Source: Gari tellinella
Taxonomy: Eukaryota > Mollusca > Bivalvia > Cardiida > Psammobiidae
Assembly: GCA_922989275.2 (NCBI GenBank)
Contig: OV277871.1
Location: forward strand, 6,696,001 to 6,760,000
Direction of reading: 5' to 3'
Length of the DNA: 64,000 nucleotides
The notes beneath the pieces were generated by a model. It ran no database searches. It worked only from the letters and a program-made list of their open reading frames with translations, and was not told the DNA's origin. Both the position numbers and the translations under genes were made by a program. Of the stretch, positions 1 through 64,000 are shown piece after piece (positions within the stretch are counted from its first letter, which is position 1; every line of letters begins with the position of its first letter).

Positions 1-210
1 TTTACGCTAAAACTATTATTTGCAGTGCAAACAGTTTGGAGCCAGATCAGACGCCTGGTAACCCGGCGTCTGATCAGGCTCAAAACTGTTTGCCACCAAG
101 ATAAACAAGAATTATCATAATTGTCCAAAAGTTGTTCTTTTCTACGTTTTAGTGTTTTGCGTTTGCGTACGTATGCGTTTAAACGGGAAAGAATAACAGA
201 TTCTCCACTG
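1..210. mobile_element. Pal-A MITE, cut by window start
   Basis: Contains the central palindrome (CAAACAGTTTGGAGCC ... GGCTC..AACTGTTTG) and the right end, GGGAAAGAATAAC ... TCTCCACTG followed by TA. The left end lies outside the window. Confidence 0.85.
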
Positions 211-299
211 TAACTCTTTGCATGCCGAAGATTGTTTTCGTCTGCAACAAGTGTCGTCTGCTACTGTTTTAAAAACAGAATTTTCTAAATTTCTTTTAA

Positions 300-539
300 C
301 CCTTTCGCTCTCAATGACGCTTAAAATCGCGTATGCAAACAGTTTGAGTCCTGATCAGGCGCCGCGTGACGCAGCATCTGATCGTGCTCCAAACTGTTTA
401 TTACTCGTTTTGAAATTTCTTCAGTCATACTGCCTTATCTTTTAACTTTGAAACGATTTTGCAGACAACAAAACTGAAGCAGTCGACAATGAAACGGTGA
501 AGGGGTTAATATCTCACGAAAATATTGGCAGTGTAAGGG
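300..539. mobile_element. Pal-B MITE with TTAA target duplication
   Basis: TTAA occurs on both sides (296-299 and 540-543), with ends CCCTTTCGCTC and GTGTAAGGG. The central hairpin CAAACAGTTTGAG/GATCAG is present with some mutations. The CAGACGACAA-type right arm is family-typical. TTAA plus CCC...GGG resembles piggyBac-type non-autonomous elements. Confidence 0.8.
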
Positions 540-599
540 TTAAAACACCAGTGTCAGAGTGTCAAATAGTTTGAAACTTTATCAGTTTAATAAATCGTA

Positions 600-760
600 C
601 TCACATACGTCGAACATGTTAGTATTTCAAAGTTAGAATCTCGATTAACCACGTGTGCCCCTAAAGCGAGCTCGAAGTTCAAATTTCGGCTCGTAGTTAA
701 GAATGTCTCCAATGCTTTCAATATCTACGTATCATGTTGTTTTTTTGTGTGAAATTACTT
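600..760. repeat. Diverged fragment of the 23655-23847 MITE family
   Basis: CGTCGAACATGTTAGTATTTCAAAG followed by cassette-like sequence up to GCTCGAAGTTC matches, imperfectly, the interior of the element at 23655-23847. The ends are not recognisable. Confidence 0.4.
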
Positions 761-866
761 TTCTTAACGCCAATACTCGTCTCACAGCATATTCATCGCT
801 TATGTATCGTATGCTTTTATTCGTAAAGTTTAGAAATTTATGTCGTTCGATCTAAAAAGCTTTTAA

Positions 867-1107
867 CCCTTTCGCTCTCAATGACGCTTAAAAGCGTGCT
901 TGCAAAAAGTTTGGATCCTGATCAGACGCCGCGTTACGCGGCGTCTGATCAGGGTCCAAACTGTTTGACAATCGTTTTGAAATTTATTCAGTCATATTGC
1001 CTTATTTTTTAATTTTGAATCGACATTGCGGACAACAAAATTGAAGCAGACGACAATGAAATGATGAAGGGGTAAAAATCTCACGAACATGATGGCAGTA
1101 AAAAGGA
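867..1107. mobile_element. Pal-B MITE
   Basis: Flanked by TTAA (863-866 and 1108-1111); starts CCCTTTCGCTCTCAATGACG; near-perfect core around the loop CGCGTTACGCG at about 930-940. The right end is degenerate (AAGGA instead of AAGGG). Confidence 0.8.
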
Positions 1108-1230
1108 TTAAATTGGTGGCAATGATGGTGTTTATGATACAAATATTTGGATGTGAGCGCCACCTTGGTGTGCCAGGTATCTCCTTCATTGTCTTACTAC
1201 CCGAATACAATGGCTCTTTAAAACAGTTTT

Positions 1231-1390
1231 GATTAACTCTGCGTCTGATCAGATTCCAAACTGTTTGCCGTCTATGTTAAAATCAACATTCAGAATTGTC
1301 AAGAAATTGTAAGTTTCTACATTTTATTGCAATGCATTTGCGTTTCGTTTGAGTTTAACGGGAACGAATTACGTCTTGTCAACTGGATTT
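1231..1390. mobile_element. Pal-A right-half fragment
   Basis: Begins within the core (GCGTCTGATCAGATTCC), continues through the family-typical arm (GCATTTGCGTTTCGTTTGAG) and decays near ACGTCTTGTC. The left half is missing. Confidence 0.65.
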
Positions 1391-1410
1391 GCGTTTTCCT
1401 TGAGGGCTAA

Positions 1411-1601
1411 TCTCGTCACTGCCTTACCCCGAGTACAATGGGTATTGCAAACAGTATGGATACTGTTCAGCCGCCGTGTTACGGGGTGTCTAATCAGGAT
1501 CCAAACTGTTTAACGCTTATTTTCTCAGTATAAAACCCTTTGTTTTTAGAAATTAAAGCAAAGGACAATTGAAAGCAGATGACGTCATGTCAATGACGGG
1601 G
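1411..1601. mobile_element. Pal-E MITE, reverse orientation
   Basis: CACTGCCTTACCCCGAGTAC, mutated core (loop GTGTTACGGGG), then GATGACGTCATGTCAATGACGGGG cut here by TTAA at 1602-1605. It ends about 190 bp before the receptor exon at 1790. Confidence 0.65.
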
Positions 1602-1789
1602 TTAAAGACATTGCAAATCACGAAATCTGGACAACACTGGGTAAATGTGACTGTGTGCATTCCTTTCCATTGCCAATCACGCAAACCTCGAACAAGATTA
1701 AAACCACACGAAAGAAGATATCTTAATGGCATAGGGTTAGTAACAGAGACCATGAATAGTCACAGGAAAAATTGTTTTTATTGTTTCAG

Positions 1790-1913
1790 GTATTTTGTCA
1801 TTGTAATGCCTATGAAAAGCAGACGAAAATGTACGTTTGGGAATACGAGACGAATTTTAATAGCCGTTTGGGTTGCATCAGTGATTTTATCAACACCTAC
1901 TCTCTACATCAAG
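1790..1913 (+). CDS. Class A GPCR, internal exon (end of TM3 / DRY, loop 2, TM4)
   Basis: Preceded by a polypyrimidine tract and TTTCAG, and ended by AAG|GTAAGT. The first base completes the arginine of a DRY-type motif (phase 2 intron), followed by 41 codons beginning YFVIVMPMKSRRKC, a typical intracellular loop 2. A hydrophobic TM4 stretch (ILIAVWVASVILSTPTLY) with the conserved Trp follows. The product would be a seven-helix plasma membrane receptor coupling to heterotrimeric G proteins. An intron inside the DRY codons is a recurrent position in animal GPCR genes. The exon ends in phase 0, matching the next exon at 8482 across a 6.6-kb intron. TM1-3 exons were not found in bases 1-1789, so the gene continues upstream of the window. 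The ligand cannot be assigned; the pattern is that of peptide receptors (CCK-, QRFP- or trissin-receptor-like is a guess). Confidence 0.85.
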
Positions 1914-1936
1914 GTAAGTCACAGATTCACTAGAAC

Positions 1937-2191
1937 GTTAACCCCTTCACTGTCATGACGTCATGAACATTTGTCGTCTGCTTAACCCTTAGCCCGCCAA
2001 ATAAATTGTCGTCTGCTATATTTCTCGTCTGCTTCAAGTTTCAAAGTGTTTCGAAGTTGCTCAAAATTGCTGAAAATGTTGTCCGAGTGTCAAACAGCTT
2101 GGATCCGGATAAGACGACGAGTTACTCGGCGTCTCATCCGGATCCAAGCTGTTTCCATATGGAGCTATAGTCGTGAGTGGCAGGCTAAGGG
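1937..2191. mobile_element. Pal-E left fragment abutting a complete Pal-Bs MITE
   Basis: CCCCTTCACTGTCATGACG at about 1942 is a Pal-E end that stops at GTCGTCTGC. A complete Pal-Bs follows at 1986-2191 (CCCTTAGCCCG ... GGCTAAGGG), flanked by TTAA on both sides (1982-1985, 2192-2195), with core loop ACGAGTTACTCG. It starts 24 bp after the exon donor site at 1913. Confidence 0.75.
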
Positions 2192-2240
2192 TTAATAATT
2201 CTCAGATTTAAAGTTTAGGTATTGGAGCCCCTGCGTTTTA

Positions 2241-2481
2241 CAGTGGGAAACCATTATTCTTTCCCAATGAACGCGTTTACGCTAAATCTATTATTTCGCA
2301 TGCAAACAGTTTGGAGCCTGATCAGACGCCGGATACCCGGGCGTCTGATCAGGCTCCGAACTATTTACCGTCCAGGTTAAAATCAACATTCAGAATGTAA
2401 CAAAGTTGTCATTTTTCTTTTTTGCTATGCATTTGCGTTTCGTTAGAGTTTAAACGGGAAAGAATAACGTTTTCTACACTG
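2241..2481. mobile_element. Pal-A MITE
   Basis: Left end CAGTGGGAAACC preceded by TA, then TTCTTTCCCAATGAACGCG; core at about 2303-2370; right end TAACGTTTTCTACACTG. Confidence 0.8.
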
Positions 2482-2499
2482 AAGGAACTACACGTATCT

Positions 2500-2715
2500 G
2501 TTTCACTGTCAGGTTTTAAAGACATTCCCTGACCTACCTTCGGGGATAATCCTTTGTAGGCCAGTAGAGTTGTGTGCATATCTGTATTACTTGGAATCTT
2601 TGAAGCGTCTCATGTGAGGCCCGGCAGTTATATTTGATAGTTTGGTTAGAAATATCCATTGAAATACCTCTTGAGTATGAATATGTCTGGGCCTCACTAG
2701 GCAAACTGAGAATGG
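2500..2715. repeat. Dispersed repeat, second copy at 15290-15510
   Basis: Shared phrases in the same order: TTAAAGACAT, TTGAAGCGTCT..TGTGAG, TATATTTGATAG.TTGGTTA, CCATTGAAA, GAGTATAAT and GGTAAACT-like. The family is unknown and no ends are visible. Confidence 0.55.
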
Positions 2716-3411
2716 TTTAGCATAATTATGCTGCATGCTCACGCCGATCGAGACTAATGGGGGAGTCCATTAAAAGACTTTAAGCTGTCATTTTCAGTTA
2801 ATACTACTAATAAGCCTTCCTGTAGGTGGTCTTAATAGAGGGATTTTCCTGCATGTTAACAATTATTATGGTGGCCTGTCGTCTGCTTCAAAGATACATG
2901 TAACGTCTGCGAAAAGAAACAAACACTCAAAATTAGTTTAGCGCGATTTAAACAGAAAAAGTGGCTATGACTGTCAAACAGCCTTGGGCTAAACTGTTGG
3001 CAAATGTTAAGAAAGTCGGATTGAGCACGATAATGTTAACACAAATCGTGCAGATGTTTCTGTTATGGCTTCGAAGGCACGCAAACTCGAGTGACAAGGC
3101 AATCCAACAATGACGTGTTTGATATCTAAAGACATGAAAGAAATATGGCTGCTATCCTCTTTCCTTGTCAGGATAACACCATATTTATTATGATCTTTAA
3201 GAAGTTTTATGATATGTTGATATAGTAGAGTAGACGTTATTCTGTCCAATTAAAACAACACTAAATTATGCACAAGAATGAGCAAATGACAATGTTATAA
3301 AAGCTTCGACAAAACTGCCGACATTTCTAGCGATGTTTTGGTCGCTCTAATTACGAGGAAATAAAACAGACGACAATGATAGTGCAGACGGTAAAGTTGG
3401 TAGTGAATAAG
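2716..3411. other. Intron sequence with little structure
   Basis: A short Hx-H-like scrap lies near 2820-2855 (TGGTCTTAATAGAGGGATTTTCCTG split by mutations). Otherwise I see no coding exon, repeat end or RNA gene. Confidence 0.5.
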
Positions 3412-3415
3412 TTAA

Positions 3416-3625
3416 CCCTTATACTTCCGAATATATGCGACTCGACTGGTATTTGCAAACAGTTTGGATACAGACCAGACGCCGCGTGACGCGGCGTCTG
3501 ATCTGTATCCAAACTGTTTGATAACGTTCTTTAAGTCTCTTCTTTTCAGAAATATGTAAAAAATTAAGTTGCCAACTTTTGCAGACGACAATTGCAAATC
3601 AGACGATATTACGACAGGATAAGGG
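3416..3625. mobile_element. Pal-Bs MITE
   Basis: TTAA then CCCTTATACTTCCG; perfect core with loop GCGTGACGC; right side GCAGACGACAAT ... GGATAAGGG followed by TTAG. About 210 bp. Confidence 0.8.
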
Positions 3626-4099
3626 TTAGCAGAAGATGTTACCATAAACATGCCACTTTAGCGTCTGGAGGGTAGCGTTGGTAACGACTTCCATGGTGTT
3701 AATGGGATGCTTCTTTACCTTCCAATTATCAGTGTCAGGCATCTTTGACAGATACAACACTCGATTGTCATGGCTACCAAATAAAACCAATTAGTTAAGA
3801 CAAAGACTATTGCTAGTCACGTAAAGCAGCTGATCTAGATGTTCGGTGGGTGAAGCATTATTGCTTGTTAAAACGAATTTAAACATAAGCGCAATGAAAT
3901 AAAATTGTTGTAAAATTAAGGAATTAAGGATGTTTGGAAATGTATCAGACCGTTTTTCTTAGGGGCAGCGAGTTTGGGACCTTTTCTGGCACCGAGTTCC
4001 ACCCAAGAACGTGGAAAGGGACCCAACATTGTATTAAGGGACAAACGGCACAAGTACACACGCATTTTGGGATGGAATTACGTGTTTCCAGCTATGCTA
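3626..4099. other. Unassigned intron sequence
   Basis: No recognisable gene or repeat end. The only longer frame here has no coding character. Confidence 0.4.
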
Positions 4100-4226
4100 C
4101 ACTGGAGAAGACGTTATTCTTTCTCAATAAACGCGTTCCGCTGAAATTATAATTTCCATTGCAAACTATTTGGAGCTAGATCAAACCCGGCGTCTGATCA
4201 GCCTCAAAACTGTTTTCCACTCAGAT
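4100..4226. mobile_element. Truncated Pal-A MITE
   Basis: Left end CACTGGAGAAGACG after TA, then AATAAACGCG and a shortened core (left inner arm deleted). It stops at CCACTCAGATGG. Confidence 0.7.
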
Positions 4227-4359
4227 GGTGTTTCAAAATAGTTTATAACTTTTTGTTTCACACAAATTTCTCGGTATCTGACTGAAAAACAGTTTGCAAT
4301 GAATACCTTAATGGGAGAAAAATTGCATTACAGCTGACAGCTGGCCTATGCTTGAAGTA

Positions 4360-4716
4360 CAGCGCTCCCTCTCTACAACGACACCTACTGGGAGACAAAA
4401 TTGTGTGTGTTGTTTGGAGAGAGTCTTTATAGGGAGGGACATTGGTTAACATTAGCAAACAGCTTGAATCCAGATCAGACGCCGCGACACGCGGCGTCTG
4501 ATCTGGATTCAAGCTGTTTGTCACTCGTCATTAAGTTTTGTTCTGTCAAAATGTCCAATATGTAAATTTGAGAAAACCAGCAGACGATAATTTTAACCAG
4601 ACAATATTGCAGCAGTGAAAGCGTTAGACACAATTGTACTGTTTAGAGAACTGCGGCTAGGGTCGTTGTAAGGAGGGAGACGTTGTTGGGAGGACCGTTG
4701 TAGGGAGGGAACACTG
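4360..4716. mobile_element. Pal-I MITE, complete
   Basis: TA-flanked ends CAGCGCTCCCTCTCTAC and GTAGGGAGGGAACACTG. The core uses the Pal-I arm (CAAACAGCTTGAATCC .. GGATTCAAGCTGTTTG) with loop CGCGACACGCG. 357 bp. Confidence 0.85.
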
Positions 4717-4819
4717 TATAAGATACAAAAGGTTTAGCTCGAAAGAATAGTTTCCCCTAAGTGCATGTATGTTGCTTTAGGGCGTATTCAGAGCCTCACC
4801 TGCAAGTCACGACGTTATA

Positions 4820-4875
4820 AGAATTAGCAAACAGTTTGGATCTAGATAAGGATTCAAACTGTTTGAAACTCGTTT
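4820..4875. repeat. Collapsed core of a Pal element
   Basis: GCAAACAGTTTGGATC followed directly by GGATTCAAACTGTTTG: the outer arms remain and the central GACGCC hairpin is gone. Confidence 0.6.
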
Positions 4876-5208
4876 TCAAGTTGCAAAACCTTTTTGCTTC
4901 TAACGTCTTCTATATCTAAACTCAGCTATACTATACATGTATATATCACAGTGGTATTGGTGATCACGCTTATTTCATGCTAATAATTACATAATACATG
5001 TTGTTAAAAACATAATATAAAGAAAGGATCTTAATAAGCTTTGCTTCCGATCCAATTCCTATACCAATATTGTTAAAAAAAGTCTAATGTACAGTATGTA
5101 GTACATTATGGAATAAAATATGTTTAAACTAAAAGCTAAAGCTTATTTGACAAAAATGCAAAACAAGTTAAAGCCTGTTAAATTCGAATTATATGTTTTT
5201 CATTTCAA

Positions 5209-5238
5209 GGGGGGGGGGGGGGGGGGAGGGGGGGGGGG
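5209..5238 (+). repeat. Poly-G tract
   Basis: Thirty bases of G with a single interrupting A at 5227. Potential quadruplex-forming sequence in the receptor's large intron. Confidence 0.9.
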
Positions 5239-5287
5239 CAATTCGTACAAAACTTAAGATAGCTATATACAGTTACTATTAACTATT

Positions 5288-5420
5288 AACCCATTACCCA
5301 ATAAAACTGTTTCTGGTTTTGAAGACATGTATTCACTTAAAGCAGGTTGAAAGTATCATCTGCTAGATTATGGAAAACTTGTTTAAAAGGGGTTTCCGGA
5401 GGTTTGGACAGGTTTGGGGA
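5288..5420. mobile_element. Hx-F fragment (left part)
   Basis: TTAACCCATTACCCAATA, then TTTTGAAGACA and ACTTAAAGCAGGTTGAAAGTA, then a jump to CATCTGCTAGATTATGG. The hairpin loop and the right end are missing. Confidence 0.6.
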
Positions 5421-5599
5421 GGTTTGGGGTCTTAAGACGGTTTTGGGTGAAAGCAATTTTACAGGAGAGAATCGTGTAACATGGGAACAGTTAACATGAG
5501 CGGCAAACAGTATTGATCATTATTCGATTTGCATTAGACACATTTCTGTTTGGTATATAAATGTACTTATTGATAAATAACAAAGACGCCTCCTTAATA

Positions 5600-5710
5600 C
5601 GAGGGTTGTTAAAAAAAGTATTGATACTTGATCAGTAACTTCAAAATAATGAATGCATTTATTATATTGCAGTTATTGATCAAGTATCATTACTTTTTGA
5701 ACGACCCTCG
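5600..5710. mobile_element. Small mariner-like foldback MITE
   Basis: TA-flanked ends CGAGGGTTGTTAAAAAAAGT and its near complement ACTTTTTGAACGACCCTCG. CGAGGGT..GTTCAAAAAGT is the terminal repeat style of mariner transposons. 111 bp, essentially two arms with a short loop. Confidence 0.75.
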
Positions 5711-6454
5711 TAATAAATGTATAAAATAAATGTTTAACTGAGCATCAGAATTTACTCTCCCCGTGTGGTTGCTGGAATCATACATTAAAGATATACATGT
5801 ACCAAGGTGATAAAAAGAGTGATCAAAAGATACCGCAGTACATTGTACGTGTATTTGCTTATACAGCAGAACATTTTATGTGTAGAGCTAATAGCAAACA
5901 GTACAGACCCTAATAAGAAGCCGCGTAACGTCTACACTGTTTGTAATTGTCTTCTTTAGTAGCATTTAGACTTAAATGAGTTATATTTACATTCACCCCA
6001 TTTAATTCCTTTGAAAGTGTGTCGTTTAATTCGCATAGATGCAATTGGTCAAGGAGGCGGGACTTGAGAATTAGTTTCGAAGAGGAGGCGGGCCATATGC
6101 ATTTTTCATTCGCAAATTAATCTTTGGAGCTCGGACAGCAAACGTTTAGCGGATTTGTTTTTTTAAAATTGTTCTTACCCGATGTTTGCTTTCCTATCAG
6201 TGGAAACCATGATTACCGATTAAAATTCTTCTTTATTAATGAGATAAATTGCAAGAAAACTTATATACATGTACCTTATAAACAGCACTTGTCTGCATGT
6301 CTTTATGACAAACAATCGATATATTTATCCTACTTTAACAATGACGTCATTTCCAAATGACGTAAATCGGCATTTTCGCGCCAAACTGTCAAGTTTATGA
6401 CGTTAGAACATAAACAATTGAAACTAAGTTTTTTGCTTTCGAATGTACACAGTT

Positions 6455-6730
6455 TCAGTAATGCGGTCATGGCTGTTCCTTATAGGGTACACATTATTCG
6501 TGTTAACAACCTCTAATATGGATTAAACATACATGCGTACTAACAAAATGTTCATTTAATATTAAAATTTACAGCAAATATATTGTAAATATAAGAATTG
6601 AACTGATTTGTTTCGGCGTTCAAGCGAAATAAACGACAGAAAATTATCGGCAAATTTACCGATATTTGCCGATAATTTTCTGTCGTTTATTTCGCTTGAA
6701 CGCCAACAAAATCAGTTCATTTCTTAAATA
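6455..6730. repeat. Long foldback repeat, related copy at 26745-27060
   Basis: A near-perfect hairpin at about 6611-6705 (GCGTTCAAGCGAAATAAACG ... CGTTTATTTCGCTTGAACGC). Flanking sequence (CATGGCTGTTCC, GTTAACAACCTC, AACATACATGCG) recurs inverted at 26900-27055. Confidence 0.7.
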
Positions 6731-7014
6731 CACACTATGCACTCTTGTGACTAGGTCATGTCCTTTTATTCGTATTCACACACATTCACAGATGCAATTA
6801 TCATTGCGCTAATTGCATGGTTTTCACCGTCAAAATCTCTGTGTTCTTCCCACCCAGTGACAGCAAGAATATCATTATTGTCGTTACTGGCAAATGAAAA
6901 CATTTAGAGAGCCCAAGAAGTGTTGCCACCAATTACCCCACTCCATGTACTTGTCGTCAGACATTATCATACCGGTTCATTGAACTACATGTATATTGTT
7001 CAACACAAAGTACA

Positions 7015-7200
7015 TTGTACTTTGCCCTTTCCTTCCTGAAACTACAAATGGCACATCGAGTTTCCAATTAAGTCTTGTCCATATTTTACTTTCAGGTTTT
7101 TTATCAATGTACATGTATTGCAATACGACAAACAGTACAGAACCTGATCAGAGAGCGCCTAAAGGAGCCCTCTTATCAGGATCTTCACTATTTTTATAGA
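7015..7200. mobile_element. Degenerate Pal-G MITE
   Basis: CTTCCTGAAACTACAAATGG, GTCTTGTCCAT, then core ACAAACAGTACAGAACC/GATCAGAGAGCGCC and the right arm up to CTTCACTATTT. The ends are worn. Confidence 0.6.
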
Positions 7201-7656
7201 ACAACTGTATCTTTCACCGGTACATCGTTTGCAAAGGAAATGCATATACATTGTACGTGACTAGGATTCAACGGGTATATATGTAGATCTAATAAATACA
7301 AATACACGTAGTTTTGTTTTCAGCATAAGCAAGTCATCCTGTTATCTCAATGCAATATGTTTCATATTTTAGATTGTAATTTTCAATTGTAATTTGGCCA
7401 CCACCAAAAAGGGTGTTTCTGACAATGAAATGAATCAGTACTTTACGCTGAGACAAGCACTACATGTAGTCTGTTGACTGTGCTGCACTTGAATAGATAC
7501 TCTGATATTCATGAAAGAAATTTCTATCCCACATCCTAATTGACAACAATCTGACACAGAATTGACAATTAGTATCTATTATCGTTGCTTGAAGTGGCAT
7601 CTTCATTACTTCCATTTGCTTTTTTAAGTGAAACACGTAATTGTGTCATGTTTTAA

Positions 7657-7861
7657 CCCTTTGCCCGCTGGTCGCGACTTCAGTGTATTTTGAAAACAGT
7701 TTGGATCCAGATCACACGACGCGTGACGCTGCGTCTGATCCGGATCCAAATTGTTTGACACTCGTCTTTAGGTTTCTTTCCTTAAAAATGTATAAAATCT
7801 AATTTTAACTAATTTTGCAGACGACAATTTAAAAGCAGATGTAATTACAGCAGGATAAGCG
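7657..7861. mobile_element. Pal-Bs MITE
   Basis: TTAA then CCCTTTGCCCGCTGG; core with loop GCGTGACGCTGC; right arm GCAGACGACAATTT ... AGGATAAGCG. Confidence 0.75.
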
Positions 7862-7899
7862 TCAACTATGAAATACATGTACAGCTATGTGAGACTTAA

Positions 7900-8380
7900 C
7901 TCATTATCCCCTGAACTTTCCAATGGACAATTCCAGCTTGCAAGAAAGGCTGGTCCATTTTTGACTATTTAGGGTTGATTCTTATGATATTTTACAAAAT
8001 TACAAACAGTTAAGACCCTGAACAGATGGCTCCTGTAGGAGCCCTCTGAGCAGGGACTTCACTGTTTGCATAGGACAAGTATACTATTCCAAAATTATTT
8101 TATAGTCGCATATCCAAATACGTTTAAACTTACATGACAGTTTCGGCACTCCGTTGGAGTGCCTTCTTTTGACTGTGAAATTGACCAACAGTCTGAAGAA
8201 GGCACTCCAACGGAGTGCCGAAACTGTCATGTAAGTTTAAACTTATTTGGATATGCGATTATAAAATAATTTTAGAATTGAATATTAACTATCCTGGTGA
8301 ATTTCTTTCGTGACAAGTATACTCTTCACAAGTATACTTTTGGTAAAAGACGCATATATGCGTCACTAGGGCTCAATGAG
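7900..8380. mobile_element. Pal-G MITE interrupted by a foldback element
   Basis: TTAA flanks at 7896-7899 and 8381-8384; ends CTCATTATCCCCTGAAC and GGGCTCAATGAG. The core is GGCTCCTGTAGGAGCC with outer arms GTTAAGACCC / GGGACTTCAC. The right arm is split by the insertion at 8086-8311. Confidence 0.85.
8086..8311. mobile_element. Foldback element inside Pal-G
   Basis: Long inverted repeat, 8086-8170 against about 8195-8278 (CATGACAGTTTCGGCACTCC and complement). GACAAGTATACT occurs just before (8074-8085) and just after (8312-8323), while other Pal-G copies carry it once, suggesting a 12-bp target duplication. Confidence 0.75.
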
Positions 8381-8481
8381 TTAAGCGAGCTCCATTACTT
8401 TTCGAATTTCAACTGAAGAAGTTGGTTTTTATTTTTTATCTCGTATAGAGTTTCGATTGTATCTTTTGTTATTGTCTCCAG

Positions 8482-8702
8482 GATACGGAAACGACGACCT
8501 ACTACAATAACGAGACGGCAGTGAGCCTCATGCATTGTTCGGACCATGGACTACGGGATGACCAGCGGATCTATTATGCCATATACCAGTTTCTTATCAT
8601 GTTCATTTTGCCAACTATCATGATGATATATTGTTACACTGTCGTGATATATGTGTTGTGGATCAGTGGCAGGACGCTTATCAACATGACATCTACCTAC
8701 AG
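8482..8702 (+). CDS. Class A GPCR, internal exon (extracellular loop 2, TM5)
   Basis: Acceptor TGTCTCCAG at 8473-8481 and donor AG|GTAAAA after 8702. It reads in phase 0 from GAT: a polar loop with two potential N-glycosylation sites (NNET, and NMTS near the end). A cysteine in MHCSDHG is well placed for the conserved loop 2-TM3 disulphide. TM5 follows (FLIMFILPTIMMIYCYTVVI) with the usual P and Y, then the start of intracellular loop 3. The exon has 73 codons plus two bases (AG), completed to Arg by the first G of the exon at 9666. There is no internal stop. It is flanked by a Pal-G element upstream and a dispersed foldback repeat 33 bp downstream. Confidence 0.9.
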
Positions 8703-8734
8703 GTAAAACAACAACAACATCTATATAATTATAC

Positions 8735-9270
8735 ATTGTTAATTATACAGTTTCTTCCCAGGGTACGTGGGGATTTATTACCGGCTGAGGGTTACATGAT
8801 TTTACCAGCCGGGAATAAATCCTCACGTACCCTTGGAAGAAATGTATAACGAATTTATAATACTGCAAAATTTTCACCGTTCAAAGGGATTATTTCAAAC
8901 CGTTTCAGCAAGTGTCATGTACAGCGCTCAGTAACAAAATTGCGTCAAAACAGATGACGTCGTGGGTAAATGACGTCATATTTCTGACGGTTATTGTTCA
9001 AAAGACAGCAAACAGTTGCATTATCGCCACGCGTGCTTGTTTTCTGAGTTTTTCCGTATGGCTCCCAAAGGATCATAGTCATTCGTGTGCCATCGCGTTA
9101 TTCCGGCAGCCCGATTTGTCGAGAACCACTAATCGGAAGAAAACGAATCCTAGATCGGAGGTAACGACGTAATACCGATTACGTCAAATCAATGAATCAG
9201 TGACGTTTGTAGTACGGCAAACTGTCACAAAAAGTAGAGTTCGGTATAAAGTTGGGGCTCCGCACGGGGT
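8735..9270. repeat. Dispersed repeat with hairpin head, second copy at 41445-41790
   Basis: Hairpin at 8748-8846 (CCCAGGGTACGTGGGGATTT ... complement). Following phrases (TGTATAACGAATT, ATACTGCA, TTTTCAC.GTTCAAA, AAACAGATGA, GTAAATGACGT) recur in order at 41584-41730. No coding potential seen; the family is unknown. Confidence 0.6.
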
Positions 9271-9537
9271 AAATGTGTACTTTTGCTTTTAATTTACAAA
9301 CAATTTCGTCCAAAATGTCGTTCAAAAGCATGAAATAAATAGAATAACTGTATTTTTCAGTGAAAGATCGAAATCTAATTCATTCGTGAACATAATACTG
9401 TTATATTTTCACTCGTGGCGTCGACACTCGAGCAAATTTAACGTCTGGTGCTCACTCAATGAATTGAATTTCGAAAATACACTGAAAATACAATGATCAT
9501 CTATATGTTGATGATGTATTTTCAAAATCTGCGTAGC
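9271..9537. other. Unassigned intron sequence
   Basis: AT-rich, with no exon, repeat end or RNA gene recognised. Confidence 0.4.
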
Positions 9538-9618
9538 AAACAGTTTGGAGGTTGGTTAGACGCCGGCTACCCGCAATAACTGTTTAAAACTGATGACGTC
9601 ATGGCAGTGAAGGGATAA
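9538..9618. mobile_element. Pal-E remnant upstream of receptor exon
   Basis: CAAACAGTTTGGAGG, GACGCCGGCTACCCG, then AACTGTTTAAAACTGATGACGTCATGGCAGTGAAGGG broken here by the family's end. Strongly rearranged. Confidence 0.55.
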
Positions 9619-9665
9619 GCAGACGATGCTATCTGACAGTAAATGGGTTTGGTTATTGTTTGCAG

Positions 9666-9816
9666 GCTCAGAAGTTTCAATATTCACCATGTCCAAAAAT
9701 CAACAGCGCCTGTGTATTCCTCTGCCGTGTCTTTCCGCAGACGCAATGTTGTTTCTGAAACAGTGCCTTCAGCTCAGGTTGACGTGTGTCATTCGGTCAT
9801 CAAACGCAGGAAACAG
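9666..9816 (+). CDS. Class A GPCR, internal exon (intracellular loop 3)
   Basis: Acceptor TTGTTTGCAG ends at 9665 and donor CAG|GTTAGT follows 9816. The first G completes the Arg codon begun in the previous exon, then 50 codons run to CHSVIKRRKQ. The exon has no membrane segment. It is rich in Ser, Arg and Val and ends in the basic KRRKQ stretch that typically precedes TM6, where G protein contacts occur. The assignment rests on phase continuity and the basic end, because loop 3 is poorly conserved. A Pal-A MITE starts only 23 bp downstream of the donor site. Confidence 0.8.
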
Positions 9817-9839
9817 GTTAGTTTTGGAAAAACTGGGTA

Positions 9840-10084
9840 CAGTGGAGAAACCGTTATTCTTTCCCGTTTAAACGCAAACGAAACGCAAACGCAAAACACT
9901 AAAATGTAGAAAATAACATTTTTTCATTTTTTGACTATCTAATTTTTATCTGAGTGGCAAACAGTTTGGAGCCGGATCAGACGCCGGGTTTCCCGGCGTC
10001 TGATCTTGCTCCAAACTGTTTGCAATGGAAAAAATAGTTTTAACGTAAACGCTTTATTGGGAAAGAATAACGTTTTCTCCACTG
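9840..10084. mobile_element. Pal-A MITE, complete, reverse orientation
   Basis: TA on both sides; ends CAGTGGAGAAACCG and CGTTTTCTCCACTG; core loop CGGGTTTCCCG. It starts 23 bp after the receptor donor site at 9816. Confidence 0.9.
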
Positions 10085-10650
10085 TAGTAAAAGTCTTTTA
10101 AACGCTTGATTCTTTAATTTGGCAAAATTGGGGTAAGCGTGTGTTGTAGCATAGCTGCTTTATAGCAGCTGGCACAAAACGATACCGAATCATTATCTCT
10201 ACGGTAGAGTATTTTAGCATTACGTTACTAAATTAACTACATGTATTACTCAATCTACGTCACGCCTTCTGGGATGTGCGGGGGATTACGAAATGTCACA
10301 TTATATACATCGGGGTTTACACTGTTTGCAAACGGCGGATAAGTAAGACTTTGGCAACTGTCCTTATCCAAAAATTGTAACTTCCTGTCATCCAATGCTT
10401 CCGTTATGCAAATTACATAACAACTGATGTTACTTCAAATGCCTATGTTAATGAAATTTATTATATTTGGCCATGAACCGGGGTACATTGCCGTATTATG
10501 ACCCCTAATTAGTTAGTAAGCCTGTTTTAAGCTTCCATCTGCTAGGATAAAAATATGAAGATTTCTGAAAGATCCGTAGAAATGGAAGCCTTGCAAATGT
10601 AATCAGTTTCATAATTACCATCTGTCACTAAATCTAATTCTAAAGTCATT
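10085..10650. other. Intron sequence with an Hx-F scrap
   Basis: Near 10500-10575 CCTGTTTTAAGC..CATCTGCTAGGAT resembles the right arm of Hx-F. Nothing else is recognised. Confidence 0.4.
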
Positions 10651-10664
10651 TAGATTAATATATC

Positions 10665-10750
10665 TTAATACGAGGGTCAAACAGTATATATCCTGATCAA
10701 ATGTCGTATTTATAGATGTCTGATCTTGATGCAAACTGTTTGAAAATTCG
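10665..10750. repeat. Isolated mutated Pal core
   Basis: GTCAAACAGTATATATCCTG, then a loop rich in TA, then TCTTGATGCAAACTGTTTG. The palindrome is recognisable but the family ends are gone. Confidence 0.55.
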
Positions 10751-10781
10751 AATAAGTTCGCAACTAGGAGATGAAGGGCTA

Positions 10782-11029
10782 CAGTGGAGAAAACGTTATT
10801 CTTTTCCAATTTACGCGTTTAGGCTAAAACTATTAATTCCTGTACAAACAGTTTGGAGTCAGATCAGACGCCGGGTAACCCGGCGTCTGATCAGGCTCCA
10901 ACCTATTTGCCACTCAGATAAAAATGAAAAGTCGGATTTGTCAAAAAAGTTGTCCTTTTCTACATTTTAGTGTTTTGCGTTTGCGTTTCGTTTGCGTTTA
11001 AACGGGAAATAATAACGTTTTCTCCACTG
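10782..11029. mobile_element. Pal-A MITE, complete
   Basis: TA-flanked ends CAGTGGAGAAAACG and CGTTTTCTCCACTG; core loop CGGGTAACCCG; right arm GCGTTTGCGTTTCG. Confidence 0.9.
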
Positions 11030-11126
11030 TAGATACTGAAAAGAAGCTGTAGAGAAAGGAAAAAATGTACACAGTAAATACGGCATTCTGCCACTGATTG
11101 TCCAAACCAGCATGATAAACTCAATT

Positions 11127-11450
11127 AAAACCTCTCTATTACGACTACAGTGGAGAGTCCGTTATTCTTTCCCGTTTAAACTCAACGAAACGCAAACGCA
11201 AAAACACTAAAATATAGAAAAGTGCAAGTTGTGGACAATTCTGATAATTCATGTTTATCTTGGTGGCAAACAGTTTGGAGCCTGGTCAGACACCGGGTAA
11301 CCCGGCGTCTGATCTGGCTCTAAACTGTTTGCAATAGAAATAATAGTTTTACATTTAGCGTAAACGCGTTTATTGGGAAAGAATAACGTTTTCTCCACTG
11401 TACTAAATCGTGTTAATAATAAGGCGGTTAGGTGGGTGGCCGCTTCAATG
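11127..11450. mobile_element. Hx-H fragment split by a Pal-A MITE
   Basis: AAAACCTCTCTATTACGACTA (read as the Hx-H left arm, ending 11147) resumes at 11401 as TACTAAATCGTGTTAATAAT. The Pal-A copy lies between. The rest of the Hx-H element is lost after about 11450. Confidence 0.8.
11148..11400. mobile_element. Pal-A MITE nested in Hx-H
   Basis: Ends CAGTGGAGAGTCCG and CGTTTTCTCCACTG, reverse orientation, flanked by duplicated TA. Uninterrupted Hx-H copies (for example near 46420) show a single TA at this point. Confidence 0.92.
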
Positions 11451-11454
11451 ACAC

Positions 11455-11672
11455 CTTATAGCGCGTTTGCAAACAGTTTGGTCCTGATCAGACGCCGCTT
11501 TACGCGGCGTCTGATCAGGACCCAAACTGTTTGCCACTTGTTGTTAAACTACGTAAGTTATACTGTCTTAAATCTAACTTTGAAACGTGTCTTAAAAACA
11601 AAAATACTGAAGCAGACGACAATAAAGCGGTGAAGGGGTAAAAATCTCCCGAATAATTGGATCATGAAAGGG
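11455..11672. mobile_element. Pal-B MITE with lost left end
   Basis: Core with loop CCGCTTTACGCGG, right arm GCAGACGACAATAAAGCGG, end ATCATGAAAGGG before TTAA (11673-11676). The left end has been replaced by Hx-H sequence. Confidence 0.75.
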
Positions 11673-11676
11673 TTAA

Positions 11677-11860
11677 CACAATGTGGGTATGAAACAGAAA
11701 GCTCTTTGAAGAGCTTTCTGGTTTACTTCCATCATGATTTAAGCTGTCACATCTGCCACCTGTCTTTCAAAGTTGATAGCTGTGACAGCTTAAATCAGAA
11801 TGGGAAGTATATGGTTCCTTTATGACCCCTCTAATCAGGGGTTGAACTGTTTGATATTCC
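11677..11860. repeat. Hx-H-like foldback
   Basis: GAAACAGAAAGCTCTTTGAAGAGCTTTCTG hairpin (split by a short loop), followed by AAGCTGTCAC ... GTGACAGCTT. It shares the Hx-H core but not its ends. A collapsed Pal core (GTTGAACTGTTTG) follows at about 11843. Confidence 0.6.
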
Positions 11861-11975
11861 CAGTACGGTCTGTTTGTCTACCAAACCTATAACAGTAGAC
11901 TGGTTCAAAATGTTAATACATGTAGCAAAATGTTACAGAAGACTGTAAATACCTACAAGAGTTATTTAGGATTAA

Positions 11976-12119
11976 CCCATGTGTGCCCACGATCCTAAAT
12001 ATTGGACATACATGTAGGCAAACGTAGAATATGAAATAAAACTTTTGTCCAGGCATCCCTTTGATAACAAATGGACAAATCCAATATAAATATGGAAGAA
12101 TCCACTGGGCGCAAATGGG
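11976..12119. mobile_element. Shortened Pal-D MITE, reverse orientation
   Basis: TTAA both sides (11972-11975, 12120-12123); ends CCCATGTGTGCCC and GGGCGCAAATGGG; GGACAAATCCAATAT arm. Most of the core is deleted. It ends 35 bp before the receptor exon at 12155. Confidence 0.8.
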
Positions 12120-12154
12120 TTAAAATGGTTAACTTTATTTCTTTTCGTTTTCAG

Positions 12155-12283
12155 GTGATCCGGATGTTGATAACCGTCATTCTAGTGTTTTTAGTATGCT
12201 GGGGACCAAAGCTGCTATTCCAAATATTCAAATATTCAAACATCGACTCAAGCATTTATTCCCAAATTCATTTCAACCTTCAG
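12155..12283 (+). CDS. Class A GPCR, internal exon (TM6, loop 3)
   Basis: Acceptor TCGTTTTCAG ends at 12154 and donor CAG|GTATGT follows 12283. It has 43 codons in phase 0 at both ends: VIRMLITVILVFLVCWGPKL, a textbook TM6 with the F-x-x-C-W-x-P switch (here CWGP), followed by the extracellular loop 3 region ending in FNLQ. Joined to the previous exon it gives RRKQ-VIRML, the usual basic-to-TM6 transition of peptide receptors. A Pal-D MITE ends at 12119, 35 bp before the exon, and so lies where the branch point would be expected. Confidence 0.92.
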
Positions 12284-12628
12284 GTATGTTGATATAATTA
12301 TGTAAACGTCAGGAAAGGTGCGTGGACGGTTTAATTCTTTCAACACCGTGGATCTGTTTCAAACATATTCATTGCATTTCCAAGAGGTGTAGACCCAGAT
12401 CAGTGTCTCCTACATGAACTCTCTGATCGGAATCTGCACTGCTTGCTAATTAATACCAGTAATTTATTAAATTACCAAGAATTCAAAGTAGACATGGCTC
12501 ATGTTTTTTCTCACTAAAAAGATCCACAAGGGAACCAAATAATCCACAAGAGTCAATTTGTGTTGAAATATTTAACCTTTTCAACGTCAGGGGCACCTGA
12601 AGTTTAAAATAAAGTAGATCAAGTCTTT

Positions 12629-13030
12629 TAGCTCCAGATAAAAGAGAGTGAACAAAGCTTTACCAGCACTTATTCCTATATGTTTCTACCAACATCTATG
12701 ATTTGACAACTCATTAACCCATTACATGTACCCCATAGCCTGTTTCTAGTATAGAAAATAGGTGATCACTTAAAGCAGGTTTGAGTCTGCTTTCAGCTAC
12801 AATCTTGAAGGATATAGAAGGTATTTCCTATGGTACAGATTCATAACTCTACAAATTGGAACCATTTTCTTCAGCGTAGAGAAAATTTAAAGGCATAAAT
12901 TCGTATTTATTGGGCAATGGGTTAAAAGAGTCTTTTCGAGACGATTATTTCGAGAGTGGTCACACCATGGGGTTTGGTGCAGGCATACGCATCTTAACTT
13001 CAAAAGTAATCCCCTTATCTAGAGTCAGGA
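12629..13030. mobile_element. Foldback MITE (49290-type) carrying a nested Hx-F
   Basis: Left AGCTCCAGATAAAAGAGAG and right GTCTTTTCGAGACGATT ... CCCCTTATCTAGAG correspond to the element at 49290-49478. It is interrupted at a TTAA by Hx-F (12718-12921). Confidence 0.6.
12718..12921. mobile_element. Hx-F MITE nested in a foldback
   Basis: TTAA flanks (12714-12717 and 12922-12925); CCCATTACATGTACCCCATA at left, GGCAATGGG at right; ACTTAAAGCAGGTTTGAG arm. The hairpin loop is deleted. Confidence 0.75.
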
Positions 13031-13316
13031 GAAGATAGGCATACGAGTTTGACAGGCATATCAATATTTCCGTCAATTGTTCTAGAAACTTTTTATGTAG
13101 GTTGACAACTTAAAACATACATGTATAATATAAAAGGTAAAACAGAATGCAACTTTGCTTTACTTTGAGCATGCTTTAAGCTACAAACTGTTTGTATACA
13201 GAAACAATTACATAATGTACTTCTGTGCATACTCATTACTTCATAGTTTGAAACTATTTTCTTTAGTGGAGGAATAAATTATACGCTTATAAAGGGTGTA
13301 TATATGGACTTATGAT
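13031..13316. other. Unassigned intron sequence
   Basis: An Hx-F-like right-arm scrap lies near 13230-13290 (AAACTATTTTCTTTAGTGGAGG). Otherwise featureless. Confidence 0.4.
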
Positions 13317-13320
13317 TTAA

Positions 13321-13563
13321 CACATTCTACCCTAGCAACGAGTATACTCGTCATTTACAAACAGTATACCTGTTAGGATTATACTTGTCCCATGCAAACA
13401 ATGTAGACCCTGATCAGCGGGCTCCTTAAGGAACCTTCTGATCAGGGTCTACACTGTTTGTCATTTTGAAATATATTGTTAAAATGAACCCTAAACAGTC
13501 AAAATTGTACTAGACTTATTTTGAAATCGGAACTGTTCAATAAAATGTTCAGGGGTGAATGAG
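13321..13563. mobile_element. Pal-G MITE, reverse orientation
   Basis: TTAA at 13317-13320 and 13564-13567; CACATTCTACCCTAGCAACG at left, TTCAGGGGTGAATGAG at right; core GATCAGCGGGCTCCTTAAGG. It shares its right TTAA with the next element. Confidence 0.85.
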
Positions 13564-13567
13564 TTAA

Positions 13568-13789
13568 CCAATTTATACTCAGTGGATTCTTCCATGTTTA
13601 TATATTGGATTAGTTCATTTTTTTATCATAGGGATGTCTGGTCAAAATTTTCATTTTCATTTTGTTTTATATTGAAATTCCTATCAGCAAGCATTGTAGA
13701 CTCTGATCATACGCCGCATAATGCTGCGTCTGATCAGAGTCAACAATGTTTGCCTATGTCCCATATTTTGGATCGTGGGCACAAATGGG
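13568..13789. mobile_element. Pal-D MITE
   Basis: Follows directly on the TTAA at 13564-13567: CCAATTTATACTCAGTGGATT ... GGGCACAAATGGG then TTAA at 13790. Core loop CCGCATAATGCTGC. Confidence 0.85.
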
Positions 13790-13867
13790 TTAATACGCAA
13801 AAACCTTATGTGTTGTTTTTTTTACAATGGACAACCAATTCCTTTCAAATGTACTTTCTATTTGCAG

Positions 13868-14095
13868 CTTGTAATGAACTGTATGCCGTACATACAGTCC
13901 TGTATCAACCCGTTCATCTACTGTGTCATGTCCAAAAGCTTCAGAAAGAGTGTTGTGACGTCATGCAACATTCAAGCTCATAAATTACACTGTAATGGTA
14001 GACGTTCAACGCTTCAGGAGTTTGAGATGGAGTCCAAAGTAAATGGAGCAACATGGCAAACATTAGCAAGAGCGAGTAGATCGACAAGCGACTAA
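13868..14095 (+). CDS. Class A GPCR, terminal exon (TM7 and cytoplasmic tail)
   Basis: The acceptor CTATTTGCAG ends at 13867; reading in phase 0 gives 75 codons and a TAA stop at 14093-14095. TM7 contains SCINPFIYC, matching the NPxxY activation motif. Next comes MSKSFRKS (helix 8), then cysteines that could be palmitoylated (TSCNIQAHKLHC) and a Ser/Thr-rich tail ending STSD, typical of receptor kinase sites. The exon starts 78 bp after a Pal-D MITE and the stop lies 13 bp before a Pal-A MITE, so the 3' UTR begins in transposon sequence. Across the five exons about 283 residues are present, consistent with a receptor of roughly 400 residues lacking TM1-3 here. Confidence 0.92.
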   Translation, partial: LVMNCMPYIQSCINPFIYCVMSKSFRKSVVTSCNIQAHKLHCNGRRSTLQEFEMESKVNGATWQTLARASRSTSD

Positions 14096-14108
14096 CAGTA
14101 TACATGTA

Positions 14109-14354
14109 CAGTGGATAATCTGTTATTCTTTCCCAATAAACGCGTTTACGCCAACTCTATTATTTGCAGTGCAAATAGTTTGGAGCCAGATCAGACGCCG
14201 GGTAACCCGGCGTCTGATCAGGCTCCAAACTGTTTGCCACCAAGATAAACATGAAATATCCGAATTGTCCAAAAGTTGTACTTTTCTACGTTTTAGTGCT
14301 TTGCGTTTGCGTACGTTTGCGTTTAAACGGGAAAGAATAACAGATTCTCCACTG
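14109..14354. mobile_element. Pal-A MITE in the receptor 3' UTR
   Basis: TA-flanked; ends CAGTGGATAATCTG and CAGATTCTCCACTG, where both arms carry the same variant (TCTG/CAGA) compared with the common AACG/CGTT. Core loop CGGGTAACCCG. Confidence 0.9.
14135..14140 (+). promoter_or_regulatory. Candidate poly(A) signal AATAAA inside a MITE
   Basis: This is the first AATAAA after the receptor stop codon, 39 bp downstream. It is part of the left arm of a Pal-A element (CCCAATAAACGCG). Whether it is used is not shown by sequence. Confidence 0.35.
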
Positions 14355-14365
14355 TATCAGTTATA

Positions 14366-14726
14366 CAGTACTCCCTCCCTATCAGCGAACCTCTGAACAA
14401 CGAGTCCCTTCTCACAACAACACTTCCCGGTGTTCCCGTAACAAGACAATTATGTCCAAACTTTTCATATCTGCAATATCGTCTGCTTCAAAATATTGTC
14501 TGCTGGGTTTTTTTCAAAGTCACATTTTGGACATTTTGACAGAAAAAAACATAATGACGAGTGACAAACAGCTTGAATCAAGATCAGATGCCGCGTTACG
14601 CGGCGTCTGATCTGGATTCAAGCTGTTTGAAAATGTAAGCCAATTTCCCTCCCTATAACAACTCACTCCGAACAACATACACACTCTTTCTCTCCCATCG
14701 GATGCTGTTGTAGAGAGGGAGCACTG
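14366..14726. mobile_element. Pal-I MITE, reverse orientation
   Basis: TA-flanked CAGTACTCCCTCCCTATC ... TAGAGAGGGAGCACTG; core CAAACAGCTTGAATC with loop CCGCGTTACGCGG. It starts 11 bp after the preceding Pal-A. Confidence 0.85.
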
Positions 14727-14819
14727 TAGCACATTGATATGTGTTGGTTCAGTATTCTATTCCGTATAAGCGAAGCTAAGCGCAAAACAATCATCATGAT
14801 GAAGAAAATTTACAATTTG

Positions 14820-15130
14820 TTCCGAAAATTTTGAGTTTCAAACAGTTCGCAAATAGACTGATTACATGCCAAGAAATTTGGTGTCTGATCTAGTTGCACA
14901 GTATTTGCAATTGACATTAAAGTTTGAAAATAGAAATTGATAGACGTTTTGGAATGAGTATTATTTCACCACATGTGAACACAACATACTGTTTTGGCCG
15001 TTTACCATCCATGTCACTTGTTTCTACACTAGCATGTTCAAGCAGTTTGATCCAGATTAGACACCACAAGTAGCCTGACTTCTGATCACACGATTTAACT
15101 GTCTTTTCGGTCACAGTGAATACTACCGGT
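14820..15130. other. Decayed repeats, two weak core remnants
   Basis: TTTCAAACAGTTCGC near 14836 and CAAGCAGTTTGATCCAGATTAG near 15039 (split by mutation) look like Pal core remnants. No gene is seen. Confidence 0.4.
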
Positions 15131-15289
15131 CATGTCAGATATAATGACACAGTGTAGACAAGCGTTTAGCAGACTAAGAATAAGCAGTAGTGCAATAGAT
15201 ACATGTAAAATAGACATTGGTTATTGTAGTCCAACGTCCATTCAGGGTTTCTCGACTTGTAAGATTGTTTGTTTATACCTTTCACTCAA

Positions 15290-15510
15290 TGACGCCTTAA
15301 AGACATCTCCTGAAGACCTTTTGATCATACATGTAACGCCTTGTCAGATTATTTACTTGTCAATTTCTTTGCAAAAAGCATGGGTCTTGTGCATATTGAA
15401 CCATTGAAGCGTCTTGTGTGAGACACTACCTTTATATTTGATAGCTTGGTTAATAATAACCATTGAAAATCACTAGAGCATGAGTATAATCTGGACTTCT
15501 CCAGGTAAAC
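15290..15510. repeat. Dispersed repeat, second copy of 2500-2715
   Basis: See 2500-2715. Phrases TTGAAGCGTCTTGTGTGAG, TATATTTGATAGCTTGGTTA and GAGTATAATCTGGACTTC align in the same order. Confidence 0.55.
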
Positions 15511-15559
15511 TACTCGTGATTTGACAGTTACATTGACACTGAGACTGAGGAAAAGTCTT

Positions 15560-15755
15560 TAAAGCGATGTTGCAAACAGTTTGGGTCCTGATCAGGACCC
15601 AAACTGTTTGACACTTTTATCGATATTTTTAAGTCATATAATGTTAAATCTAAGTTTGAAACGTGTCTTGCAGACAACAATACTGAAGCAGACGACAATA
15701 ATACGGTGAAGGGGTAAAACACTCCCGAATGATTTGATCATGAAATGGTTTTTAT
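15560..15755. mobile_element. Pal-B MITE with collapsed core
   Basis: CAAACAGTTTGGGTCC / GATC / GGACCCAAACTGTTTG: the GACGCC loop stem is cleanly absent. The right arm GCAGACGACAATAATACGG and GATCATGAAATGG is present. The left end is lost. Confidence 0.75.
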
Positions 15756-15832
15756 AGTTGCAACATACTACATTCTAATGCTCAATTAATACCCCTATGT
15801 TGTTTTCAAAGTTTCAGACATGTATCATAGTA

Positions 15833-16174
15833 CAGCGCTTCCGCTTTCTCACACAACAGGAGACAAAAATTGTGTGCGTTGTGCGGAGGGAGCCGTTATA
15901 GAGAGGGGATTTTGCAAACAGCTTGAATCCAGATCAGACGCCGCGTAACGCGGCGTCTGATCTAGATTCAAGCTGTTTGTCACTCGTCATTAAGATTGTT
16001 CTGTCAAAATGTCCAATATGTAACTTTGAGAAAAACAGCAGACGACAACATTAAGCAGACGATATTGCAGCAGTAAAAGCGTTAGACATAACTGTCCTGT
16101 TTAGGAAAATGCGGTAATGATCGTTGTAAGAAGGGAGTCGTTGTTGGGAGGGCCGTTGTAGGGAGGGAGCATTG
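15833..16174. mobile_element. Pal-I MITE
   Basis: TA-flanked CAGCGCTTCCGCTTTC ... TGTAGGGAGGGAGCATTG; perfect core with loop CCGCGTAACGCGG and arms CTTGAATCC. Confidence 0.85.
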
Positions 16175-16283
16175 TAGCGTGTAAAAGCATCTCTATGTGG
16201 GAAAGTAAATGTGATAAAAGGCGTAAATGGGAAAGGGTTAATCAGTTCACTTCAGATCCCGACTGTTCTGCTACAAGCAATTA

Positions 16284-16844
16284 CAGCGCTCCCTCTCTAC
16301 AACGACACCCACTGGGAGACAAAATAATGTGCGTTGTTCGGAGGGAGTCGTTATAGGGAGGGAAATTGGCTTACATTTGCAAACTGCTTGAATCAAGATC
16401 AGACGCCGCGTAACGCGGCGTCTGATCAGGATTCAAGCTGTTTGTCACTCGTCATTAAGCTTTTTGTCTGTAAATATGTAACGTTGAAAAAACAGCAGGC
16501 GACAACCTTAAGCAGACAATATTGCAGACGTGAATACATGTAGGTTGGACATACAGTAAAACCTCTCTATTACGACCACTAAATTATGTTAATTATTAGG
16601 GTGTTTACGATAGGTGACCGCTTAAAGCAATGTGACAGTGAAACAGAAAGCTCCTACAGGAGTTTTCTGTTTCACTGCCACCTTGCTTTAAGCTGTCACC
16701 TGTCTATTAAATAATCAATTAGCCTTCGTTTTAGTGGTCGTAATAGCGAGGTTTTACTGTAATTTTTATGATCGGGAAAAGCGGCGAGCCTCGTTGTGAG
16801 GAGGGTAACGTTGTTCAGAGTGCCGTTGTAGAGAGGGAGCACGG
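16284..16844. mobile_element. Pal-I MITE interrupted by Hx-H
   Basis: CAGCGCTCCCTCTCTAC ... TGTAGAGAGGGAGCACGG; core arms CTTGAATC with loop CCGCGTAACGCGG. It is split at 16554 by a complete Hx-H. Confidence 0.85.
16554..16759. mobile_element. Hx-H MITE nested in Pal-I
   Basis: TA-flanked ends CAGTAAAACCTCTCTATTA and CGAGGTTTTACTG; hairpin CAGAAAGCTCC / GGAGTTTTCTG. Sequence on either side rejoins the Pal-I consensus (GGACATA + A). Confidence 0.92.
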
Positions 16845-17180
16845 TACATAGAGCTTCAGGTGCAGGTCTATTTCGGCATCTTTTCAGTTTCCTAGCGGTT
16901 TGATCTATAAATGGCGTTGCTTCTCTTTTCGAAGGCGTAAAATCTCAACCGACATAGAGTTAATGAAGGCAACACTTTATATGTGTCTTAATTGTTTAGA
17001 AATGTTAACTGATAATTGTTTTATTTTACTACTTATCGTACTCTGATAGGGCATTTTCTTTGTCAATTGGAATGTTCGTAGTCTACATTGAAGAGGACGC
17101 TTTTCTCCCCAAATACAGTAAACAAGTTTGTTTTAATTCAATTACTACAATTAATTTACTCTTACTAAAAACATGCATGC
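16845..17180. other. Unassigned sequence
   Basis: No gene or repeat end is recognised. Confidence 0.35.
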
Positions 17181-17184
17181 ATGA

Positions 17185-17245
17185 TAAAACCTATTCAGAC
17201 GCCGGAAAACACGGCGTCTAAACAAGCTTCAAACGCTTTGTCATT
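17185..17245. repeat. Isolated Pal core fragment
   Basis: TTCAGACGCCGGAAAACACG then GGCGTCTAAACAAGC: inner arms with an altered loop, lacking outer left arm and ends. Confidence 0.55.
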
Positions 17246-17349
17246 CACATTTAAAAACATCGTCACCACATTAAATAACCAATGTATGTCACTTTCTACA
17301 CTAAATGCATTGCATTTGCTTATATGTTTGTTTCATCGGGTAAAGCATA

Positions 17350-17596
17350 CATTGGAGAAAACGTTATTCTTTCCCCTTTAAACGCAAACGAAACGCAAAC
17401 GCAAAACACTAAAATGTAGACGAGGACAACTTTTTGACAATTCTGACTTTTCATTTTTATCTGAGTGGCAAACAATTTGGAGCCTGATCAGACGCCGGGT
17501 TACCCGGCGTCTAATCAGGTTCCAAACTGTTCGCACGGGAAATAATAGTTTAAGCGTAAAGGCGTTTATTGGGAAATAATAACGTTTTCTCCAATG
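17350..17596. mobile_element. Pal-A MITE with matched terminal change, reverse orientation
   Basis: Ends CATTGGAGAAAACG and CGTTTTCTCCAATG: the same substitution is present in both terminal repeats relative to CAGTGG. Core loop CGGGTTACCCG. Confidence 0.88.
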
Positions 17597-17768
17597 TCCA
17601 CTATATAATGAGACTAGCATGTATAGTGGGAAAGATATTATGTTTCTTTCCCGTTTTAGCGAAACTAAAGCCTATCGCAATGCAACATATAAAACGGCAG
17701 ACTTGTAGAAAGTTAATCGTATTGGCAAGCGAAGTACTTACATGTACCGTTTGATCTATATGTGTGTA
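17597..17768. mobile_element. Pal-A left-end scrap
   Basis: TATAGTGGGAAAGATATTATG, TTTCTTTCCCG, then GCGAAACTAAAGCC: a second decayed Pal-A left arm without a core. Confidence 0.45.
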
Positions 17769-18129
17769 CAGTGCTCCCTCTCCACACCATCCTTCTAAAC
17801 AACGATTCCCTCCTTACAACAACGTGTACCACTGTTCCCTAAACAAGAAAATTATTTCCAACATTTTCACAGCTGCAATATCAAGTCTGCTTAAAATTGT
17901 CGTCTTCTCTTTTTCTCAAAGTTACATATTGGACATATTGACCGAAAATATGAAAGTGTCGAGCGACAAACAGATTGAATCCTGATTACACGCCGCGTTA
18001 TGCGGCGTCTGATCTGAATTCAATATGTTTGCAAATGTAATCCAATTTCCCTTCCTTTAACAACTCCCTCCAAACAACACACACGAGGGTTGGTTCCAAT
18101 TTGGGTACCGTTGTAGAGAAGGAGTATTG
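17769..18129. mobile_element. Pal-I MITE, reverse orientation
   Basis: CAGTGCTCCCTCTCCACAC ... GTAGAGAAGGAGTATTG, TA-flanked; core CAAACAGATTGAATCC with loop CGCGTTATGCG. Confidence 0.8.
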
Positions 18130-18249
18130 TAGTTATTTGCAACATGCATGATTGTTTAAGAACAATAATGTGCACTGGGAAAGAATCGCGTATTTGTCTG
18201 TGTACATCATTGCCGGATATTTAATGTATTATTTTGTATGCTTTGCATA

Positions 18250-18480
18250 CTTACCCTCTTACCCCATAACCCGTTTCTAGTTTTGAAGACATATTACTCA
18301 TTAACACATGTTGAAAGAAATGCGCATTCTGTTATAATTTCTGCATGTTTTATGCCCTCATCTGCTAGAATAATAAAATATTTCTGATGGTGCATATTTA
18401 TGACTGTTTAAAGCGGAACAAGATTTTTTAGTGGTGGAATAAGTTTAAAGCGTAAAAATGCGTGTTTATGGAGTAATAAC
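18250..18480. mobile_element. Hx-F MITE, decayed
   Basis: TACCCCATAACCCGTTTCTAG, CATCTGCTAGAATAATA and TTTATGGAGTAATAACTTAG are Hx-F phrases in order. The hairpin is deleted. Confidence 0.6.
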
Positions 18481-18484
18481 TTAG

Positions 18485-18560
18485 CTATTAATTCCTTCAC
18501 TGCCGTACCCCGAGTACAATGTGTTTGCAAACAGTTCGGATCTTGATCAGAGTTTATGGA
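18485..18560. mobile_element. Truncated Pal-E, reverse orientation
   Basis: TTCCTTCACTGCCGTACCCC, GAGTACAATG, CAAACAGTTCGGATC/GATCAGAG then breaks off. Confidence 0.6.
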
Positions 18561-18827
18561 AATACGTTTTATTATATGCCTTCTTGTGATACATGTATCG
18601 AGCGTTTCCGCGTGTATCTGCTGAGTAAGATACAAGAGTTTGTATCAGCCTCCTTGTATCAGCCACCTTGTATTTTACTTAAACCTCGTTTTCGATTTAG
18701 CGTGTTGTCAATTACGTACATGTACAAGTTCTACTTTATTCTTTGTGGCATATAAGAAATCTTGTTCTGCTTAAAAACACTAATGTTTCTGGATATAAAA
18801 TGATTTAAACAACTATTTAGTTGACCA

Positions 18828-18954
18828 GTTGACAGTGCGCTACAGTGTGTTGCATTCAGCTCTCGACATTGTTTTGCCGGAAACAACCGATCAGACTCGC
18901 ACCAAGGCAAAAAAGTCTCGAGCTGAATATATCACTCTGTATCGCACTGTCAAC
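18828..18954. repeat. Foldback
   Basis: GTTGACAGTGCGCTACAG ... CGCACTGTCAAC, and TTCAGCTCTCGAC / GTCTCGAGCTGAA inside. Imperfect 127-bp hairpin of unknown family. Confidence 0.65.
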
Positions 18955-19067
18955 AGTCACTGGTAATGTCTATATATTGCGAATTACATGTACAAATGAT
19001 GTTACGTCAATGACTACATTAGGCGGGTTATGAACTTGTGACGTCATATTCAGTCAATGAATGTTTA

Positions 19068-19212
19068 TATTAATATATAAACTGCTCTTTTCTAATAGTT
19101 TGACCTCTAAGGGCCTTTTTCAAAGAAAATCACGTCTAAACACACGTCACAGTTTTGAAAAAGGACCTTAGAGGTCGAAATATTAGAAAAGAGCAGTTTA
19201 TATATTAATATT
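19068..19212. repeat. Foldback
   Basis: TATAAACTGCTCTTTTCTAA with GACCTCTAAGG at left and the complement at right (about 19157-19204), loop about 45 bp. A small inverted-repeat element; no target duplication can be assigned. Confidence 0.75.
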
Positions 19213-19545
19213 AATTTAATTCCCTATCTGGAATATTGAAAAAAAATATATAATGAATGTTTAGACGGGTGATACATTGTAACGTCATTATGATAGGGAA
19301 ATAATGATAAGTAGTCTTAAATAGGTTGTATAGTTATTACGTTGAAAACTGCGACACAACTTATTGTAGTGGGAGACAAATGCTCAATGTAATGTTATGT
19401 GATTGTAAAGAAATCAAATTGACCATGTTGTTATCAGATGAATATTTTGTACATGTCGTTGTGTTGGATAGAAAAAATAAAACCAAATTTAAGTAATATC
19501 CATGAATTGAGTTTATTTATTATCATTTTACACTTTTTGCTTCGC
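19213..19545. other. Unassigned sequence
   Basis: No supported gene, RNA or repeat. Confidence 0.35.
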
Positions 19546-19548
19546 CTA

Positions 19549-19700
19549 CATAGAAGAAGACGTCAGTCGTTCCCGTTTAAACGCATTCCAAACACAAACA
19601 AATTTTAATAAACTGTACATGTAGAACATTAGAACGTTTTGAAATTTCTAACATTATATTTTTCAATCTAAGTGGCAAACAGTTTGGAGCTAAATCAGAT
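19549..19700. mobile_element. Truncated Pal-A, reverse orientation
   Basis: AGAAGAAGACGTC, TTCCCGTTTAAACGCATTCC, TCTAAGTGGCAAACAGTTTG break here; the core stops at AATCAGATTG. Confidence 0.65.
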
Positions 19701-20013
19701 TGAATAACCGGGTCATGAAAAATGACGTCATTTGGCGTCCCGCATCAGGCAACGATTGTGAACAAACAGGTTGGGCCGGTGCCCAAATATTGACATTTAA
19801 CTGCCATTTATTGAATGACTTTATTACACTGCCAGAGGCCATTTTGTGTGATAAAAAATTAAACGTCACTAGACAATGTGATTATGCTGCAAACATAGAG
19901 CCGTTTCAAATACATGTAGTTTTGCTACAGATAAGACAGCGAGTTATTCAATATATAAGCAAACTATAAAAAGCGTATCACTTATATTGGAAGAAATCGT
20001 CTACATGTTCATT

Positions 20014-20190
20014 TTTAACCCGTATCATGCCGAAGTGTCGTCCGCTTCATAAATATGGTATGCGAAACAAGAATCAAACTCAGTTTCAACGGTTTTTGAT
20101 CAAAAGAAAAGTTAATCGTGAATGACAAACAGTTTGGATCTAGATCTAGATGTAGCCAAGTCAAGCTTAGCATGATAAGGGCTTAAACAA
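20014..20190. mobile_element. TTAA-type Pal MITE with collapsed core
   Basis: TTAACCCGTATCATGCCGAAG at left; GACAAACAGTTTGGATCTAG in the middle; TTAGCATGATAAGGGCTTAAA at right. Ends are complementary (CATGC/GCATG). The inner hairpin is missing. Confidence 0.55.
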
Positions 20191-20229
20191 TGTCCATGAT
20201 ATGTCTATATAATTTATTTTTGCATTGTA

Positions 20230-20476
20230 CAGTGGAGAAAACGTTATTCTTTCCCAATAAACGCGTTTACGCTAAAACTATTATTTCTATTGCAAACAGT
20301 TTGGAGCCAGATCAGACGCCGGGTAACCCGGCGTCTGACCAGGCTCCAAACGGTTTGCCACTAAAAAAAACACGAATTGTCAGAATTGTTCAAAAGCTGT
20401 ACATTTCTACATTTAAGTGTTTTGCGTTTGCGTTTCGTTTGCGTTTAAACGGGAAAGAATAACGTTTTCTCCACTG
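20230..20476. mobile_element. Pal-A MITE, complete
   Basis: TA-flanked CAGTGGAGAAAACG ... CGTTTTCTCCACTG; core loop CGGGTAACCCG. Confidence 0.92.
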
Positions 20477-20494
20477 TACCAACGTTCAACTTAG

Positions 20495-20590
20495 ATTAGC
20501 CCTTTCGCTGCCAAGGCCCACAACACCCATGCTTGCAAACAGTTTGAATTCTGATCAGACACTGCGTCCAAACCAACGCATACAATTACA
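20495..20590. mobile_element. Truncated Pal-B
   Basis: CCCTTTCGCTGCCAAGGCC, then CAAACAGTTTGAATTCTG/ATCAGACACTG. The right half is absent. Confidence 0.55.
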
Positions 20591-20599
20591 CATTTTATA

Positions 20600-21295
20600 A
20601 GTACCATCAAACGAAAAATATATACATACATGTACGACACTATGACACTGCATGTATTGTGTTAGGCAAGTATTTACACCATAATTGCAGTGAAATAGTT
20701 AAACGCAAAAAATATACATAGTATTGTTAAGTACAAAACTAAGGTACACTCTACAAGTCTTTGGCTACCGTATAATGTTGTGAAATTCTTACAACAAGCC
20801 TAAGCAATGTATTCTGCATTGTATTGTGCTTGAGTTGGGTTTTACGGCACCGCGACACATGACATTGTCATATGTTTTCTGCATAAGTGCCATCATAAAA
20901 TTAATTTTACTACTAATACATGTATATTATATTGCATAACAATAATAAAACAGCCGTGAAGCAAATTAAGAAGTTCGAACTAAATAAAGTGAAACATTGA
21001 ATAAAGTGTTCAATGTAAATTTTGTATACTTTAGTTATAGTACAATGGATTGCTTTAGTGTGAGTCTCTATATTCTATTCGAAATAATGTTAACCGTTAA
21101 TTGTTTCAAAACTTCGTCATCTCTGAAACAAAAACATGGCATTTCATTGTGTACTGTCGGTGGAACAATCGAGAGAAACACTTATAAGTTTTGAATATCG
21201 CTATAGGTAGTTGAACTTTCCAGATCCATTTTTATTGCCATTGAAGTACGTTACAAAATGGTTCACTTCAAATTAGAGTTTCAATTATCCTCCTT
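20600..21295. other. Unassigned AT-rich sequence
   Basis: Rich in ACATGTA-like words. No supported gene or repeat end. Confidence 0.35.
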
Positions 21296-21300
21296 AGGTA

Positions 21301-21546
21301 CAGTGGAGAATCTGTTATTCTTTCCCAATAAACGCGTTTACGCTAAAATTATTATTTGCAGTGCAAACAGTTTGGAGCCAGATCAGACGCCGGGTAACCC
21401 GGCGTCTGATCAGGCTCCAAACTGTTTTCCACCAAGATAAACAAGAATTATTAGAATTGTCCAAAAGTTGTTCTTTTCTACGTTTTAGTGTTTTGCGTTT
21501 GCGTACGTTTGCGTTTAAACGGGAAAGAATAACAGACTCTCCACTG
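21301..21546. mobile_element. Pal-A MITE, complete
   Basis: TA-flanked CAGTGGAGAATCTG ... CAGACTCTCCACTG; the TCTG sub-family as at 14109. Core loop CGGGTAACCCG. Confidence 0.92.
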
Positions 21547-21595
21547 TACTAGTAATTACAGACATTTGTGACAGTTAATGCATTTCTATGAGGTA

Positions 21596-21858
21596 CAGTA
21601 GAGAAGACCTTAATCTTTCCCAATAAACGCGTTTGCGCTAAGCTAAAACTATTATTTCTATTGCAAACGGTTTGGAGCCAGATCAGACGCCGGGTAACCC
21701 GGCGTCTGACCAGGCTTTAAACTGTTTGCCACTCAACTTAAAATGAATAATTAGAAATTTCAAAAGGTTGCAATGTTTTACTTTTTATTGCAATGCATTT
21801 GCGTTTCGTTTGCGTTTCGTTTGAGTTTAAACGGACGAGAATAGTGTCTTCTCCACTG
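21596..21858. mobile_element. Pal-A MITE, complete
   Basis: TA-flanked CAGTAGAGAAGACC ... GTCTTCTCCACTG; core CAAACGGTTTGGAGCC; right arm has GCGTTTCGTTTGCGTTTCG, a short tandem expansion. It lies 49 bp from the preceding Pal-A. Confidence 0.9.
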
Positions 21859-21944
21859 TATGAGTGTATAAAACATACAGTCGACCTTTATATTACGATC
21901 ACTGGCGAAAAGACAAATTGATTGTATTGGCCCATTACTCCAGA

Positions 21945-22150
21945 CTGCCTTCAATTGCTCCACTGAAGAAAATAGTTCAAATTAAATAGTCATGATTGTG
22001 CACCATCAGACATATTTTATATATCCTAGCGTACATGTAACGCAGGTTGACAGTTTAGATGCATTCTGCTTTACTTCCATCATGTTTCAGGTTGTACATG
22101 TGTAATATGTCTTCAAAAGTAGATACATGCTATGGGACAAATGATAAAAG
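21945..22150. mobile_element. Hx-F MITE, reverse orientation, decayed
   Basis: CCACTGAAGAAAATAGTTC, CATTCTGCTTTACTTCC, ATGTCTTCAAAAGTAGA and GCTATGGGAC are Hx-F phrases in reverse order. Confidence 0.6.
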
Positions 22151-22255
22151 TTAAATCAGATAACAGCTTAAAAAAAGACGCAAATATAGTTTTCTTTTTT
22201 ATTTTCATCTTTCACTAGGCAACCACCAGATCTAAATATAAAAGATCCCCATAAA

Positions 22256-22460
22256 ACCCCTCGCTGTAATAACCTCATAAATTTTAAATAAAATTCATCT
22301 GCTGTTATCTGTCAAATTTTGAGGTAATTTGACTTAGGAAACATTGAAATGAATGTCAAACAGTTTGGATTCTGATCAGACGCCGCGTGACGCGGCGTCT
22401 GATAAGAATCCAAACTGTTTTCAAATAATTCTTTGACTCGGGGTCAGGCAGTAAATTGGT
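22256..22460. mobile_element. Pal-E-like MITE
   Basis: CCCCTCGCTGTAATAACCTC; core CAAACAGTTTGGATTCTG with loop CGCGTGACGCG; right end GGTCAGGCAGTAAATTGG before TTAA (22459-22462). Confidence 0.65.
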
Positions 22461-22707
22461 TAACCTCATTTACTTGGGCACAGCTGCACATTCTATATTA
22501 GACGTATCGAAATCCGAGTGTTATACAGTGTCCACAGATGTGCACAAGTTGTTGACAATAAATAGCATTTGGTAATGGTTTTTTTATCATACATGTATAA
22601 CCCACATTGAGTGTACTTTGATATACGTTTATTGTTCCCATGAAGACACACTTAGCATCAAACTCAGTGCAAAATGAAAGGTAATTGTTTTAAATTTTTG
22701 CGATTTA

Positions 22708-22925
22708 ACCATTTCATTCATATCCTATGATAAGAATTGGAAATAGGTGAACACTTAAAGCAGGATGAACGTAAAGCAGAATGCGCTTTAATGCGTAAAT
22801 CTAAAATATGATTGGATAAGGAAATATTTCTTATGATACATATGTATGTGAAAGTATCAAGTGAAGCTTTTTTCTTTAGTGGAGGAATAGTCAAAGAAAT
22901 ATATCAATGTTTTTTAAAGCGTCTC
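22708..22925. mobile_element. Hx-F MITE, decayed
   Basis: ACACTTAAAGCAGGATGAACG, AAAGCAGAATGCGCTTTAA and TTTTCTTTAGTGGAGGAATA are present. No intact TTAA ends. Confidence 0.55.
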
Positions 22926-23650
22926 GCAACCAAATGGTGTATTTGTATTTTCATATACATGTAAAAGCAAGGATGTAACATTTTCGTGCATCTGACATTA
23001 AATATGATCAGTCTAAAAACGTCCTAAAGAAAAATCATCAAATCTTAGGGTTTGTTTTAGATCTTTTCAACCGTCGGGAGACGGAGTAAATCCATTTCCA
23101 CTCGATTGAAACCGTTCATGCACGCGCAAGCACAAACCAAAACGAATACCAGATTATCAATCGCTATACATTATTTAGCGTTTTACACATATTTACAAAT
23201 TATTTTTTCATGCTAGGTCTTGTTGCCAGTCTCTGTAAGTCAAAATGTCTAAAACAATTTCTCTCACTGTATCACTGTTTAGTAAGTCAATACTTGTAAA
23301 TTCAGTTTTGCACAACCGACTTATATTACTTAACATGGTAACGCACCTGGTCCAGCTGCGCCCTCGCCATATTATTGTTGTCTGCTTTTATATTTTAGCT
23401 TGTATTCTTATATAATATTATTTGTGTGTGATTGTTCCGTACAAATCGAAATATGGACCTGCGTGCCTACATGTAACAGGTCGGATTCTGATTGGGCGGT
23501 ATTGATTAGAATTATTTGGCTTTTGATATTGATCAAAAAGCAGTTTGCCAAAGCAAACACTTGTCTGAATTAAATATCAAAATAACTACAGTAACTGATT
23601 TATTGGACACCTTTCTAAAACATCATGTTCTTTTGCTTTTTGGTTCTACA
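22926..23650. other. Unassigned sequence
   Basis: No exon, RNA gene or repeat end supported. Confidence 0.35.
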
Positions 23651-23654
23651 TGTA

Positions 23655-23847
23655 CAGTCGAACTTCGATATCTCCAACTCGGTAATGTCGAACATATCCG
23701 TATTTCAAAGTTAAAACGTGCGTAAGCCACGTTTAAACTTTGAAACACGGGTATGTGCAACTTAACTGAGCATAAAATAATGTTAATCATGTATCGAAAT
23801 ATCGGATAGCTTGAGGTAAGCGAGTTCAAGATATCGAAGTTTGACTG
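23655..23847. mobile_element. TA-flanked MITE with CAGTCGAACTTCGATATC ends
   Basis: Left CAGTCGAACTTCGATATCT, right AGATATCGAAGTTTGACTG, each bordered by TA. 193 bp, mariner-like target. Internal CCGTATTTCAAAG / CTTTGAAACACGG is also inverted. The matching frames on both strands are artefacts of this symmetry. Confidence 0.85.
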
Positions 23848-24145
23848 TATCTTAATTTCAGAGGTAATAAACGCAAAAGCAAAATCAACACTTATTGACC
23901 GGATTGTGTCTTGTGCAAAGTAGACCACGTTATAATACCCGTCAAATCGTGATATAATACTTTGAAGAAAATCGGTTTTTAAACATGCGAATTATTGAAA
24001 TATGCAACATATTTTAGCCTTATTAGGCACTAGGTTACTGGACGTGTGAACTGGCTCCAACTGTCTGCCAATCTTCTTATACCTTGCAGTGATTCTGTGG
24101 CGTAATTGTCGTAGGGGATATTTTGTGTTTATTTGACGGATATTA

Positions 24146-25223
24146 TACCCCCATTCCACTAAACGGCGCTACATGGCGATCCTCACACTCCGAAGGAGCA
24201 CTATAGATCGCCTCAGGATGAGGCGATCTAACGGCATTTACGATCCGATGGAGATCCGATGGAGATCCGATGGAGATCCGCTAACGCTCTGTAATATGAT
24301 CCGATAGCGACTTAATGGTCATAGGTCGCCACTCAATTCAGAGATAATGTTGCGACCTTGTATGATCAGATTGCGCTCCGTTATCGCTCAAATGCGACTA
24401 ACATGCGACCCAATGCGCTCGCTTGGCGCTCCGATGGCGATCACTGCGATCTATGGCGCACAAAAGAGATCCGATAGCGATTACGGCGACCGATGGAAAG
24501 CCATTACCGCTCTAGGCGATCCGTTTAAGGAGATATCGTATAAAGACCTGTGGCGCTCTGCCGCGCTCATTCGTTTTAGATTCGGCAGCAGATGTTTTGG
24601 CAAATAGCCATATATATAGCGCCTTTCTTTTGACATAAATCCACTTAATGCAGTATCATAGTAATGTAGACGATCCCTATAAGATCCCTATAAGAGCTTT
24701 CTGCATTAGGTTCTTACTGCCACCCGTCTTAAGAAATCCGTGGGGTTTATCATTTAATAGCTAGCTACTGCAGATGTTCTAACGCACATCAAACTCAATG
24801 TTGAACGCCATTATATTAACACACTTTTCGGTAGTATTATTGTATGGGTGCTTAACAGTTTGGATCCGGATGAGACGACGAGTTACATCATGCAAATTGG
24901 ATCATACTATCGGGTATTTTAAAATGCACAGAATCACTATCAGATCGCCACGGAGCGCGAAGTATCTACTGATCTGCTTTGTTGGATTATGGTGGTGCTC
25001 TTAGGTGACCCTAGAGCTCTCCAGTTACGATCTTGGCGATCAAGTAGCGCTCCGGTGGCGACTTAGGCGATTAAATAGTGATCTGATGGCGTTGTGGTTA
25101 GAGCGCCGATCTTTGTGCAGGGGAGTAAACCGACGGTGACCTTGGCGCTAATGGAGATAAGATAGTGATCCGTTTGCAACCAGGTCTAGGCGCTCTGTAT
25201 CGCCGTCTAGTGGAGTGGGGGTA
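24146..25223. mobile_element. Harbinger-like non-autonomous element, 1.08 kb
   Basis: Terminal inverted repeats of 23 bp (24146-24168 and 25201-25223, 21 of 23 matching): TACCCCCA, one variable base, TCCACTA, one variable base, ACGGCG. Both ends border TTA (24143-24145, 25224-25226), a 3-bp target typical of PIF/Harbinger. The interior is unlike the rest of the window: irregular runs of GCGATC, GCGCTC and GATCCGAT, including a 12-bp tandem GATCCGATGGAG at about 24241-24278, and GC-rich. No transposase is present. It holds a Pal core scrap at about 24853-24886 and an Hx-H-like scrap at about 24660-24730, which appear to be later insertions. The 86-codon frame within has no coding support. Confidence 0.75.
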
Positions 25224-25237
25224 TTACACCCATTACC

Positions 25238-25345
25238 AAGAACCAAAAGGAAGCCAGATCGAAATATATTAGGCGAAATCATCTGCCTTCAGCAGCCACC
25301 GGTTTTAAACCCCAACTAATTAACGTAATTTACCGGTCGCAAAGG
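25238..25345. repeat. Dispersed repeat, copies at 40866-41060 and 50780-50920
   Basis: Common phrases: AAGAACCAA.AGGAAG.CAG, AG.CGAAAT.ATCT.CCT, and AAACCCCAACT. Unknown family. Confidence 0.5.
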
Positions 25346-25599
25346 TGTCATTGTACATAAAATACATTCCCAAATACCCCAAGTATACATTTCAACTATA
25401 CTCGTCTTTGTCCCAACCAAACATAAGTTTTGTTTCCTACCACATACATGTCACTTCATTAAAACGTGGCGCTTCCCTTGCTTCTTTTTTTATAAAGAAG
25501 CCAACTTGTTTCCTGCACTGCCATGTCGTCACCTGCTCTAAGCAATTGACTTGTACATTTATTTTCTCAAATTTAAAATTCAGCTTATATAAAGTATTA

Positions 25600-25730
25600 T
25601 CGTCATAAGTGTCAAACGGTTTGGATCCTGATCAGACGCCGAGTTACTCGGCGTCTGATCAGGATCCAAACTGTATGCAAAGAACCATTTGCACATGTAC
25701 ATGTACTCTAAAGCAGTGAAAGGGTGAACC
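25600..25730. mobile_element. Pal-E core and right end
   Basis: CAAACGGTTTGGATCCTG, loop CCGAGTTACTCGG, complementary arm to GGATCCAAACTG; then AAGCAGTGAAAGGG. The left end is lost. Confidence 0.65.
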
Positions 25731-25739
25731 ATTACCGAG

Positions 25740-26230
25740 TGTAACGAATAAAAGGGAAGAATGGCTCTAAGCTAGAACTATTTTTAATATTAACACCAGT
25801 TAAGCAATAAATAAGGAAGAGACCTGGAATATGGCCTTTTTATGGCATTAAGCGTGTTTTCGAATTAGAAAAACTTTTTTATTTGATTTTAAAGTGTGTC
25901 GTAAAATTCGTTTTAAGAGACATGTTGGATGTTTCGGTAAACATGGCGTCTTTTTTCGCACTTTTATTTTTACATGAATGGAAGTAAACTAATGGTAATA
26001 GTGTAGACCCTGATCAGATGACTCCAATATAAATCATCTGATCAGGGTATAAACTCCGTGTGTACCCCACGTTATACCAAGCTGTATAGTATATACCAGT
26101 ATTAAAGAAGCACGTTCCTAACATGATCGGGTCAATGTATGCCATTATTTGTGCTCGAGCATGTTTCGGTACGCCTGTGAGTTGATGAGAAGGGCTTACC
26201 AACTCTACGTAGCTAATTACTGATATTGAC
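25740..26230. other. Mostly unassigned, one Pal-G/D core remnant
   Basis: At 25998-26058 GTGTAGACCCTGATCAGATG ... CATCTGATCAGGGTATAAAC is a core with outer arms reduced. Confidence 0.5.
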
Positions 26231-26235
26231 AGATA

Positions 26236-26589
26236 CAGTGTTCCCTCTCTTCAACGGCCCTCCCAACAACGATAACCTCCTTACAACGACCCTTGCCGCA
26301 GTTCCCTAAACAAGACAACTACATGTATGTCCAACCCTTTCAATGCTGCAATATCGTCTGATAAATATTGTCATCTGCTTTTTTCCTCAAAGTCATATAT
26401 TCGACATTTTGACAGAAAAATGCATAATGACGAGTGACAAACAGCTTGAATCCAGATCTGACGCGGCGTCTGATCTGGATTCAAGCTGTTTGCAAATTTA
26501 AGTCAAATTCCCTCCCTATAACGACTCCCTCCGGACAACGAACAAAATCCTTGTCTCCCAGTGGGTGTTGTTGTAGAGAGGGAGCGCTG
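26236..26589. mobile_element. Pal-I MITE, reverse orientation
   Basis: TA-flanked CAGTGTTCCCTCTCTTC ... GTAGAGAGGGAGCGCTG. In the core the left GATCAGACGCC has shrunk to GATCTGACG while the right arm is whole. Confidence 0.85.
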
Positions 26590-26744
26590 TATTGACCTAA
26601 TCCCCCTTATTACATGTGCATGTACCTTAACACGCTTTGAAAGAGTCATTTGGAAGGGAATCTAGCTGAATACATGAATGTTGAGCAAGTAATGTAAATA
26701 GAATATTCGAATTCCGTTTAAAAGTGTTTTTACTTACGTTGCTT

Positions 26745-27060
26745 TTCCTCTTAAGAAATGAACTGAATGTTTTTCGGTCGTTTAAGCGAAACAAACGACA
26801 GAAAATTATCGGCAAATTCCATAAATCCCGCTAGCGATTCATGGTAAATTTGCCGATTATTTTCTGTCGTTTATCTCATTGAAACGCCAAAAAATTTAGT
26901 TCATTTCTTATACATTGTATTTACATAATATCTGCTGTAATTTCTTATACGCTCGTATTAAATGAACATTTTATTAGTATGCATGTATGTTTAATCCATA
27001 TTGGAGGTTGTTAACACGAGTAACGTGTACCCTGAAAGGAACAGCCATTACTGCCATTAC
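26745..27060. repeat. Foldback repeat, related to 6455-6730
   Basis: GTTTAAGCGAAACAAACGAC ... GTCGTTTATCTCATTGAAAC hairpin with a different loop (CGCTAGCG inside). Downstream GTTGTTAACACGAGTAACG and GGAACAGCCAT match the other copy inverted. Confidence 0.7.
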
Positions 27061-27405
27061 TCAGGGAACGCTGCAACATGATTCGCGGAAAGCAGATCCA
27101 TACATATGTAAACCCCCACCTCCAATGCGAGGATATCCACAAGTACCGCCCCTATGAAAATTGGGTTTATACGAAATAAACGTCACTTTGTTCAATAGAA
27201 TTGAGTGGAGCGAATGTAAATATTAGTGCATAGCCCATAACACTTACTTTAACAGACCGTTTGGAGCCAGATACAACAATTTCTTAAGATACCAGTACAT
27301 ATTCTTGACAGTATAAATCGGAAATTCTTACTTCAGTGAAGTAATAAGCAAATTCGTAAAAAGGCGCATTCATGAGATAATGTGTTAAGACACAGTTGTC
27401 AGAGG
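27061..27405. other. Unassigned; one core scrap
   Basis: AGACCGTTTGGAGCCAGATAC at 27255 is a broken Pal-A core (written with one base beyond the arm). Nothing else is recognised. Confidence 0.4.
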
Positions 27406-27410
27406 ATGAA

Positions 27411-27632
27411 CAGTGGAGAAAACGTTATTCTTTCCCGTTTAAACGCAAACGAAACGCATATCGCTAAAATGTAGGAAATTATCAGTTTTTACATTTCTAA
27501 TTATTTGTTTTAATCTGAATGGCAAACAATTTGGGTTAGCCGTCGTCTGATCTGGCTCCAAACTGTTTGCAATGGACAAACTAGTTTTAGCGTAAATGCG
27601 TTTGTTGGGAAAGAATAACGTTTTCTCCACTG
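27411..27632. mobile_element. Pal-A MITE with core deletion, reverse orientation
   Basis: CAGTGGAGAAAACG ... CGTTTTCTCCACTG; the core lost its left inner arm (CAAACAATTTGGG then GTCGTCTGATC). Confidence 0.88.
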
Positions 27633-27924
27633 TGTATATACAAGGGAGTCTAAACATATTTTATATTCCAATTTTAAATACAGATGAGTGTATAAAAAAA
27701 ATTATACCATATAAATACCACATCAAGATAAATTCATCCACCCTTTTAATCCTTATCATGCCAAAGTATTGTTGGGTAGAAACTACCGACTGCGTACTCA
27801 TTATATATATTGTTTTACAATTTTATTCCTTGAAATGAAGGCCTTCTTAATACCATAGTCTAGCAATTTTGAGCTGATAAGGTGCCGAGCTAGTTAAGAA
27901 ATCTGATCTGCATCTAAACTGTTA

Positions 27925-28171
27925 CAGTGGAGAAAACGTTATTCTTTCCCAATAAACGCGTTTACGCTAAAACTATTATTTCCAGTGCAAACAGTTTTGA
28001 GCCTGATCAGACGTCGGGTAACCCGGCGTCTGATAAGGCTCCAAACTGTATGCTACTCAGATTAAAATAGATAGTTGGAAAATAAAAAAAAAAGTCATTT
28101 TCTACAGTTTAGTGTTTTACGTTTGCGTTTCGTTTGCGTTTAAACAGGAAAGAATAACGTTTTCTCCACTG
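27925..28171. mobile_element. Pal-A MITE, complete
   Basis: TA-flanked CAGTGGAGAAAACG ... CGTTTTCTCCACTG; core with loop CGGGTAACCCG; an A-run replaces part of the right arm. Confidence 0.9.
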
Positions 28172-28534
28172 TATCAATGTGGCACTAATCATGACAAGGC
28201 TCAAATAACAACGTGAATCGAAACAATATATTGTCAGGACAGGTTTTTCAGTTCGGTCAGTCAAACATAAATTTCAAAACGCATTATACATTTGTGCCTG
28301 ATCAAAGACGACTTTACTCAGCATTAAGTTAAATGTTTGTTACCGTCCGTTTCTGCCATCTATGGACTAATTGGACGCCCCAGAGGGAGAGGGAAGTGGA
28401 TACAGAAAACCCGGCGCAATGTTATCGAGTTTTTGGTTCCTTTGGTTTCCCAGTGTAAAGTACCGATACAATGGATCTCTATTAATAAACTCTCACCGGA
28501 ATGACGATCCCTGGTACCGCAGTCGAGTGTGCAA

Positions 28535-28992
28535 CAGTGAAAAAAGCGTTATTCTTTCCCGTATAAACGCAAACGAAACGAGGGCATCCGTGGCCTAGTG
28601 GTATAGTCACTGTGACTTACATCACTAAGCTCCTCACCGCTGTGAGTTCGAATCCCAGTAGGGTCGTTCGGATTTTTCATGTGAGGAAGCCTTCCAGCTG
28701 GCTTGCGGAAGGTCGGTGGTTCTACCCAGTTGCCGGTTTGTGCTTGTAACAGTGCATAAAGGACTTCTGGGGTCTTCCTCCGCCTATAATTAGCTGGACG
28801 TCGCGATATGACTGAAATACTGTTGAAAGCGACGTAAAATCAAAACAAAACAATCTGAGTGGCAAACAGCTTTGAGCCTGATCAGACACCGGCTTACCCG
28901 GCATCTGATGAGGCTCCAAACTGTTTTTTATGGAAATGATATAGTTTTAGCGTAAACGCGTTTATTGGGAAAGAATAACGTTTTCTCCACTC
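28535..28992. mobile_element. Pal-A MITE nested in SINE 1 and carrying SINE 2
   Basis: Left CAGTGAAAAAAGCG, TTCTTTCCCG; right CGTTTTCTCCACTC then TA. Core CAAACAGCTTTGAGCC with loop CCGGCTTACCCGG. Interrupted after AAACGAAACG by SINE 2. Confidence 0.82.
28582..28852 (+). mobile_element. tRNA-derived SINE (family 2)
   Basis: tRNA-like head with A box TGGCCTAGTGG and B box GTTCGAATCCC (about 28590-28660). A body follows (GTGAGGAAGCCTTCCAGC, TCTTCCTCCGCCT), then a 3' end GCGACGTAAAATCAAAACAAAA, written split, with a short A-rich tail. The body resembles conserved-core SINEs of molluscs; the exact family name is not certain. It would be transcribed by RNA polymerase III and mobilised by a LINE. 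Confidence 0.8.
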
Positions 28993-29147
28993 TACCACTG
29001 GACCACGTCCGCCGGTATCTAGCTTTAAGATATCGGCTTTTGCTGCTCTGTCAGAAGGTTGAGGGCCCCTAATGAGAACGGACCAATGTCGATCAATATC
29101 GGAACTCTACGGAGAGTAATCGTTCATTCTCGCTAACTGTCGACCTA

Positions 29148-29393
29148 CAGTGGAGAATGTGTTATTCTTTCCCAATAAACGCGTTTACACTAAAACTATT
29201 ATTTGCAGTGCAAACAGATTGGAGACAGATCAGACGCCGGGTAAACCGGCGTCTGATCAGGCTCCAAACTGTTTGCCACCAAGATAAACATGAAATATCA
29301 GAATTGTCCAAAAGTTGTTCTTTTCTACGTTTTAGCGCTTTGCGCTTGCGTACGTTTGCGTTTAAACGGGAAAGAATAACAGATTATCCACTG
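29148..29393. mobile_element. Pal-A MITE, complete
   Basis: TA-flanked CAGTGGAGAATGTG ... CAGATTATCCACTG; core loop CGGGTAAACCG. Confidence 0.9.
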
Positions 29394-29514
29394 TATTTCA
29401 AACTATGCTAAATCATAGTTCAGAACAAGCGGGCAGTTGACGAGAATGGCCAATCGCTGTACGTAGAGTTCCTATATTTGTCCGATCTTTCTCATTAGGG
29501 GTCATCATCCTAAA

Positions 29515-29757
29515 CTCTTTCCTCCCTGAAACTTTAAATGGACAATTCCAGTTTCCACTTAAGTCTGGTCCATTTCTGACTTTTAAGGGTTGTTTTTGTC
29601 AATGTTTGGCCTAATGACAAACAGTGAAGACCCTGATCAGAGGGCTCCTTTCGGAGCCCTCTGATATGGGTCTTCACTGTTTGCACAGGACAAGTGTACT
29701 ATTCACATGTACACTGTTTAAAAAGGACGCCTATATGCGGGACTAGGGTTCAAAGAG
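29515..29757. mobile_element. Pal-G MITE
   Basis: CTTTCCTCCCTGAAAC, core GAAGACCC/GATCAGAGGGCTCC with loop TTTCGGAG, right end GGGTTCAAAGAG before TTAA (29758-29761). Confidence 0.85.
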
Positions 29758-29966
29758 TTAATTTGTGAAAGTCAGCGACCATATATAAATGAGTGTCTTT
29801 ATTTAGATACACAGTGGGAGTATATATTATTTTTCTTAATAGGCATATTTACACAATCTATCTGTCAAATGTCAACAGGTTAAAGCACGATCAAACGCAG
29901 ACTAACCCAGGGATATTTTAGACTCCAAGCTGGTGGCCATGCACTCAGATTGAAAACATTCATTAA

Positions 29967-30192
29967 CCCATTTGCGCACAGTGGATTCTTCCATGTTTTA
30001 TATTTGAGTAGTCCATGTTTTATCAAAGGGATGCCTGGTCAACATGGTTGTTGTGATCATGTTTTAAAATTACGTCAGTTATACTGTCTTAAATCTAACT
30101 TTGAAACGATAATGCAGACACCAATATTGAAGCAGACGACAATGTGGCGGTAGCGGGGTTAAAACCTCAATATAAATTGATCATGAAAGGGC
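29967..30192. mobile_element. Chimeric MITE: Pal-D left half joined to Pal-B right half
   Basis: TTAA then CCCATTTGCGCACAGTGGAT, TTCTTCCATG and GGGATGCCTGGTC (Pal-D). After about 30058 it is GTTTTAAAATTACGTCAG, CAGACGACAATG, GATCATGAAAGGG (Pal-B). The palindrome is missing at the join. Confidence 0.8.
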
Positions 30193-31755
30193 TACTGCAT
30201 GTATTTTTACGATCGAGAATTTTGCCCTTGTCAAAGGCATGCAATATAATAACATGTTGATTCATAAATTGTTTCAAGTTAAGTCTCCTGGGAAACACGA
30301 TAAAATACTTTCATTTTCATGCAGCAAATAAATTTTGATTGCTTGATGAATTAGCAGGAAAGTTTAGTCATCAAACAATAGTATTGCTTGTATTATAGTG
30401 AATCACTATCCAGAAGGTTTGGCCTGGCAGCTTGCATTCATCACTTTCCGTCATATTTCGTTGGTACCATCGGAACTTTCCGTATACTTTATTTATAGAT
30501 CAATGAAAACTTCAGAAAATATACTAACTTCAGCCGGTAATCAAAAGCCACTGTGCTGCAATAGCTTAGTGGATAGTGGCATTGACTCGTACTGCTAAAT
30601 TGTAAATTGACGTACAATCCGTTTTAGATCTTATGGCACATCAACATAACCTACTTAAAATATGTTCTCGAAAGTGTTCATTGTGATGGTAAATCAATAG
30701 TTAGAATATTTTTTTCATCTAATCACAACACTTACTATTTTTCTTTTTGCTGACTGTTTCGTCCACTACTGTGGACATCCTCAAAGCTACTGGCGACGTG
30801 ACGACTTCTCACTCGCGGCTTTGAACCTCGGGACTCTCTCTTGGCCGAGGGGTATAAACAGAAAAGTTTATGTATGAAAGGTTTCGAGTCCAAATCTCAC
30901 TAACAACCTTTTCTTTTTTCTTCTTCTATCTGGTAAACTGTTCACGCCAACTCCAATAAATAAAAGAAACCCCAACAAAAATATGCTAAAACTCTAAAAC
31001 ACCAATCCAAAATATAAAACTTAAAACAAAAAATAAAGAAAAAGGTATTTACCTACAGTGAGATTCGAATTAACAACCAATGACACTGTACATTCCATAT
31101 TAGGAACAATAAGCATGTAATAACCAAAATTATACTGAACTGCAATTAAATCGGCTGCATAAAGTTTTCGTCTGCTTTTAGTAATATAATTTGGAAATCT
31201 AGTTGTGTAAAGTAAACACATATTATTCCATCATAAAAGGTGCACTAAATGATGACGAAAATCGACTTTTACACATCAAAGGGAAACTCGCGTTGCTTAC
31301 AGCCTGCAGGTTGAGGTCAACAAAAAATGAAATATGCCATTAATAGTAATTTGGTGACTCGGATTGGTCATATATGTCAATTCCGACAAAATGCTTCCAT
31401 CTGTATTGCCTGGTCTGCAAACATTTATATAATATCTGCATTTATTATTGTGTATTTTACGAGTCCCTTGTCTAAGCACTTCAACACCTACAATGTAGAT
31501 TTCGACCAAACGCATAATATTAATTAACAATTCCGCGTTTCACAAGTACCTGGACTCTTCGCGGCGAGATCGATCGCGGAGATTAAATTGTATCGATTTT
31601 CCCACGCAGCGTAACAAAGCGCGAAATCGCGGCGGAAAATCTTGCTTATCCCAAGCAGTTGGGAGATAAAATGTGCAGTTTGACCACGCAAAGTGATTTC
31701 TTGTCACAGAGGACGAGAGAAATATGCAAAATCCACGTGAGCTGTACTGTACTTT
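30193..31755. other. Unassigned sequence
   Basis: No exon or RNA gene supported. A CpG-rich patch at 31555-31650 (CGCGGCGAGATCGATCGCGG) stands out from the AT-rich surroundings. The region 30740-30900 has a mixed-composition block (CTTGGCCGAGGGG) of unknown nature. Confidence 0.4.
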
Positions 31756-31759
31756 TGTA

Positions 31760-32325
31760 CAGTGGTAAATACGCTATTCCTACTCATTCTACGCGTTTCT
31801 TACGCGTTCGTTAACCGTTCACTATGCATTTATTATCCGTTTCGTTAAACGGCTTTCCTAGCCGTTTCTTTACGCGTTTATTTACGCGTTTAAAAGAGCC
31901 CGGATGAAAGGGTCATTACTTAACAATGTAGCCGACGGACCCCTTAGCTTCAACGGTTTACACACCCACTTTATAACATGTGTATTACAGAACACTAGGT
32001 GGTATCGCCGATAACATTGCTATCTTTAATTGGCAATACACTGTTAATCTCCCGATATCTGAGTGGCATATGTATAGGCGGGTTACATGAATAGATTGGT
32101 TACAGGTGGTGGTCAGTGCCTGTCGATAAGATCCGAAATCTCCGCGTGAAACGGATACATGAAGCACCAATCGCAGCATCTCTGGTATAATCGTTTATTG
32201 ACGCGTTTAAACGGGTTAAGATCGTTAGGCGTTAACAGTTCGTTAAGCGTTCGTTAACCGTTCACTATGCGTTTCTTACGCATAGATTAACGCGTAAATG
32301 GGTAGGAATAGCGTATTTACCACTG
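31760..32325. mobile_element. TA-flanked MITE with CAGTGGTAAATACGCTATTC ends
   Basis: Inverted ends about 25 bp long (right end GGTAGGAATAGCGTATTTAC then CACTG), each next to TA. The interior near both ends repeats ACGCGTT- and CGTTAACCGTTCACTATGC-type phrases. 566 bp, no transposase. Confidence 0.85.
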
Positions 32326-32738
32326 TAAAGAAAAAAAGTAGTTCCATCATGGCTTCCTCAATTATTTAAAAAATGACTTCCAAAATTTAAATAACATTTT
32401 ATGCTTATTATATCATTCTTTTCTTAATATGACACTCCTTTGCTGACAGAAAGTATATGATCAACAAAATGTGAAATGAAGAATTCAAATTTTGGCACTT
32501 GTAAAAAATATACATGGACATTCCCAGACTCTGTTAGTGGCACCATAAATAGCATAGTAGTGATTAATTTTACATCAAGACTCCTTTATAAAGCTTCTAC
32601 AAGTCCTAACGCTCAAAATGATCTATAATAATGGTATGTTGCATGTAGACATTGTGGAAAAAAGTCGGAAAAAGTCGGGCTATCAAACACTATCTCGGAA
32701 CCGTAAGCGGGTTTGTTTATAAATAAGACTACATGTAA
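32326..32738. other. Unassigned AT-rich sequence
   Basis: Nothing recognised. Confidence 0.35.
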
Positions 32739-32991
32739 CGGGCGGGTGCCCGTTTCAAAAAACTTCGTACGACAAAAACAGTCGTAAGTCAAAACTTTAA
32801 AATACATTTTATTTCTGATTTCTCTATCGAATCCTGTCCTGTGACATCTTTTTGGAATCGTCTTTTCAAGACAATTCCAAACAGATGCCACCGAATATAT
32901 TTAGATGGAGAAATAAATAATAATTGAGACATTTATACTCTGACTTACGACAACAGTTTTCGTACGAAGTTTTATGAAACGGGCCCCTGGT
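32739..32991. mobile_element. MITE of the CGTCTTACGAAACG family (copy 1)
   Basis: GTGCCCGTTTC, CTTCGTACGACAAAAACAG, GTCGTAAGTCAAA at left with complement at right (TCTGACTTACGAC, TTTTCGTACGAAG, GAAACGGGCCCC). A central inner hairpin TTTGGAATCGTCTT / AAGACAATTCCAAA is shared with copies at 36720 and 60039. Confidence 0.82.
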
Positions 32992-33116
32992 TCGTAGGAT
33001 TGGGAAAAGGTCACGTGATTGATACGAAGCGTGGCGATAATTCATATACGTACACTGTGTGACGTCATCCGAATGAAGCCGGAACATTTCCGTTATTATT
33101 CGTATTCGATCGAATG

Positions 33117-33275
33117 TCAACAAAACATATTTAAAAGTCGATTTGTTTCCACCAATTCCATGGGGTTGTAAGCAATGTTGCCGCCATAATCATCGGGGAT
33201 TGCTCCTTTTCATAGGTTTAGATTACGAATGTGCCTACATTTTCAGGTTTTAAAATTGCGCGATTTTAGCAATTT
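33117..33275. repeat. Dispersed repeat, second copy at 47945-48110
   Basis: GTCAACAAA, AAAAGTCGA.TT.TTTCCACCAA, GGTTTAGATTACG.ATGTGCCT and ATTTTCAGGTTT align between the two copies. Confidence 0.6.
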
Positions 33276-33299
33276 GTCAGTTTTGTTGGGACTTTAATT

Positions 33300-33455
33300 G
33301 GCTGGGAGTATTGTTATACATGTACTATTTTAATTTACTACAGAGGGTTGTACGATACTGTAGCGTGACTGTAAGAATATGTATATTATGTTTTGTGTGA
33401 CGATGTAGACATGTACTAGTCAGAAATAAAAGTTGTTCTGTTCTGTTCTGTTAAT
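33300..33455 (+). mobile_element. Probable LINE 3' tail
   Basis: TGTAGACATGTACTAGTCAG then AAATAAAAGT and a short (TTCTG)n repeat at 33434-33451, a common 3' terminus of non-LTR elements. No reverse transcriptase is seen. Confidence 0.4.
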
Positions 33456-33522
33456 GTATTAGCTTAATGGTTTTAAGGTTTTGTTTGAATTAGAGTCTCA
33501 ACCTCTAAGGGCTCAATTTTAA

Positions 33523-33767
33523 CCCTTTCACTCTCAATGACGTTCATAAGCGGATTTTTGTAAACAGGCTTGATTCTGATCAGACGACGCTTTACGCGGC
33601 GTCTGATCAGGATCAAAACGGTTAACCACTTGTTTTGAATTTACGTCAATTAATCTGCCTTACAACTAATTTAATATGAAACGATATTGCAGACAACAAT
33701 ATTGAAGCAGACGATAAAATGGCGTTGAAGGGGTAAATACCTCATACAAATTTTGATCATGAAAGGG
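33523..33767. mobile_element. Pal-B MITE, complete
   Basis: TTAA on both sides (33519-33522, 33768-33771); CCCTTTCACTCTCAATGACG ... GATCATGAAAGGG; core loop CGCTTTACGCGG. Confidence 0.9.
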
Positions 33768-33771
33768 TTAA

Positions 33772-33973
33772 CCCATTACGCCTAGTGGTTTCTTCCATGC
33801 TTATATATTGGATGAGTTCATTTTCCATGTAAGGGGTGCCTGGTCTAGTTGTATATAATCATTCCTATCAGCAAACAGTGTAGACTCCGGTCAGACTAGG
33901 CATAATTCGGCGTCTGCTCAAAGTCTACACTGTTTGCCTATTTTCCTTTAATAGTGCGATAGGCACACATGGG
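33772..33973. mobile_element. Pal-D MITE sharing a TTAA with the preceding Pal-B
   Basis: Starts immediately after TTAA 33768-33771: CCCATTACGCCTAGTGG ... GCACACATGGG, then TTAA at 33974. Core GTGTAGACTCCGGTCAGAC, shortened loop. Confidence 0.85.
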
Positions 33974-34250
33974 TTAAGATAACCGTAATATTATAGTTTG
34001 TAAGGACATGATACTGGTTTATACAGAACAAAGATAGAGGACAAATCTTCTGATTCAGCTTTCTGCATAACCTGTGGCCTACATGGAATAATAATGAATG
34101 TTAGACGATCGTCTTATTTCTGTGTTCTGTAATTCTACCAAGACAAATTCTAAAATCAAATGCAAATTCATAATCAATAATGACTAAATTTCATCCAAAT
34201 TATTGCATTAATATCGTTTTATGACGTTCAGAGGATGGTTCACCATTATA

Positions 34251-34415
34251 CAGCAGAGAAAACGTTATTCTTTAAATAAACGCCTTTAGGCTAAATCTTT
34301 TATTTCTTATGCAAACCCGGCGTCTGATCAGGCTCCAAACTGTTTGCCGTTTCGTTTGCGTTTCGTTTGCGTTTCGTTTGCGTTTAAACGGGAAAGAATA
34401 ACGTTTTCTCCACTG
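34251..34415. mobile_element. Pal-A MITE, left core arm deleted
   Basis: CAGCAGAGAAAACG ... CGTTTTCTCCACTG, TA-flanked. Only the right core arm remains. The right arm has a short tandem array of TTTCGTTTGCG (about 34349-34385). Confidence 0.88.
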
Positions 34416-34534
34416 TACTGCTACATCATCATCTTACTAAGACTGTCGTCTGCGAAATCTGGTATAATAATAATAAGAAGAAAATAATCATACAGAATCA
34501 TCCGTATGCCTAACTATAATTCAGGAATTTTCAA

Positions 34535-34848
34535 TACATGGGTTAAACAGTTTGGATCTTTATCAGACGGCGGGCAACCGACCCAAACGGTTTGCAAATG
34601 AGCAATGCCACGAGAAAAGCTGCCTTGTTACATTACAAACAGTGTAGATCTAAGCCAGCCGCCGCGTCTTTTGATCTAAAATGTTTGACACCCACACACT
34701 CATCTAAAGCATTGTTTTTAGTAGTATGTATACGGTATTTGATAGTGTAGACCAAACTCAGATACAGAGGCTGTGATGACAATGGTTATTGGTATGTACA
34801 AACTTGCAAAGCAATAAGGCAGGTTTTGTCATGGCACGGCTCGTCTAT
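34535..34848. mobile_element. Pal core scrap followed by a Pal-R element
   Basis: GTTAAACAGTTTGGATC .. CCCAAACGGTTTGC at 34545-34595. Then Pal-R from about 34602 (CAATGCCACGAGAAAAGC) to 34843 (GCAGGTTTTGTCATGGCACG), core CAAACAGTGTAGATC. Confidence 0.65.
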
Positions 34849-34975
34849 TTGTGGTGAATGAATATTGTCATGTACATGTATTTATAGATTTAATTGAGAT
34901 GCACTTAACAAATAACAATATTTGCATGGCTGTATTGGTTTTGTTGATCATGTACTTTTCGCACAAACAGAACTA

Positions 34976-35117
34976 CAGTGGAGAAAACGTTATTACTTTC
35001 CGTTTAAACGCAAACGAAATTGCAAAAAATGAAGAAAATGACAACTTTGTGACGATTCTGAACGTTGATTTAAACCTGGACAGTAAACAGTTTGGAGCCT
35101 GTGCGTTTTCTCCACTG
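34976..35117. mobile_element. Pal-A MITE with large internal deletion
   Basis: TA-flanked CAGTGGAGAAAACG ... GCGTTTTCTCCACTG; the sequence jumps from the left core arm (CAGTTTGGAGCCTG) straight to the right terminus. 142 bp. Confidence 0.88.
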
Positions 35118-35216
35118 TACGTATGTTTTTGATAAGGCATGGACTTACGGTGAGTTGAAACGCTTGTTACCAAACAAACGAGTTTGTACTTCAATGACGA
35201 ATTCATTAGCAAAATA

Positions 35217-35418
35217 CAGTAAAGCCGCCAATTACGACCACTTACAGAAAACTAGTTGACTGTATAAAAGCCAGGTGACAGCGTAAAGCAAGGTGAATTT
35301 CAAAAATAAAGCGCCGTAAGGACCTTTTTTATAACGTTCACCTCGATTTAAGCAGTCACCTGTTCTAAACACCCAATAATCAACACAGTTTAGGGGTCGT
35401 ATTAGAGTGGTTGTACTG
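35217..35418. mobile_element. Hx-H MITE
   Basis: TA-flanked CAGTAAAGCCGCCAATTACG ... GAGTGGTTGTACTG; AGCAAGGTGAATTTC arm and complement; loop replaced by CGCCGTAAGG. Confidence 0.8.
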
Positions 35419-35445
35419 TAGTAACTCATCTTACTCAAAACGGTC

Positions 35446-35460
35446 TAGTAGTAGTAGTAG
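35446..35460. repeat. (TAG)5 microsatellite
   Basis: Five TAG units at 35446-35460, followed by TTTATTCATTCCTCCATGCA, possibly a retroelement tail. Confidence 0.8.
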
Positions 35461-35700
35461 TTTATTCATTCCTCCATGCATGGAGATCTTTAACAAATAT
35501 AACAATGTGAACGGGTTAAACATACATGTGAAATAAACCATGCTATTCCACGGTTTAAATGTTTGCATAATTATCACAATTGGATACAATTATCTACAAG
35601 TAATACACACAAATGTTAGCATGATCAAACGGTAACATGTACCAAATCTTTACTTGTATATCAGTTATGATAAATTGTGTATACAATTAAGAAAATGGTG
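35461..35700. other. Unassigned sequence
   Basis: No features supported. Confidence 0.35.
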
Positions 35701-35704
35701 TTTA

Positions 35705-35891
35705 CAGTAAAACCTATATATTACCGCCACTAACATATACTAAAGATTGTATAACAGACATATGGCAGCCTAAAGCAAGGTGACAGTATAACAGAAAGCT
35801 GCTGTTTTACTGTAACCTTGCTTAAACAGTCACCTGTCGTAAACACCTATACTAACACAATTTAGCGGTGTTTATAGCGAGGTATTTCAAT
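35705..35891. mobile_element. Hx-H MITE, worn right end
   Basis: TA then CAGTAAAACCTATATATTA; AAGCAAGGTGACAGTATAAC, CAGAAAGCTGCTGTTTTAC: the hairpin apex is lost. Right end TATAGCGAGGTATTTCAA. Confidence 0.75.
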
Positions 35892-35935
35892 TTTTATTAT
35901 GAAATGAATGTAAAATATATATTTTATGAGTTGTA

Positions 35936-36309
35936 CAGCACTTCCTCTCTACAACGACACCCAATGGGAGACACAGATTGTGTGTGTTGTTTGGAGGGTA
36001 TCGTTATAGGGAGGGTAAATTAAGACTTGGCTTACATTTGCAAACAGTTTGAATCCAGATAAGACGCCGCGTAACGCGGCGTCTGATCTGGATTCAAGCT
36101 GTTTGTCACTCATAATTATATTTAATCTATCAAAATGTCCACTTATACCGGTATGTAAATTTAAGATAAACAACAGACGACACATTTAAGCAGACGATAT
36201 TGCAGCAGTAAAAGCGTAAGATATTATTGTCCTTTTTAGGGAACTGCGGAAAATGTCGTTGTAAGGAAGGAGTCGTTGTTGGGAGGGCCGTTGTAGGGAG
36301 GGAACACTG
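35936..36309. mobile_element. Pal-I MITE
   Basis: TA-flanked CAGCACTTCCTCTCTACAAC ... GTAGGGAGGGAACACTG; core CAAACAGTTTGAATCCAG, loop CCGCGTAACGCGG. 374 bp. Confidence 0.88.
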
Positions 36310-36715
36310 TATTATTATGTTTGCAAGTTTTGATAAATTAGCTATGTGATTTTTTCCTCAACCTAGCTATGATAGATTGATATGCAGTCTCTTGTATAAC
36401 ACCTTATCAAATGTTTTGTTTAAAATCATGTTTAATTATCCATAAGTCTACAACCTCTGCGTACAATATTAGTTTTGCAAATGAGTATTGAAACTCATAG
36501 CTTTACAACCTTAACAGGAATTTCAATATTAAACTATATATACATGTACATATACTTGTACTTTATAAGTACATCGCTCGATAATGTCCCTGTAGTGAAC
36601 ACGTTTCTCTTCAACACCAATGTTTTAATCAACCCCCTACCGTTGTTTTGATGATATTATTAACTGGCAGCTACCGTGTACTATTACAGTATAAAGTGAA
36701 CTGAAATGGTCCTAC
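36310..36715. other. Unassigned sequence
   Basis: No features supported. Confidence 0.35.
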
Positions 36716-36719
36716 GTAT

Positions 36720-36972
36720 CAGGGACCCGTCTTACGAAACGTCGTACGACAAAAAGGGTCGTAAGTCAAACTATTAAAATACATATACATGTAGTTTATT
36801 ACTTCTCCATCTAATCCTGTCGTATGACATCTCTTTGGAATAGTCTTGAAAAGACGATTCCAAACAGATATGATAAGAAAGAATTTGATGGAGAAATAAA
36901 TAATAATTGAGAAATTTAAAATCTGACTTACGGCAATATTTGTCGTACGACGTTTCGTAAGACGGGCCCCTG
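36720..36972. mobile_element. MITE of the CGTCTTACGAAACG family (copy 2)
   Basis: Best preserved copy: CAGGGACCCGTCTTACGAAA ... CGTAAGACGGGCCCCTG, inverted repeat over 30 bp. Central TTTGGAATAGTC / GACGATTCCAAA hairpin. 253 bp. No clear target duplication. Confidence 0.88.
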
Positions 36973-36989
36973 GACAGACAGGTTTGAGC

Positions 36990-37045
36990 CAATAATGTAG
37001 ACCCTCGTGAGCAGTCTGATAAGGGTCTACACTTTTTGCCATTCA
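36990..37045. repeat. Pal-D/G core remnant
   Basis: AATGTAGACCCTCGTGAGCAG ends here in mutation, followed by CTGATAAGGGTCTACAC: outer arms kept, inner hairpin lost. Confidence 0.55.
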
Positions 37046-37390
37046 GTTTGAACCTTCTGGATAAATAATAATGGCGGGGGATAAAAGCAACTAGTTCAAA
37101 TAATAGGATACGTACAGCAGTTATACCGGTTGGCCTAAGTTTTAGCTTTTTACGGTTCGGTAATCTTTCCCGTTAAAAATCACAAAATGGCTAGAATCAG
37201 AGATACATGTATATTAGAATTATACACAACTAAACTGTTCACAGTGGTTATGTACCTGACAGTTGGTTTTAACTCATTTCATCATTCATCGGTGCTACAT
37301 GATGTGTTCAGTGTAGTAGTACCGTAAAACCCGACTCCATCCACCAGCCATGACCTTTACAATTACTAAAACAAATTACCATTGCTTTAA

Positions 37391-37599
37391 CCCCTTCACT
37401 GCCATGACGTCATCAAAATTTAACAATTGTCGTCTGCTTCCATTTCTAAAAGACATTTTTTAGGTATTTTGACTTAAGAAATATTAAAACTAGTGTCAAA
37501 CAGTTTGGATCCTGATCAGACGCCGCGTTACGCGGCGTCTGATTAGGATCTCAACTGTTTGCAAATAACTATTGCACTCGGGATAAGGCAGTGACGGGG
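37391..37599. mobile_element. Pal-E MITE, complete
   Basis: TTAA both sides (37387-37390, 37600-37603); CCCCTTCACTGCCATGACG ... AAGGCAGTGACGGGG; core loop CCGCGTTACGCGG. 209 bp. Confidence 0.92.
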
Positions 37600-37666
37600 T
37601 TAATACCATATTAAAGATCTATACTTTTAAGATGGTTGGCTACTTCTATTATTTTATGCATAAACC

Positions 37667-37925
37667 CTGCCATGAGAAAACCTACCCTGTTGCATTTCAA
37701 ACAGTGTAGATCAAGGTCAAAGACGCAAAGACGCGGCGACTGGTCTTGATCTACCAGGTTTGACACTTACATGTATCTAAAGCATTTCATAAACTAATTT
37801 AGCTGTGTTATATACGGTATTTAGCACTGTAGACCTAACTCAGATACAGAGCCTGTGAGGATAACGGTGCTTGGTCTGTACAACATCGCAATGCAATAAG
37901 GCAGGTTTTGTCATGACACGGCTCA
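37667..37925. mobile_element. Pal-R element
   Basis: GCCATGAGAAAACC ... GCAGGTTTTGTCATGACACG; middle CAAACAGTGTAGATCAAGG .. CTTGATCTACCAGGTTTG. Homologous with 34602-34843 and, inverted, 60680-60860. Confidence 0.75.
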
Positions 37926-38460
37926 TATATATATATCACTGGCAGTGACCTGGACATTTAACATCCTTCCATGATAGTAATAATATTTGGTCACGATCAT
38001 GCATCAATAATTTCTTCCCCGTTTTAAAAAATCGATTTGTAGAATTTGCTTTTCAAGATATACATGTACATGGATGCCTTGGCGGTCAAATTTCATTTTC
38101 GTTCAACATGAAAGTAACAACTTTTGGTCAGAGTCAGGATCGTTCTATTATTGATTTCGGACCAAAATAAAAGCTCACATAAGTTGAAAAGGTGGTTGAT
38201 AACAAATGGTCGCATACTTACATAACCCAAGCTAATTGCACTGATGGAAAATTAATTCAACCGCCGCTATGTACTAATTCCAACAAGGTTCAATCGGGTA
38301 CAAAATATATTCTAGACAACAAAGGAGAAAACCTATGCCATAAACAAACTGCAAGACTATGTCGACATTATGAGTCTATATTCCTGTCGTTTATTTGTAG
38401 GACACTGTCTGGTAGACTATTAATCCTATTATTCAGATTTATGGACACGTTGTGGGAGAA
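37926..38460. other. Unassigned sequence
   Basis: The 90-codon frame here has no recognisable domain and no splice or start context. Treated as non-coding. Confidence 0.4.
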
Positions 38461-38464
38461 TTAA

Positions 38465-38690
38465 CCGTTTCCGTGAGTTTTTATCCCTTCACCGTTTCAT
38501 TGTGGTCTGCTTCAACTTTGTTTGTTGCAAGATCATTTCAAAGTAAGATTCAATATTGTATTACTTAAAGCATATCGATACGAGTGTCGAAAAAAACTTG
38601 AATCCTAATCAGATGCTGCGTTACGCGGCGTCTGATTAGGATCAAAACTGTTTACAAGCGCGCTTTTAAACGTCATTGAGAGAGAAAGGG
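38465..38690. mobile_element. Pal-B MITE, reverse orientation
   Basis: CCGTTTCCGTGAGTTTTTATCC, written with a short internal deletion against the consensus, TTAA at 38461; right end TTGAGAGAGAAAGGG before TTAA (38691-38694). Core loop GCGTTACGCGG. Confidence 0.8.
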
Positions 38691-38786
38691 TTAATTGTCT
38701 GACCTAAGCTATTTACACTACATTGTATGCAAATTAAACTCCTGAAGATCTAAGGAATGCTTTGGTCATAATAGGTCATTACTAAC

Positions 38787-38970
38787 CTCTTCACTGCCAT
38801 GACGTCACAAGATTTAAATAAGTGGCATCTGCTTTCGTTTCTTAAGTTTAAAAATTAAGTCTAAAACTGATTTCAGTAATATAGTAATGGGTGCCAGAAA
38901 GTTGGATCCTGATTACGATCAAAACTGTTTGCAAATACTCGTTGCACTCGGGGCAAGGCAGCGAAGAGGG
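38787..38970. mobile_element. Pal-E MITE with collapsed core
   Basis: CCTCTTCACTGCCATGACG ... AAGGCAGCGAAGAGGG. Core is AGTTGGATCCTGATTACGATC, i.e. the inner stem is gone. Confidence 0.7.
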
Positions 38971-39051
38971 TTCGTATGACTATCTTCAATGAACAGTAAT
39001 GAATTTGCATTTTATGATGCGGGTAGCAAATGTTAGGTTATTGATAAGTTA

Positions 39052-39228
39052 TTATAAACACGTTTACGCTTAAACTGTAAATTCAATTGCAAACAGTATT
39101 TGGAGCCAGATCAGACGCCGGGTTGGCCGACGTCTCATCAAGCTCTATACTGTTTGTCAATCCGATTAAAATGAATTTTCGATATTTTACTATTTTATTG
39201 TAATGCGTTCACGTATCGTTTCATTTTG
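39052..39228. mobile_element. Pal-A MITE without ends
   Basis: ATAAACACGTTTACGC, core CAGTATTTGGAGCCAG with loop CCGGGTTGGCCG, and right arm TTGTAATGCGTTCACG. It is adjacent to the Pal-B at 39230. Confidence 0.65.
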
Positions 39229-39229
39229 A

Positions 39230-39467
39230 CCCTTTCATGATCAAATTATTCGGGAGATTTTTACCCCATCTCCGCTTTATTGTCGTCTGCTTCAGTATTG
39301 TTGTCTGCAAGACACGTTTCAAAGTTAGATGTAAGGTTTTATGACTTAATAAATATCGATAAGAGTATCCAACAGTATGGATCCTGATAAGACGCCGCGT
39401 AACGCGGTGTCTAATCAGGACCCAAACTGTTTGCAAACGCTTTATGTCATCATTGAGAGTGAAAGGG
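39230..39467. mobile_element. Pal-B MITE, reverse orientation
   Basis: CCCTTTCATGATCAAATTAT ... CATTGAGAGTGAAAGGG before TTAA (39468-39471); core CAACAGTATGGATCCTG, loop CCGCGTAACGCGG. Confidence 0.85.
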
Positions 39468-39583
39468 TTAAACCGGAAAGAACTTTCCACTGTAATGTCG
39501 ACAACTTCGGTGTCGTATCTGACTCCTACCCTTGTGCCATGCACATCAGGGTTTTAGCACAAACGCATTTATTGAACAAAATA

Positions 39584-39801
39584 CAGTGGAGAAAACTTTA
39601 TTCTTTACCAATAAACGCGTTTACCTTAAAACTATTATTTCCATTGTTAACCCGGCGTCTGATCAGACTCCAAACTGTTTGCCACTTAGATCAAAAAATA
39701 AAAATCAGAAATGTCAAAAAATTGTAATTTCCTACATTTTAGCGATTTGCGATTGCGTTCCGTTTGCGTTTAAACGGGAAAGAATATCGTTTTCTCCACT
39801 G
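39584..39801. mobile_element. Pal-A MITE, left core arm deleted
   Basis: TA-flanked CAGTGGAGAAAACT ... CGTTTTCTCCACTG; after CCATTGTTAACCCGG only the right arm of the core remains. Confidence 0.88.
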
Positions 39802-40238
39802 TAGTCTTTCGCGCTTTTGGATGACGGCAATTAAAACTGATAAGTAGAAACAGATTCCTTCGTTACATGTAATAAGCGAACGATCTAGATAAACATTTTA
39901 GTTTGTAAATACAAGGTAAAGTCCCTCCGAAAACAATAATCCCTAACATGGACTATCTCCAAAACCAGTAATCCGTACGAAAACAAATTTAATTTCTTGG
40001 TGCCTAGACATTGGATTTAATGGCCCACAAAATACACCTTAAAGACGTATACATAGCTCTAAATTTGGGTGACTACTTATCACGAAATAGTACTTAATGT
40101 AATTGTATGACAAAACTAGGATGTCGCCTTTCTAGAGCAACAAAAATAATCAATTTCTTTTAGAATGGCTGCTGAATATTTCCAATTCGAAATCCTCTTA
40201 GAAGTGGTGGTTGTCAGCGGTTAACCCTTAAGCTGCTA
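39802..40238. other. Unassigned sequence
   Basis: No features supported; a lone CCCTTA/TTAA motif lies at 40221. Confidence 0.35.
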
Positions 40239-40242
40239 TTAA

Positions 40243-40474
40243 CTCAATTAGCCCTAGTGACGCATATATGCGCCCTTTACCAAAAGTGTACCTGTGAATG
40301 GTACACTTGGCTCATGCAAACAATGAAGTCCCTGATTAGAGGGCTCCTGCAGGACTAATTGTCATTTTGTAATACACAATGTATATTATAAAAAAACAGC
40401 CCTAAATAATCTAAAATGAACCAGCCCTTGTTGTAAACTGGAATTGTCCATTGTAAGTTTCAGGGGATAATGAG
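40243..40474. mobile_element. Pal-G MITE, reverse orientation
   Basis: TTAA flanks 40239-40242 and 40475-40478; AGCCCTAGTGACGCATATATG split at left; CAGGGGATAATGAG at right. The right half of the core is deleted (GGGCTCCTGCAGGAC then TAATTGTC). Confidence 0.85.
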
Positions 40475-40599
40475 TTAAAACACAAAACCCGTCTAAAACA
40501 GTCTCTGACATAATACCGTCTGTTTGAATTTATCGTCTATTTGTATCTATAAAATTTGGAATATTAAAAGTGTGTAGCATACGAAACATTAATGTGAGT

Positions 40600-40675
40600 A
40601 TTAATCAGTTTGGATCCTGATTAGACACCGCGTTACGTGGCGTATGGTCTGAATCCAAACTATTTGCATGTGGAA
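40600..40675. repeat. Pal-B/E core without family ends
   Basis: TCAGTTTGGATCCTGATTAG, loop CGCGTTACGTGGCG, GAATCCAAACTATTTGC. Confidence 0.6.
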
Positions 40676-40852
40676 GTGTTATATAGCTTTGCAGAGAAAG
40701 AGTTCCATGCATAAAGTAAATCTAATTTTTCAACATGCAAATTGTTGCTTCCAATAAAATAGTCCCAGATACCTTCCTTCCTTGCCGCGGCTCTTGGACT
40801 TACATGTACATGTAACTATCATAGGGGATGTTTTTGGTTTAACAGCGATTAT

Positions 40853-41060
40853 TCCCCCCCCCCCTCTGCCAAGAACCAACAGGAAGGCAGGTCGATGGTT
40901 TTTATCCCAAACCATGCTTCGTAGCAAATGATATTAGCCGAAATTATCTTCCTGAAATCATCCCTCATCACTACCTTATCTAATCTCATCATTATTCGGC
41001 GCTATATGACCTGTTCATTGTCTCAGTGCCGTAAACCCCAACTCACCCACCTATCCATCT
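40853..41060. repeat. Poly-C tract and dispersed repeat (25238 family)
   Basis: C-run at 40855-40864; then CCAAGAACCAACAGGAAGGC, AGCCGAAATTATCTTCC, CGGCGCTATATGACCTG and GTGCCGTAAACCCCAACTC, phrases shared with 25238-25345, 37290-37350, 50780-50920 and 52458-52510. Confidence 0.6.
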
Positions 41061-41444
41061 ATCCGATAACATACGAGCACACAGAATCGGGAGTTGGTTC
41101 TCGACAAGTTCTATGCTCCAAATACAGAATGACATTGCAAAGCGTGGGAGTGACATCAGACGCCATACATTTCAGATTAGACATATGTCGTCTTATATTT
41201 ACATTAACACATTTCTCCTGTCTGTATCAATGATTTACATGTTTGATAAGTAAATATCTTCTGTAACGACCATATAAAAAAATACTCACTGAGTGTGTCA
41301 AGGATATATGGAAGCTGCCCGCTTTTCTCGTAACCCGAACCATGCGTTGATAAATGTGGACTAGCGAGACTGGGTACCGAATCATCCCGTCTGAAATACT
41401 TGCAATGTAGCAGTAATGAGCAGCACGGAGAACCTTAATACTAT

Positions 41445-41790
41445 TAGTTATACAGTTTCCTTCACAGTGAACATTAGGATTTATTCCTGGCTGAGGTAAA
41501 TCATGTTGCCCGAGCCGTTAGGCGAGAGTTACATGATTTTACCAGCCGAAAATAAATCCTCATGTACACACTGAAAAATCTGTATAACGAATTCATTATA
41601 CTGCAGAGTTTTCACTGTTCAAACAAAATATTTCGTAATTTGTCGTGTACTGCGCTCTTATTAAACAGTAACAAAATCGCGCAAAAACAGATGATATTGA
41701 GCGTAAATGACGTAATGTTTATGACGGTTGTTACATGTATGGACACGCTCGTAGACGTCGGCGTTAAACTTTCCAAGAAAAAAATGCGAC
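41445..41790. repeat. Dispersed repeat with hairpin head (8735 family)
   Basis: CAGTTTCCTTCACAGTGAAC, GGATTTATTCCTGGCTGAGG, complement near 41541-41565, then the same downstream phrases as the copy at 8735-9270. Confidence 0.6.
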
Positions 41791-42195
41791 TGTTGAAAGA
41801 TCCAACCCCCTATTGGTTCTAAGCCGATATGAACTTAAAACGGAGGATGCACGATTGAATGCACTCAATCTTGTCGAGCCGTCTGTCGTCTTATTTTCTG
41901 CAAAGAAGGGCTCAGGGACCTGTCAGCCAATGAAAATATCTGCATTTCTACGTACCCTTTCTGCTCACAGGCTACTGGGGATCACGTCTACGGCTCGGTA
42001 TCCAATTAGAAGTAAGAAATTTACATGGCAGTATAATAATATATTTATGTCGTCCGTTTACTACATAGCCAACGTATTCATCATTTGCATCAACATGTGT
42101 TTCAGGCTTCAGACAGAAAAATAGAAAGCTCTTAACCAATACCCTATAAATACGCCTTTTTACACATTTAAGGTATTCCATTCCTGTTGAACACT
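41791..42195. other. Unassigned sequence
   Basis: No domain or splice pattern recognised in the two overlapping frames. Confidence 0.35.
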
Positions 42196-42199
42196 CACG

Positions 42200-42342
42200 A
42201 AATTGTATCACAATAAATAGTTGCTATCTATTACAAGATGATGTCTTAAAGCAGGCCTTTAAGCACATTCTGCTTTACTTTCAACCTGCTTTAAAGTAGT
42301 TACCTGTCTTCAAAACTAGAAACAGGCTATGGGGTAATGGGT
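42200..42342. mobile_element. Hx-F MITE, reverse, half
   Basis: AAAGCAGGCCTTTAAGCACATTCTGC broken by mutation, TTTACTTTCAACCTGC, AGAAACAGGCTATGGGGTAA then TGGGTTA. The far arm is missing. Confidence 0.7.
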
Positions 42343-42356
42343 TAGGTTAAGTGATA

Positions 42357-42602
42357 CAGTGGAGAATCTGTTATTCTTTCCCAATAAACGCGTTTACGCT
42401 AAAATTATTATTTCCAGTGCAAACAGTTTGGAGCCAGATCAGACGCCGGGTAACCCTGCGTCTGGTCAGGCTCCAAACTGTTTGCCACCATGATAAACAT
42501 GAATTATCAGAAATGTCCAAAAGTTGTTCTTTTCCACGTTTTAGTGCTTTGCGTTTGCGTACGTTTGCGTTTAAACGGGAAAGAATAACGTTTTCTCCAC
42601 TG
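42357..42602. mobile_element. Pal-A MITE, complete
   Basis: TA-flanked CAGTGGAGAATCTG ... CGTTTTCTCCACTG: here the two ends belong to different sub-families (TCTG left, CGTT right). Core loop CGGGTAACCCTG. Confidence 0.92.
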
Positions 42603-42771
42603 TAGCATTTATCATCAATGCCTTTGATTGTTTTGTCGTTTGTGAATGAGAAGGTAGAAAGGTTAAGTGTTTGTTGTCAATTGACAAACTTCTTATATTA
42701 AAGATAGATGTGCATTTGCTTCACACATCATGTACAAATATTATAAAGCGTTGGAGTTGAGTCTGATGTTG

Positions 42772-42836
42772 TTCTCAAGCATTTGATTGGTCAAATGTGA
42801 GCCTAGGCTAAAATCTGACCAATCAAATGCTTGAGA
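42772..42836. repeat. Short foldback
   Basis: TTCTCAAGCATTTGATTGGT ... ACCAATCAAATGCTTGAGAA, loop about 25 bp. Perfect 20-bp arms. Confidence 0.85.
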
Positions 42837-43149
42837 ACTACTTCAGACGCACACAAAAGCTTTGTTACATTGGAGCTTGGAACTATCTGACAATACTAGC
42901 GTGGGCTTGATAACCTTTTTAAGAACTAAGTCTTGTATAATTAATTGTATTTTCATGTTATTCGACTGTCGCTTCAGGGAATACGTTTCTTATTTTCTGA
43001 ACCGTACTTATATCGGTAGTCATGTTCTTGTTTTTGTAAAATATGTCACGTGGAATTAGCTAGACACTATTGTTAACAAAATATCACTGGAAGGCATGGT
43101 CACGGTCTATATAACAAGCTAGCCCTGAGACTGTTACACGGGCATTGGC

Positions 43150-43240
43150 CTGTATTTGCAAATAGTTTGGATTCTAATCAGATGCCGGACAAAAAGACGT
43201 CTGATCAGGTTGGAAACTGTTTTGACACTAAGATCGTTTA
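43150..43240. repeat. Mutated Pal core
   Basis: GCAAATAGTTTGGATTC, AATCAGATGCCGGAC, AGACGTCTGATCAGGTTGG, AAACTGTTTTGAC. Confidence 0.6.
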
Positions 43241-43341
43241 TCTGTAAATATTATACTAAGTTTATCAGCCATTGCTCATTTTCAGCAACATTTACTACCT
43301 GTTTTCAAGATGGCGATAATTTATCGACACTTGACGGGTTA

Positions 43342-43430
43342 ATGAACAGACTCAATTAAACCGAGTCTGCAATTTTCAGTATTTGCTTTGTTTTCTGTGC
43401 TTTCAAAGGATCTCTCCTTATTCAGATTTA
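43342..43430 (+). repeat. 89-bp direct repeat, copy 1
   Basis: Starts ATGAACAGACTCAATTAAAC and ends TCTCCTTATTCAGATTTA. It reads identically at 43624-43712. Start-to-start distance is 282 bp. Confidence 0.9.
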
Positions 43431-43623
43431 TATAATTCACAACAGCAGATGTTAAGTGCTTGTGTGGCGGCTGTAAAAAGTCGCCCCGTACTTCATTATC
43501 AGTGTTGTTATACTTTCTGGTCCTTTGGAATCATTGATTTCAGCGCATTTACAGTTGAAGGTTGAAGTCCGCTTAAGCCGGTGCTAGGGGGCGTGAGCAC
43601 TGTTGCATATTTCAGTATTGCTC

Positions 43624-43712
43624 ATGAACAGACTCAATTAAACCGAGTCTGCAATTTTCAGTATTTGCTTTGTTTTCTGTGCTTTCAAAGGATCTCTCCT
43701 TATTCAGATTTA
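43624..43712 (+). repeat. 89-bp direct repeat, copy 2
   Basis: Identical to 43342-43430. The 193 bp between the copies has no recognised repeat or gene. Confidence 0.9.
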
Positions 43713-43814
43713 ATATTGTTTTGTTTTGAAGATATGCTTATGTCCATAGTTATTGCACATATATTTTCATGGACAAATACAGCTGAAAAGGGCTGCTTTT
43801 TAGTTGGGTTACGA

Positions 43815-43890
43815 TTGTCAATCAGTGTTGAACGAATCAGGAACCGAGATACTGTGCGTCTGATATGATTTAAAACTGTTTGCATGTATC
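43815..43890. repeat. Half Pal core
   Basis: GTGCGTCTGATATGATTTAA then AACTGTTTGCATG: right arm only. Confidence 0.45.
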
Positions 43891-43911
43891 GGTATTCGCC
43901 GTAAGAGTTAA

Positions 43912-44141
43912 CTCATTATCCCCTGAAACTTCCAATGGACACTTCCAGTTTGCAATAAAAGATGGTCCATTTTCGACTATTTGGGGTTGTGTTTTTTTAT
44001 AATATATTACATTTTACGTACAGTGAATACCCTGATCAGAGGGCTCCTGTAGGAGTCCTCTGGTCTGTGACTTCACTGTTTGCTTAGGACAAGTGTACTC
44101 TTCACAGGTTAAATTTTGGTAAAGGACTAAGGCTCAATAAG
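43912..44141. mobile_element. Pal-G MITE
   Basis: TTAA flanks (43908-43911, 44142-44145); CTCATTATCCCCTGAAAC ... GGCTCAATAAG; core GATCAGAGGGCTCCTGTAGG. Confidence 0.88.
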
Positions 44142-44145
44142 TTAA

Positions 44146-44509
44146 AAAGACAGAAACCTTTCCCGAGGGTGATTAAAATGGTTGTAGCAATGGCATCAAA
44201 TGGATTTAACGAATCCTTTAAGATTTGATGTTTGCGAAGAAATTGGATTCAATACAAACGTCATTGTGAAATGCTATAGTAATTGTCGTAAGATTGACGC
44301 CTTATAAAACATTCAACACAGACAATAGTATTAGCTGCTGTGAAAAGTGTTTATTACAGGACGCGCAAATGCGTTACAACAACAGATTGTTTTCCATTTC
44401 ACTCCCATAATGACGTCAGAGAAAATCAAACTGCAACAATATGTAGCGTAGAAAATTGTGTCTCCTTGTTTTTCTAAAATTTGGATACTAGGCCCTTAGA
44501 TTTAACCCT
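44146..44509. other. Unassigned sequence
   Basis: No features supported. Confidence 0.35.
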
Positions 44510-44513
44510 TTAA

Positions 44514-44756
44514 CCCTTTGAACCCTAGTCCCGCTTATAGGCGTCCTTTTCAAACAGTGTACATGTGAATAGTACACTTGTCCTGTGCAAACAGTGAAGA
44601 CCCAGATCAGAGGGCTCCATAAGGAACCCTTTGATCAGGGTCTTCACTGTTTGTCATAATGCCAAACATTGACAAAAACAACCCTTAAACGTCAGAAATG
44701 GACTACACTAAAATGGAAACTGGAATTGTCCATTTAAAGTTTTAGGGAGGAAAGAG
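44514..44756. mobile_element. Pal-G MITE, reverse orientation
   Basis: TTAA flanks (44510-44513, 44757-44760); CCCTTTGAACCCTAGTCCCG ... TTTTAGGGAGGAAAGAG; core GTGAAGACCCAGATCAGAGG. Confidence 0.85.
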
Positions 44757-44760
44757 TTAA

Positions 44761-45195
44761 CCCATAACCTGTTTCTTGTTGTAAAGATCTGCCTTATTTT
44801 CAGCCTGATTTAACCCATTACCCCATTGACTGTTTTACGTTTTTAAGATAGTTGACCATTTAAAGCAGGTAGAAAGTAAAGCAGAATGTGCCTTCAGGCA
44901 CATTCTACTTTACTTTCCACCTGCTTAAGCTATTATCTGCTAGAATATCGAAGATATCTTTTATGATTCTTATTTGTGACAGTGTAAATTGGAACTATTT
45001 TCTTCAGTAGAGGGATAAATCAGAGGTGTAAAAAGACGAATTTATGGGGTAATGGGTTAAGCTACCCTCTGATAGGATATAGAAAATATTTCCTATGGTT
45101 CATGTTCAGTATTGGATACATTAAAACTACTTTCTTTAGTGGCGGGATAAGTTGGATGCGCTAAAAGGCGCTTCTATAGGGGAATGGTTTAGGAA
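44761..45195. mobile_element. Three Hx-F pieces: a scrap, one complete, one truncated
   Basis: The scrap 44761-44809 (CCCATAACCTGTTTCTTG) starts right on the previous TTAA. The complete copy is 44814-45056, with TTAA on both sides (44810-44813, 45057-45060) and the hairpin AGAATGTGCCTTCAGGCACA. A right half at 45062-45191 follows (TCTGATAGGATATAGAAAAT). Confidence 0.85.
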
Positions 45196-45365
45196 ATATT
45201 GATACAAATGTCAACAGTTTTGATCCTGTGTGCACATGTAAGAGATGTCAAGTTTTGCACTCGAGGGGTTAGAATGGCTCTTTATTGACATGTTTCGTAT
45301 GACTGTGAAACAGTTCGTTCCACTGACTGTTTGTTAATCGAAATACAGTAAAAGCTATTTATTCA

Positions 45366-45604
45366 TTTACCCCTGAGATTTCAAATAGTTGATTCAAGTT
45401 TCAAATTAGGTCTAGTCCATTTTGAAATAATTAGGGTTGTTTTTATAATATATTGCAAAATTACAAACAGTGCATACACTGAATCGGGGGTCTTTTCAAA
45501 GAACCCTCTGATCAGGGTCTGCACTGTTTGCATAATACACGTTTATTATTCATATGTCTACTGTTTGTAAATGACAAGTATATTTGTCTGTAGGGTTCAA
45601 TTTG
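45366..45604. mobile_element. Pal-G MITE, worn ends
   Basis: TTTACCCCTGAGATTTC, AAACAGTGCATACACTGAATC, GATCAGGGTCTGCACTGTTTG, ending GGGTTCAATTTG before TTAA. Confidence 0.75.
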
Positions 45605-45639
45605 TTAATAGATTTAGCAGCAAGTATGGAATTATTTTT

Positions 45640-45950
45640 AGTCAGGGACCCTCTGAGCAGGGTCTAGCCTGTTTGCATACGCTGACGTAGACACATCGAT
45701 GGGAAAAAATCAGAAACTTATATAACTCTGATTCTGTGACTTTTCTTGAGGATATGTTATATAAAGAAAACAAGAAACTGAATTCGACGGGGATAAGGCA
45801 TCGCAAGATAAGCGGTAACTTTAGCCACATCGACTATCGGGAGGGAACATAAAACATAATTGTCCCTTTGGAGCAACAGTAGAAACTATCGTTTAAAGGA
45901 GGGAGTCGTTATAGTATTGTCGTTTTAGGGAGGGATATACCATTTTCGGC
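45640..45950. repeat. Remnants of Pal-G and Pal-I
   Basis: GGGACCCTCTGAGCAGGG, TCTAGCCTGTTTGC at 45645-45678 (Pal-G right arm). GGAGGGAGTCGTTATAG and GTCGTTTTAGGGAGGG at 45899-45938 (Pal-I right arm). Confidence 0.5.
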
Positions 45951-46390
45951 TGCTTTAACTTTGAAATAACTTAATACGCATGACCCAGAAAAACCCACTG
46001 CCAATAACAGCTAGTAATTATCACTAATCCCCGTACCAAGATTTCGTTTGGGTATTTAAACATTTGAATACGGTTTTCAAAACCTTTATTTCAGCAAATT
46101 CCGCATGTCAAAAAAAGTGTGAAAGGATTAAAAGTTTACGCATGTAAAGTTCTCTAAGATATTGTATCAAATCGGTGTAATTTAGTTCCAAGCTAAATTG
46201 GATTCATAGAAATAGATTGCCAATTGGGTTTTGTCATGATTGATTTCAAAAACCATGTAGCTTTAATCCCCACATGGGTTCAGTGACTTAACACTGTTAT
46301 ATGTAAACATTTCTAATACTAATCAAATATCGCGTTTCTCGATGTCTTGCTAGGCTTCAAAAGGTTTGACATTTGAAACGATATTTCCTT
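45951..46390. other. Unassigned sequence
   Basis: No features supported. Confidence 0.35.
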
Positions 46391-46394
46391 AATA

Positions 46395-46601
46395 CAGTAA
46401 AACCCCTCTATTACGACTACTAAATTGTGTCCATTATTAGGGGTTGAGAACAGGTGACTGCTTAAAAGCAAGGTAACAGTAAAAACAGAAAGCTCCTGTA
46501 GGAGCTTTTTGTTTTACTGTCACCATGCTTTAAGCTGTCACCTGTCTTTTATACAACCGATTAGCCTTATTTTTAATGGTCGTTATAAAGAGGTTTTACT
46601 G
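46395..46601. mobile_element. Hx-H MITE, complete
   Basis: TA-flanked CAGTAAAACCCCTCTATTA ... AAGAGGTTTTACTG; hairpin CAGAAAGCTCCTGTAGGAGC. It provides the uninterrupted comparison for the split copy at 11127. Confidence 0.92.
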
Positions 46602-46616
46602 TACATTGTGCTTTAC

Positions 46617-46823
46617 ACATTCACTGCCATGGCTTCATCAATTCTAAACTTTTGCGTCTGCCTTTCTTCCTGAAACTTAAAATATAGAGATTTTGCCTCA
46701 AGAAATATTAAAATGAATGTCAAACAGTTTGGATCCTGATCAGACACCGCGTGACACGGCTTCTGACCAGGATCAAAACTGTCTGCATATAACAATTGTG
46801 CTCGGGGTAAGGCAGTGTAGGGA
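46617..46823. mobile_element. Pal-E MITE
   Basis: CATTCACTGCCATGGC ... GGGTAAGGCAGTGTAGGG; core CAAACAGTTTGGATCCTG with loop CCGCGTGACACGG. Confidence 0.8.
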
Positions 46824-47225
46824 TTAAATATTAATACAAAAATATAGTACAGACGATTATTTTTAAACAAATTATAAATGTGTCGGTGAAATGATTTATG
46901 CGAATATCATGCCTTAAAGCCAGAATACCACCCAAATTTATGTTTAAATCGCGCAATTTCTTATATAAGAACATTTTCTATGTATTAAAACTAAGCGAAA
47001 TCCGTTGTCAGGTGCCTGAAACATGCCCCCTTTCTTTAAGAAGCATACATAAATGTGCCGATTTCTTATCGAGATGGTTGGGAAAATAAGCTTTTTGATA
47101 CATAACAAATCTTCGTGTCGGCTTCCAAGAATTTCCACAAGGTCGAATAAGAGTCACGAGATCGATCCAATTTTCCTGACTTGTCTGGGTTAGTTTTATA
47201 ACAGAATAGTTCATAACCATTAAGG
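46824..47225. other. Unassigned sequence
   Basis: Overlapping short frames on both strands without recognisable domains. Confidence 0.35.
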
Positions 47226-47228
47226 TAA

Positions 47229-47447
47229 CAGTGGAGAAAACGTTATTATTTCCCGTTTAAACGCAAACGAAACGCAAACGCATCGCAATTAATACGCATA
47301 AATGGACAACCTTTAGACAATTCTGACCATTCATGTTAGTCTGAGTGGCAAACAGTTTGGTATCTGATCTGCTCCAAACTGTTTGCAATTGAAATCATGG
47401 TTTTAGCCTTAACGCGTTTATTGGGAAAGAATAAAAAATGTCCACTG
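47229..47447. mobile_element. Pal-A MITE with core deletion, reverse orientation
   Basis: CAGTGGAGAAAACG ... AAATGTCCACTG; the core is CAGTTTGG, TATCTGATCTG, CTCCAAACTG, lacking the GACGCC stem. Confidence 0.85.
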
Positions 47448-47527
47448 TAAGCAAGGTAACATCGACTTCATCGTCCTTTAGATAAGTATGGTTCCGTGCA
47501 GCACGAAACCGCTGTGCTAACTTTACT

Positions 47528-47754
47528 GATATTTTATTCTTTCCCAATAAACGCATTTGTATACAAAACTATTATTTCCATTGCAAACAGATTGGAGCCA
47601 GGTCAGACGCCGGGTAACCCGGCGTTTGATAAGGCTCCAACCTATTTGCTACTCAGATTGAAAAATAATAGTTAAAACTTCTAAAAGTAAATTTCCACAG
47701 TTTAGTGCATTGCGTTTTGCGTTTAAACGGGAAAGAAAAATGTATTCTCTACTG
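47528..47754. mobile_element. Pal-A MITE, left end lost
   Basis: TTATTCTTTCCCAATAAACG, core CAGATTGGAGCCAGGTCAG with loop CGGGTAACCCG, right end TGTATTCTCTACTG then TA. Confidence 0.85.
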
Positions 47755-47944
47755 TATACTGCGCACAATAAATACAGCTATCAATGTTTCTTGCTGGATG
47801 TAGGGAATACTCATCCCTTTTAAAGTTTTAGAATGTTCCAATCTAAAAATAACTCTGTCAAGTCAGACGAAAACGTTAAAAATGAGCTATGAAAACATCT
47901 TTACCGGGCGCAAGCCGAACGAACTCGGAAAATCTCCGTAGTTG

Positions 47945-48110
47945 ATGGGATGTCAACAAACCGATCTAAAAGTCGACTTTTTTCCACCAAATGCATGTGT
48001 TTGTCAGATTTATTGCCTCCATAACTATCGCGGATTACTTCTTTTTATATGTTTAGATTACGTATGTGCCTGAATTTTCAGGTTTAAGAAATGCGCTATT
48101 TTGGCTTACA
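47945..48110. repeat. Dispersed repeat (33117 family)
   Basis: See 33117-33275; ATGTCAACAAACCG, AAAAGTCGACTTTTTTCCAC, GTTTAGATTACGTATGTGCC. Confidence 0.6.
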
Positions 48111-49285
48111 TACTGCCTTTAAATTGGAAAATTAATCATTGACAGAGATTTGCTATAATCAGTCCTAAATAATAGAAAATGGATTAAACTTTATTGAATG
48201 TTGGAAATGAAAATTTCAGGAGGTAAATGAGATATTAATGTCTGGGTAAGTACCCGCTGCAGACCCCATCAAAGATGCATGTGATTTGTCTTGTTGTAAC
48301 ACTCGTAGTGTGTCCGAGTGTTAAACAATTTGCAGTGAGATTGAACAACAAGGTACTAGGCGTCTCGCGTGAATCCAGTGGGATTTCGGGCAAACTCGTC
48401 CAAAGCGTGCAGAAGGTGAAACAGTCCATGTCGTAGTTGCCAATGGCTTAAGGTTTTCAATGGGTAACACCTTTCGAAACGAATCCGCAAAAACTATACA
48501 CCATTTCATTCAGTATCCAATTCTACATCATTTTCCAGAGTTAAAATAATTTTGACCTCATATAACTGAATTTATGGATATTTTTGTCTTGTTACCCTAC
48601 TTTTCAAAAAACGTCCTGAAATGGCTACCCCTCTTTTTTCTTTCCGAGGATAAAAAATTACAAATATTAATAAAAAGATCAAAATTTATTCATGCATTTA
48701 TACCTAAGACATTGTTGTATACAAATAGAAGCAGAACAATTAAATATTTTGCATAATGCATTAAAAAAAATCTCTTATATTTCGGAAAAAATAATTTATG
48801 AGTCAATTTTTTCTCAAAAATCATTTTTTACGTTTAGGAAAACTGAGATTTTTACAAAAAGTAGGCAGGGGCATTCATACTGACTACACTTAAAATTATC
48901 TACCATGTCTCTAGAACAAAATAAACAAGAATTATCTTTAAAAAAGATATTCAGCGGAATGGGTGGTGGAATTCATGCTGTAGATGGGTGTGCACAATTG
49001 TATGAAATTGGTTTTGTTTCAAAGAATTGTAATATCTTGGATTGAAAAGCAAAAAATACACATTCAAGGATAACTATAACTCTGACTAAAAACCTATAAA
49101 TGTACAGAAATGCAAAACAATAATATAACCCATATCCTAGCTACTGGTAGGAGATCCTCAGATTAAACTACTGTTCTATATACAAATTGTCATAATCTTA
49201 GAATAGAAGCATGATGTCATCAGCTCAGTATTAGTAAACACTGCACTGTGTCTCACAATTAGACCAGTAGCACTGGCTACAGTTT
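48111..49285. other. AT-rich sequence without recognised features
   Basis: The longest repeat-poor stretch of the middle of the window. The short frames at 48235-48900 have no domain, start context or splice pattern. Confidence 0.4.
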
Positions 49286-49289
49286 ATCA

Positions 49290-49478
49290 GGGCTCCAGAT
49301 AAGAGGGAGTAAACTGAACAAATCTAACATTTTCTCACTCATTTCATCACCAAACCCTATGGTGTTACCATTCATTTTTATCGTCTCGAAGAGACAATTC
49401 AAATGAGTAGGACACCATAGGGTTTAATGCACAAATAAAGTTTTTTAAGTTTTGAAATAATTCTCTTATCTGGAGCCC
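49290..49478. mobile_element. Foldback MITE, GGGCTCCAGATAAGAG ends
   Basis: Terminal repeats GGGCTCCAGATAAGAG and CTCTTATCTGGAGCCC; inner ACCCTATGGTGT / ACACCATAGGGT and GTCTCGAAGAGAC. 189 bp. A related, interrupted copy is at 12629-13030. Confidence 0.85.
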
Positions 49479-49846
49479 TGGCTACTATCCAATCAGACAA
49501 TTCAGTTTCAACAGTTGCTCTTAATTCTAAATTTCTGATCAAATATGATTGGTTGAAATGTTTGTCTAAATAAAAATGTAGGTCTAAATAGATAATAGGC
49601 AGCTCCGATGAATATTTTTTTTAGGAGGGTTGACCTCATGTAACTTGAGAACAATGAAATTGTGTTTGAGAGGGGTCAACATTTGTTGGGGAAGTAAAAT
49701 CAAGGAAAATTGAAGTTTTTTGATAAAACATGCAGTCATTTGCAAATAGTTGTTGAATTCACAAAAATGTCAATTTAATAGCTACTGTCTGTTTTACAAA
49801 TTATTTTCTGCAAGATAAACAATATTCTCCAGCAATAAATGTGAAA
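49479..49846. other. Unassigned sequence
   Basis: No features supported. Confidence 0.35.
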
Positions 49847-49850
49847 AATA

Positions 49851-50059
49851 CAGTCAATCTTGTATAAAGCAACCACCTTGCGAATCAGTCTGCATACCTC
49901 TTCATTATGACACTAGACTATTTAACTCCGGGTAGAAATAGTGAAGAAAATTCCTACTGAAGCATTCTGAATTAGTTTTATCCTGCATTAAACAGACAGC
50001 TCAATACCAGACAAAATATGGGTATTCAATAGAGTGATCGCTTAATACAAGATTGACTG
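49851..50059. mobile_element. TA-flanked MITE with CAGTCAATCTTGTAT ends
   Basis: CAGTCAATCTTGTATAAAGC ... CTTAATACAAGATTGACTG, TA on both sides. 209 bp. The interior is weakly inverted. Possibly an Hx-H relative, as the ends read like the same CAGT plus 'row' design. Confidence 0.8.
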
Positions 50060-50137
50060 TAAAAGTTGACAATGATTACCAAGTTTCATAATAAACGGCT
50101 GGTATGTTGCAACCCAATAATTGCAAGAGATATTTAA

Positions 50138-50372
50138 CACTTTACTCCATAGCTTATTTTAAGTATTGAAGAGGCATGGTTGCATAAAACAGGATGCAAT
50201 TAAAGCAGGATTCATTCTGCTTTACTTCCAGTCTGCTTAAACTATGTACAGTCTGCTTAGATAAAGGGTTTTTATTATGCATATTCATGACTGTATAAAA
50301 TTAAAACTATTTACTTTCAAGAGTGAAGGAATAAATTAAATGTGTTAACATGAGTATCAATGGAGTAAAGGG
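50138..50372. mobile_element. Hx-F MITE
   Basis: TTAA then CACTTTACTCCATAGC ... AATGGAGTAAAGGG then TTGA; ATTAAAGCAGGATTCATTC arm. Confidence 0.75.
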
Positions 50373-50532
50373 TTGATTTAGGAAAACATGTTTATCATGT
50401 ACCACAGGTTTGATTTACAGTCAGACCTGTATTTAATAGGCGGTCTGTTCCTCTACCTTTGTTGTGGTTCTAGGGCATATTTGTCATAGGGAATGTTTTC
50501 ATTTTATTAGACCGAGATGATCCCCTCTGCTA

Positions 50533-50768
50533 CAGTGGAGAAAACGTATTCTTTCCTGTTTACACTCTAACGTAAAACACTAAAATGCAGATAAGGACAA
50601 TTTTTTGACAATTCTGACTTTTCATTGTTATCTGGGTGGCAAACAGTTAGAAGCCTGATCAGACGCCGTGTTTACCCGGCGTCTGATCAGGCTCCAAACT
50701 GTTTGCACTTGAAATAGTACTTTTTGCGTAAAAGCGTTTACTGGGAAAGAACAGCGTTTTCTCCACTG
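50533..50768. mobile_element. Pal-A MITE, reverse orientation
   Basis: TA-flanked CAGTGGAGAAAACG ... CGTTTTCTCCACTG; core CAAACAGTTAGAAGCCTG with loop CCGTGTTTACCCGG. Confidence 0.92.
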
Positions 50769-50779
50769 TAAGAGCTAAA

Positions 50780-50920
50780 AAGGAAGGAGGTTTGGTGGTT
50801 TTAATCCAAACAGGCTGCTTTGGAACAAATGAGATAAGCCGAAATCATCTTCCTGTAATCATTATCATATCATCTCATCATGCATCCCTCATCATTTATG
50901 GGCGCTTGTCTCGCAGATCC
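50780..50920. repeat. Dispersed repeat (25238 family)
   Basis: AAAGGAAGGAGGTTTGGTGG, AAGCCGAAATCATCTTCC, ATGGGCGCTTGTC. Confidence 0.5.
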
Positions 50921-51062
50921 TGGCAAATCTAGCTCTTCGTTGGCAGACAAAACAATTTTACCACCCGCACAATAGTTATGATCCGCTAAAACATGTTTTT
51001 CTTGTATTTGCGCACCGGCCACTCGTCGATTTGCAAACTTTTCCACTCAGGGCTCGATTTCT

Positions 51063-51158
51063 CACAGGGCCCCGACACGATTGCTTTTTGAGACAAAAAC
51101 CGTCAGAAGTATATCGATTTTTTTCTCTAAAAATAGCAATCGTGTCGGGGCCCGTGTG
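51063..51158. repeat. GC-rich foldback
   Basis: GGGCCCCGACACGATTGC ... GCAATCGTGTCGGGGCCC, loop about 45 bp. The frames on either strand mirror each other, so they are not evidence of coding. Confidence 0.85.
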
Positions 51159-51307
51159 CGCAGTCAAGCATTACCCAGCGAAGACCTTAATGCCATCTCA
51201 TGCAAATGGTACTTCTAAACATAATCAAATAGCGGTACACAGATATGCAATTTCATATGATGTTGATATCGATACTGAAATAGAAATCGGGAATAACAAA
51301 CAGACTA

Positions 51308-51513
51308 CATTAAAACCTCTATATTACGAACACAACTTTGTGTTAGTTATCCGGTGTCCAATGCAAGTGGCTGTTTAAAGAAAAAATACACAGAAAACAG
51401 AAAGCTTCTTTAGGAGGTTTTTGTTTTACATTCAGCTTGCTTTATGTTGTCTCCTGTCTTTTATGCAGTCAGTTAGTCTTCTGTTTAGTGGTCGTAATAG
51501 AGAGGTTTAACTG
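51308..51513. mobile_element. Hx-H MITE
   Basis: TA then CATTAAAACCTCTATATTA ... AGAGAGGTTTAACTG; hairpin CAGAAAGCTTC / AGGAGGTTTTTG. Confidence 0.82.
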
Positions 51514-51990
51514 TGTTGTTATGTATTTTAATTCAGTATTTGACAGTTTTAACTCAGAGTAAGAAGACAACATTGTATTTTAAATTATATAAGTAATGAC
51601 ATTGGTCATGAATTAATTATAACAAATTATGGGAAAACCTGTCTATGTTGTCTGAACTTTTTATAAATATAATACCGGTAGACTGGTTTTGCTTTTAGGG
51701 AAATCATATTGCTAGAGGAATTTCTGGGGAAACATTGACCTCCCACCACATTGCTTGGATTTGTCTATTTATTAACTGACAATTCCATGTAGATTATCAA
51801 CATAATGTTGCTAAAAAGCCCTTACTTATATTTGCGTTATACATATAAATATTTAATCCATACGAGTACCCCTTGGTGAAATATCAACGTGTTTATGACT
51901 ATAAATTCTGGTTATTTGCCTTTTCTAAAGATCACTGAAATCGTGAAAACATAAATTACAATATGTTGTTATTTAATTTCAAACATTATA
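51514..51990. other. Unassigned AT-rich sequence
   Basis: No features supported. Confidence 0.35.
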
Positions 51991-51996
51991 TTATAA

Positions 51997-52233
51997 CCCT
52001 TTCATGATCAAATTTATCGTGAGTTTTTACCCCTATACCGTTTCAATGTCGTCTGCTTCAATATTGTTGTATTGAATATCGTTTTAAAGTTAAATTTAAG
52101 GCAGCACAATTGACGTAATTTCAAAATAATTGGCAAACAGTTTTGATCCTGATCAAACACTGTGTTACGCGGCGTCTGATCAGGATCAAAACTGTTTGCA
52201 AATGCGCTTTATGACTTCATTGACAGTGAAGGG
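51997..52233. mobile_element. Pal-B MITE, reverse orientation
   Basis: CCCTTTCATGATCAAATT ... TCATTGACAGTGAAGGG then TTAA (52234-52237); core CAAACAGTTTTGATCCTG, loop CTGTGTTACGCGG. Confidence 0.88.
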
Positions 52234-52518
52234 TTAAAATATTTTATCCACATTACATTTCGAATTTTCACTCTGAATTATTATAAGCGAAAATGCATTT
52301 GCTACTTGTCTTTATCTTTCCAAATATTAATCGATAGATACCAGTGTCGTAAATTCCATTAATAATTAACGCAAACGCAATGCAATTAAGTACAACAAAA
52401 TGACAACTTTTTAAGAATCCAAACTATTCACAATAGACACAATGGTTAAGTCACAAATACGGCGCCATATGACTATTTCATGTGTCGTTGTGCCGTAAAC
52501 CCCAACCCAATCATTTAA

Positions 52519-52712
52519 CCAATTTGTGCCAACGATCCCATATATGGGACATAGGCAAACAGTGTAGACTCTGATCAGATTCGACACTATTTGCTGATAG
52601 GAATTTCAATATAAAACAAAATGAAATGAAAATTTTGACCAGGCATCCATTTGATAAAAAATGGACTAATCCAATATATATAACATAGAAGAATCCACCG
52701 GGTATAAATTGG
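52519..52712. mobile_element. Pal-D MITE, reverse, core shortened
   Basis: TTAA both sides (52515-52518, 52713-52716); CCAATTTGTGCCAACGATCC ... CCGGGTATAAATTGG; core GTGTAGACTCTGATCAG then GATTCGACAC. Confidence 0.85.
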
Positions 52713-52945
52713 TTAAGCATAAATGGGTTTAGTTGAACAGAATAACGTCTTGTCCCCTGTACAAATAGCATTTGTGTTAATCAGGATCCAAAATAATTTT
52801 CAAGCCAATGCTTTTGAACCAGCACAGTTTTTTAATAGATGACACGTATTAGAGTAGTGCTCAATTCTATACTACATGTACCAACCATTTATAATAGTGG
52901 GTTGAAAACGAAATTACAAATGTATATTCCGGATAGAATGATAAT

Positions 52946-54211
52946 GAAGCAGCAAGAATAGTGGCCGGTGCAACAAAACTTTGTAACATTGAATCTATTC
53001 TTTACGACCTTAGATTGGAATCACTAGCAAGCAGACGCAAAAAAACAAACTTATCCTAATGTATAAGATAAAAAACAATATTGCTCCATCGTATTTATCA
53101 GCTTTAAACCCAACCTCACAACTCTAAGAAATAACGACAATGTCCCTTTAACACACGCCAGAACGTCTTTATACTCATCTTCCTTTCTTCTATCAGTTAT
53201 AAGAGACTGGAACTCGCTGCCACAAGAAAACCGGAGTTCTTATTCAGTCGAATCATTTAACCCTTTCCCCAATAGAAGCGACTGTTAGCGTATTTAATTT
53301 ATTTCTCCGCTGAAGAAAATAGTTCTAGTTTGTACCTTCATGAACAAATACCATTACAAATATTTTATATAGCCTAGCAGATTTTAGCTTAAAGCAGGCT
53401 GAAAGTAAAGCAGAATGTGCCTTACGGCACATTCTGCTTTACTTTCAACCTGCTTCAAGTGGTCACCTGTCTTTAAAACTAGAAACAGGCTATGAGGTAA
53501 TGTGTTAAAGCCTCTCTCAACAGAAACACACAGAGAGCGCCAAAACACTATTCAAGCGGTACTCGGCGTGGACAAGTTCTTCACGCTCGCCTCCGGCTTG
53601 GATGTAGTTCCCTAAATTATGATCTACATAGAAGATCTCTTATAGAATCACATCTGTGTACATGTGGTTCAATAGAAACGGCAAGTCATTTTCTATTGCA
53701 ATGTGATATTTACAGTCAAATCCAACCAACAATTTTGTCTCAGCTTCACCGTTCTCAAGCCATAAACAATCTCTTATACGGGTGTGAGCAATTATCGACT
53801 GAGACCAATATAGAACTATTTGAAAATATACAAAAATTCATAATAAAGTCGAAGCGCTTTTAATCATCTATCATGGTGGACATTCTTGCTCACGACACTG
53901 ACCTTCGCTGACCCCTTTATACCTTAATTTATAAATACTCCAAAACGCAGTCTTTTTGTTTAAATAGACGTATTCATTTAAATAAACTTCATACAAAACG
54001 TCAATTCTTTTTATAAACCAACTACGTCAACTTAAACTAACAATAATTCATGTATTGTAATTACATGTATTACTTATCATTGAGAAGAATTCACATAAAT
54101 TTTAGTAACTTGAATTCTAATACATATTAAATGTTTCTTGACATTATGTTCTGTAAATATGACACAATATGTGTTGTGTAAAAACTTTGAAATAAATACT
54201 GTTTAAACCAA
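52946..54211 (+). pseudogene. Non-LTR retrotransposon (LINE) 3' end, reverse transcriptase C-terminus, broken
   Basis: Conceptual translation in shifting frames gives AARIVAGATKLCNIESILYD, then MYKIKNNIAPSYLSALNP, then RDWNSLPQENRSS, the conserved C-terminal region of LINE reverse transcriptases. Downstream LHARLRLGCSSLNYDL and CTCGSIETASHFLLQC, a Cys/His motif common at this end, lead to a stop at 53861. There are frameshifts near the A-run at 53037-53046 and near 53105, and a MITE insertion at 53261-53504, so it cannot make protein. The 3' UTR runs to about 54211, with AATAAA at 54191. The catalytic domain is absent (5' truncation). Clade not assigned. Confidence 0.85.
53261..53504. mobile_element. 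Hx-F MITE inserted in the LINE
   Basis: Reverse orientation; TTAA on both sides (53257-53260, 53505-53508); CCCTTTCCCCAATAGAAGCG ... GGCTATGAGGTAATGTG; hairpin AGAATGTGCCTTACGGCACA. Removing it with one TTAA restores the LINE frame across the join (ESF-KAS). Confidence 0.95.
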
Positions 54212-54304
54212 TGATAACAATACTCATTATTCATTGTCCATTTGAATTTTTACTACAGCTCTATTTGACAAATGAGCACTGATGGACATTAAATAGTAGG
54301 TTCA

Positions 54305-54547
54305 CCCATTTGAGCCCAGTGGATTCTTCCGTGTTTATATATTGGATTAGTCCATTTTTTTTATCTAAGGGGTGCCTGGTCAAAATTTTCATTTTCATTT
54401 TGTTTTATATTTAATTCCTATCAGCAAACAGTGTGGACTCATATCAGCAAACAGTGTAGACTCTGATCAGACGCCGCATAATGCGGCGTCTGATCAGAGT
54501 CTACACTGTTTGCATATGTCCTATATAGGACCGCGGGCACAAATGGG
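54305..54547. mobile_element. Pal-D MITE
   Basis: CCCATTTGAGCCCAGTGGATT ... GGGCACAAATGGG then TTAA (54548-54551). Perfect core with loop CGCATAATGCG. An internal tandem doubling of CAGCAAACAGTGT.GACTC lies at 54422-54462. Confidence 0.92.
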
Positions 54548-54771
54548 TTAAGAAACAAGGCCGATATGATGAGAAACGTGCTTAATCGAACTGCCAGAAA
54601 ACATAAAAATGAATGGGTAAATTAGGAAATGAACCATTAACATCTATTTCACATACATTTATATATTATTTCCACATTTAGTCAGCAGACAGTTTATTGT
54701 ACTTTACGTAACTATATACCGGTATACATGTAATAAAGTATTTCTGATTGTAAAACATATTCAGTGGAGAA

Positions 54772-54981
54772 AACGTTATTCTTTCCCAATAAACGCGTTT
54801 ACGCTAAACTATGATTTCCTATGCAAACAGTTCGGAGCCAAATCAGACACCGCGTAACCTGGCGTCTGATCAGACTCCAAACTATTTGCCACTAAAATAA
54901 ACATGCTTTTTTACATTTAAGTGCTTTGCATTTTGCATTTCGTTTGCGTTTAAACGGGAAGGAATAACGTTCCCTCAACTG
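54772..54981. mobile_element. Pal-A MITE
   Basis: CAGTGGAGAAAACG ... ACGTTCCCTCAACTG then TA; core CAAACAGTTCGGAGCCAAATC with loop CCGCGTAACCTGG. Confidence 0.88.
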
Positions 54982-55169
54982 TACCTATACACTATGTTTA
55001 GTACGCAAAAGTTACATTTTGACTCTCTGAATAATGCAGTGACAACACGTTATAATTGTCATCGTATTTAATCCCCAACAAAATACAAACTCTGCTCGGC
55101 GCAAGTACCAACGTTTTCCTCGACATTGTTTCAACGAAATGAGTCTTAATTACGTAATTGCAACTCCAG

Positions 55170-55315
55170 GCTCTATTGACTATTATGGTGTTAATAAATG
55201 TTGCTTTTCCCTCTAAAGAATTACACACTCCTTTCCGATAATAGGAATTAATACCTAATTATTCGGCAGACGAAACAATAAATGTCCTGCCTGGAAACAG
55301 ATAATCAGGTCTGTA
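55170..55315 (+). repeat. Diverged direct repeat, copy 1
   Basis: TCTATTGACTATT.., AATAAATGTCCTGCCTGGAA, ACAGATAATCAG. The second copy is at 55667-55806. Confidence 0.65.
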
Positions 55316-55666
55316 ATAGAGAACAAGAATAATGGCTGCACAATAAATTGTAACATGCCACTTCAGCCTTTATCTGCCACATGCCACTACAATCGCATTA
55401 CACATGTACATTGAAAACAGTTTAGAACATACGCTGAAGTGCTTTCCAGTAAACCATCAATTGATAAATTAAAATCATTGTTAGAATATTTTGAAAATGT
55501 ACATTTTTTCAGAGTTGCAAATAGTGTTGAAATTGTGTCCATCTACACCGTTTGTAGCTTAAAAGCTAATGATGGGATATATATATATATATTAGTTATA
55601 ATATATTAGTTTGTACACTCTCTCCAACTTTCAATGACCGCAAGTTCAAATTAAGTAAGTTCAACA
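55316..55666. other. Unassigned; (TA)n run
   Basis: A short TA dinucleotide run lies at 55579-55592. Nothing else is recognised. Confidence 0.45.
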
Positions 55667-55806
55667 TCTATTGACTATTGCGGTATAAATAAACTGTGGC
55701 TTACTTCCAAATTAACTACTCTCTACTTTTCGATAGAAGTAACTGATACGTAGTCATTTGGCCGAGGAAGCAATAAATGTCCTGTCTAGAAACAGATAAT
55801 CAGTCC
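55667..55806 (+). repeat. Diverged direct repeat, copy 2
   Basis: ATCTATTGACTATTGCGGT, AATAAATGTCCTGTCTAGAA, ACAGATAATCAGTCC. Conservation with copy 1 is highest at the 3' end. Confidence 0.65.
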
Positions 55807-56640
55807 AGTTATGTAGCAAAGGTATATCTAGTGATTGCTCCAGAAGTGAACACTTTCTCTGTGAAATGTGACTACGCTGACATTACAATCAGTGTAGATC
55901 CATGTCAGATGCCTAGTCCATTTGCTGACCATAACTATGCCGACGGCTTTATGCGCAAATCAGCGCGTTGAGGACTAAATGAATTAAGAGTAAAAAAGCG
56001 AGACGAGCAAGCTTTTAACGGTAATGGAGACGTCATTATGCTGTTTCATTAAAAAAAATTAAAGGTTGTTCATTGTGATATTATTTCGCAAACTAGCAGT
56101 TTCGCGTAAATGTTAAGGATATTTAGAAATATGATTGTCAAACCAAAAGGAATTTGTTTCCCGCGCTGAACTGCCCATTATGTTAGGACACGCTCTAATT
56201 AGACCTGCGATTGCACTGTCGTTACAAATCATTATACAGCTCCCGATCAGCACCAAGTAGCTGGTGCAATGCATGGGTTGCGGGGCAAGGAACACAAAGT
56301 AAGTGTAATTTGGAGATGCAGGTCTGTTAAAATTATTTTATAAACGCCAGCTTCCCCACCTCCATCCCCATGTTCAAAATTGAGAGTGTCCTGCATAAAT
56401 CTGTTCTAATAATATGATCCAAACACCCCACGCTTCCATGTCATTTTATTTGACTTTTGTTGATTGTATTAACATTGCATTTGTTACAGATAGGGTTTTG
56501 ATGCAAACGTGTATTATTCACCAAAAGTTATTAATATTTTCCCGTTTTCTTAATAAGGTATTATTCATTTTCTGATGAAGCCTTCAAAACGTTCATTTCT
56601 TTTTGTTAAACCCTTTTGTGAAAAACAGTTGATGTTTGTT
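55807..56640. other. Unassigned sequence
   Basis: A faint Pal-D-like scrap lies at about 55888-55925 (CAGTGTAGATCCATGTCAGAT split by mutation). No gene is seen. Confidence 0.35.
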
Positions 56641-56649
56641 TGTTAACGT

Positions 56650-56850
56650 CCTACAGAAAATCCGGGTTCAATGCCTTACTCTTATTATCGACAGAATTCT
56701 CTTGTTCATTTGGATGCCCAGTGTAAAGCACTGATACATCGGAACTCGGTTTAAAAAGTCTCATACGAATGACTTGGTCCGGCAGGGGATTGAACTCATG
56801 ATCCCTGTTGCCGCAGTTGAGTGTGCTACCACTGGAACACGTCTGCAGGT
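56650..56850 (-). mobile_element. tRNA-type SINE (family 1)
   Basis: Read on the minus strand: A box region GTTCCAGTGGTAGCACACTC, B box GAGTTCAATCCCC, then a body with CATCCAAATGAACAAGAG. It matches the split copy at 28371-29014. Confidence 0.75.
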
Positions 56851-59458
56851 GAAAATAATTGTTTTTCATATAATTTTAATTGGATGATACCCCAAGTAGT
56901 GCCGTATTTGTAACCCTGACTTGCTTGTTGTTGTTTTATTGCTATTTGTACTTACATTGAATTTGTTTATGAAGCCTTTGTTTATGTCCAAAGTTTGTAT
57001 TGTTTAGGCCAGTAGTGGTTTATAATAATATTTTTCCAATAAACCATTCAAGGAGATGTCTCAGGCCAGCAGTATGGTTTCAATTTACAGGGTGTCCTAA
57101 AAAACGGAATTCTAGTTCAAACGTATATATTTTCTAAAGTAAACATACACTTTAAATTAAAATACGCTGTTTTGTAGAGACACCAATTTTACGTTATTTG
57201 CAAAATTGCATATAAATTATGCACTGATTTTTAAGTTATGCGTATTTTAATGAAGAACGCTAAAATTCAATTTTACATTATATGTCTTGTTGTGAGATTA
57301 CGCAAAACAGCTTGTTTTGCTCTGTTAAGACATAGTCTAAACAGTACATGCAACTGTTTTATTGTTTTACCTGTATACGTATCAATTGTCCAATAAACCA
57401 ATCAATCAATCAAATCAAATACTCTGAATTTTCTCAGTTTGTACAATTCTACAAATACATATGAATTTTCCTAACACACATTCAACACATTAGGTCAGGT
57501 ACATATTTTATAATACAAACATCAATTATAGTTTCTTAACTAACTGTTAGCTAACTTCGAACGAAAGAGAACAGCATTCATTGTTTTAAAATTGGTATTT
57601 CTAGTAAATACTTGGGTGATGCAGGTTATATCCCGCAATTTAGCCAAGATTTAGCCATGTCCACCTTTGACACGTATAATAAACGACATTTGGTTGAATG
57701 AAGTTTGCCTGGTGTTACGAGAACCAGCACATATACATGCTGCACATGCAAATTAAGTCCACTTAGTCGTAATATTTTTTAAACAAAAATTATTATAAAT
57801 TGCCTGCCATTTGAGCGTATTTTCAGCATGCTGGTCAGTGCATACATGTACACCAATGGCGGTTACGAAACACTACGCAAGTTTAACTTCTTTAATTTCG
57901 TCAGATAAATATTGTCAATAATTTTTTGCGCTGTTTATTTCATTACCGATCAATCTGTACAGTTTTACATCCATGATATAACCATATTTTGTTTTGGTTT
58001 AAAACAGGACATGTAAATATTTCTAAGTTATTTAGAAATACTCCTGTCTTGCAGAGACGCTGTGGTAAAAAATGACATTTGTATGTTACGTTGGGTTTTT
58101 CATTTAGAATAGTAAAGAAATGTTTAATAACCGATAAAGCAAAATGAAATTGTATTATAGACAATAAAATAAATCCAAATCAATTGGTGTGATGTTTGAT
58201 TCAGTTTTTTCCTTGACCTTCTTATTCGCAGACAGACAAATGGTATTTTGACCGATTTGTTGGTATTGTTTTACCTCCCTTCAGTCCTATAATTATCAAG
58301 CTATTGCCTTTGTATCTAGTGTCGCCCGTTTAATATTTATTTTAATATAAGTGTTTCAGTGTCTTATCTTGTACACAACTGTTCACAAATGTCATAGGCG
58401 ATTGGTTTAGCCGTAAATGGAATGGGATTTACCTATAAGCAATGATTTTAGCTCTGTGTTTTATCAGGAATAAGGTCTTACAGAAAATTACGTGATGTGA
58501 TATCTCCTAAGGTGGATCAAAATGTCGATGTTTCGAGTTTTACGGCAATATCGTGTGTATATAAAGCTCTATACGAATTAAATTTCTCCTATAGCAACGT
58601 GTTAATTGTAGACCAAATAGGATTGGCATTACAGAAGAAATGTGTTTATTAGCGTTGCTCGATTCTATAATTATTCCGTATTCTTTTGTTTCCTAAATTA
58701 CACTGTGATCGTTCGTCTACATTTTATTCTTTATTTCTGAGACTCTTAAAGTGTCTGATCATATTGACGACAAATATATACAAAACGTTATTATTGGCAT
58801 ACATGAAGTCTGTGTTAAGCTGCTACTCAATAATAAGGTATGGGGATATAACAAATACCTTATTTATGAGCTTTCTGCATTTCTCTATTCCTGCATTTAG
58901 CTGTGACTTTTATACATGTATAAGCCAGTCAATTACAATAAATTATCTTTTAAGTTGACGCTGAAGATACAAGTTGTACACTATATAATAACCAAGACAC
59001 ATCACTAATTGTATTGATGTTGACGGGTTTAAATGCATGTTTTAATTATAGCAGTGCTATAAAAAATTATATATATGTATACATGTATATATTTATATGC
59101 ATATACATTAGTATGAAAACCATATATATGCATATGCATAGCTATGAATAACCTTAATCCTTATTTGTTAGACAACAGTATTACCGCAAGTAATATTATA
59201 GTGGTAAGACGGTTTTATAAGTGAAGCTAAAACGTAACTGTGACAGTAGGGTTGTGAGTTTGACTAAATAATTCCATGTATGAGCAATTGCATGCAGCTT
59301 TTCTCACTATTTGCTGCAGCCCTGCAAAGGATTCCTTTCACCGCGTTACTAGCAATTTTGATCAAGGTCACGGTGCATTAATTCTAATAGCTCACCCCCG
59401 CTAGGCGACTCTCAAAATAGCAATGTTCAAATACGTTACGTGTATTCGTGCATTATCT
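56851..59458. other. Repeat-poor AT-rich sequence
   Basis: Nothing supported as a gene. CAATCAATCAATCAAATC at 57401-57418 could be a LINE tail. The short frames at 57943 and 58686 have no domain or splice context. Confidence 0.4.
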
Positions 59459-59462
59459 TTAA

Positions 59463-59672
59463 CCATTTCATGATCAAATTATTAGGGAGATTTTACCCCT
59501 TCACCGCTTTATTCTCTACTGCTTCAGTAGTGTTGTCTGCAAGACACGTTTCAAAGTTAGATTAAAGGTTGTATGACTTAATAAATATCGATAAGAATGT
59601 CAAACAGTTTGGGTTCTGATCAGAGGCCGCATTACGCAAACGCGATGTATGGCGTCATTTAGAGTGAAAGGG
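59463..59672. mobile_element. Pal-B MITE, reverse orientation, half core
   Basis: TTAA flanks (59459-59462, 59673-59676); CCATTTCATGATCAAATT ... TTAGAGTGAAAGGG. The left core arm is present (CAAACAGTTTGGGTTCTG), the right arm deleted. Confidence 0.85.
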
Positions 59673-60036
59673 TTAATAAAGTTGCAGTGGGTCAAAATAT
59701 TAAATTGAGTGTTTGTTTCTAGCATGAGGCATACATTGACAAAATAAACAGGCGACACTTTCCAAGCCTGTAATACGACGCAAAATAATTGAACGCTTTC
59801 TTCAATTGGTTAAAACGTCTTTTTTTGCATGGAAATAGAAAGTGCATTTCGCTATAAACGCTTCTCATGTTGACTTTTATGTGGATTATTTGATTTTAAA
59901 TTCTGCCCCGTTTATTTTTACGTTCAGGACTGATCTTAACACTTATTTTTAAAATATCAATACAGACCCTAACAAGCAGACTCCTTAATGAGAATCCGTC
60001 TGATCATCGTCTATACTGTGTGTAAGATATAATGTA
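59673..60036. other. Mostly unassigned; one Pal-G remnant
   Basis: At 59960-60022 ATACAGACCCTAACAAGC, GACTCCTTAATGAG and GTCTATACTGTGTG look like a worn Pal-G/D core. Confidence 0.45.
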
Positions 60037-60038
60037 CT

Positions 60039-60298
60039 TGGGGTCTTACGAAACCTCGAACGAAAAATTATTGTCGTAAGTCAGATTCTAAAATAGTCAA
60101 TATTTATTTATGTCCACATCTAATCCTGTCTTGTGATATATCTTCTAACTTGTGAAATATCTTTTGAATCGTCTTGAAAGATTATTCCAAAGAGATGTTA
60201 CAAAACAGTATTAGATGGGGAAATCAGAAATTATATGCAGTTTAAGATTTGATATAAACGACCGTTTTATCGTACGACGTTTCGCAAGACGGTCCCCT
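60039..60298. mobile_element. MITE of the CGTCTTACGAAACG family (copy 3)
   Basis: GGGGTCTTACGAAACCTCG ... CGTACGACGTTTCGCAAGAC then GGTCCCC; ATTGTCGTAAGTCAG inner arm. It contains a short internal duplication (TTGTGATATATCTT / TTGTGAAATATCTT). Confidence 0.82.
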
Positions 60299-60603
60299 GA
60301 TTTCCAGTGTATACTGGGTTAATACGTAAACCTCGTACAATGTAATGCAACGAATCCTTAGAAAGGACAGTGGCGATTTCAGCGTCACAAATTCCGGCGC
60401 ATTGACAGTAACTGACTCAAAATAAAATTAATTTTATAAACTAATCATAACATTTCTAAGGTATTAGGTTGTTTACTTATATGTAGATATTTGTCTTTTC
60501 TCACATTGTAAGTACATGAATGTACTTACTGGCATGTGAAGCGCTTTTCAACGCACAACTCCTGTGTGAAAAGAGCATTATATAAATCTGGTACAATAAT
60601 GAT

Positions 60604-60925
60604 GTAAACAGTGTTAAGCGGGTTAAGACGCCGCCTAAATTTGCATTTTATCTGGTTCTAAACTGTTTGCAATGGACATAAATGAGCCGTGTCATGACAA
60701 AACCTGCTTTATTGCATTGCAGCATTGCACAACCCAAGCACCCTTGTCATCCCAGGCTCTGCATCTTAGTTTGGCCTACAATGCCAAACACCGTATATAA
60801 AACTGCTTAATACAGTGCTTTAGATGATTGTGGGTGTCAAACAGAGTAGATCAAACGATGATTTCAATTGCAAATAGTTTGGAGCCAGATCAGACGCCGG
60901 GTACTATTTGCCATATATATTAAAC
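60604..60925. mobile_element. Pal-A scrap, Pal-R (reverse) and another Pal-A scrap
   Basis: TAAGACGCCGCC .. AAACTGTTTGCAATGGAC at 60625-60676. Pal-R at 60680-60858 (GAGCCGTGTCATGACAAAAC). CAAATAGTTTGGAGCCAG and GACGCCGGGTACTATTTGCC at 60869-60911. A mosaic of fragments. Confidence 0.6.
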
Positions 60926-60972
60926 TGAATTGTTAGAAATATTTAATCGTTGACATTTTCTATATAAAGCTA

Positions 60973-61215
60973 CAGTGGAGAAAACGTTATTCTTTCTCGT
61001 TTAAACGCAACCAAACGCAAACACATTGCAAACAATGAAGAAAATGACAACTGTTTGACAGTTCTGAATGTTGATTTTATCCTGGATGGCAAACAGTTTG
61101 GAGCCTGATTAGACGCCGGGTTACCCGGCGTCTGATCAGGCTCCAAACTGTTTGCATTCAAAATAATAGATTTAACGTAAACGCGTTTATTGGAAAAGAA
61201 TAACGTCTTCTCCGG
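60973..61215. mobile_element. Pal-A MITE, reverse orientation
   Basis: TA then CAGTGGAGAAAACG; perfect core with loop CCGGGTTACCCGG; right end AATAACGTCTTCTCCGG, worn. Confidence 0.9.
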
Positions 61216-61371
61216 TCTTCTGATTGGCATTTGACGAAAGAAGCTTTCAAAACAATTTGAATTTTGGTCCAACGCCAACAAAAGTGGTGTCTGATTATGA
61301 GTAAAACCGTGTGAAAATGTTAGGGTAATTGGTCTTGATAGTGAGTGGGAACATGTTATGATATTGTCTGC

Positions 61372-61554
61372 ATCAACCTTTTCACTGCCATGGTGTCATT
61401 AATTTAAAAAACAAGTGTCGTCTGCCTTTATTTCTCAAATTCAACGTTTAGGTATTTTGACCTAAGTTATTGAAAAGAGTAGTAAGCAGTTTAGAACGGA
61501 ACTGTTTGTAAATACATTGTAACTATTATACTCGCGGTAAGGCAGTGAATGGGT
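61372..61554. mobile_element. Pal-E MITE, core deleted
   Basis: CCTTTTCACTGCCATGG ... GCGGTAAGGCAGTGAATGGG then TTAA; only AAGCAGTTTAGAACGG and AACTGTTTG remain of the core. Confidence 0.75.
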
Positions 61555-61990
61555 TAATATTGTCGTTAGTTACGCAAACTATTACAGATCTAACCATTAT
61601 CCATTTATGCATGTTGTTACACGGTGATATTTAGCGGTATGTTTGTTTTCCCCGAAGGAGTAATATCTCTAAAGTGCATAGCCCGATAGAATCACTACTT
61701 CTTAAGTAAAACAATCCTTTAAATATCGCTGCAACAAGGGCCGTTAATTTTGTATTACACTGATATAATATACACAAGGTACCAATTTTGATTTATTAAA
61801 TGTTTTATCTCATTCCATAATATTGCATCATTTCGTATTGAACATCTTAATTACTTTGGTCGATGAAGTCCCAAACATATTTACCTGCATTAAAATACTT
61901 GTTTTGAAAAATATGTGCCATCTGGTGCATATTTCATAACTGTTTAAATAGGATCTATTTTCTTCTGCGTAGAAATAAATTTAAGGCATA
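61555..61990. other. Unassigned; Hx-F right-arm scrap
   Basis: GGTGCATATTTCATAACTG and TCTATTTTCTTCTGCGTAG near 61924-61972 belong to an older Hx-F. Confidence 0.45.
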
Positions 61991-61995
61991 CTTAA

Positions 61996-62238
61996 CCCAT
62001 TACCCCATAGCTTGCTTCTAGTTCTGAAGACAGGTGACAACTTAAAGCAGGCTGAAAGTAAAGCAGAATGTGCCTTAAGGCACATTCTGCTTTACTTTCA
62101 ACCTACTTTAAGCTACCACCTGCTAGAATATAGAAATTATTTCTTATGGTACATATTCATGACTGTATAAAATGGAACTATTTTCTTGAGTGAAGGAATA
62201 AATAAATGCGCTAAAAGGCGCTTCTATGAGGGAAAGGG
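61996..62238. mobile_element. Hx-F MITE, complete
   Basis: TTAA on both sides (61992-61995, 62239-62242); CCCATTACCCCATAGC ... CTATGAGGGAAAGGG; perfect hairpin AGAATGTGCCTTAAGGCACA. Best-preserved copy. Confidence 0.93.
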
Positions 62239-62347
62239 TTAATAAGAAAAACTATCGTCTCTCCCACTCTAAGCAGTAAACCTCAGTGTATTGTAATGCA
62301 ACAGCGATACAATATAAAAACAATTATCTTCCTTCAGCAAGAGTTAA

Positions 62348-62589
62348 CCCTTTCACTCTCAGTGGAATATTAAAGTGCGTTTGCAAACACAGTTTGGGTC
62401 CTGATCAGACGCCTCGTAACGCGGCATCTGATCAGGACCCTAACTGCTAAACACTCTTATCGATATCTATTAAGTCATACAACCTTGTATCTAACTTTAA
62501 AATGTGGCTTGCAGACAAAAATGTTGACACAGACGACAATAAACCGGCGAAGGGGTACAAATCTCTGGAATAATTTGATCATGAAAGGA
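62348..62589. mobile_element. Pal-B MITE
   Basis: TTAA both sides (62344-62347, 62590-62593); CCCTTTCACTCTCAGTGG ... GATCATGAAAGGA; core loop CTCGTAACGCGG. Confidence 0.88.
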
Positions 62590-62938
62590 TTAATACTGGA
62601 AATAAGATACTTAATTTAACTGCTGTAGTAAACGATATTATTAGTATTATATTGCCAAATTAAATTTCCGCTCAGGAAAGTTAATCGCTACATAAGCTCG
62701 AATATAAAGCTAGAATTACATGATGTACAATGTACACCTTACGTATATCTTTTTACGGAGTTTGGGTAACAATTGCGAAAATTTCGTGTATCCAGAATTG
62801 TTTAATACATTGTGTAAAGTGAAACAATATATTAAATTTTATTCAATCATTGAATCCATTTGTTTAATATAAGTCATTTCCGGATGAGACGACGACTAGC
62901 ATATTAATTGTGAAAAGCAACTTGTCAAGTTCTCTTAC

Positions 62939-63128
62939 AATAGAGAAGACGTTATTCTTTCCGGAATAAACGCAAACGAAACGCAAACGCGTTGCACTAT
63001 AATGTCGAAAATGACAACTTTTTTAAATGTATTGGTATCTATTTTAATCTGAGTGGCAAACAATTGAAAGGACATAAAAGTTTTAGCTTAAACGCCTTTA
63101 TTGGCAAAGAATAACATATTCTTCCCTG
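62939..63128. mobile_element. Pal-A MITE with core deletion, reverse orientation
   Basis: CAATAGAGAAGACG, TTCTTTCCGG, GAAACGCAAACGCG; only GGCAAACAATTG of the core; right end AATAACATATTCTTCCCTG then TA. Confidence 0.8.
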
Positions 63129-63304
63129 TACAAATAGATAAGTGATAGATAGTGTTAAGTTTCAAGCTTACATTTCAAATGTTCAATTCTTTTTCATTTT
63201 ACAAACCTTACCTTGAAACCATATATCTCGAAACCATTAAATCCGGGCCCAAAAGTTCCTGATGTCTTTGAAAATTAGGTCCCAGAAGTCTTGATGGCTC
63301 TAAG

Positions 63305-63500
63305 AACTAGACCCCGAACATCGGATGTTCCTGAAAACCGGACCCCGAACATCGGATGTTCCTGAAAACCGGACCCCGAAAATCGGATGTTCCTGAAAAC
63401 CGGACCCCGAACATCGGATGTTCCTGTAAACCGGACCCCGAACATCGAATGTTCCTGAAAACCTGGCCTCCAAATACCGGATGTTTCTGAAAACCGAACA
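63305..63500. repeat. 31-bp minisatellite, about six units
   Basis: ACCCCGAACATCGGATGTTC followed by CTGAAAACCGG, at 63311, 63342, 63373, 63404, 63435 and a worn unit at 63466. Degenerate related sequence extends left to about 63245. The unit holds ACATCGGATGT, itself a near palindrome. 31 is not a multiple of 3, so the repetitive minus-strand frames change frame with each unit and are not a protein. Confidence 0.92.
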
Positions 63501-64000
63501 CATTTTTAAGCCCGAAAACATTTTTATTTAATTACTTATCGTTCAACAAAGATTAAAATGAGCGTTAAGGGAAGTTAAGAACACAAATACAGAAGGTTTC
63601 AGAGGCATTTCTTCCCCTAAATCATTCATATCTGCGATAGAAATAATGTTAACAATTATGAGCAACTTGGTGTCTGGTTTTTTAATCAAACAGTTTCAAA
63701 TACAACAGTATTCACCTTTGATGGCAAAACGGTCAATTCCAATATCGGTGACAGGTTAATCTCGGAAAAAAGTTTACTACATGACCAAAACTAGTGCTAC
63801 TTGTATGTTTGTTATAATTTTGCACGAGTAAAGTACATGTATAAGTCTCCCTTATGTTGGAAAATATTTCTCTAAGCGATCAAGCATCTAGTTTTAGAAT
63901 TAGTGCAGGCCAAAAGTCAATGATATAAAGTAGAAGACGCCTACCTATTCGTGTGGGAGAATTTTAAGATTTGAGAAATTTTGTCAACAAAATGAAAAAG
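63501..64000. other. Unassigned AT-rich sequence
   Basis: No features supported. Confidence 0.4.

Follow-up and report, generated by a model that had tools for sequence, protein, structure and literature searches.

We sought to explain why, in a single 64-kb stretch of DNA (the window), one hairpin of about 65 bp recurs inside MITEs that duplicate different target sites. The hairpin, here called core-1, was present in families with TA duplications (F1 and F2) and in families with TTAA duplications (F3, F34, F4, F4b, F5 and F6), as the first-pass annotation had proposed, and all six of the examples it had named were recovered (Table 1). Its coordinates for these examples were wrong by up to 12 bp. 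Its placement of the hairpin inside the elements was also correct, and its description 'at or near the centre' applies only loosely, the two arms being 106 and 38 bp in F3 and 118 and 63 bp in F1. A relaxed search found 53 copies in the window; applied to twenty 10-kb stretches taken at round-number positions, it found 83, with a few other palindromes (L016_274, L019_8932 and L020_7753) among the matches. Across the whole 1.6-Gb genome, the strict motif CAAACAG-N5..30-GATCAGA matched 364,401 times on the forward strand and 365,135 times on the reverse, whereas a reversed-pattern control matched 171 and 229 times. An intact palindrome yields a match on each strand and a half-broken one only a single match, so these matches correspond to between about 365,000 and about 730,000 places. 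Five of the six named cores were folded as DNA (Pal-B, at 33561, was left out) and gave −31 to −41.2 kcal/mol, values equalled by none of 200 shuffles of each core. Rfam returned no known structured RNA at the gathering score across the window.

Table 1 Elements and palindromes in the 64-kb window
Feature	Position	Strand	Details
F1 MITE	14107..14356	.	TA duplication; ends CAGTGGAGAA-like; 246 bp
Core-1 of F1 element (Pal-A)	14172..14236	.	folded
F2 MITE	4358..4718	.	TA duplication; ends CAGCGCTCCCTC/CAGTGTTCCCTC; 357 bp
Core-1 of F2 (Pal-I)	4456..4520	.	31/31 pairs intact; folded
Second F2 MITE	14364..14728	.	core present; opposite orientation
F3 MITE	37387..37603	.	TTAA duplication; ends CCCCTTCACTGCC; core 37497-37561 (Pal-E), folded
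F34 MITE	33519..33771	.	TTAA; ends CCCTTTCACTCTC + CCCTTTCATGATC; core ~33561-33625 (Pal-B)
F4 MITE	1982..2195	.	TTAA; ends CCCTTAGCCCGC + CCCTTAGCCTGC; core 2091-2155
F5 MITE	29511..29761	.	TTAA-type (left site TAAA); ends CTCTTTCCTCCC + CCCTTTGAACCC-like; core 29618-29683 (Pal-G), folded
F6 MITE	54301..54551	.	TTAA-type (left site TTCA); end CCCATTTGAGCCC; core 54448-54512 (Pal-D), folded
Second F6 MITE	13564..13793	.	TTAA both sides
G1 MITE	44810..45060	.	TTAA; ends CCCATTACCCCA; Core-2 palindrome 44863-44926
F7 MITE	16552..16761	.	TA; ends CAGTAAAACCTC; Core-2 palindrome 16612-16701
F1 copy	39584..39801	.	one core arm lost (deletion product)

The elements are MITEs in being short, with terminal inverted repeats, a fixed target duplication and many similar copies, and their length of 206–360 bp should leave no coding frame. 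By eye, the terminal repeats in the consensuses are short and the palindrome internal, whereas in foldback elements very long terminal inverted repeats make up most of the element. Their TTAA duplication assigns F3, F34, F4, F4b, F5, F6 and G1 to the piggyBac type, and TA duplications with CAGT-like ends assign F1, F2 and F7 to the Tc1/mariner type; the TA and TTAA families, with their unrelated ends, probably need different enzymes. In six families the duplications were scored without being required. TA lay on both sides in 26 of 40 F1 elements (TTAA in none of the 40), 7 of 9 F2 elements and 7 of 8 F7 elements, and TTAA on both sides in 7 of 10 F5 and 8 of 13 G1 elements. Only 3 of 12 F3 elements had TTAA on both sides, yet every TTAA base was the commonest at its position. 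The TTAA status of F34, F4, F4b and F6 is that of the listed elements, which were searched for with TTAA in mind.

How far the sharing extends beyond the hairpin differed between families. The arms of F3, F34, F4 and F4b aligned with one another (0/300 shuffles for all six pairs), F4 matching the other three only in its outer arm, and AAAGGGTTAA-like ends are common to the TTAA families. Both observations would suit descent of all families from one ancestral element whose ends later diverged. We consider this the least probable reading, to be given very little weight, because the arms of F1, F5 and F6 did not align convincingly with any others and the duplications differ between families. That a single core recurs in families whose bodies cannot be aligned and whose duplications differ, as first proposed, was supported. 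Among the pairs with F1, F5 or F6, the lowest shuffle counts were 5/300 (F2–F5), 8/300 (F1–F5), 17/300 (F2–F6) and 18/300 (F5–F6), weak similarities that are located away from the core. Anchored at the core, F1–F3 was matched by 22/1000 shuffles and, without the last 7 bp, by 179/1000; an older F1 subfamily gave 33/1000 against F3, and 320/1000 without its last 8 bp. An early impression that the F1 arm aligns with F2 and F3 failed the shuffle tests.

The F2 family has a composite structure. Its arm aligned with the TTAA-family arms with scores of 38–77, none reached by any of 300 shuffles, and the F2 consensus includes a TTAA-element arm of about 105 bp, running from the TTAA end up to the core. 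The alignment with F4b begins at that TTAA end. With shifts of up to 3 allowed, the fossil end in F2 matched the F4b end at 27 of 33 positions and the F3 end at 20 of 33 (0/2000 shuffles each); the corresponding values were 15 of 34 for F4 (151/2000) and 14 of 34 for F34 (519/2000). An unshifted comparison of 17 bp, which was one base out of register, was significant for none of the four families. Because the TTAA left end and arm adjoin the core in the consensus itself, F2 is an old nesting of a TTAA MITE in a TA MITE that was then multiplied. A separate element nested inside the family, one of the alternatives that the first-pass annotation had itself named as refuting, therefore applies to F2. 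That TA and TTAA families share the core alone is largely accurate for F1, F5 and F6, which have little else in common with the other families, and inaccurate for F2, which also has the TTAA arm. Arm homology and the F2 nesting reduce the independent bodies below the number of families listed: F1; F2 with F3, F34, F4 and F4b; F5; and F6. We are highly confident that the module is common to unrelated MITE bodies. No fossil of a donor end was seen in F1, F5 or F6. A present-day TTAA MITE inside a TA MITE was read by eye at L048.

We also considered that the palindrome might itself be mobile, a small element capable of inserting into MITEs. Sharing in F1, F5 and F6 does stop near the palindrome limits, as such an element would predict. 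Nonetheless, a MITE family could be assigned to one or both flanks of 123 of 147 cores (the flanks of the other 24 were unassigned), no direct repeat flanking the palindrome was seen by eye in the family consensuses, and the core position is constant within each family, which together make this explanation very unlikely. Four of the 123 cores had different MITE families on their two sides.

Core-1 is not the only palindrome distributed in this way. We found a second one of 72 bp (Core-2), absent from the first-pass annotation, in the TTAA family G1 and the TA family F7. The two versions are identical at 29 of 36 arm bases, a match that none of 500 shuffles equalled. TA-type ends flank one G1-type copy (L019), which shows that palindrome type and ends are not always concordant. 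Core-2 was better kept than the arms in G1 (28/575 differences versus 142/878 and 41/263) and no better kept in F7 (31/360 versus 27/273 and 28/274, with 1/60 at one end).

Core-1 seems to be maintained, as had been suggested. In six of the seven families measured it was the best-conserved part, with a divergence of 5–10% versus 10–24% for the arms and 10–22% for the ends; F6 was the exception, with no clear difference between the core and the rest. For these measurements one seed per family was used and members were chosen for their similarity to it; a small number of source lineages could account for part of the low core divergence. For F1, 26 elements chosen by ends and TA only gave 59/1690 in the core, 97/1034 in bases 11–30 of the terminal repeats, and 219/2254 and 75/856 in the arms, the value of 14/520 for the terminal 10 bp being set by the end-based selection. 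Pairing was kept while the letters changed: across eight family consensuses (that of F4 built from two copies and that of F6 from four), 14 of 31 pair columns varied, of which 12 were paired in all eight consensuses and the other two in seven and six. We also inspected seven F1-ended pairs scored as coreless; one proved to have a core that had been missed, another is unlike F1, and the remaining five each carry a different loss within the core.

These data bear on a passive explanation, in which chance nesting spread the palindrome and quasipalindrome correction alone kept its pairing, without the element gaining from it. F2 itself arose by nesting of this kind, and nested MITEs were met several times, as at L048 and where the F7 element in Table 1 lies within an F2 element at 16282-16846. 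Single core copies carried 26 matched double changes, more than the approximately 4.6 expected by chance; 12 recurred in several copies; the other 14 were private, including two in L021_7709, seemingly an F4-type core filed under F4b. The same copies, however, carried 315 single-arm changes, which makes correction after insertion look weak, yet the family consensuses are nearly fully paired. Correction alone also explains poorly why core divergence is about half that of the arms, and Core-2 has low divergence in G1 as well, though not in F7. We therefore regard the passive explanation as unlikely, and it is probable that selection, rather than hairpin-templated correction alone, has kept the palindrome. 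Its unrelated surrounding ends, its standing as the best-kept part and its retained pairing all make the hairpin look both passed between families and maintained. When each core was assigned by the majority of its five nearest neighbours, 99 of 102 sorted by family, whereas shuffled labels gave a mean of 34.6 and a maximum of 50. Capture therefore looks both old and rare, and ongoing exchange of cores between elements, as first envisaged, is unsupported.

The first-pass annotation had proposed a search for relatives encoding a transposase and carrying the same core; among the few transposase-bearing elements with defined ends, none was an autonomous carrier of core-1. We fetched 14 of 86 piggyBac matches and found ends in six (L031, L032, L035, L036, L040 and L042; ends were not found in L029, L030, L033, L034, L037, L038, L039 and L041). 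None of the six had a full core between its ends, L040 having only a loose half-match that by eye is no core. In each of the four end comparisons, the F4 ends matched those of L042 at 13–14 of 16 bp, with the inner bases reached by 1, 2, 6 and 18 of 300 shuffles, and no other TTAA family had a clear end partner among four piggyBac elements with defined ends. None of seven fetched Tc1/mariner loci, from a search in which 150 of 1,441 candidates were scored, carried the core as its own part or had F1, F2 or F7 ends as a transposase-bearing partner. L048 was rejected as a partner of F7: it consists of nested MITEs around a transposase gene, which is why it shows F7 ends. TTAA elements might conceivably prefer the TTAA loop of the palindrome as a landing pad: L035 is one clear case, and exact loop junctions numbered 387 genome-wide (control, 0), but a local scan found no other clear case.

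On balance, we slightly favour a model in which core-1 is a palindromic internal MITE module. Nesting or patch capture would have passed it on, and selection for pairing would maintain it, perhaps with some help from hairpin-templated correction. The core would be independent of which transposase mobilises the MITE. In F2, a TTAA MITE landed in a TA MITE and lost its far end before the composite multiplied; F1, F5, F6 and the Core-2 pair G1 and F7 may have gained their palindromes through nesting of the same sort, after which the donor ends were lost, or alternatively by ectopic patching during gap repair. A hairpin or cruciform in a short element might then aid multiplication by any enzyme. 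A stronger version, which we put forward tentatively and hold to be somewhat improbable, is that MITEs in this genome need a transposase-independent hairpin in cis, selected for pairing and traded between Tc1/mariner-type and piggyBac-type elements, new families being new ends on an old hairpin. As to its role, we would guess first at a flexible hinge bringing together ends only about 200–250 bp apart, although this role in particular is doubtful; the hairpin could instead act as a host-protein site, through replication or as an RNA hairpin.

Several known systems resemble parts of this model. The conserved domains of SINEs (CORE, Deu and others) are central, common to families with different heads and tails, and the best-kept part. 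Core-1 is like these domains (CORE, V and Deu) in being a better-conserved centre under different termini; to our knowledge, the SINE domains occur in retroposons rather than cut-and-paste elements and are not defined by pairing. Internal sequence can raise the transposition of Stowaway and Tc1/mariner MITEs, and may likewise matter for the mobility of core-1 MITEs, but we know of no palindrome common to several superfamilies among them.

MER6/MER6A is a Tc1/mariner MITE with the V domain of SINEs (PMC6887750). As with core-1, a conserved domain from inside one kind of element has passed to an unrelated kind and multiplied with MITE ends. There the domain is SINE-derived and in one MITE, whereas here palindromes occur in several bodies, with both TA and TTAA duplications and paired change in the two arms. 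AgaP2-P12MITE of Anopheles gambiae is a composite P-MITE built, like F2, from two sources; its two ends differ, and the excerpts of that report describe no cross-family core (PMC1562414). That report also treats the source of the sequence inside MITEs as controversial, and it mentions that a break can be followed by copying from an ectopic site. No description of core-1 was found in the portions of the literature searched, including PMC10294476 and five article-text matches to the core letters, the latter judged unrelated.

Two open questions about MITEs are the source of their internal sequence and the reason why some become enormously numerous. The recurrence of the same palindromes under different ends, where in most families measured they are conserved better than any other part, makes these questions testable. 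If the model is true, amplification of short DNA transposons would rely on a shared structural part foreign to the transposase's own element, a parallel to the conserved domains common to SINEs.

The sharing of one ~65-bp internal palindrome (Core-1) among MITE families with different ends and target sites is real, and descent of whole elements is not its cause. Elements were detected by their terminal repeats and flanking duplications, after which consensuses were made. Duplications were checked without making TA or TTAA a condition; in the TA families, the bases further out were mixed.

MITE families, with target duplications seen on both sides and divergence of each part (%)
Family	Target	Ends	Length	Both-sided	Core	Long arm	Short arm	Ends (%)	Remark
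F1	TA	CAGTGGAGAA	246 bp	26/40	5.2	13.9	10.8	12.9	
F2	TA	CAGTGCTCCCTC	about 360 bp	7/9	6.5	15.3	14.3	13.3	
F3	TTAA	CCCCTTCACTGCC		3/12	9.2	16.1	15.3	14.8	
F34	TTAA	CCCTTTCATGATC			10.1	17.4	16.2	19.3	
F4	TTAA	CCCTTAGCCCGC							3 copies; excluded from divergence comparison
F4b	TTAA	CCCTTATCCTGC			8.4	16.7	23.7	21.7	
F5	TTAA	one CTCTTTCCTCCC, other CCCTTTGAACCC		7/10	6.9	12.1	10.4	9.9	
F6	TTAA	CCCATTTG-like			7.3	7.5	8.0	10.9	4 copies
G1	TTAA	CCCATTACCCCA		8/13					carries Core-2
F7	TA	CAGTAAAACCTC		7/8					carries Core-2

A relaxed search, in which a few matches are other palindromes, found 53 hairpin copies of ~65 bp in the window and 83 in twenty 10-kb stretches taken at round-number positions; scaled up, this would correspond to ~660,000 copies genome-wide. 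The strict motif (CAAACAG-N5..30-GATCAGA) gave 364,401 forward and 365,135 reverse matches across the genome, against 171 and 229 for a reversed-pattern control. By their flanks, the 83 sampled cores belonged to F1 (29), the F3/F34/F4/F4b group (21), F5 (12), F2 (4) or no family (17). At least one flank assigned a family to 123 of the 147 relaxed cores, and 4 of these 123 had a different family on each side. Three cores lie at the same places in L002 and L003, and one of them in L004; these neighbouring ~3-kb stretches on C1 resemble a tandem duplication. Rfam gave no match in the window, and the core letters were not found in any related context in the papers searched.

We compared the arms after taking out the core. 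The F2 long arm aligned with F3, F34, F4 and F4b (scores 64, 52, 38 and 77, each reached by 0 of 300 shuffles), and the arms of these four align mutually. F4 matches in the outer part of its arm; adjoining the core, the similarity fades when the edge is left out (F2–F4 292, F34–F4 137 and F3–F4 507 of 1,000 shuffles). The F2–F4b alignment spans from the F4b TTAA end up to the core, and TTAACCCTTTCACTGC, which blends the ends of F3 and F34, agrees at 14 of 16 positions with CTAACGCTTTCACTGC in the F2 arm (9 of 16 at the next best place in the same arm). By these alignments F2 is a TTAA MITE that nested in a TA MITE, lost its far end and was amplified with it as one unit; nesting is how F2 acquired the core. 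The first-pass annotation had set whole-element descent aside; the arms of F1, F5 and F6 gave weak scores only and no convincing alignment to any other family, and in F2 arm homology accompanies sharing through nesting. In F1, F5, F6 and G1/F7 the palindrome could have arrived by nesting followed by loss of the donor ends, or alternatively by patch copying during gap repair. Present-day nesting was read by eye in L048, where a G1 MITE lies inside an F7 MITE, with a Tc1/mariner gene within.

The suggested search for autonomous, transposase-bearing carriers yielded no full core between the ends of the piggyBac elements with both ends located (L031/L032, L035/L036, L040 and L042), and no Tc1/mariner partner for F1 or F2 in seven loci (150 of 1,441 candidates scored). 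The ends of F4 and L042 match at 13–14 of 16 bp. The L035 piggyBac element is 99.7% identical to its L036 copy, and the genome holds 387 exact loop junctions GGGTTAAGGAGCCCTCTGATC.

Locations of the window and individual features (L numbers, other loci of the same genome)
Feature	Location	Remark
Window	C16:6,696,001-6,760,000	genome 1.6 Gb
Open frame	window 1569-1955	weak hit to rhodopsin-type receptors (PF00001, E 9.8e-07, 28.9 bits vs cut-off 30.5)
F5-like element	window 7896-8384	broken by inverted repeat, 97-bp arms (8080-8284)
Frame adjoining F6 MITE	window 13721-14092	like last transmembrane exon by eye; no Pfam match
F7 MITE nested in F2 MITE	window 16282-16846	TA in TA
Transposase-bearing piggyBac element	L035 980-3682	exactly in TTAA loop of F5-like core
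103-bp hairpin	L017 8366-8472	core plus matching outside arms, TA-flanked; looks like outward core doubling
Third palindrome, inner part GAATCGTCTT...AAGACGATTC	window 36720-36972	seemingly under end CAGGGACCCGTCTTACGA
Third palindrome	L037 2690-2889	seemingly under end CAGGGCTCCAGATAA
Third palindrome	L025 4726-4788	
Other long palindrome, not Core-1	L016 256-323	
Other long palindrome, not Core-1	L019 8914-8981	one family with the next two
Other long palindrome, not Core-1	L020 7735-7802	same family
Other long palindrome, not Core-1	window 42761-42848	same family

In 26 F1 elements selected by ends and TA alone, divergence was 3.5% in the core, 9.4% in TIR bases 11–30, 9.7% and 8.8% in the arms and 2.7% in the terminal 10 bp, a value set by the selection; the 12 youngest gave 1.2%, 3.5%, 2.7% and 6.1%, and 1.3%, respectively. 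Cores grouped with their own family in 99 of 102 cases, and exchange between families therefore does not look ongoing. The proposed captured or exchanged module thus survives as the same core under separate bodies, but not as continuing exchange.

Pairing was analysed in the 102 of 123 family-assigned cores with both arms in strict register. The eight family consensuses differ at 14 of 31 pair columns. Pairing holds in every family at 12 of these, in seven families at one and in six at the last (T-T in F1 and F5). Single copies carried 315 changes in one arm alone, 26 two-arm changes that still match (~4.6 expected; 12 common to several copies, 14 private) and 11 that do not. Most decay in individual copies is therefore unpaired, whereas the family consensuses keep their pairing. 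Correction templated by the other arm seems to take place, but looks too weak to be the entire cause.

Core-2 is a distinct, 72-bp palindrome. Ends were located for 10 of 35 G1-type copies (nine TTAA, one TA) and 6 of 16 F7-type copies (all TA), one copy being counted in both lists. The consensus arms of G1 and F7 share 29 of 36 bases, a score that none of 500 shuffles equalled. Four flank comparisons gave 0/500 (significant), 17/500, and 139/500 and 364/500 (both not significant); to the eye, similarity extends a short way (~12 bp). The G1 core (28/575) is better conserved than its arms (142/878 and 41/263; ends 9/87 and 7/96), and the F7 core (31/360) is not (arms 27/273 and 28/274; ends 6/60 and 1/60). 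A third palindrome may be common to two families with CAGGG ends.

Low core divergence and paired between-family changes argue that Core-1 pairing has been kept in the lineages that multiply. As a guess at function, the palindrome may act as a hinge whose flexibility lets short elements bring their ends together more readily, which would suit any transposase.
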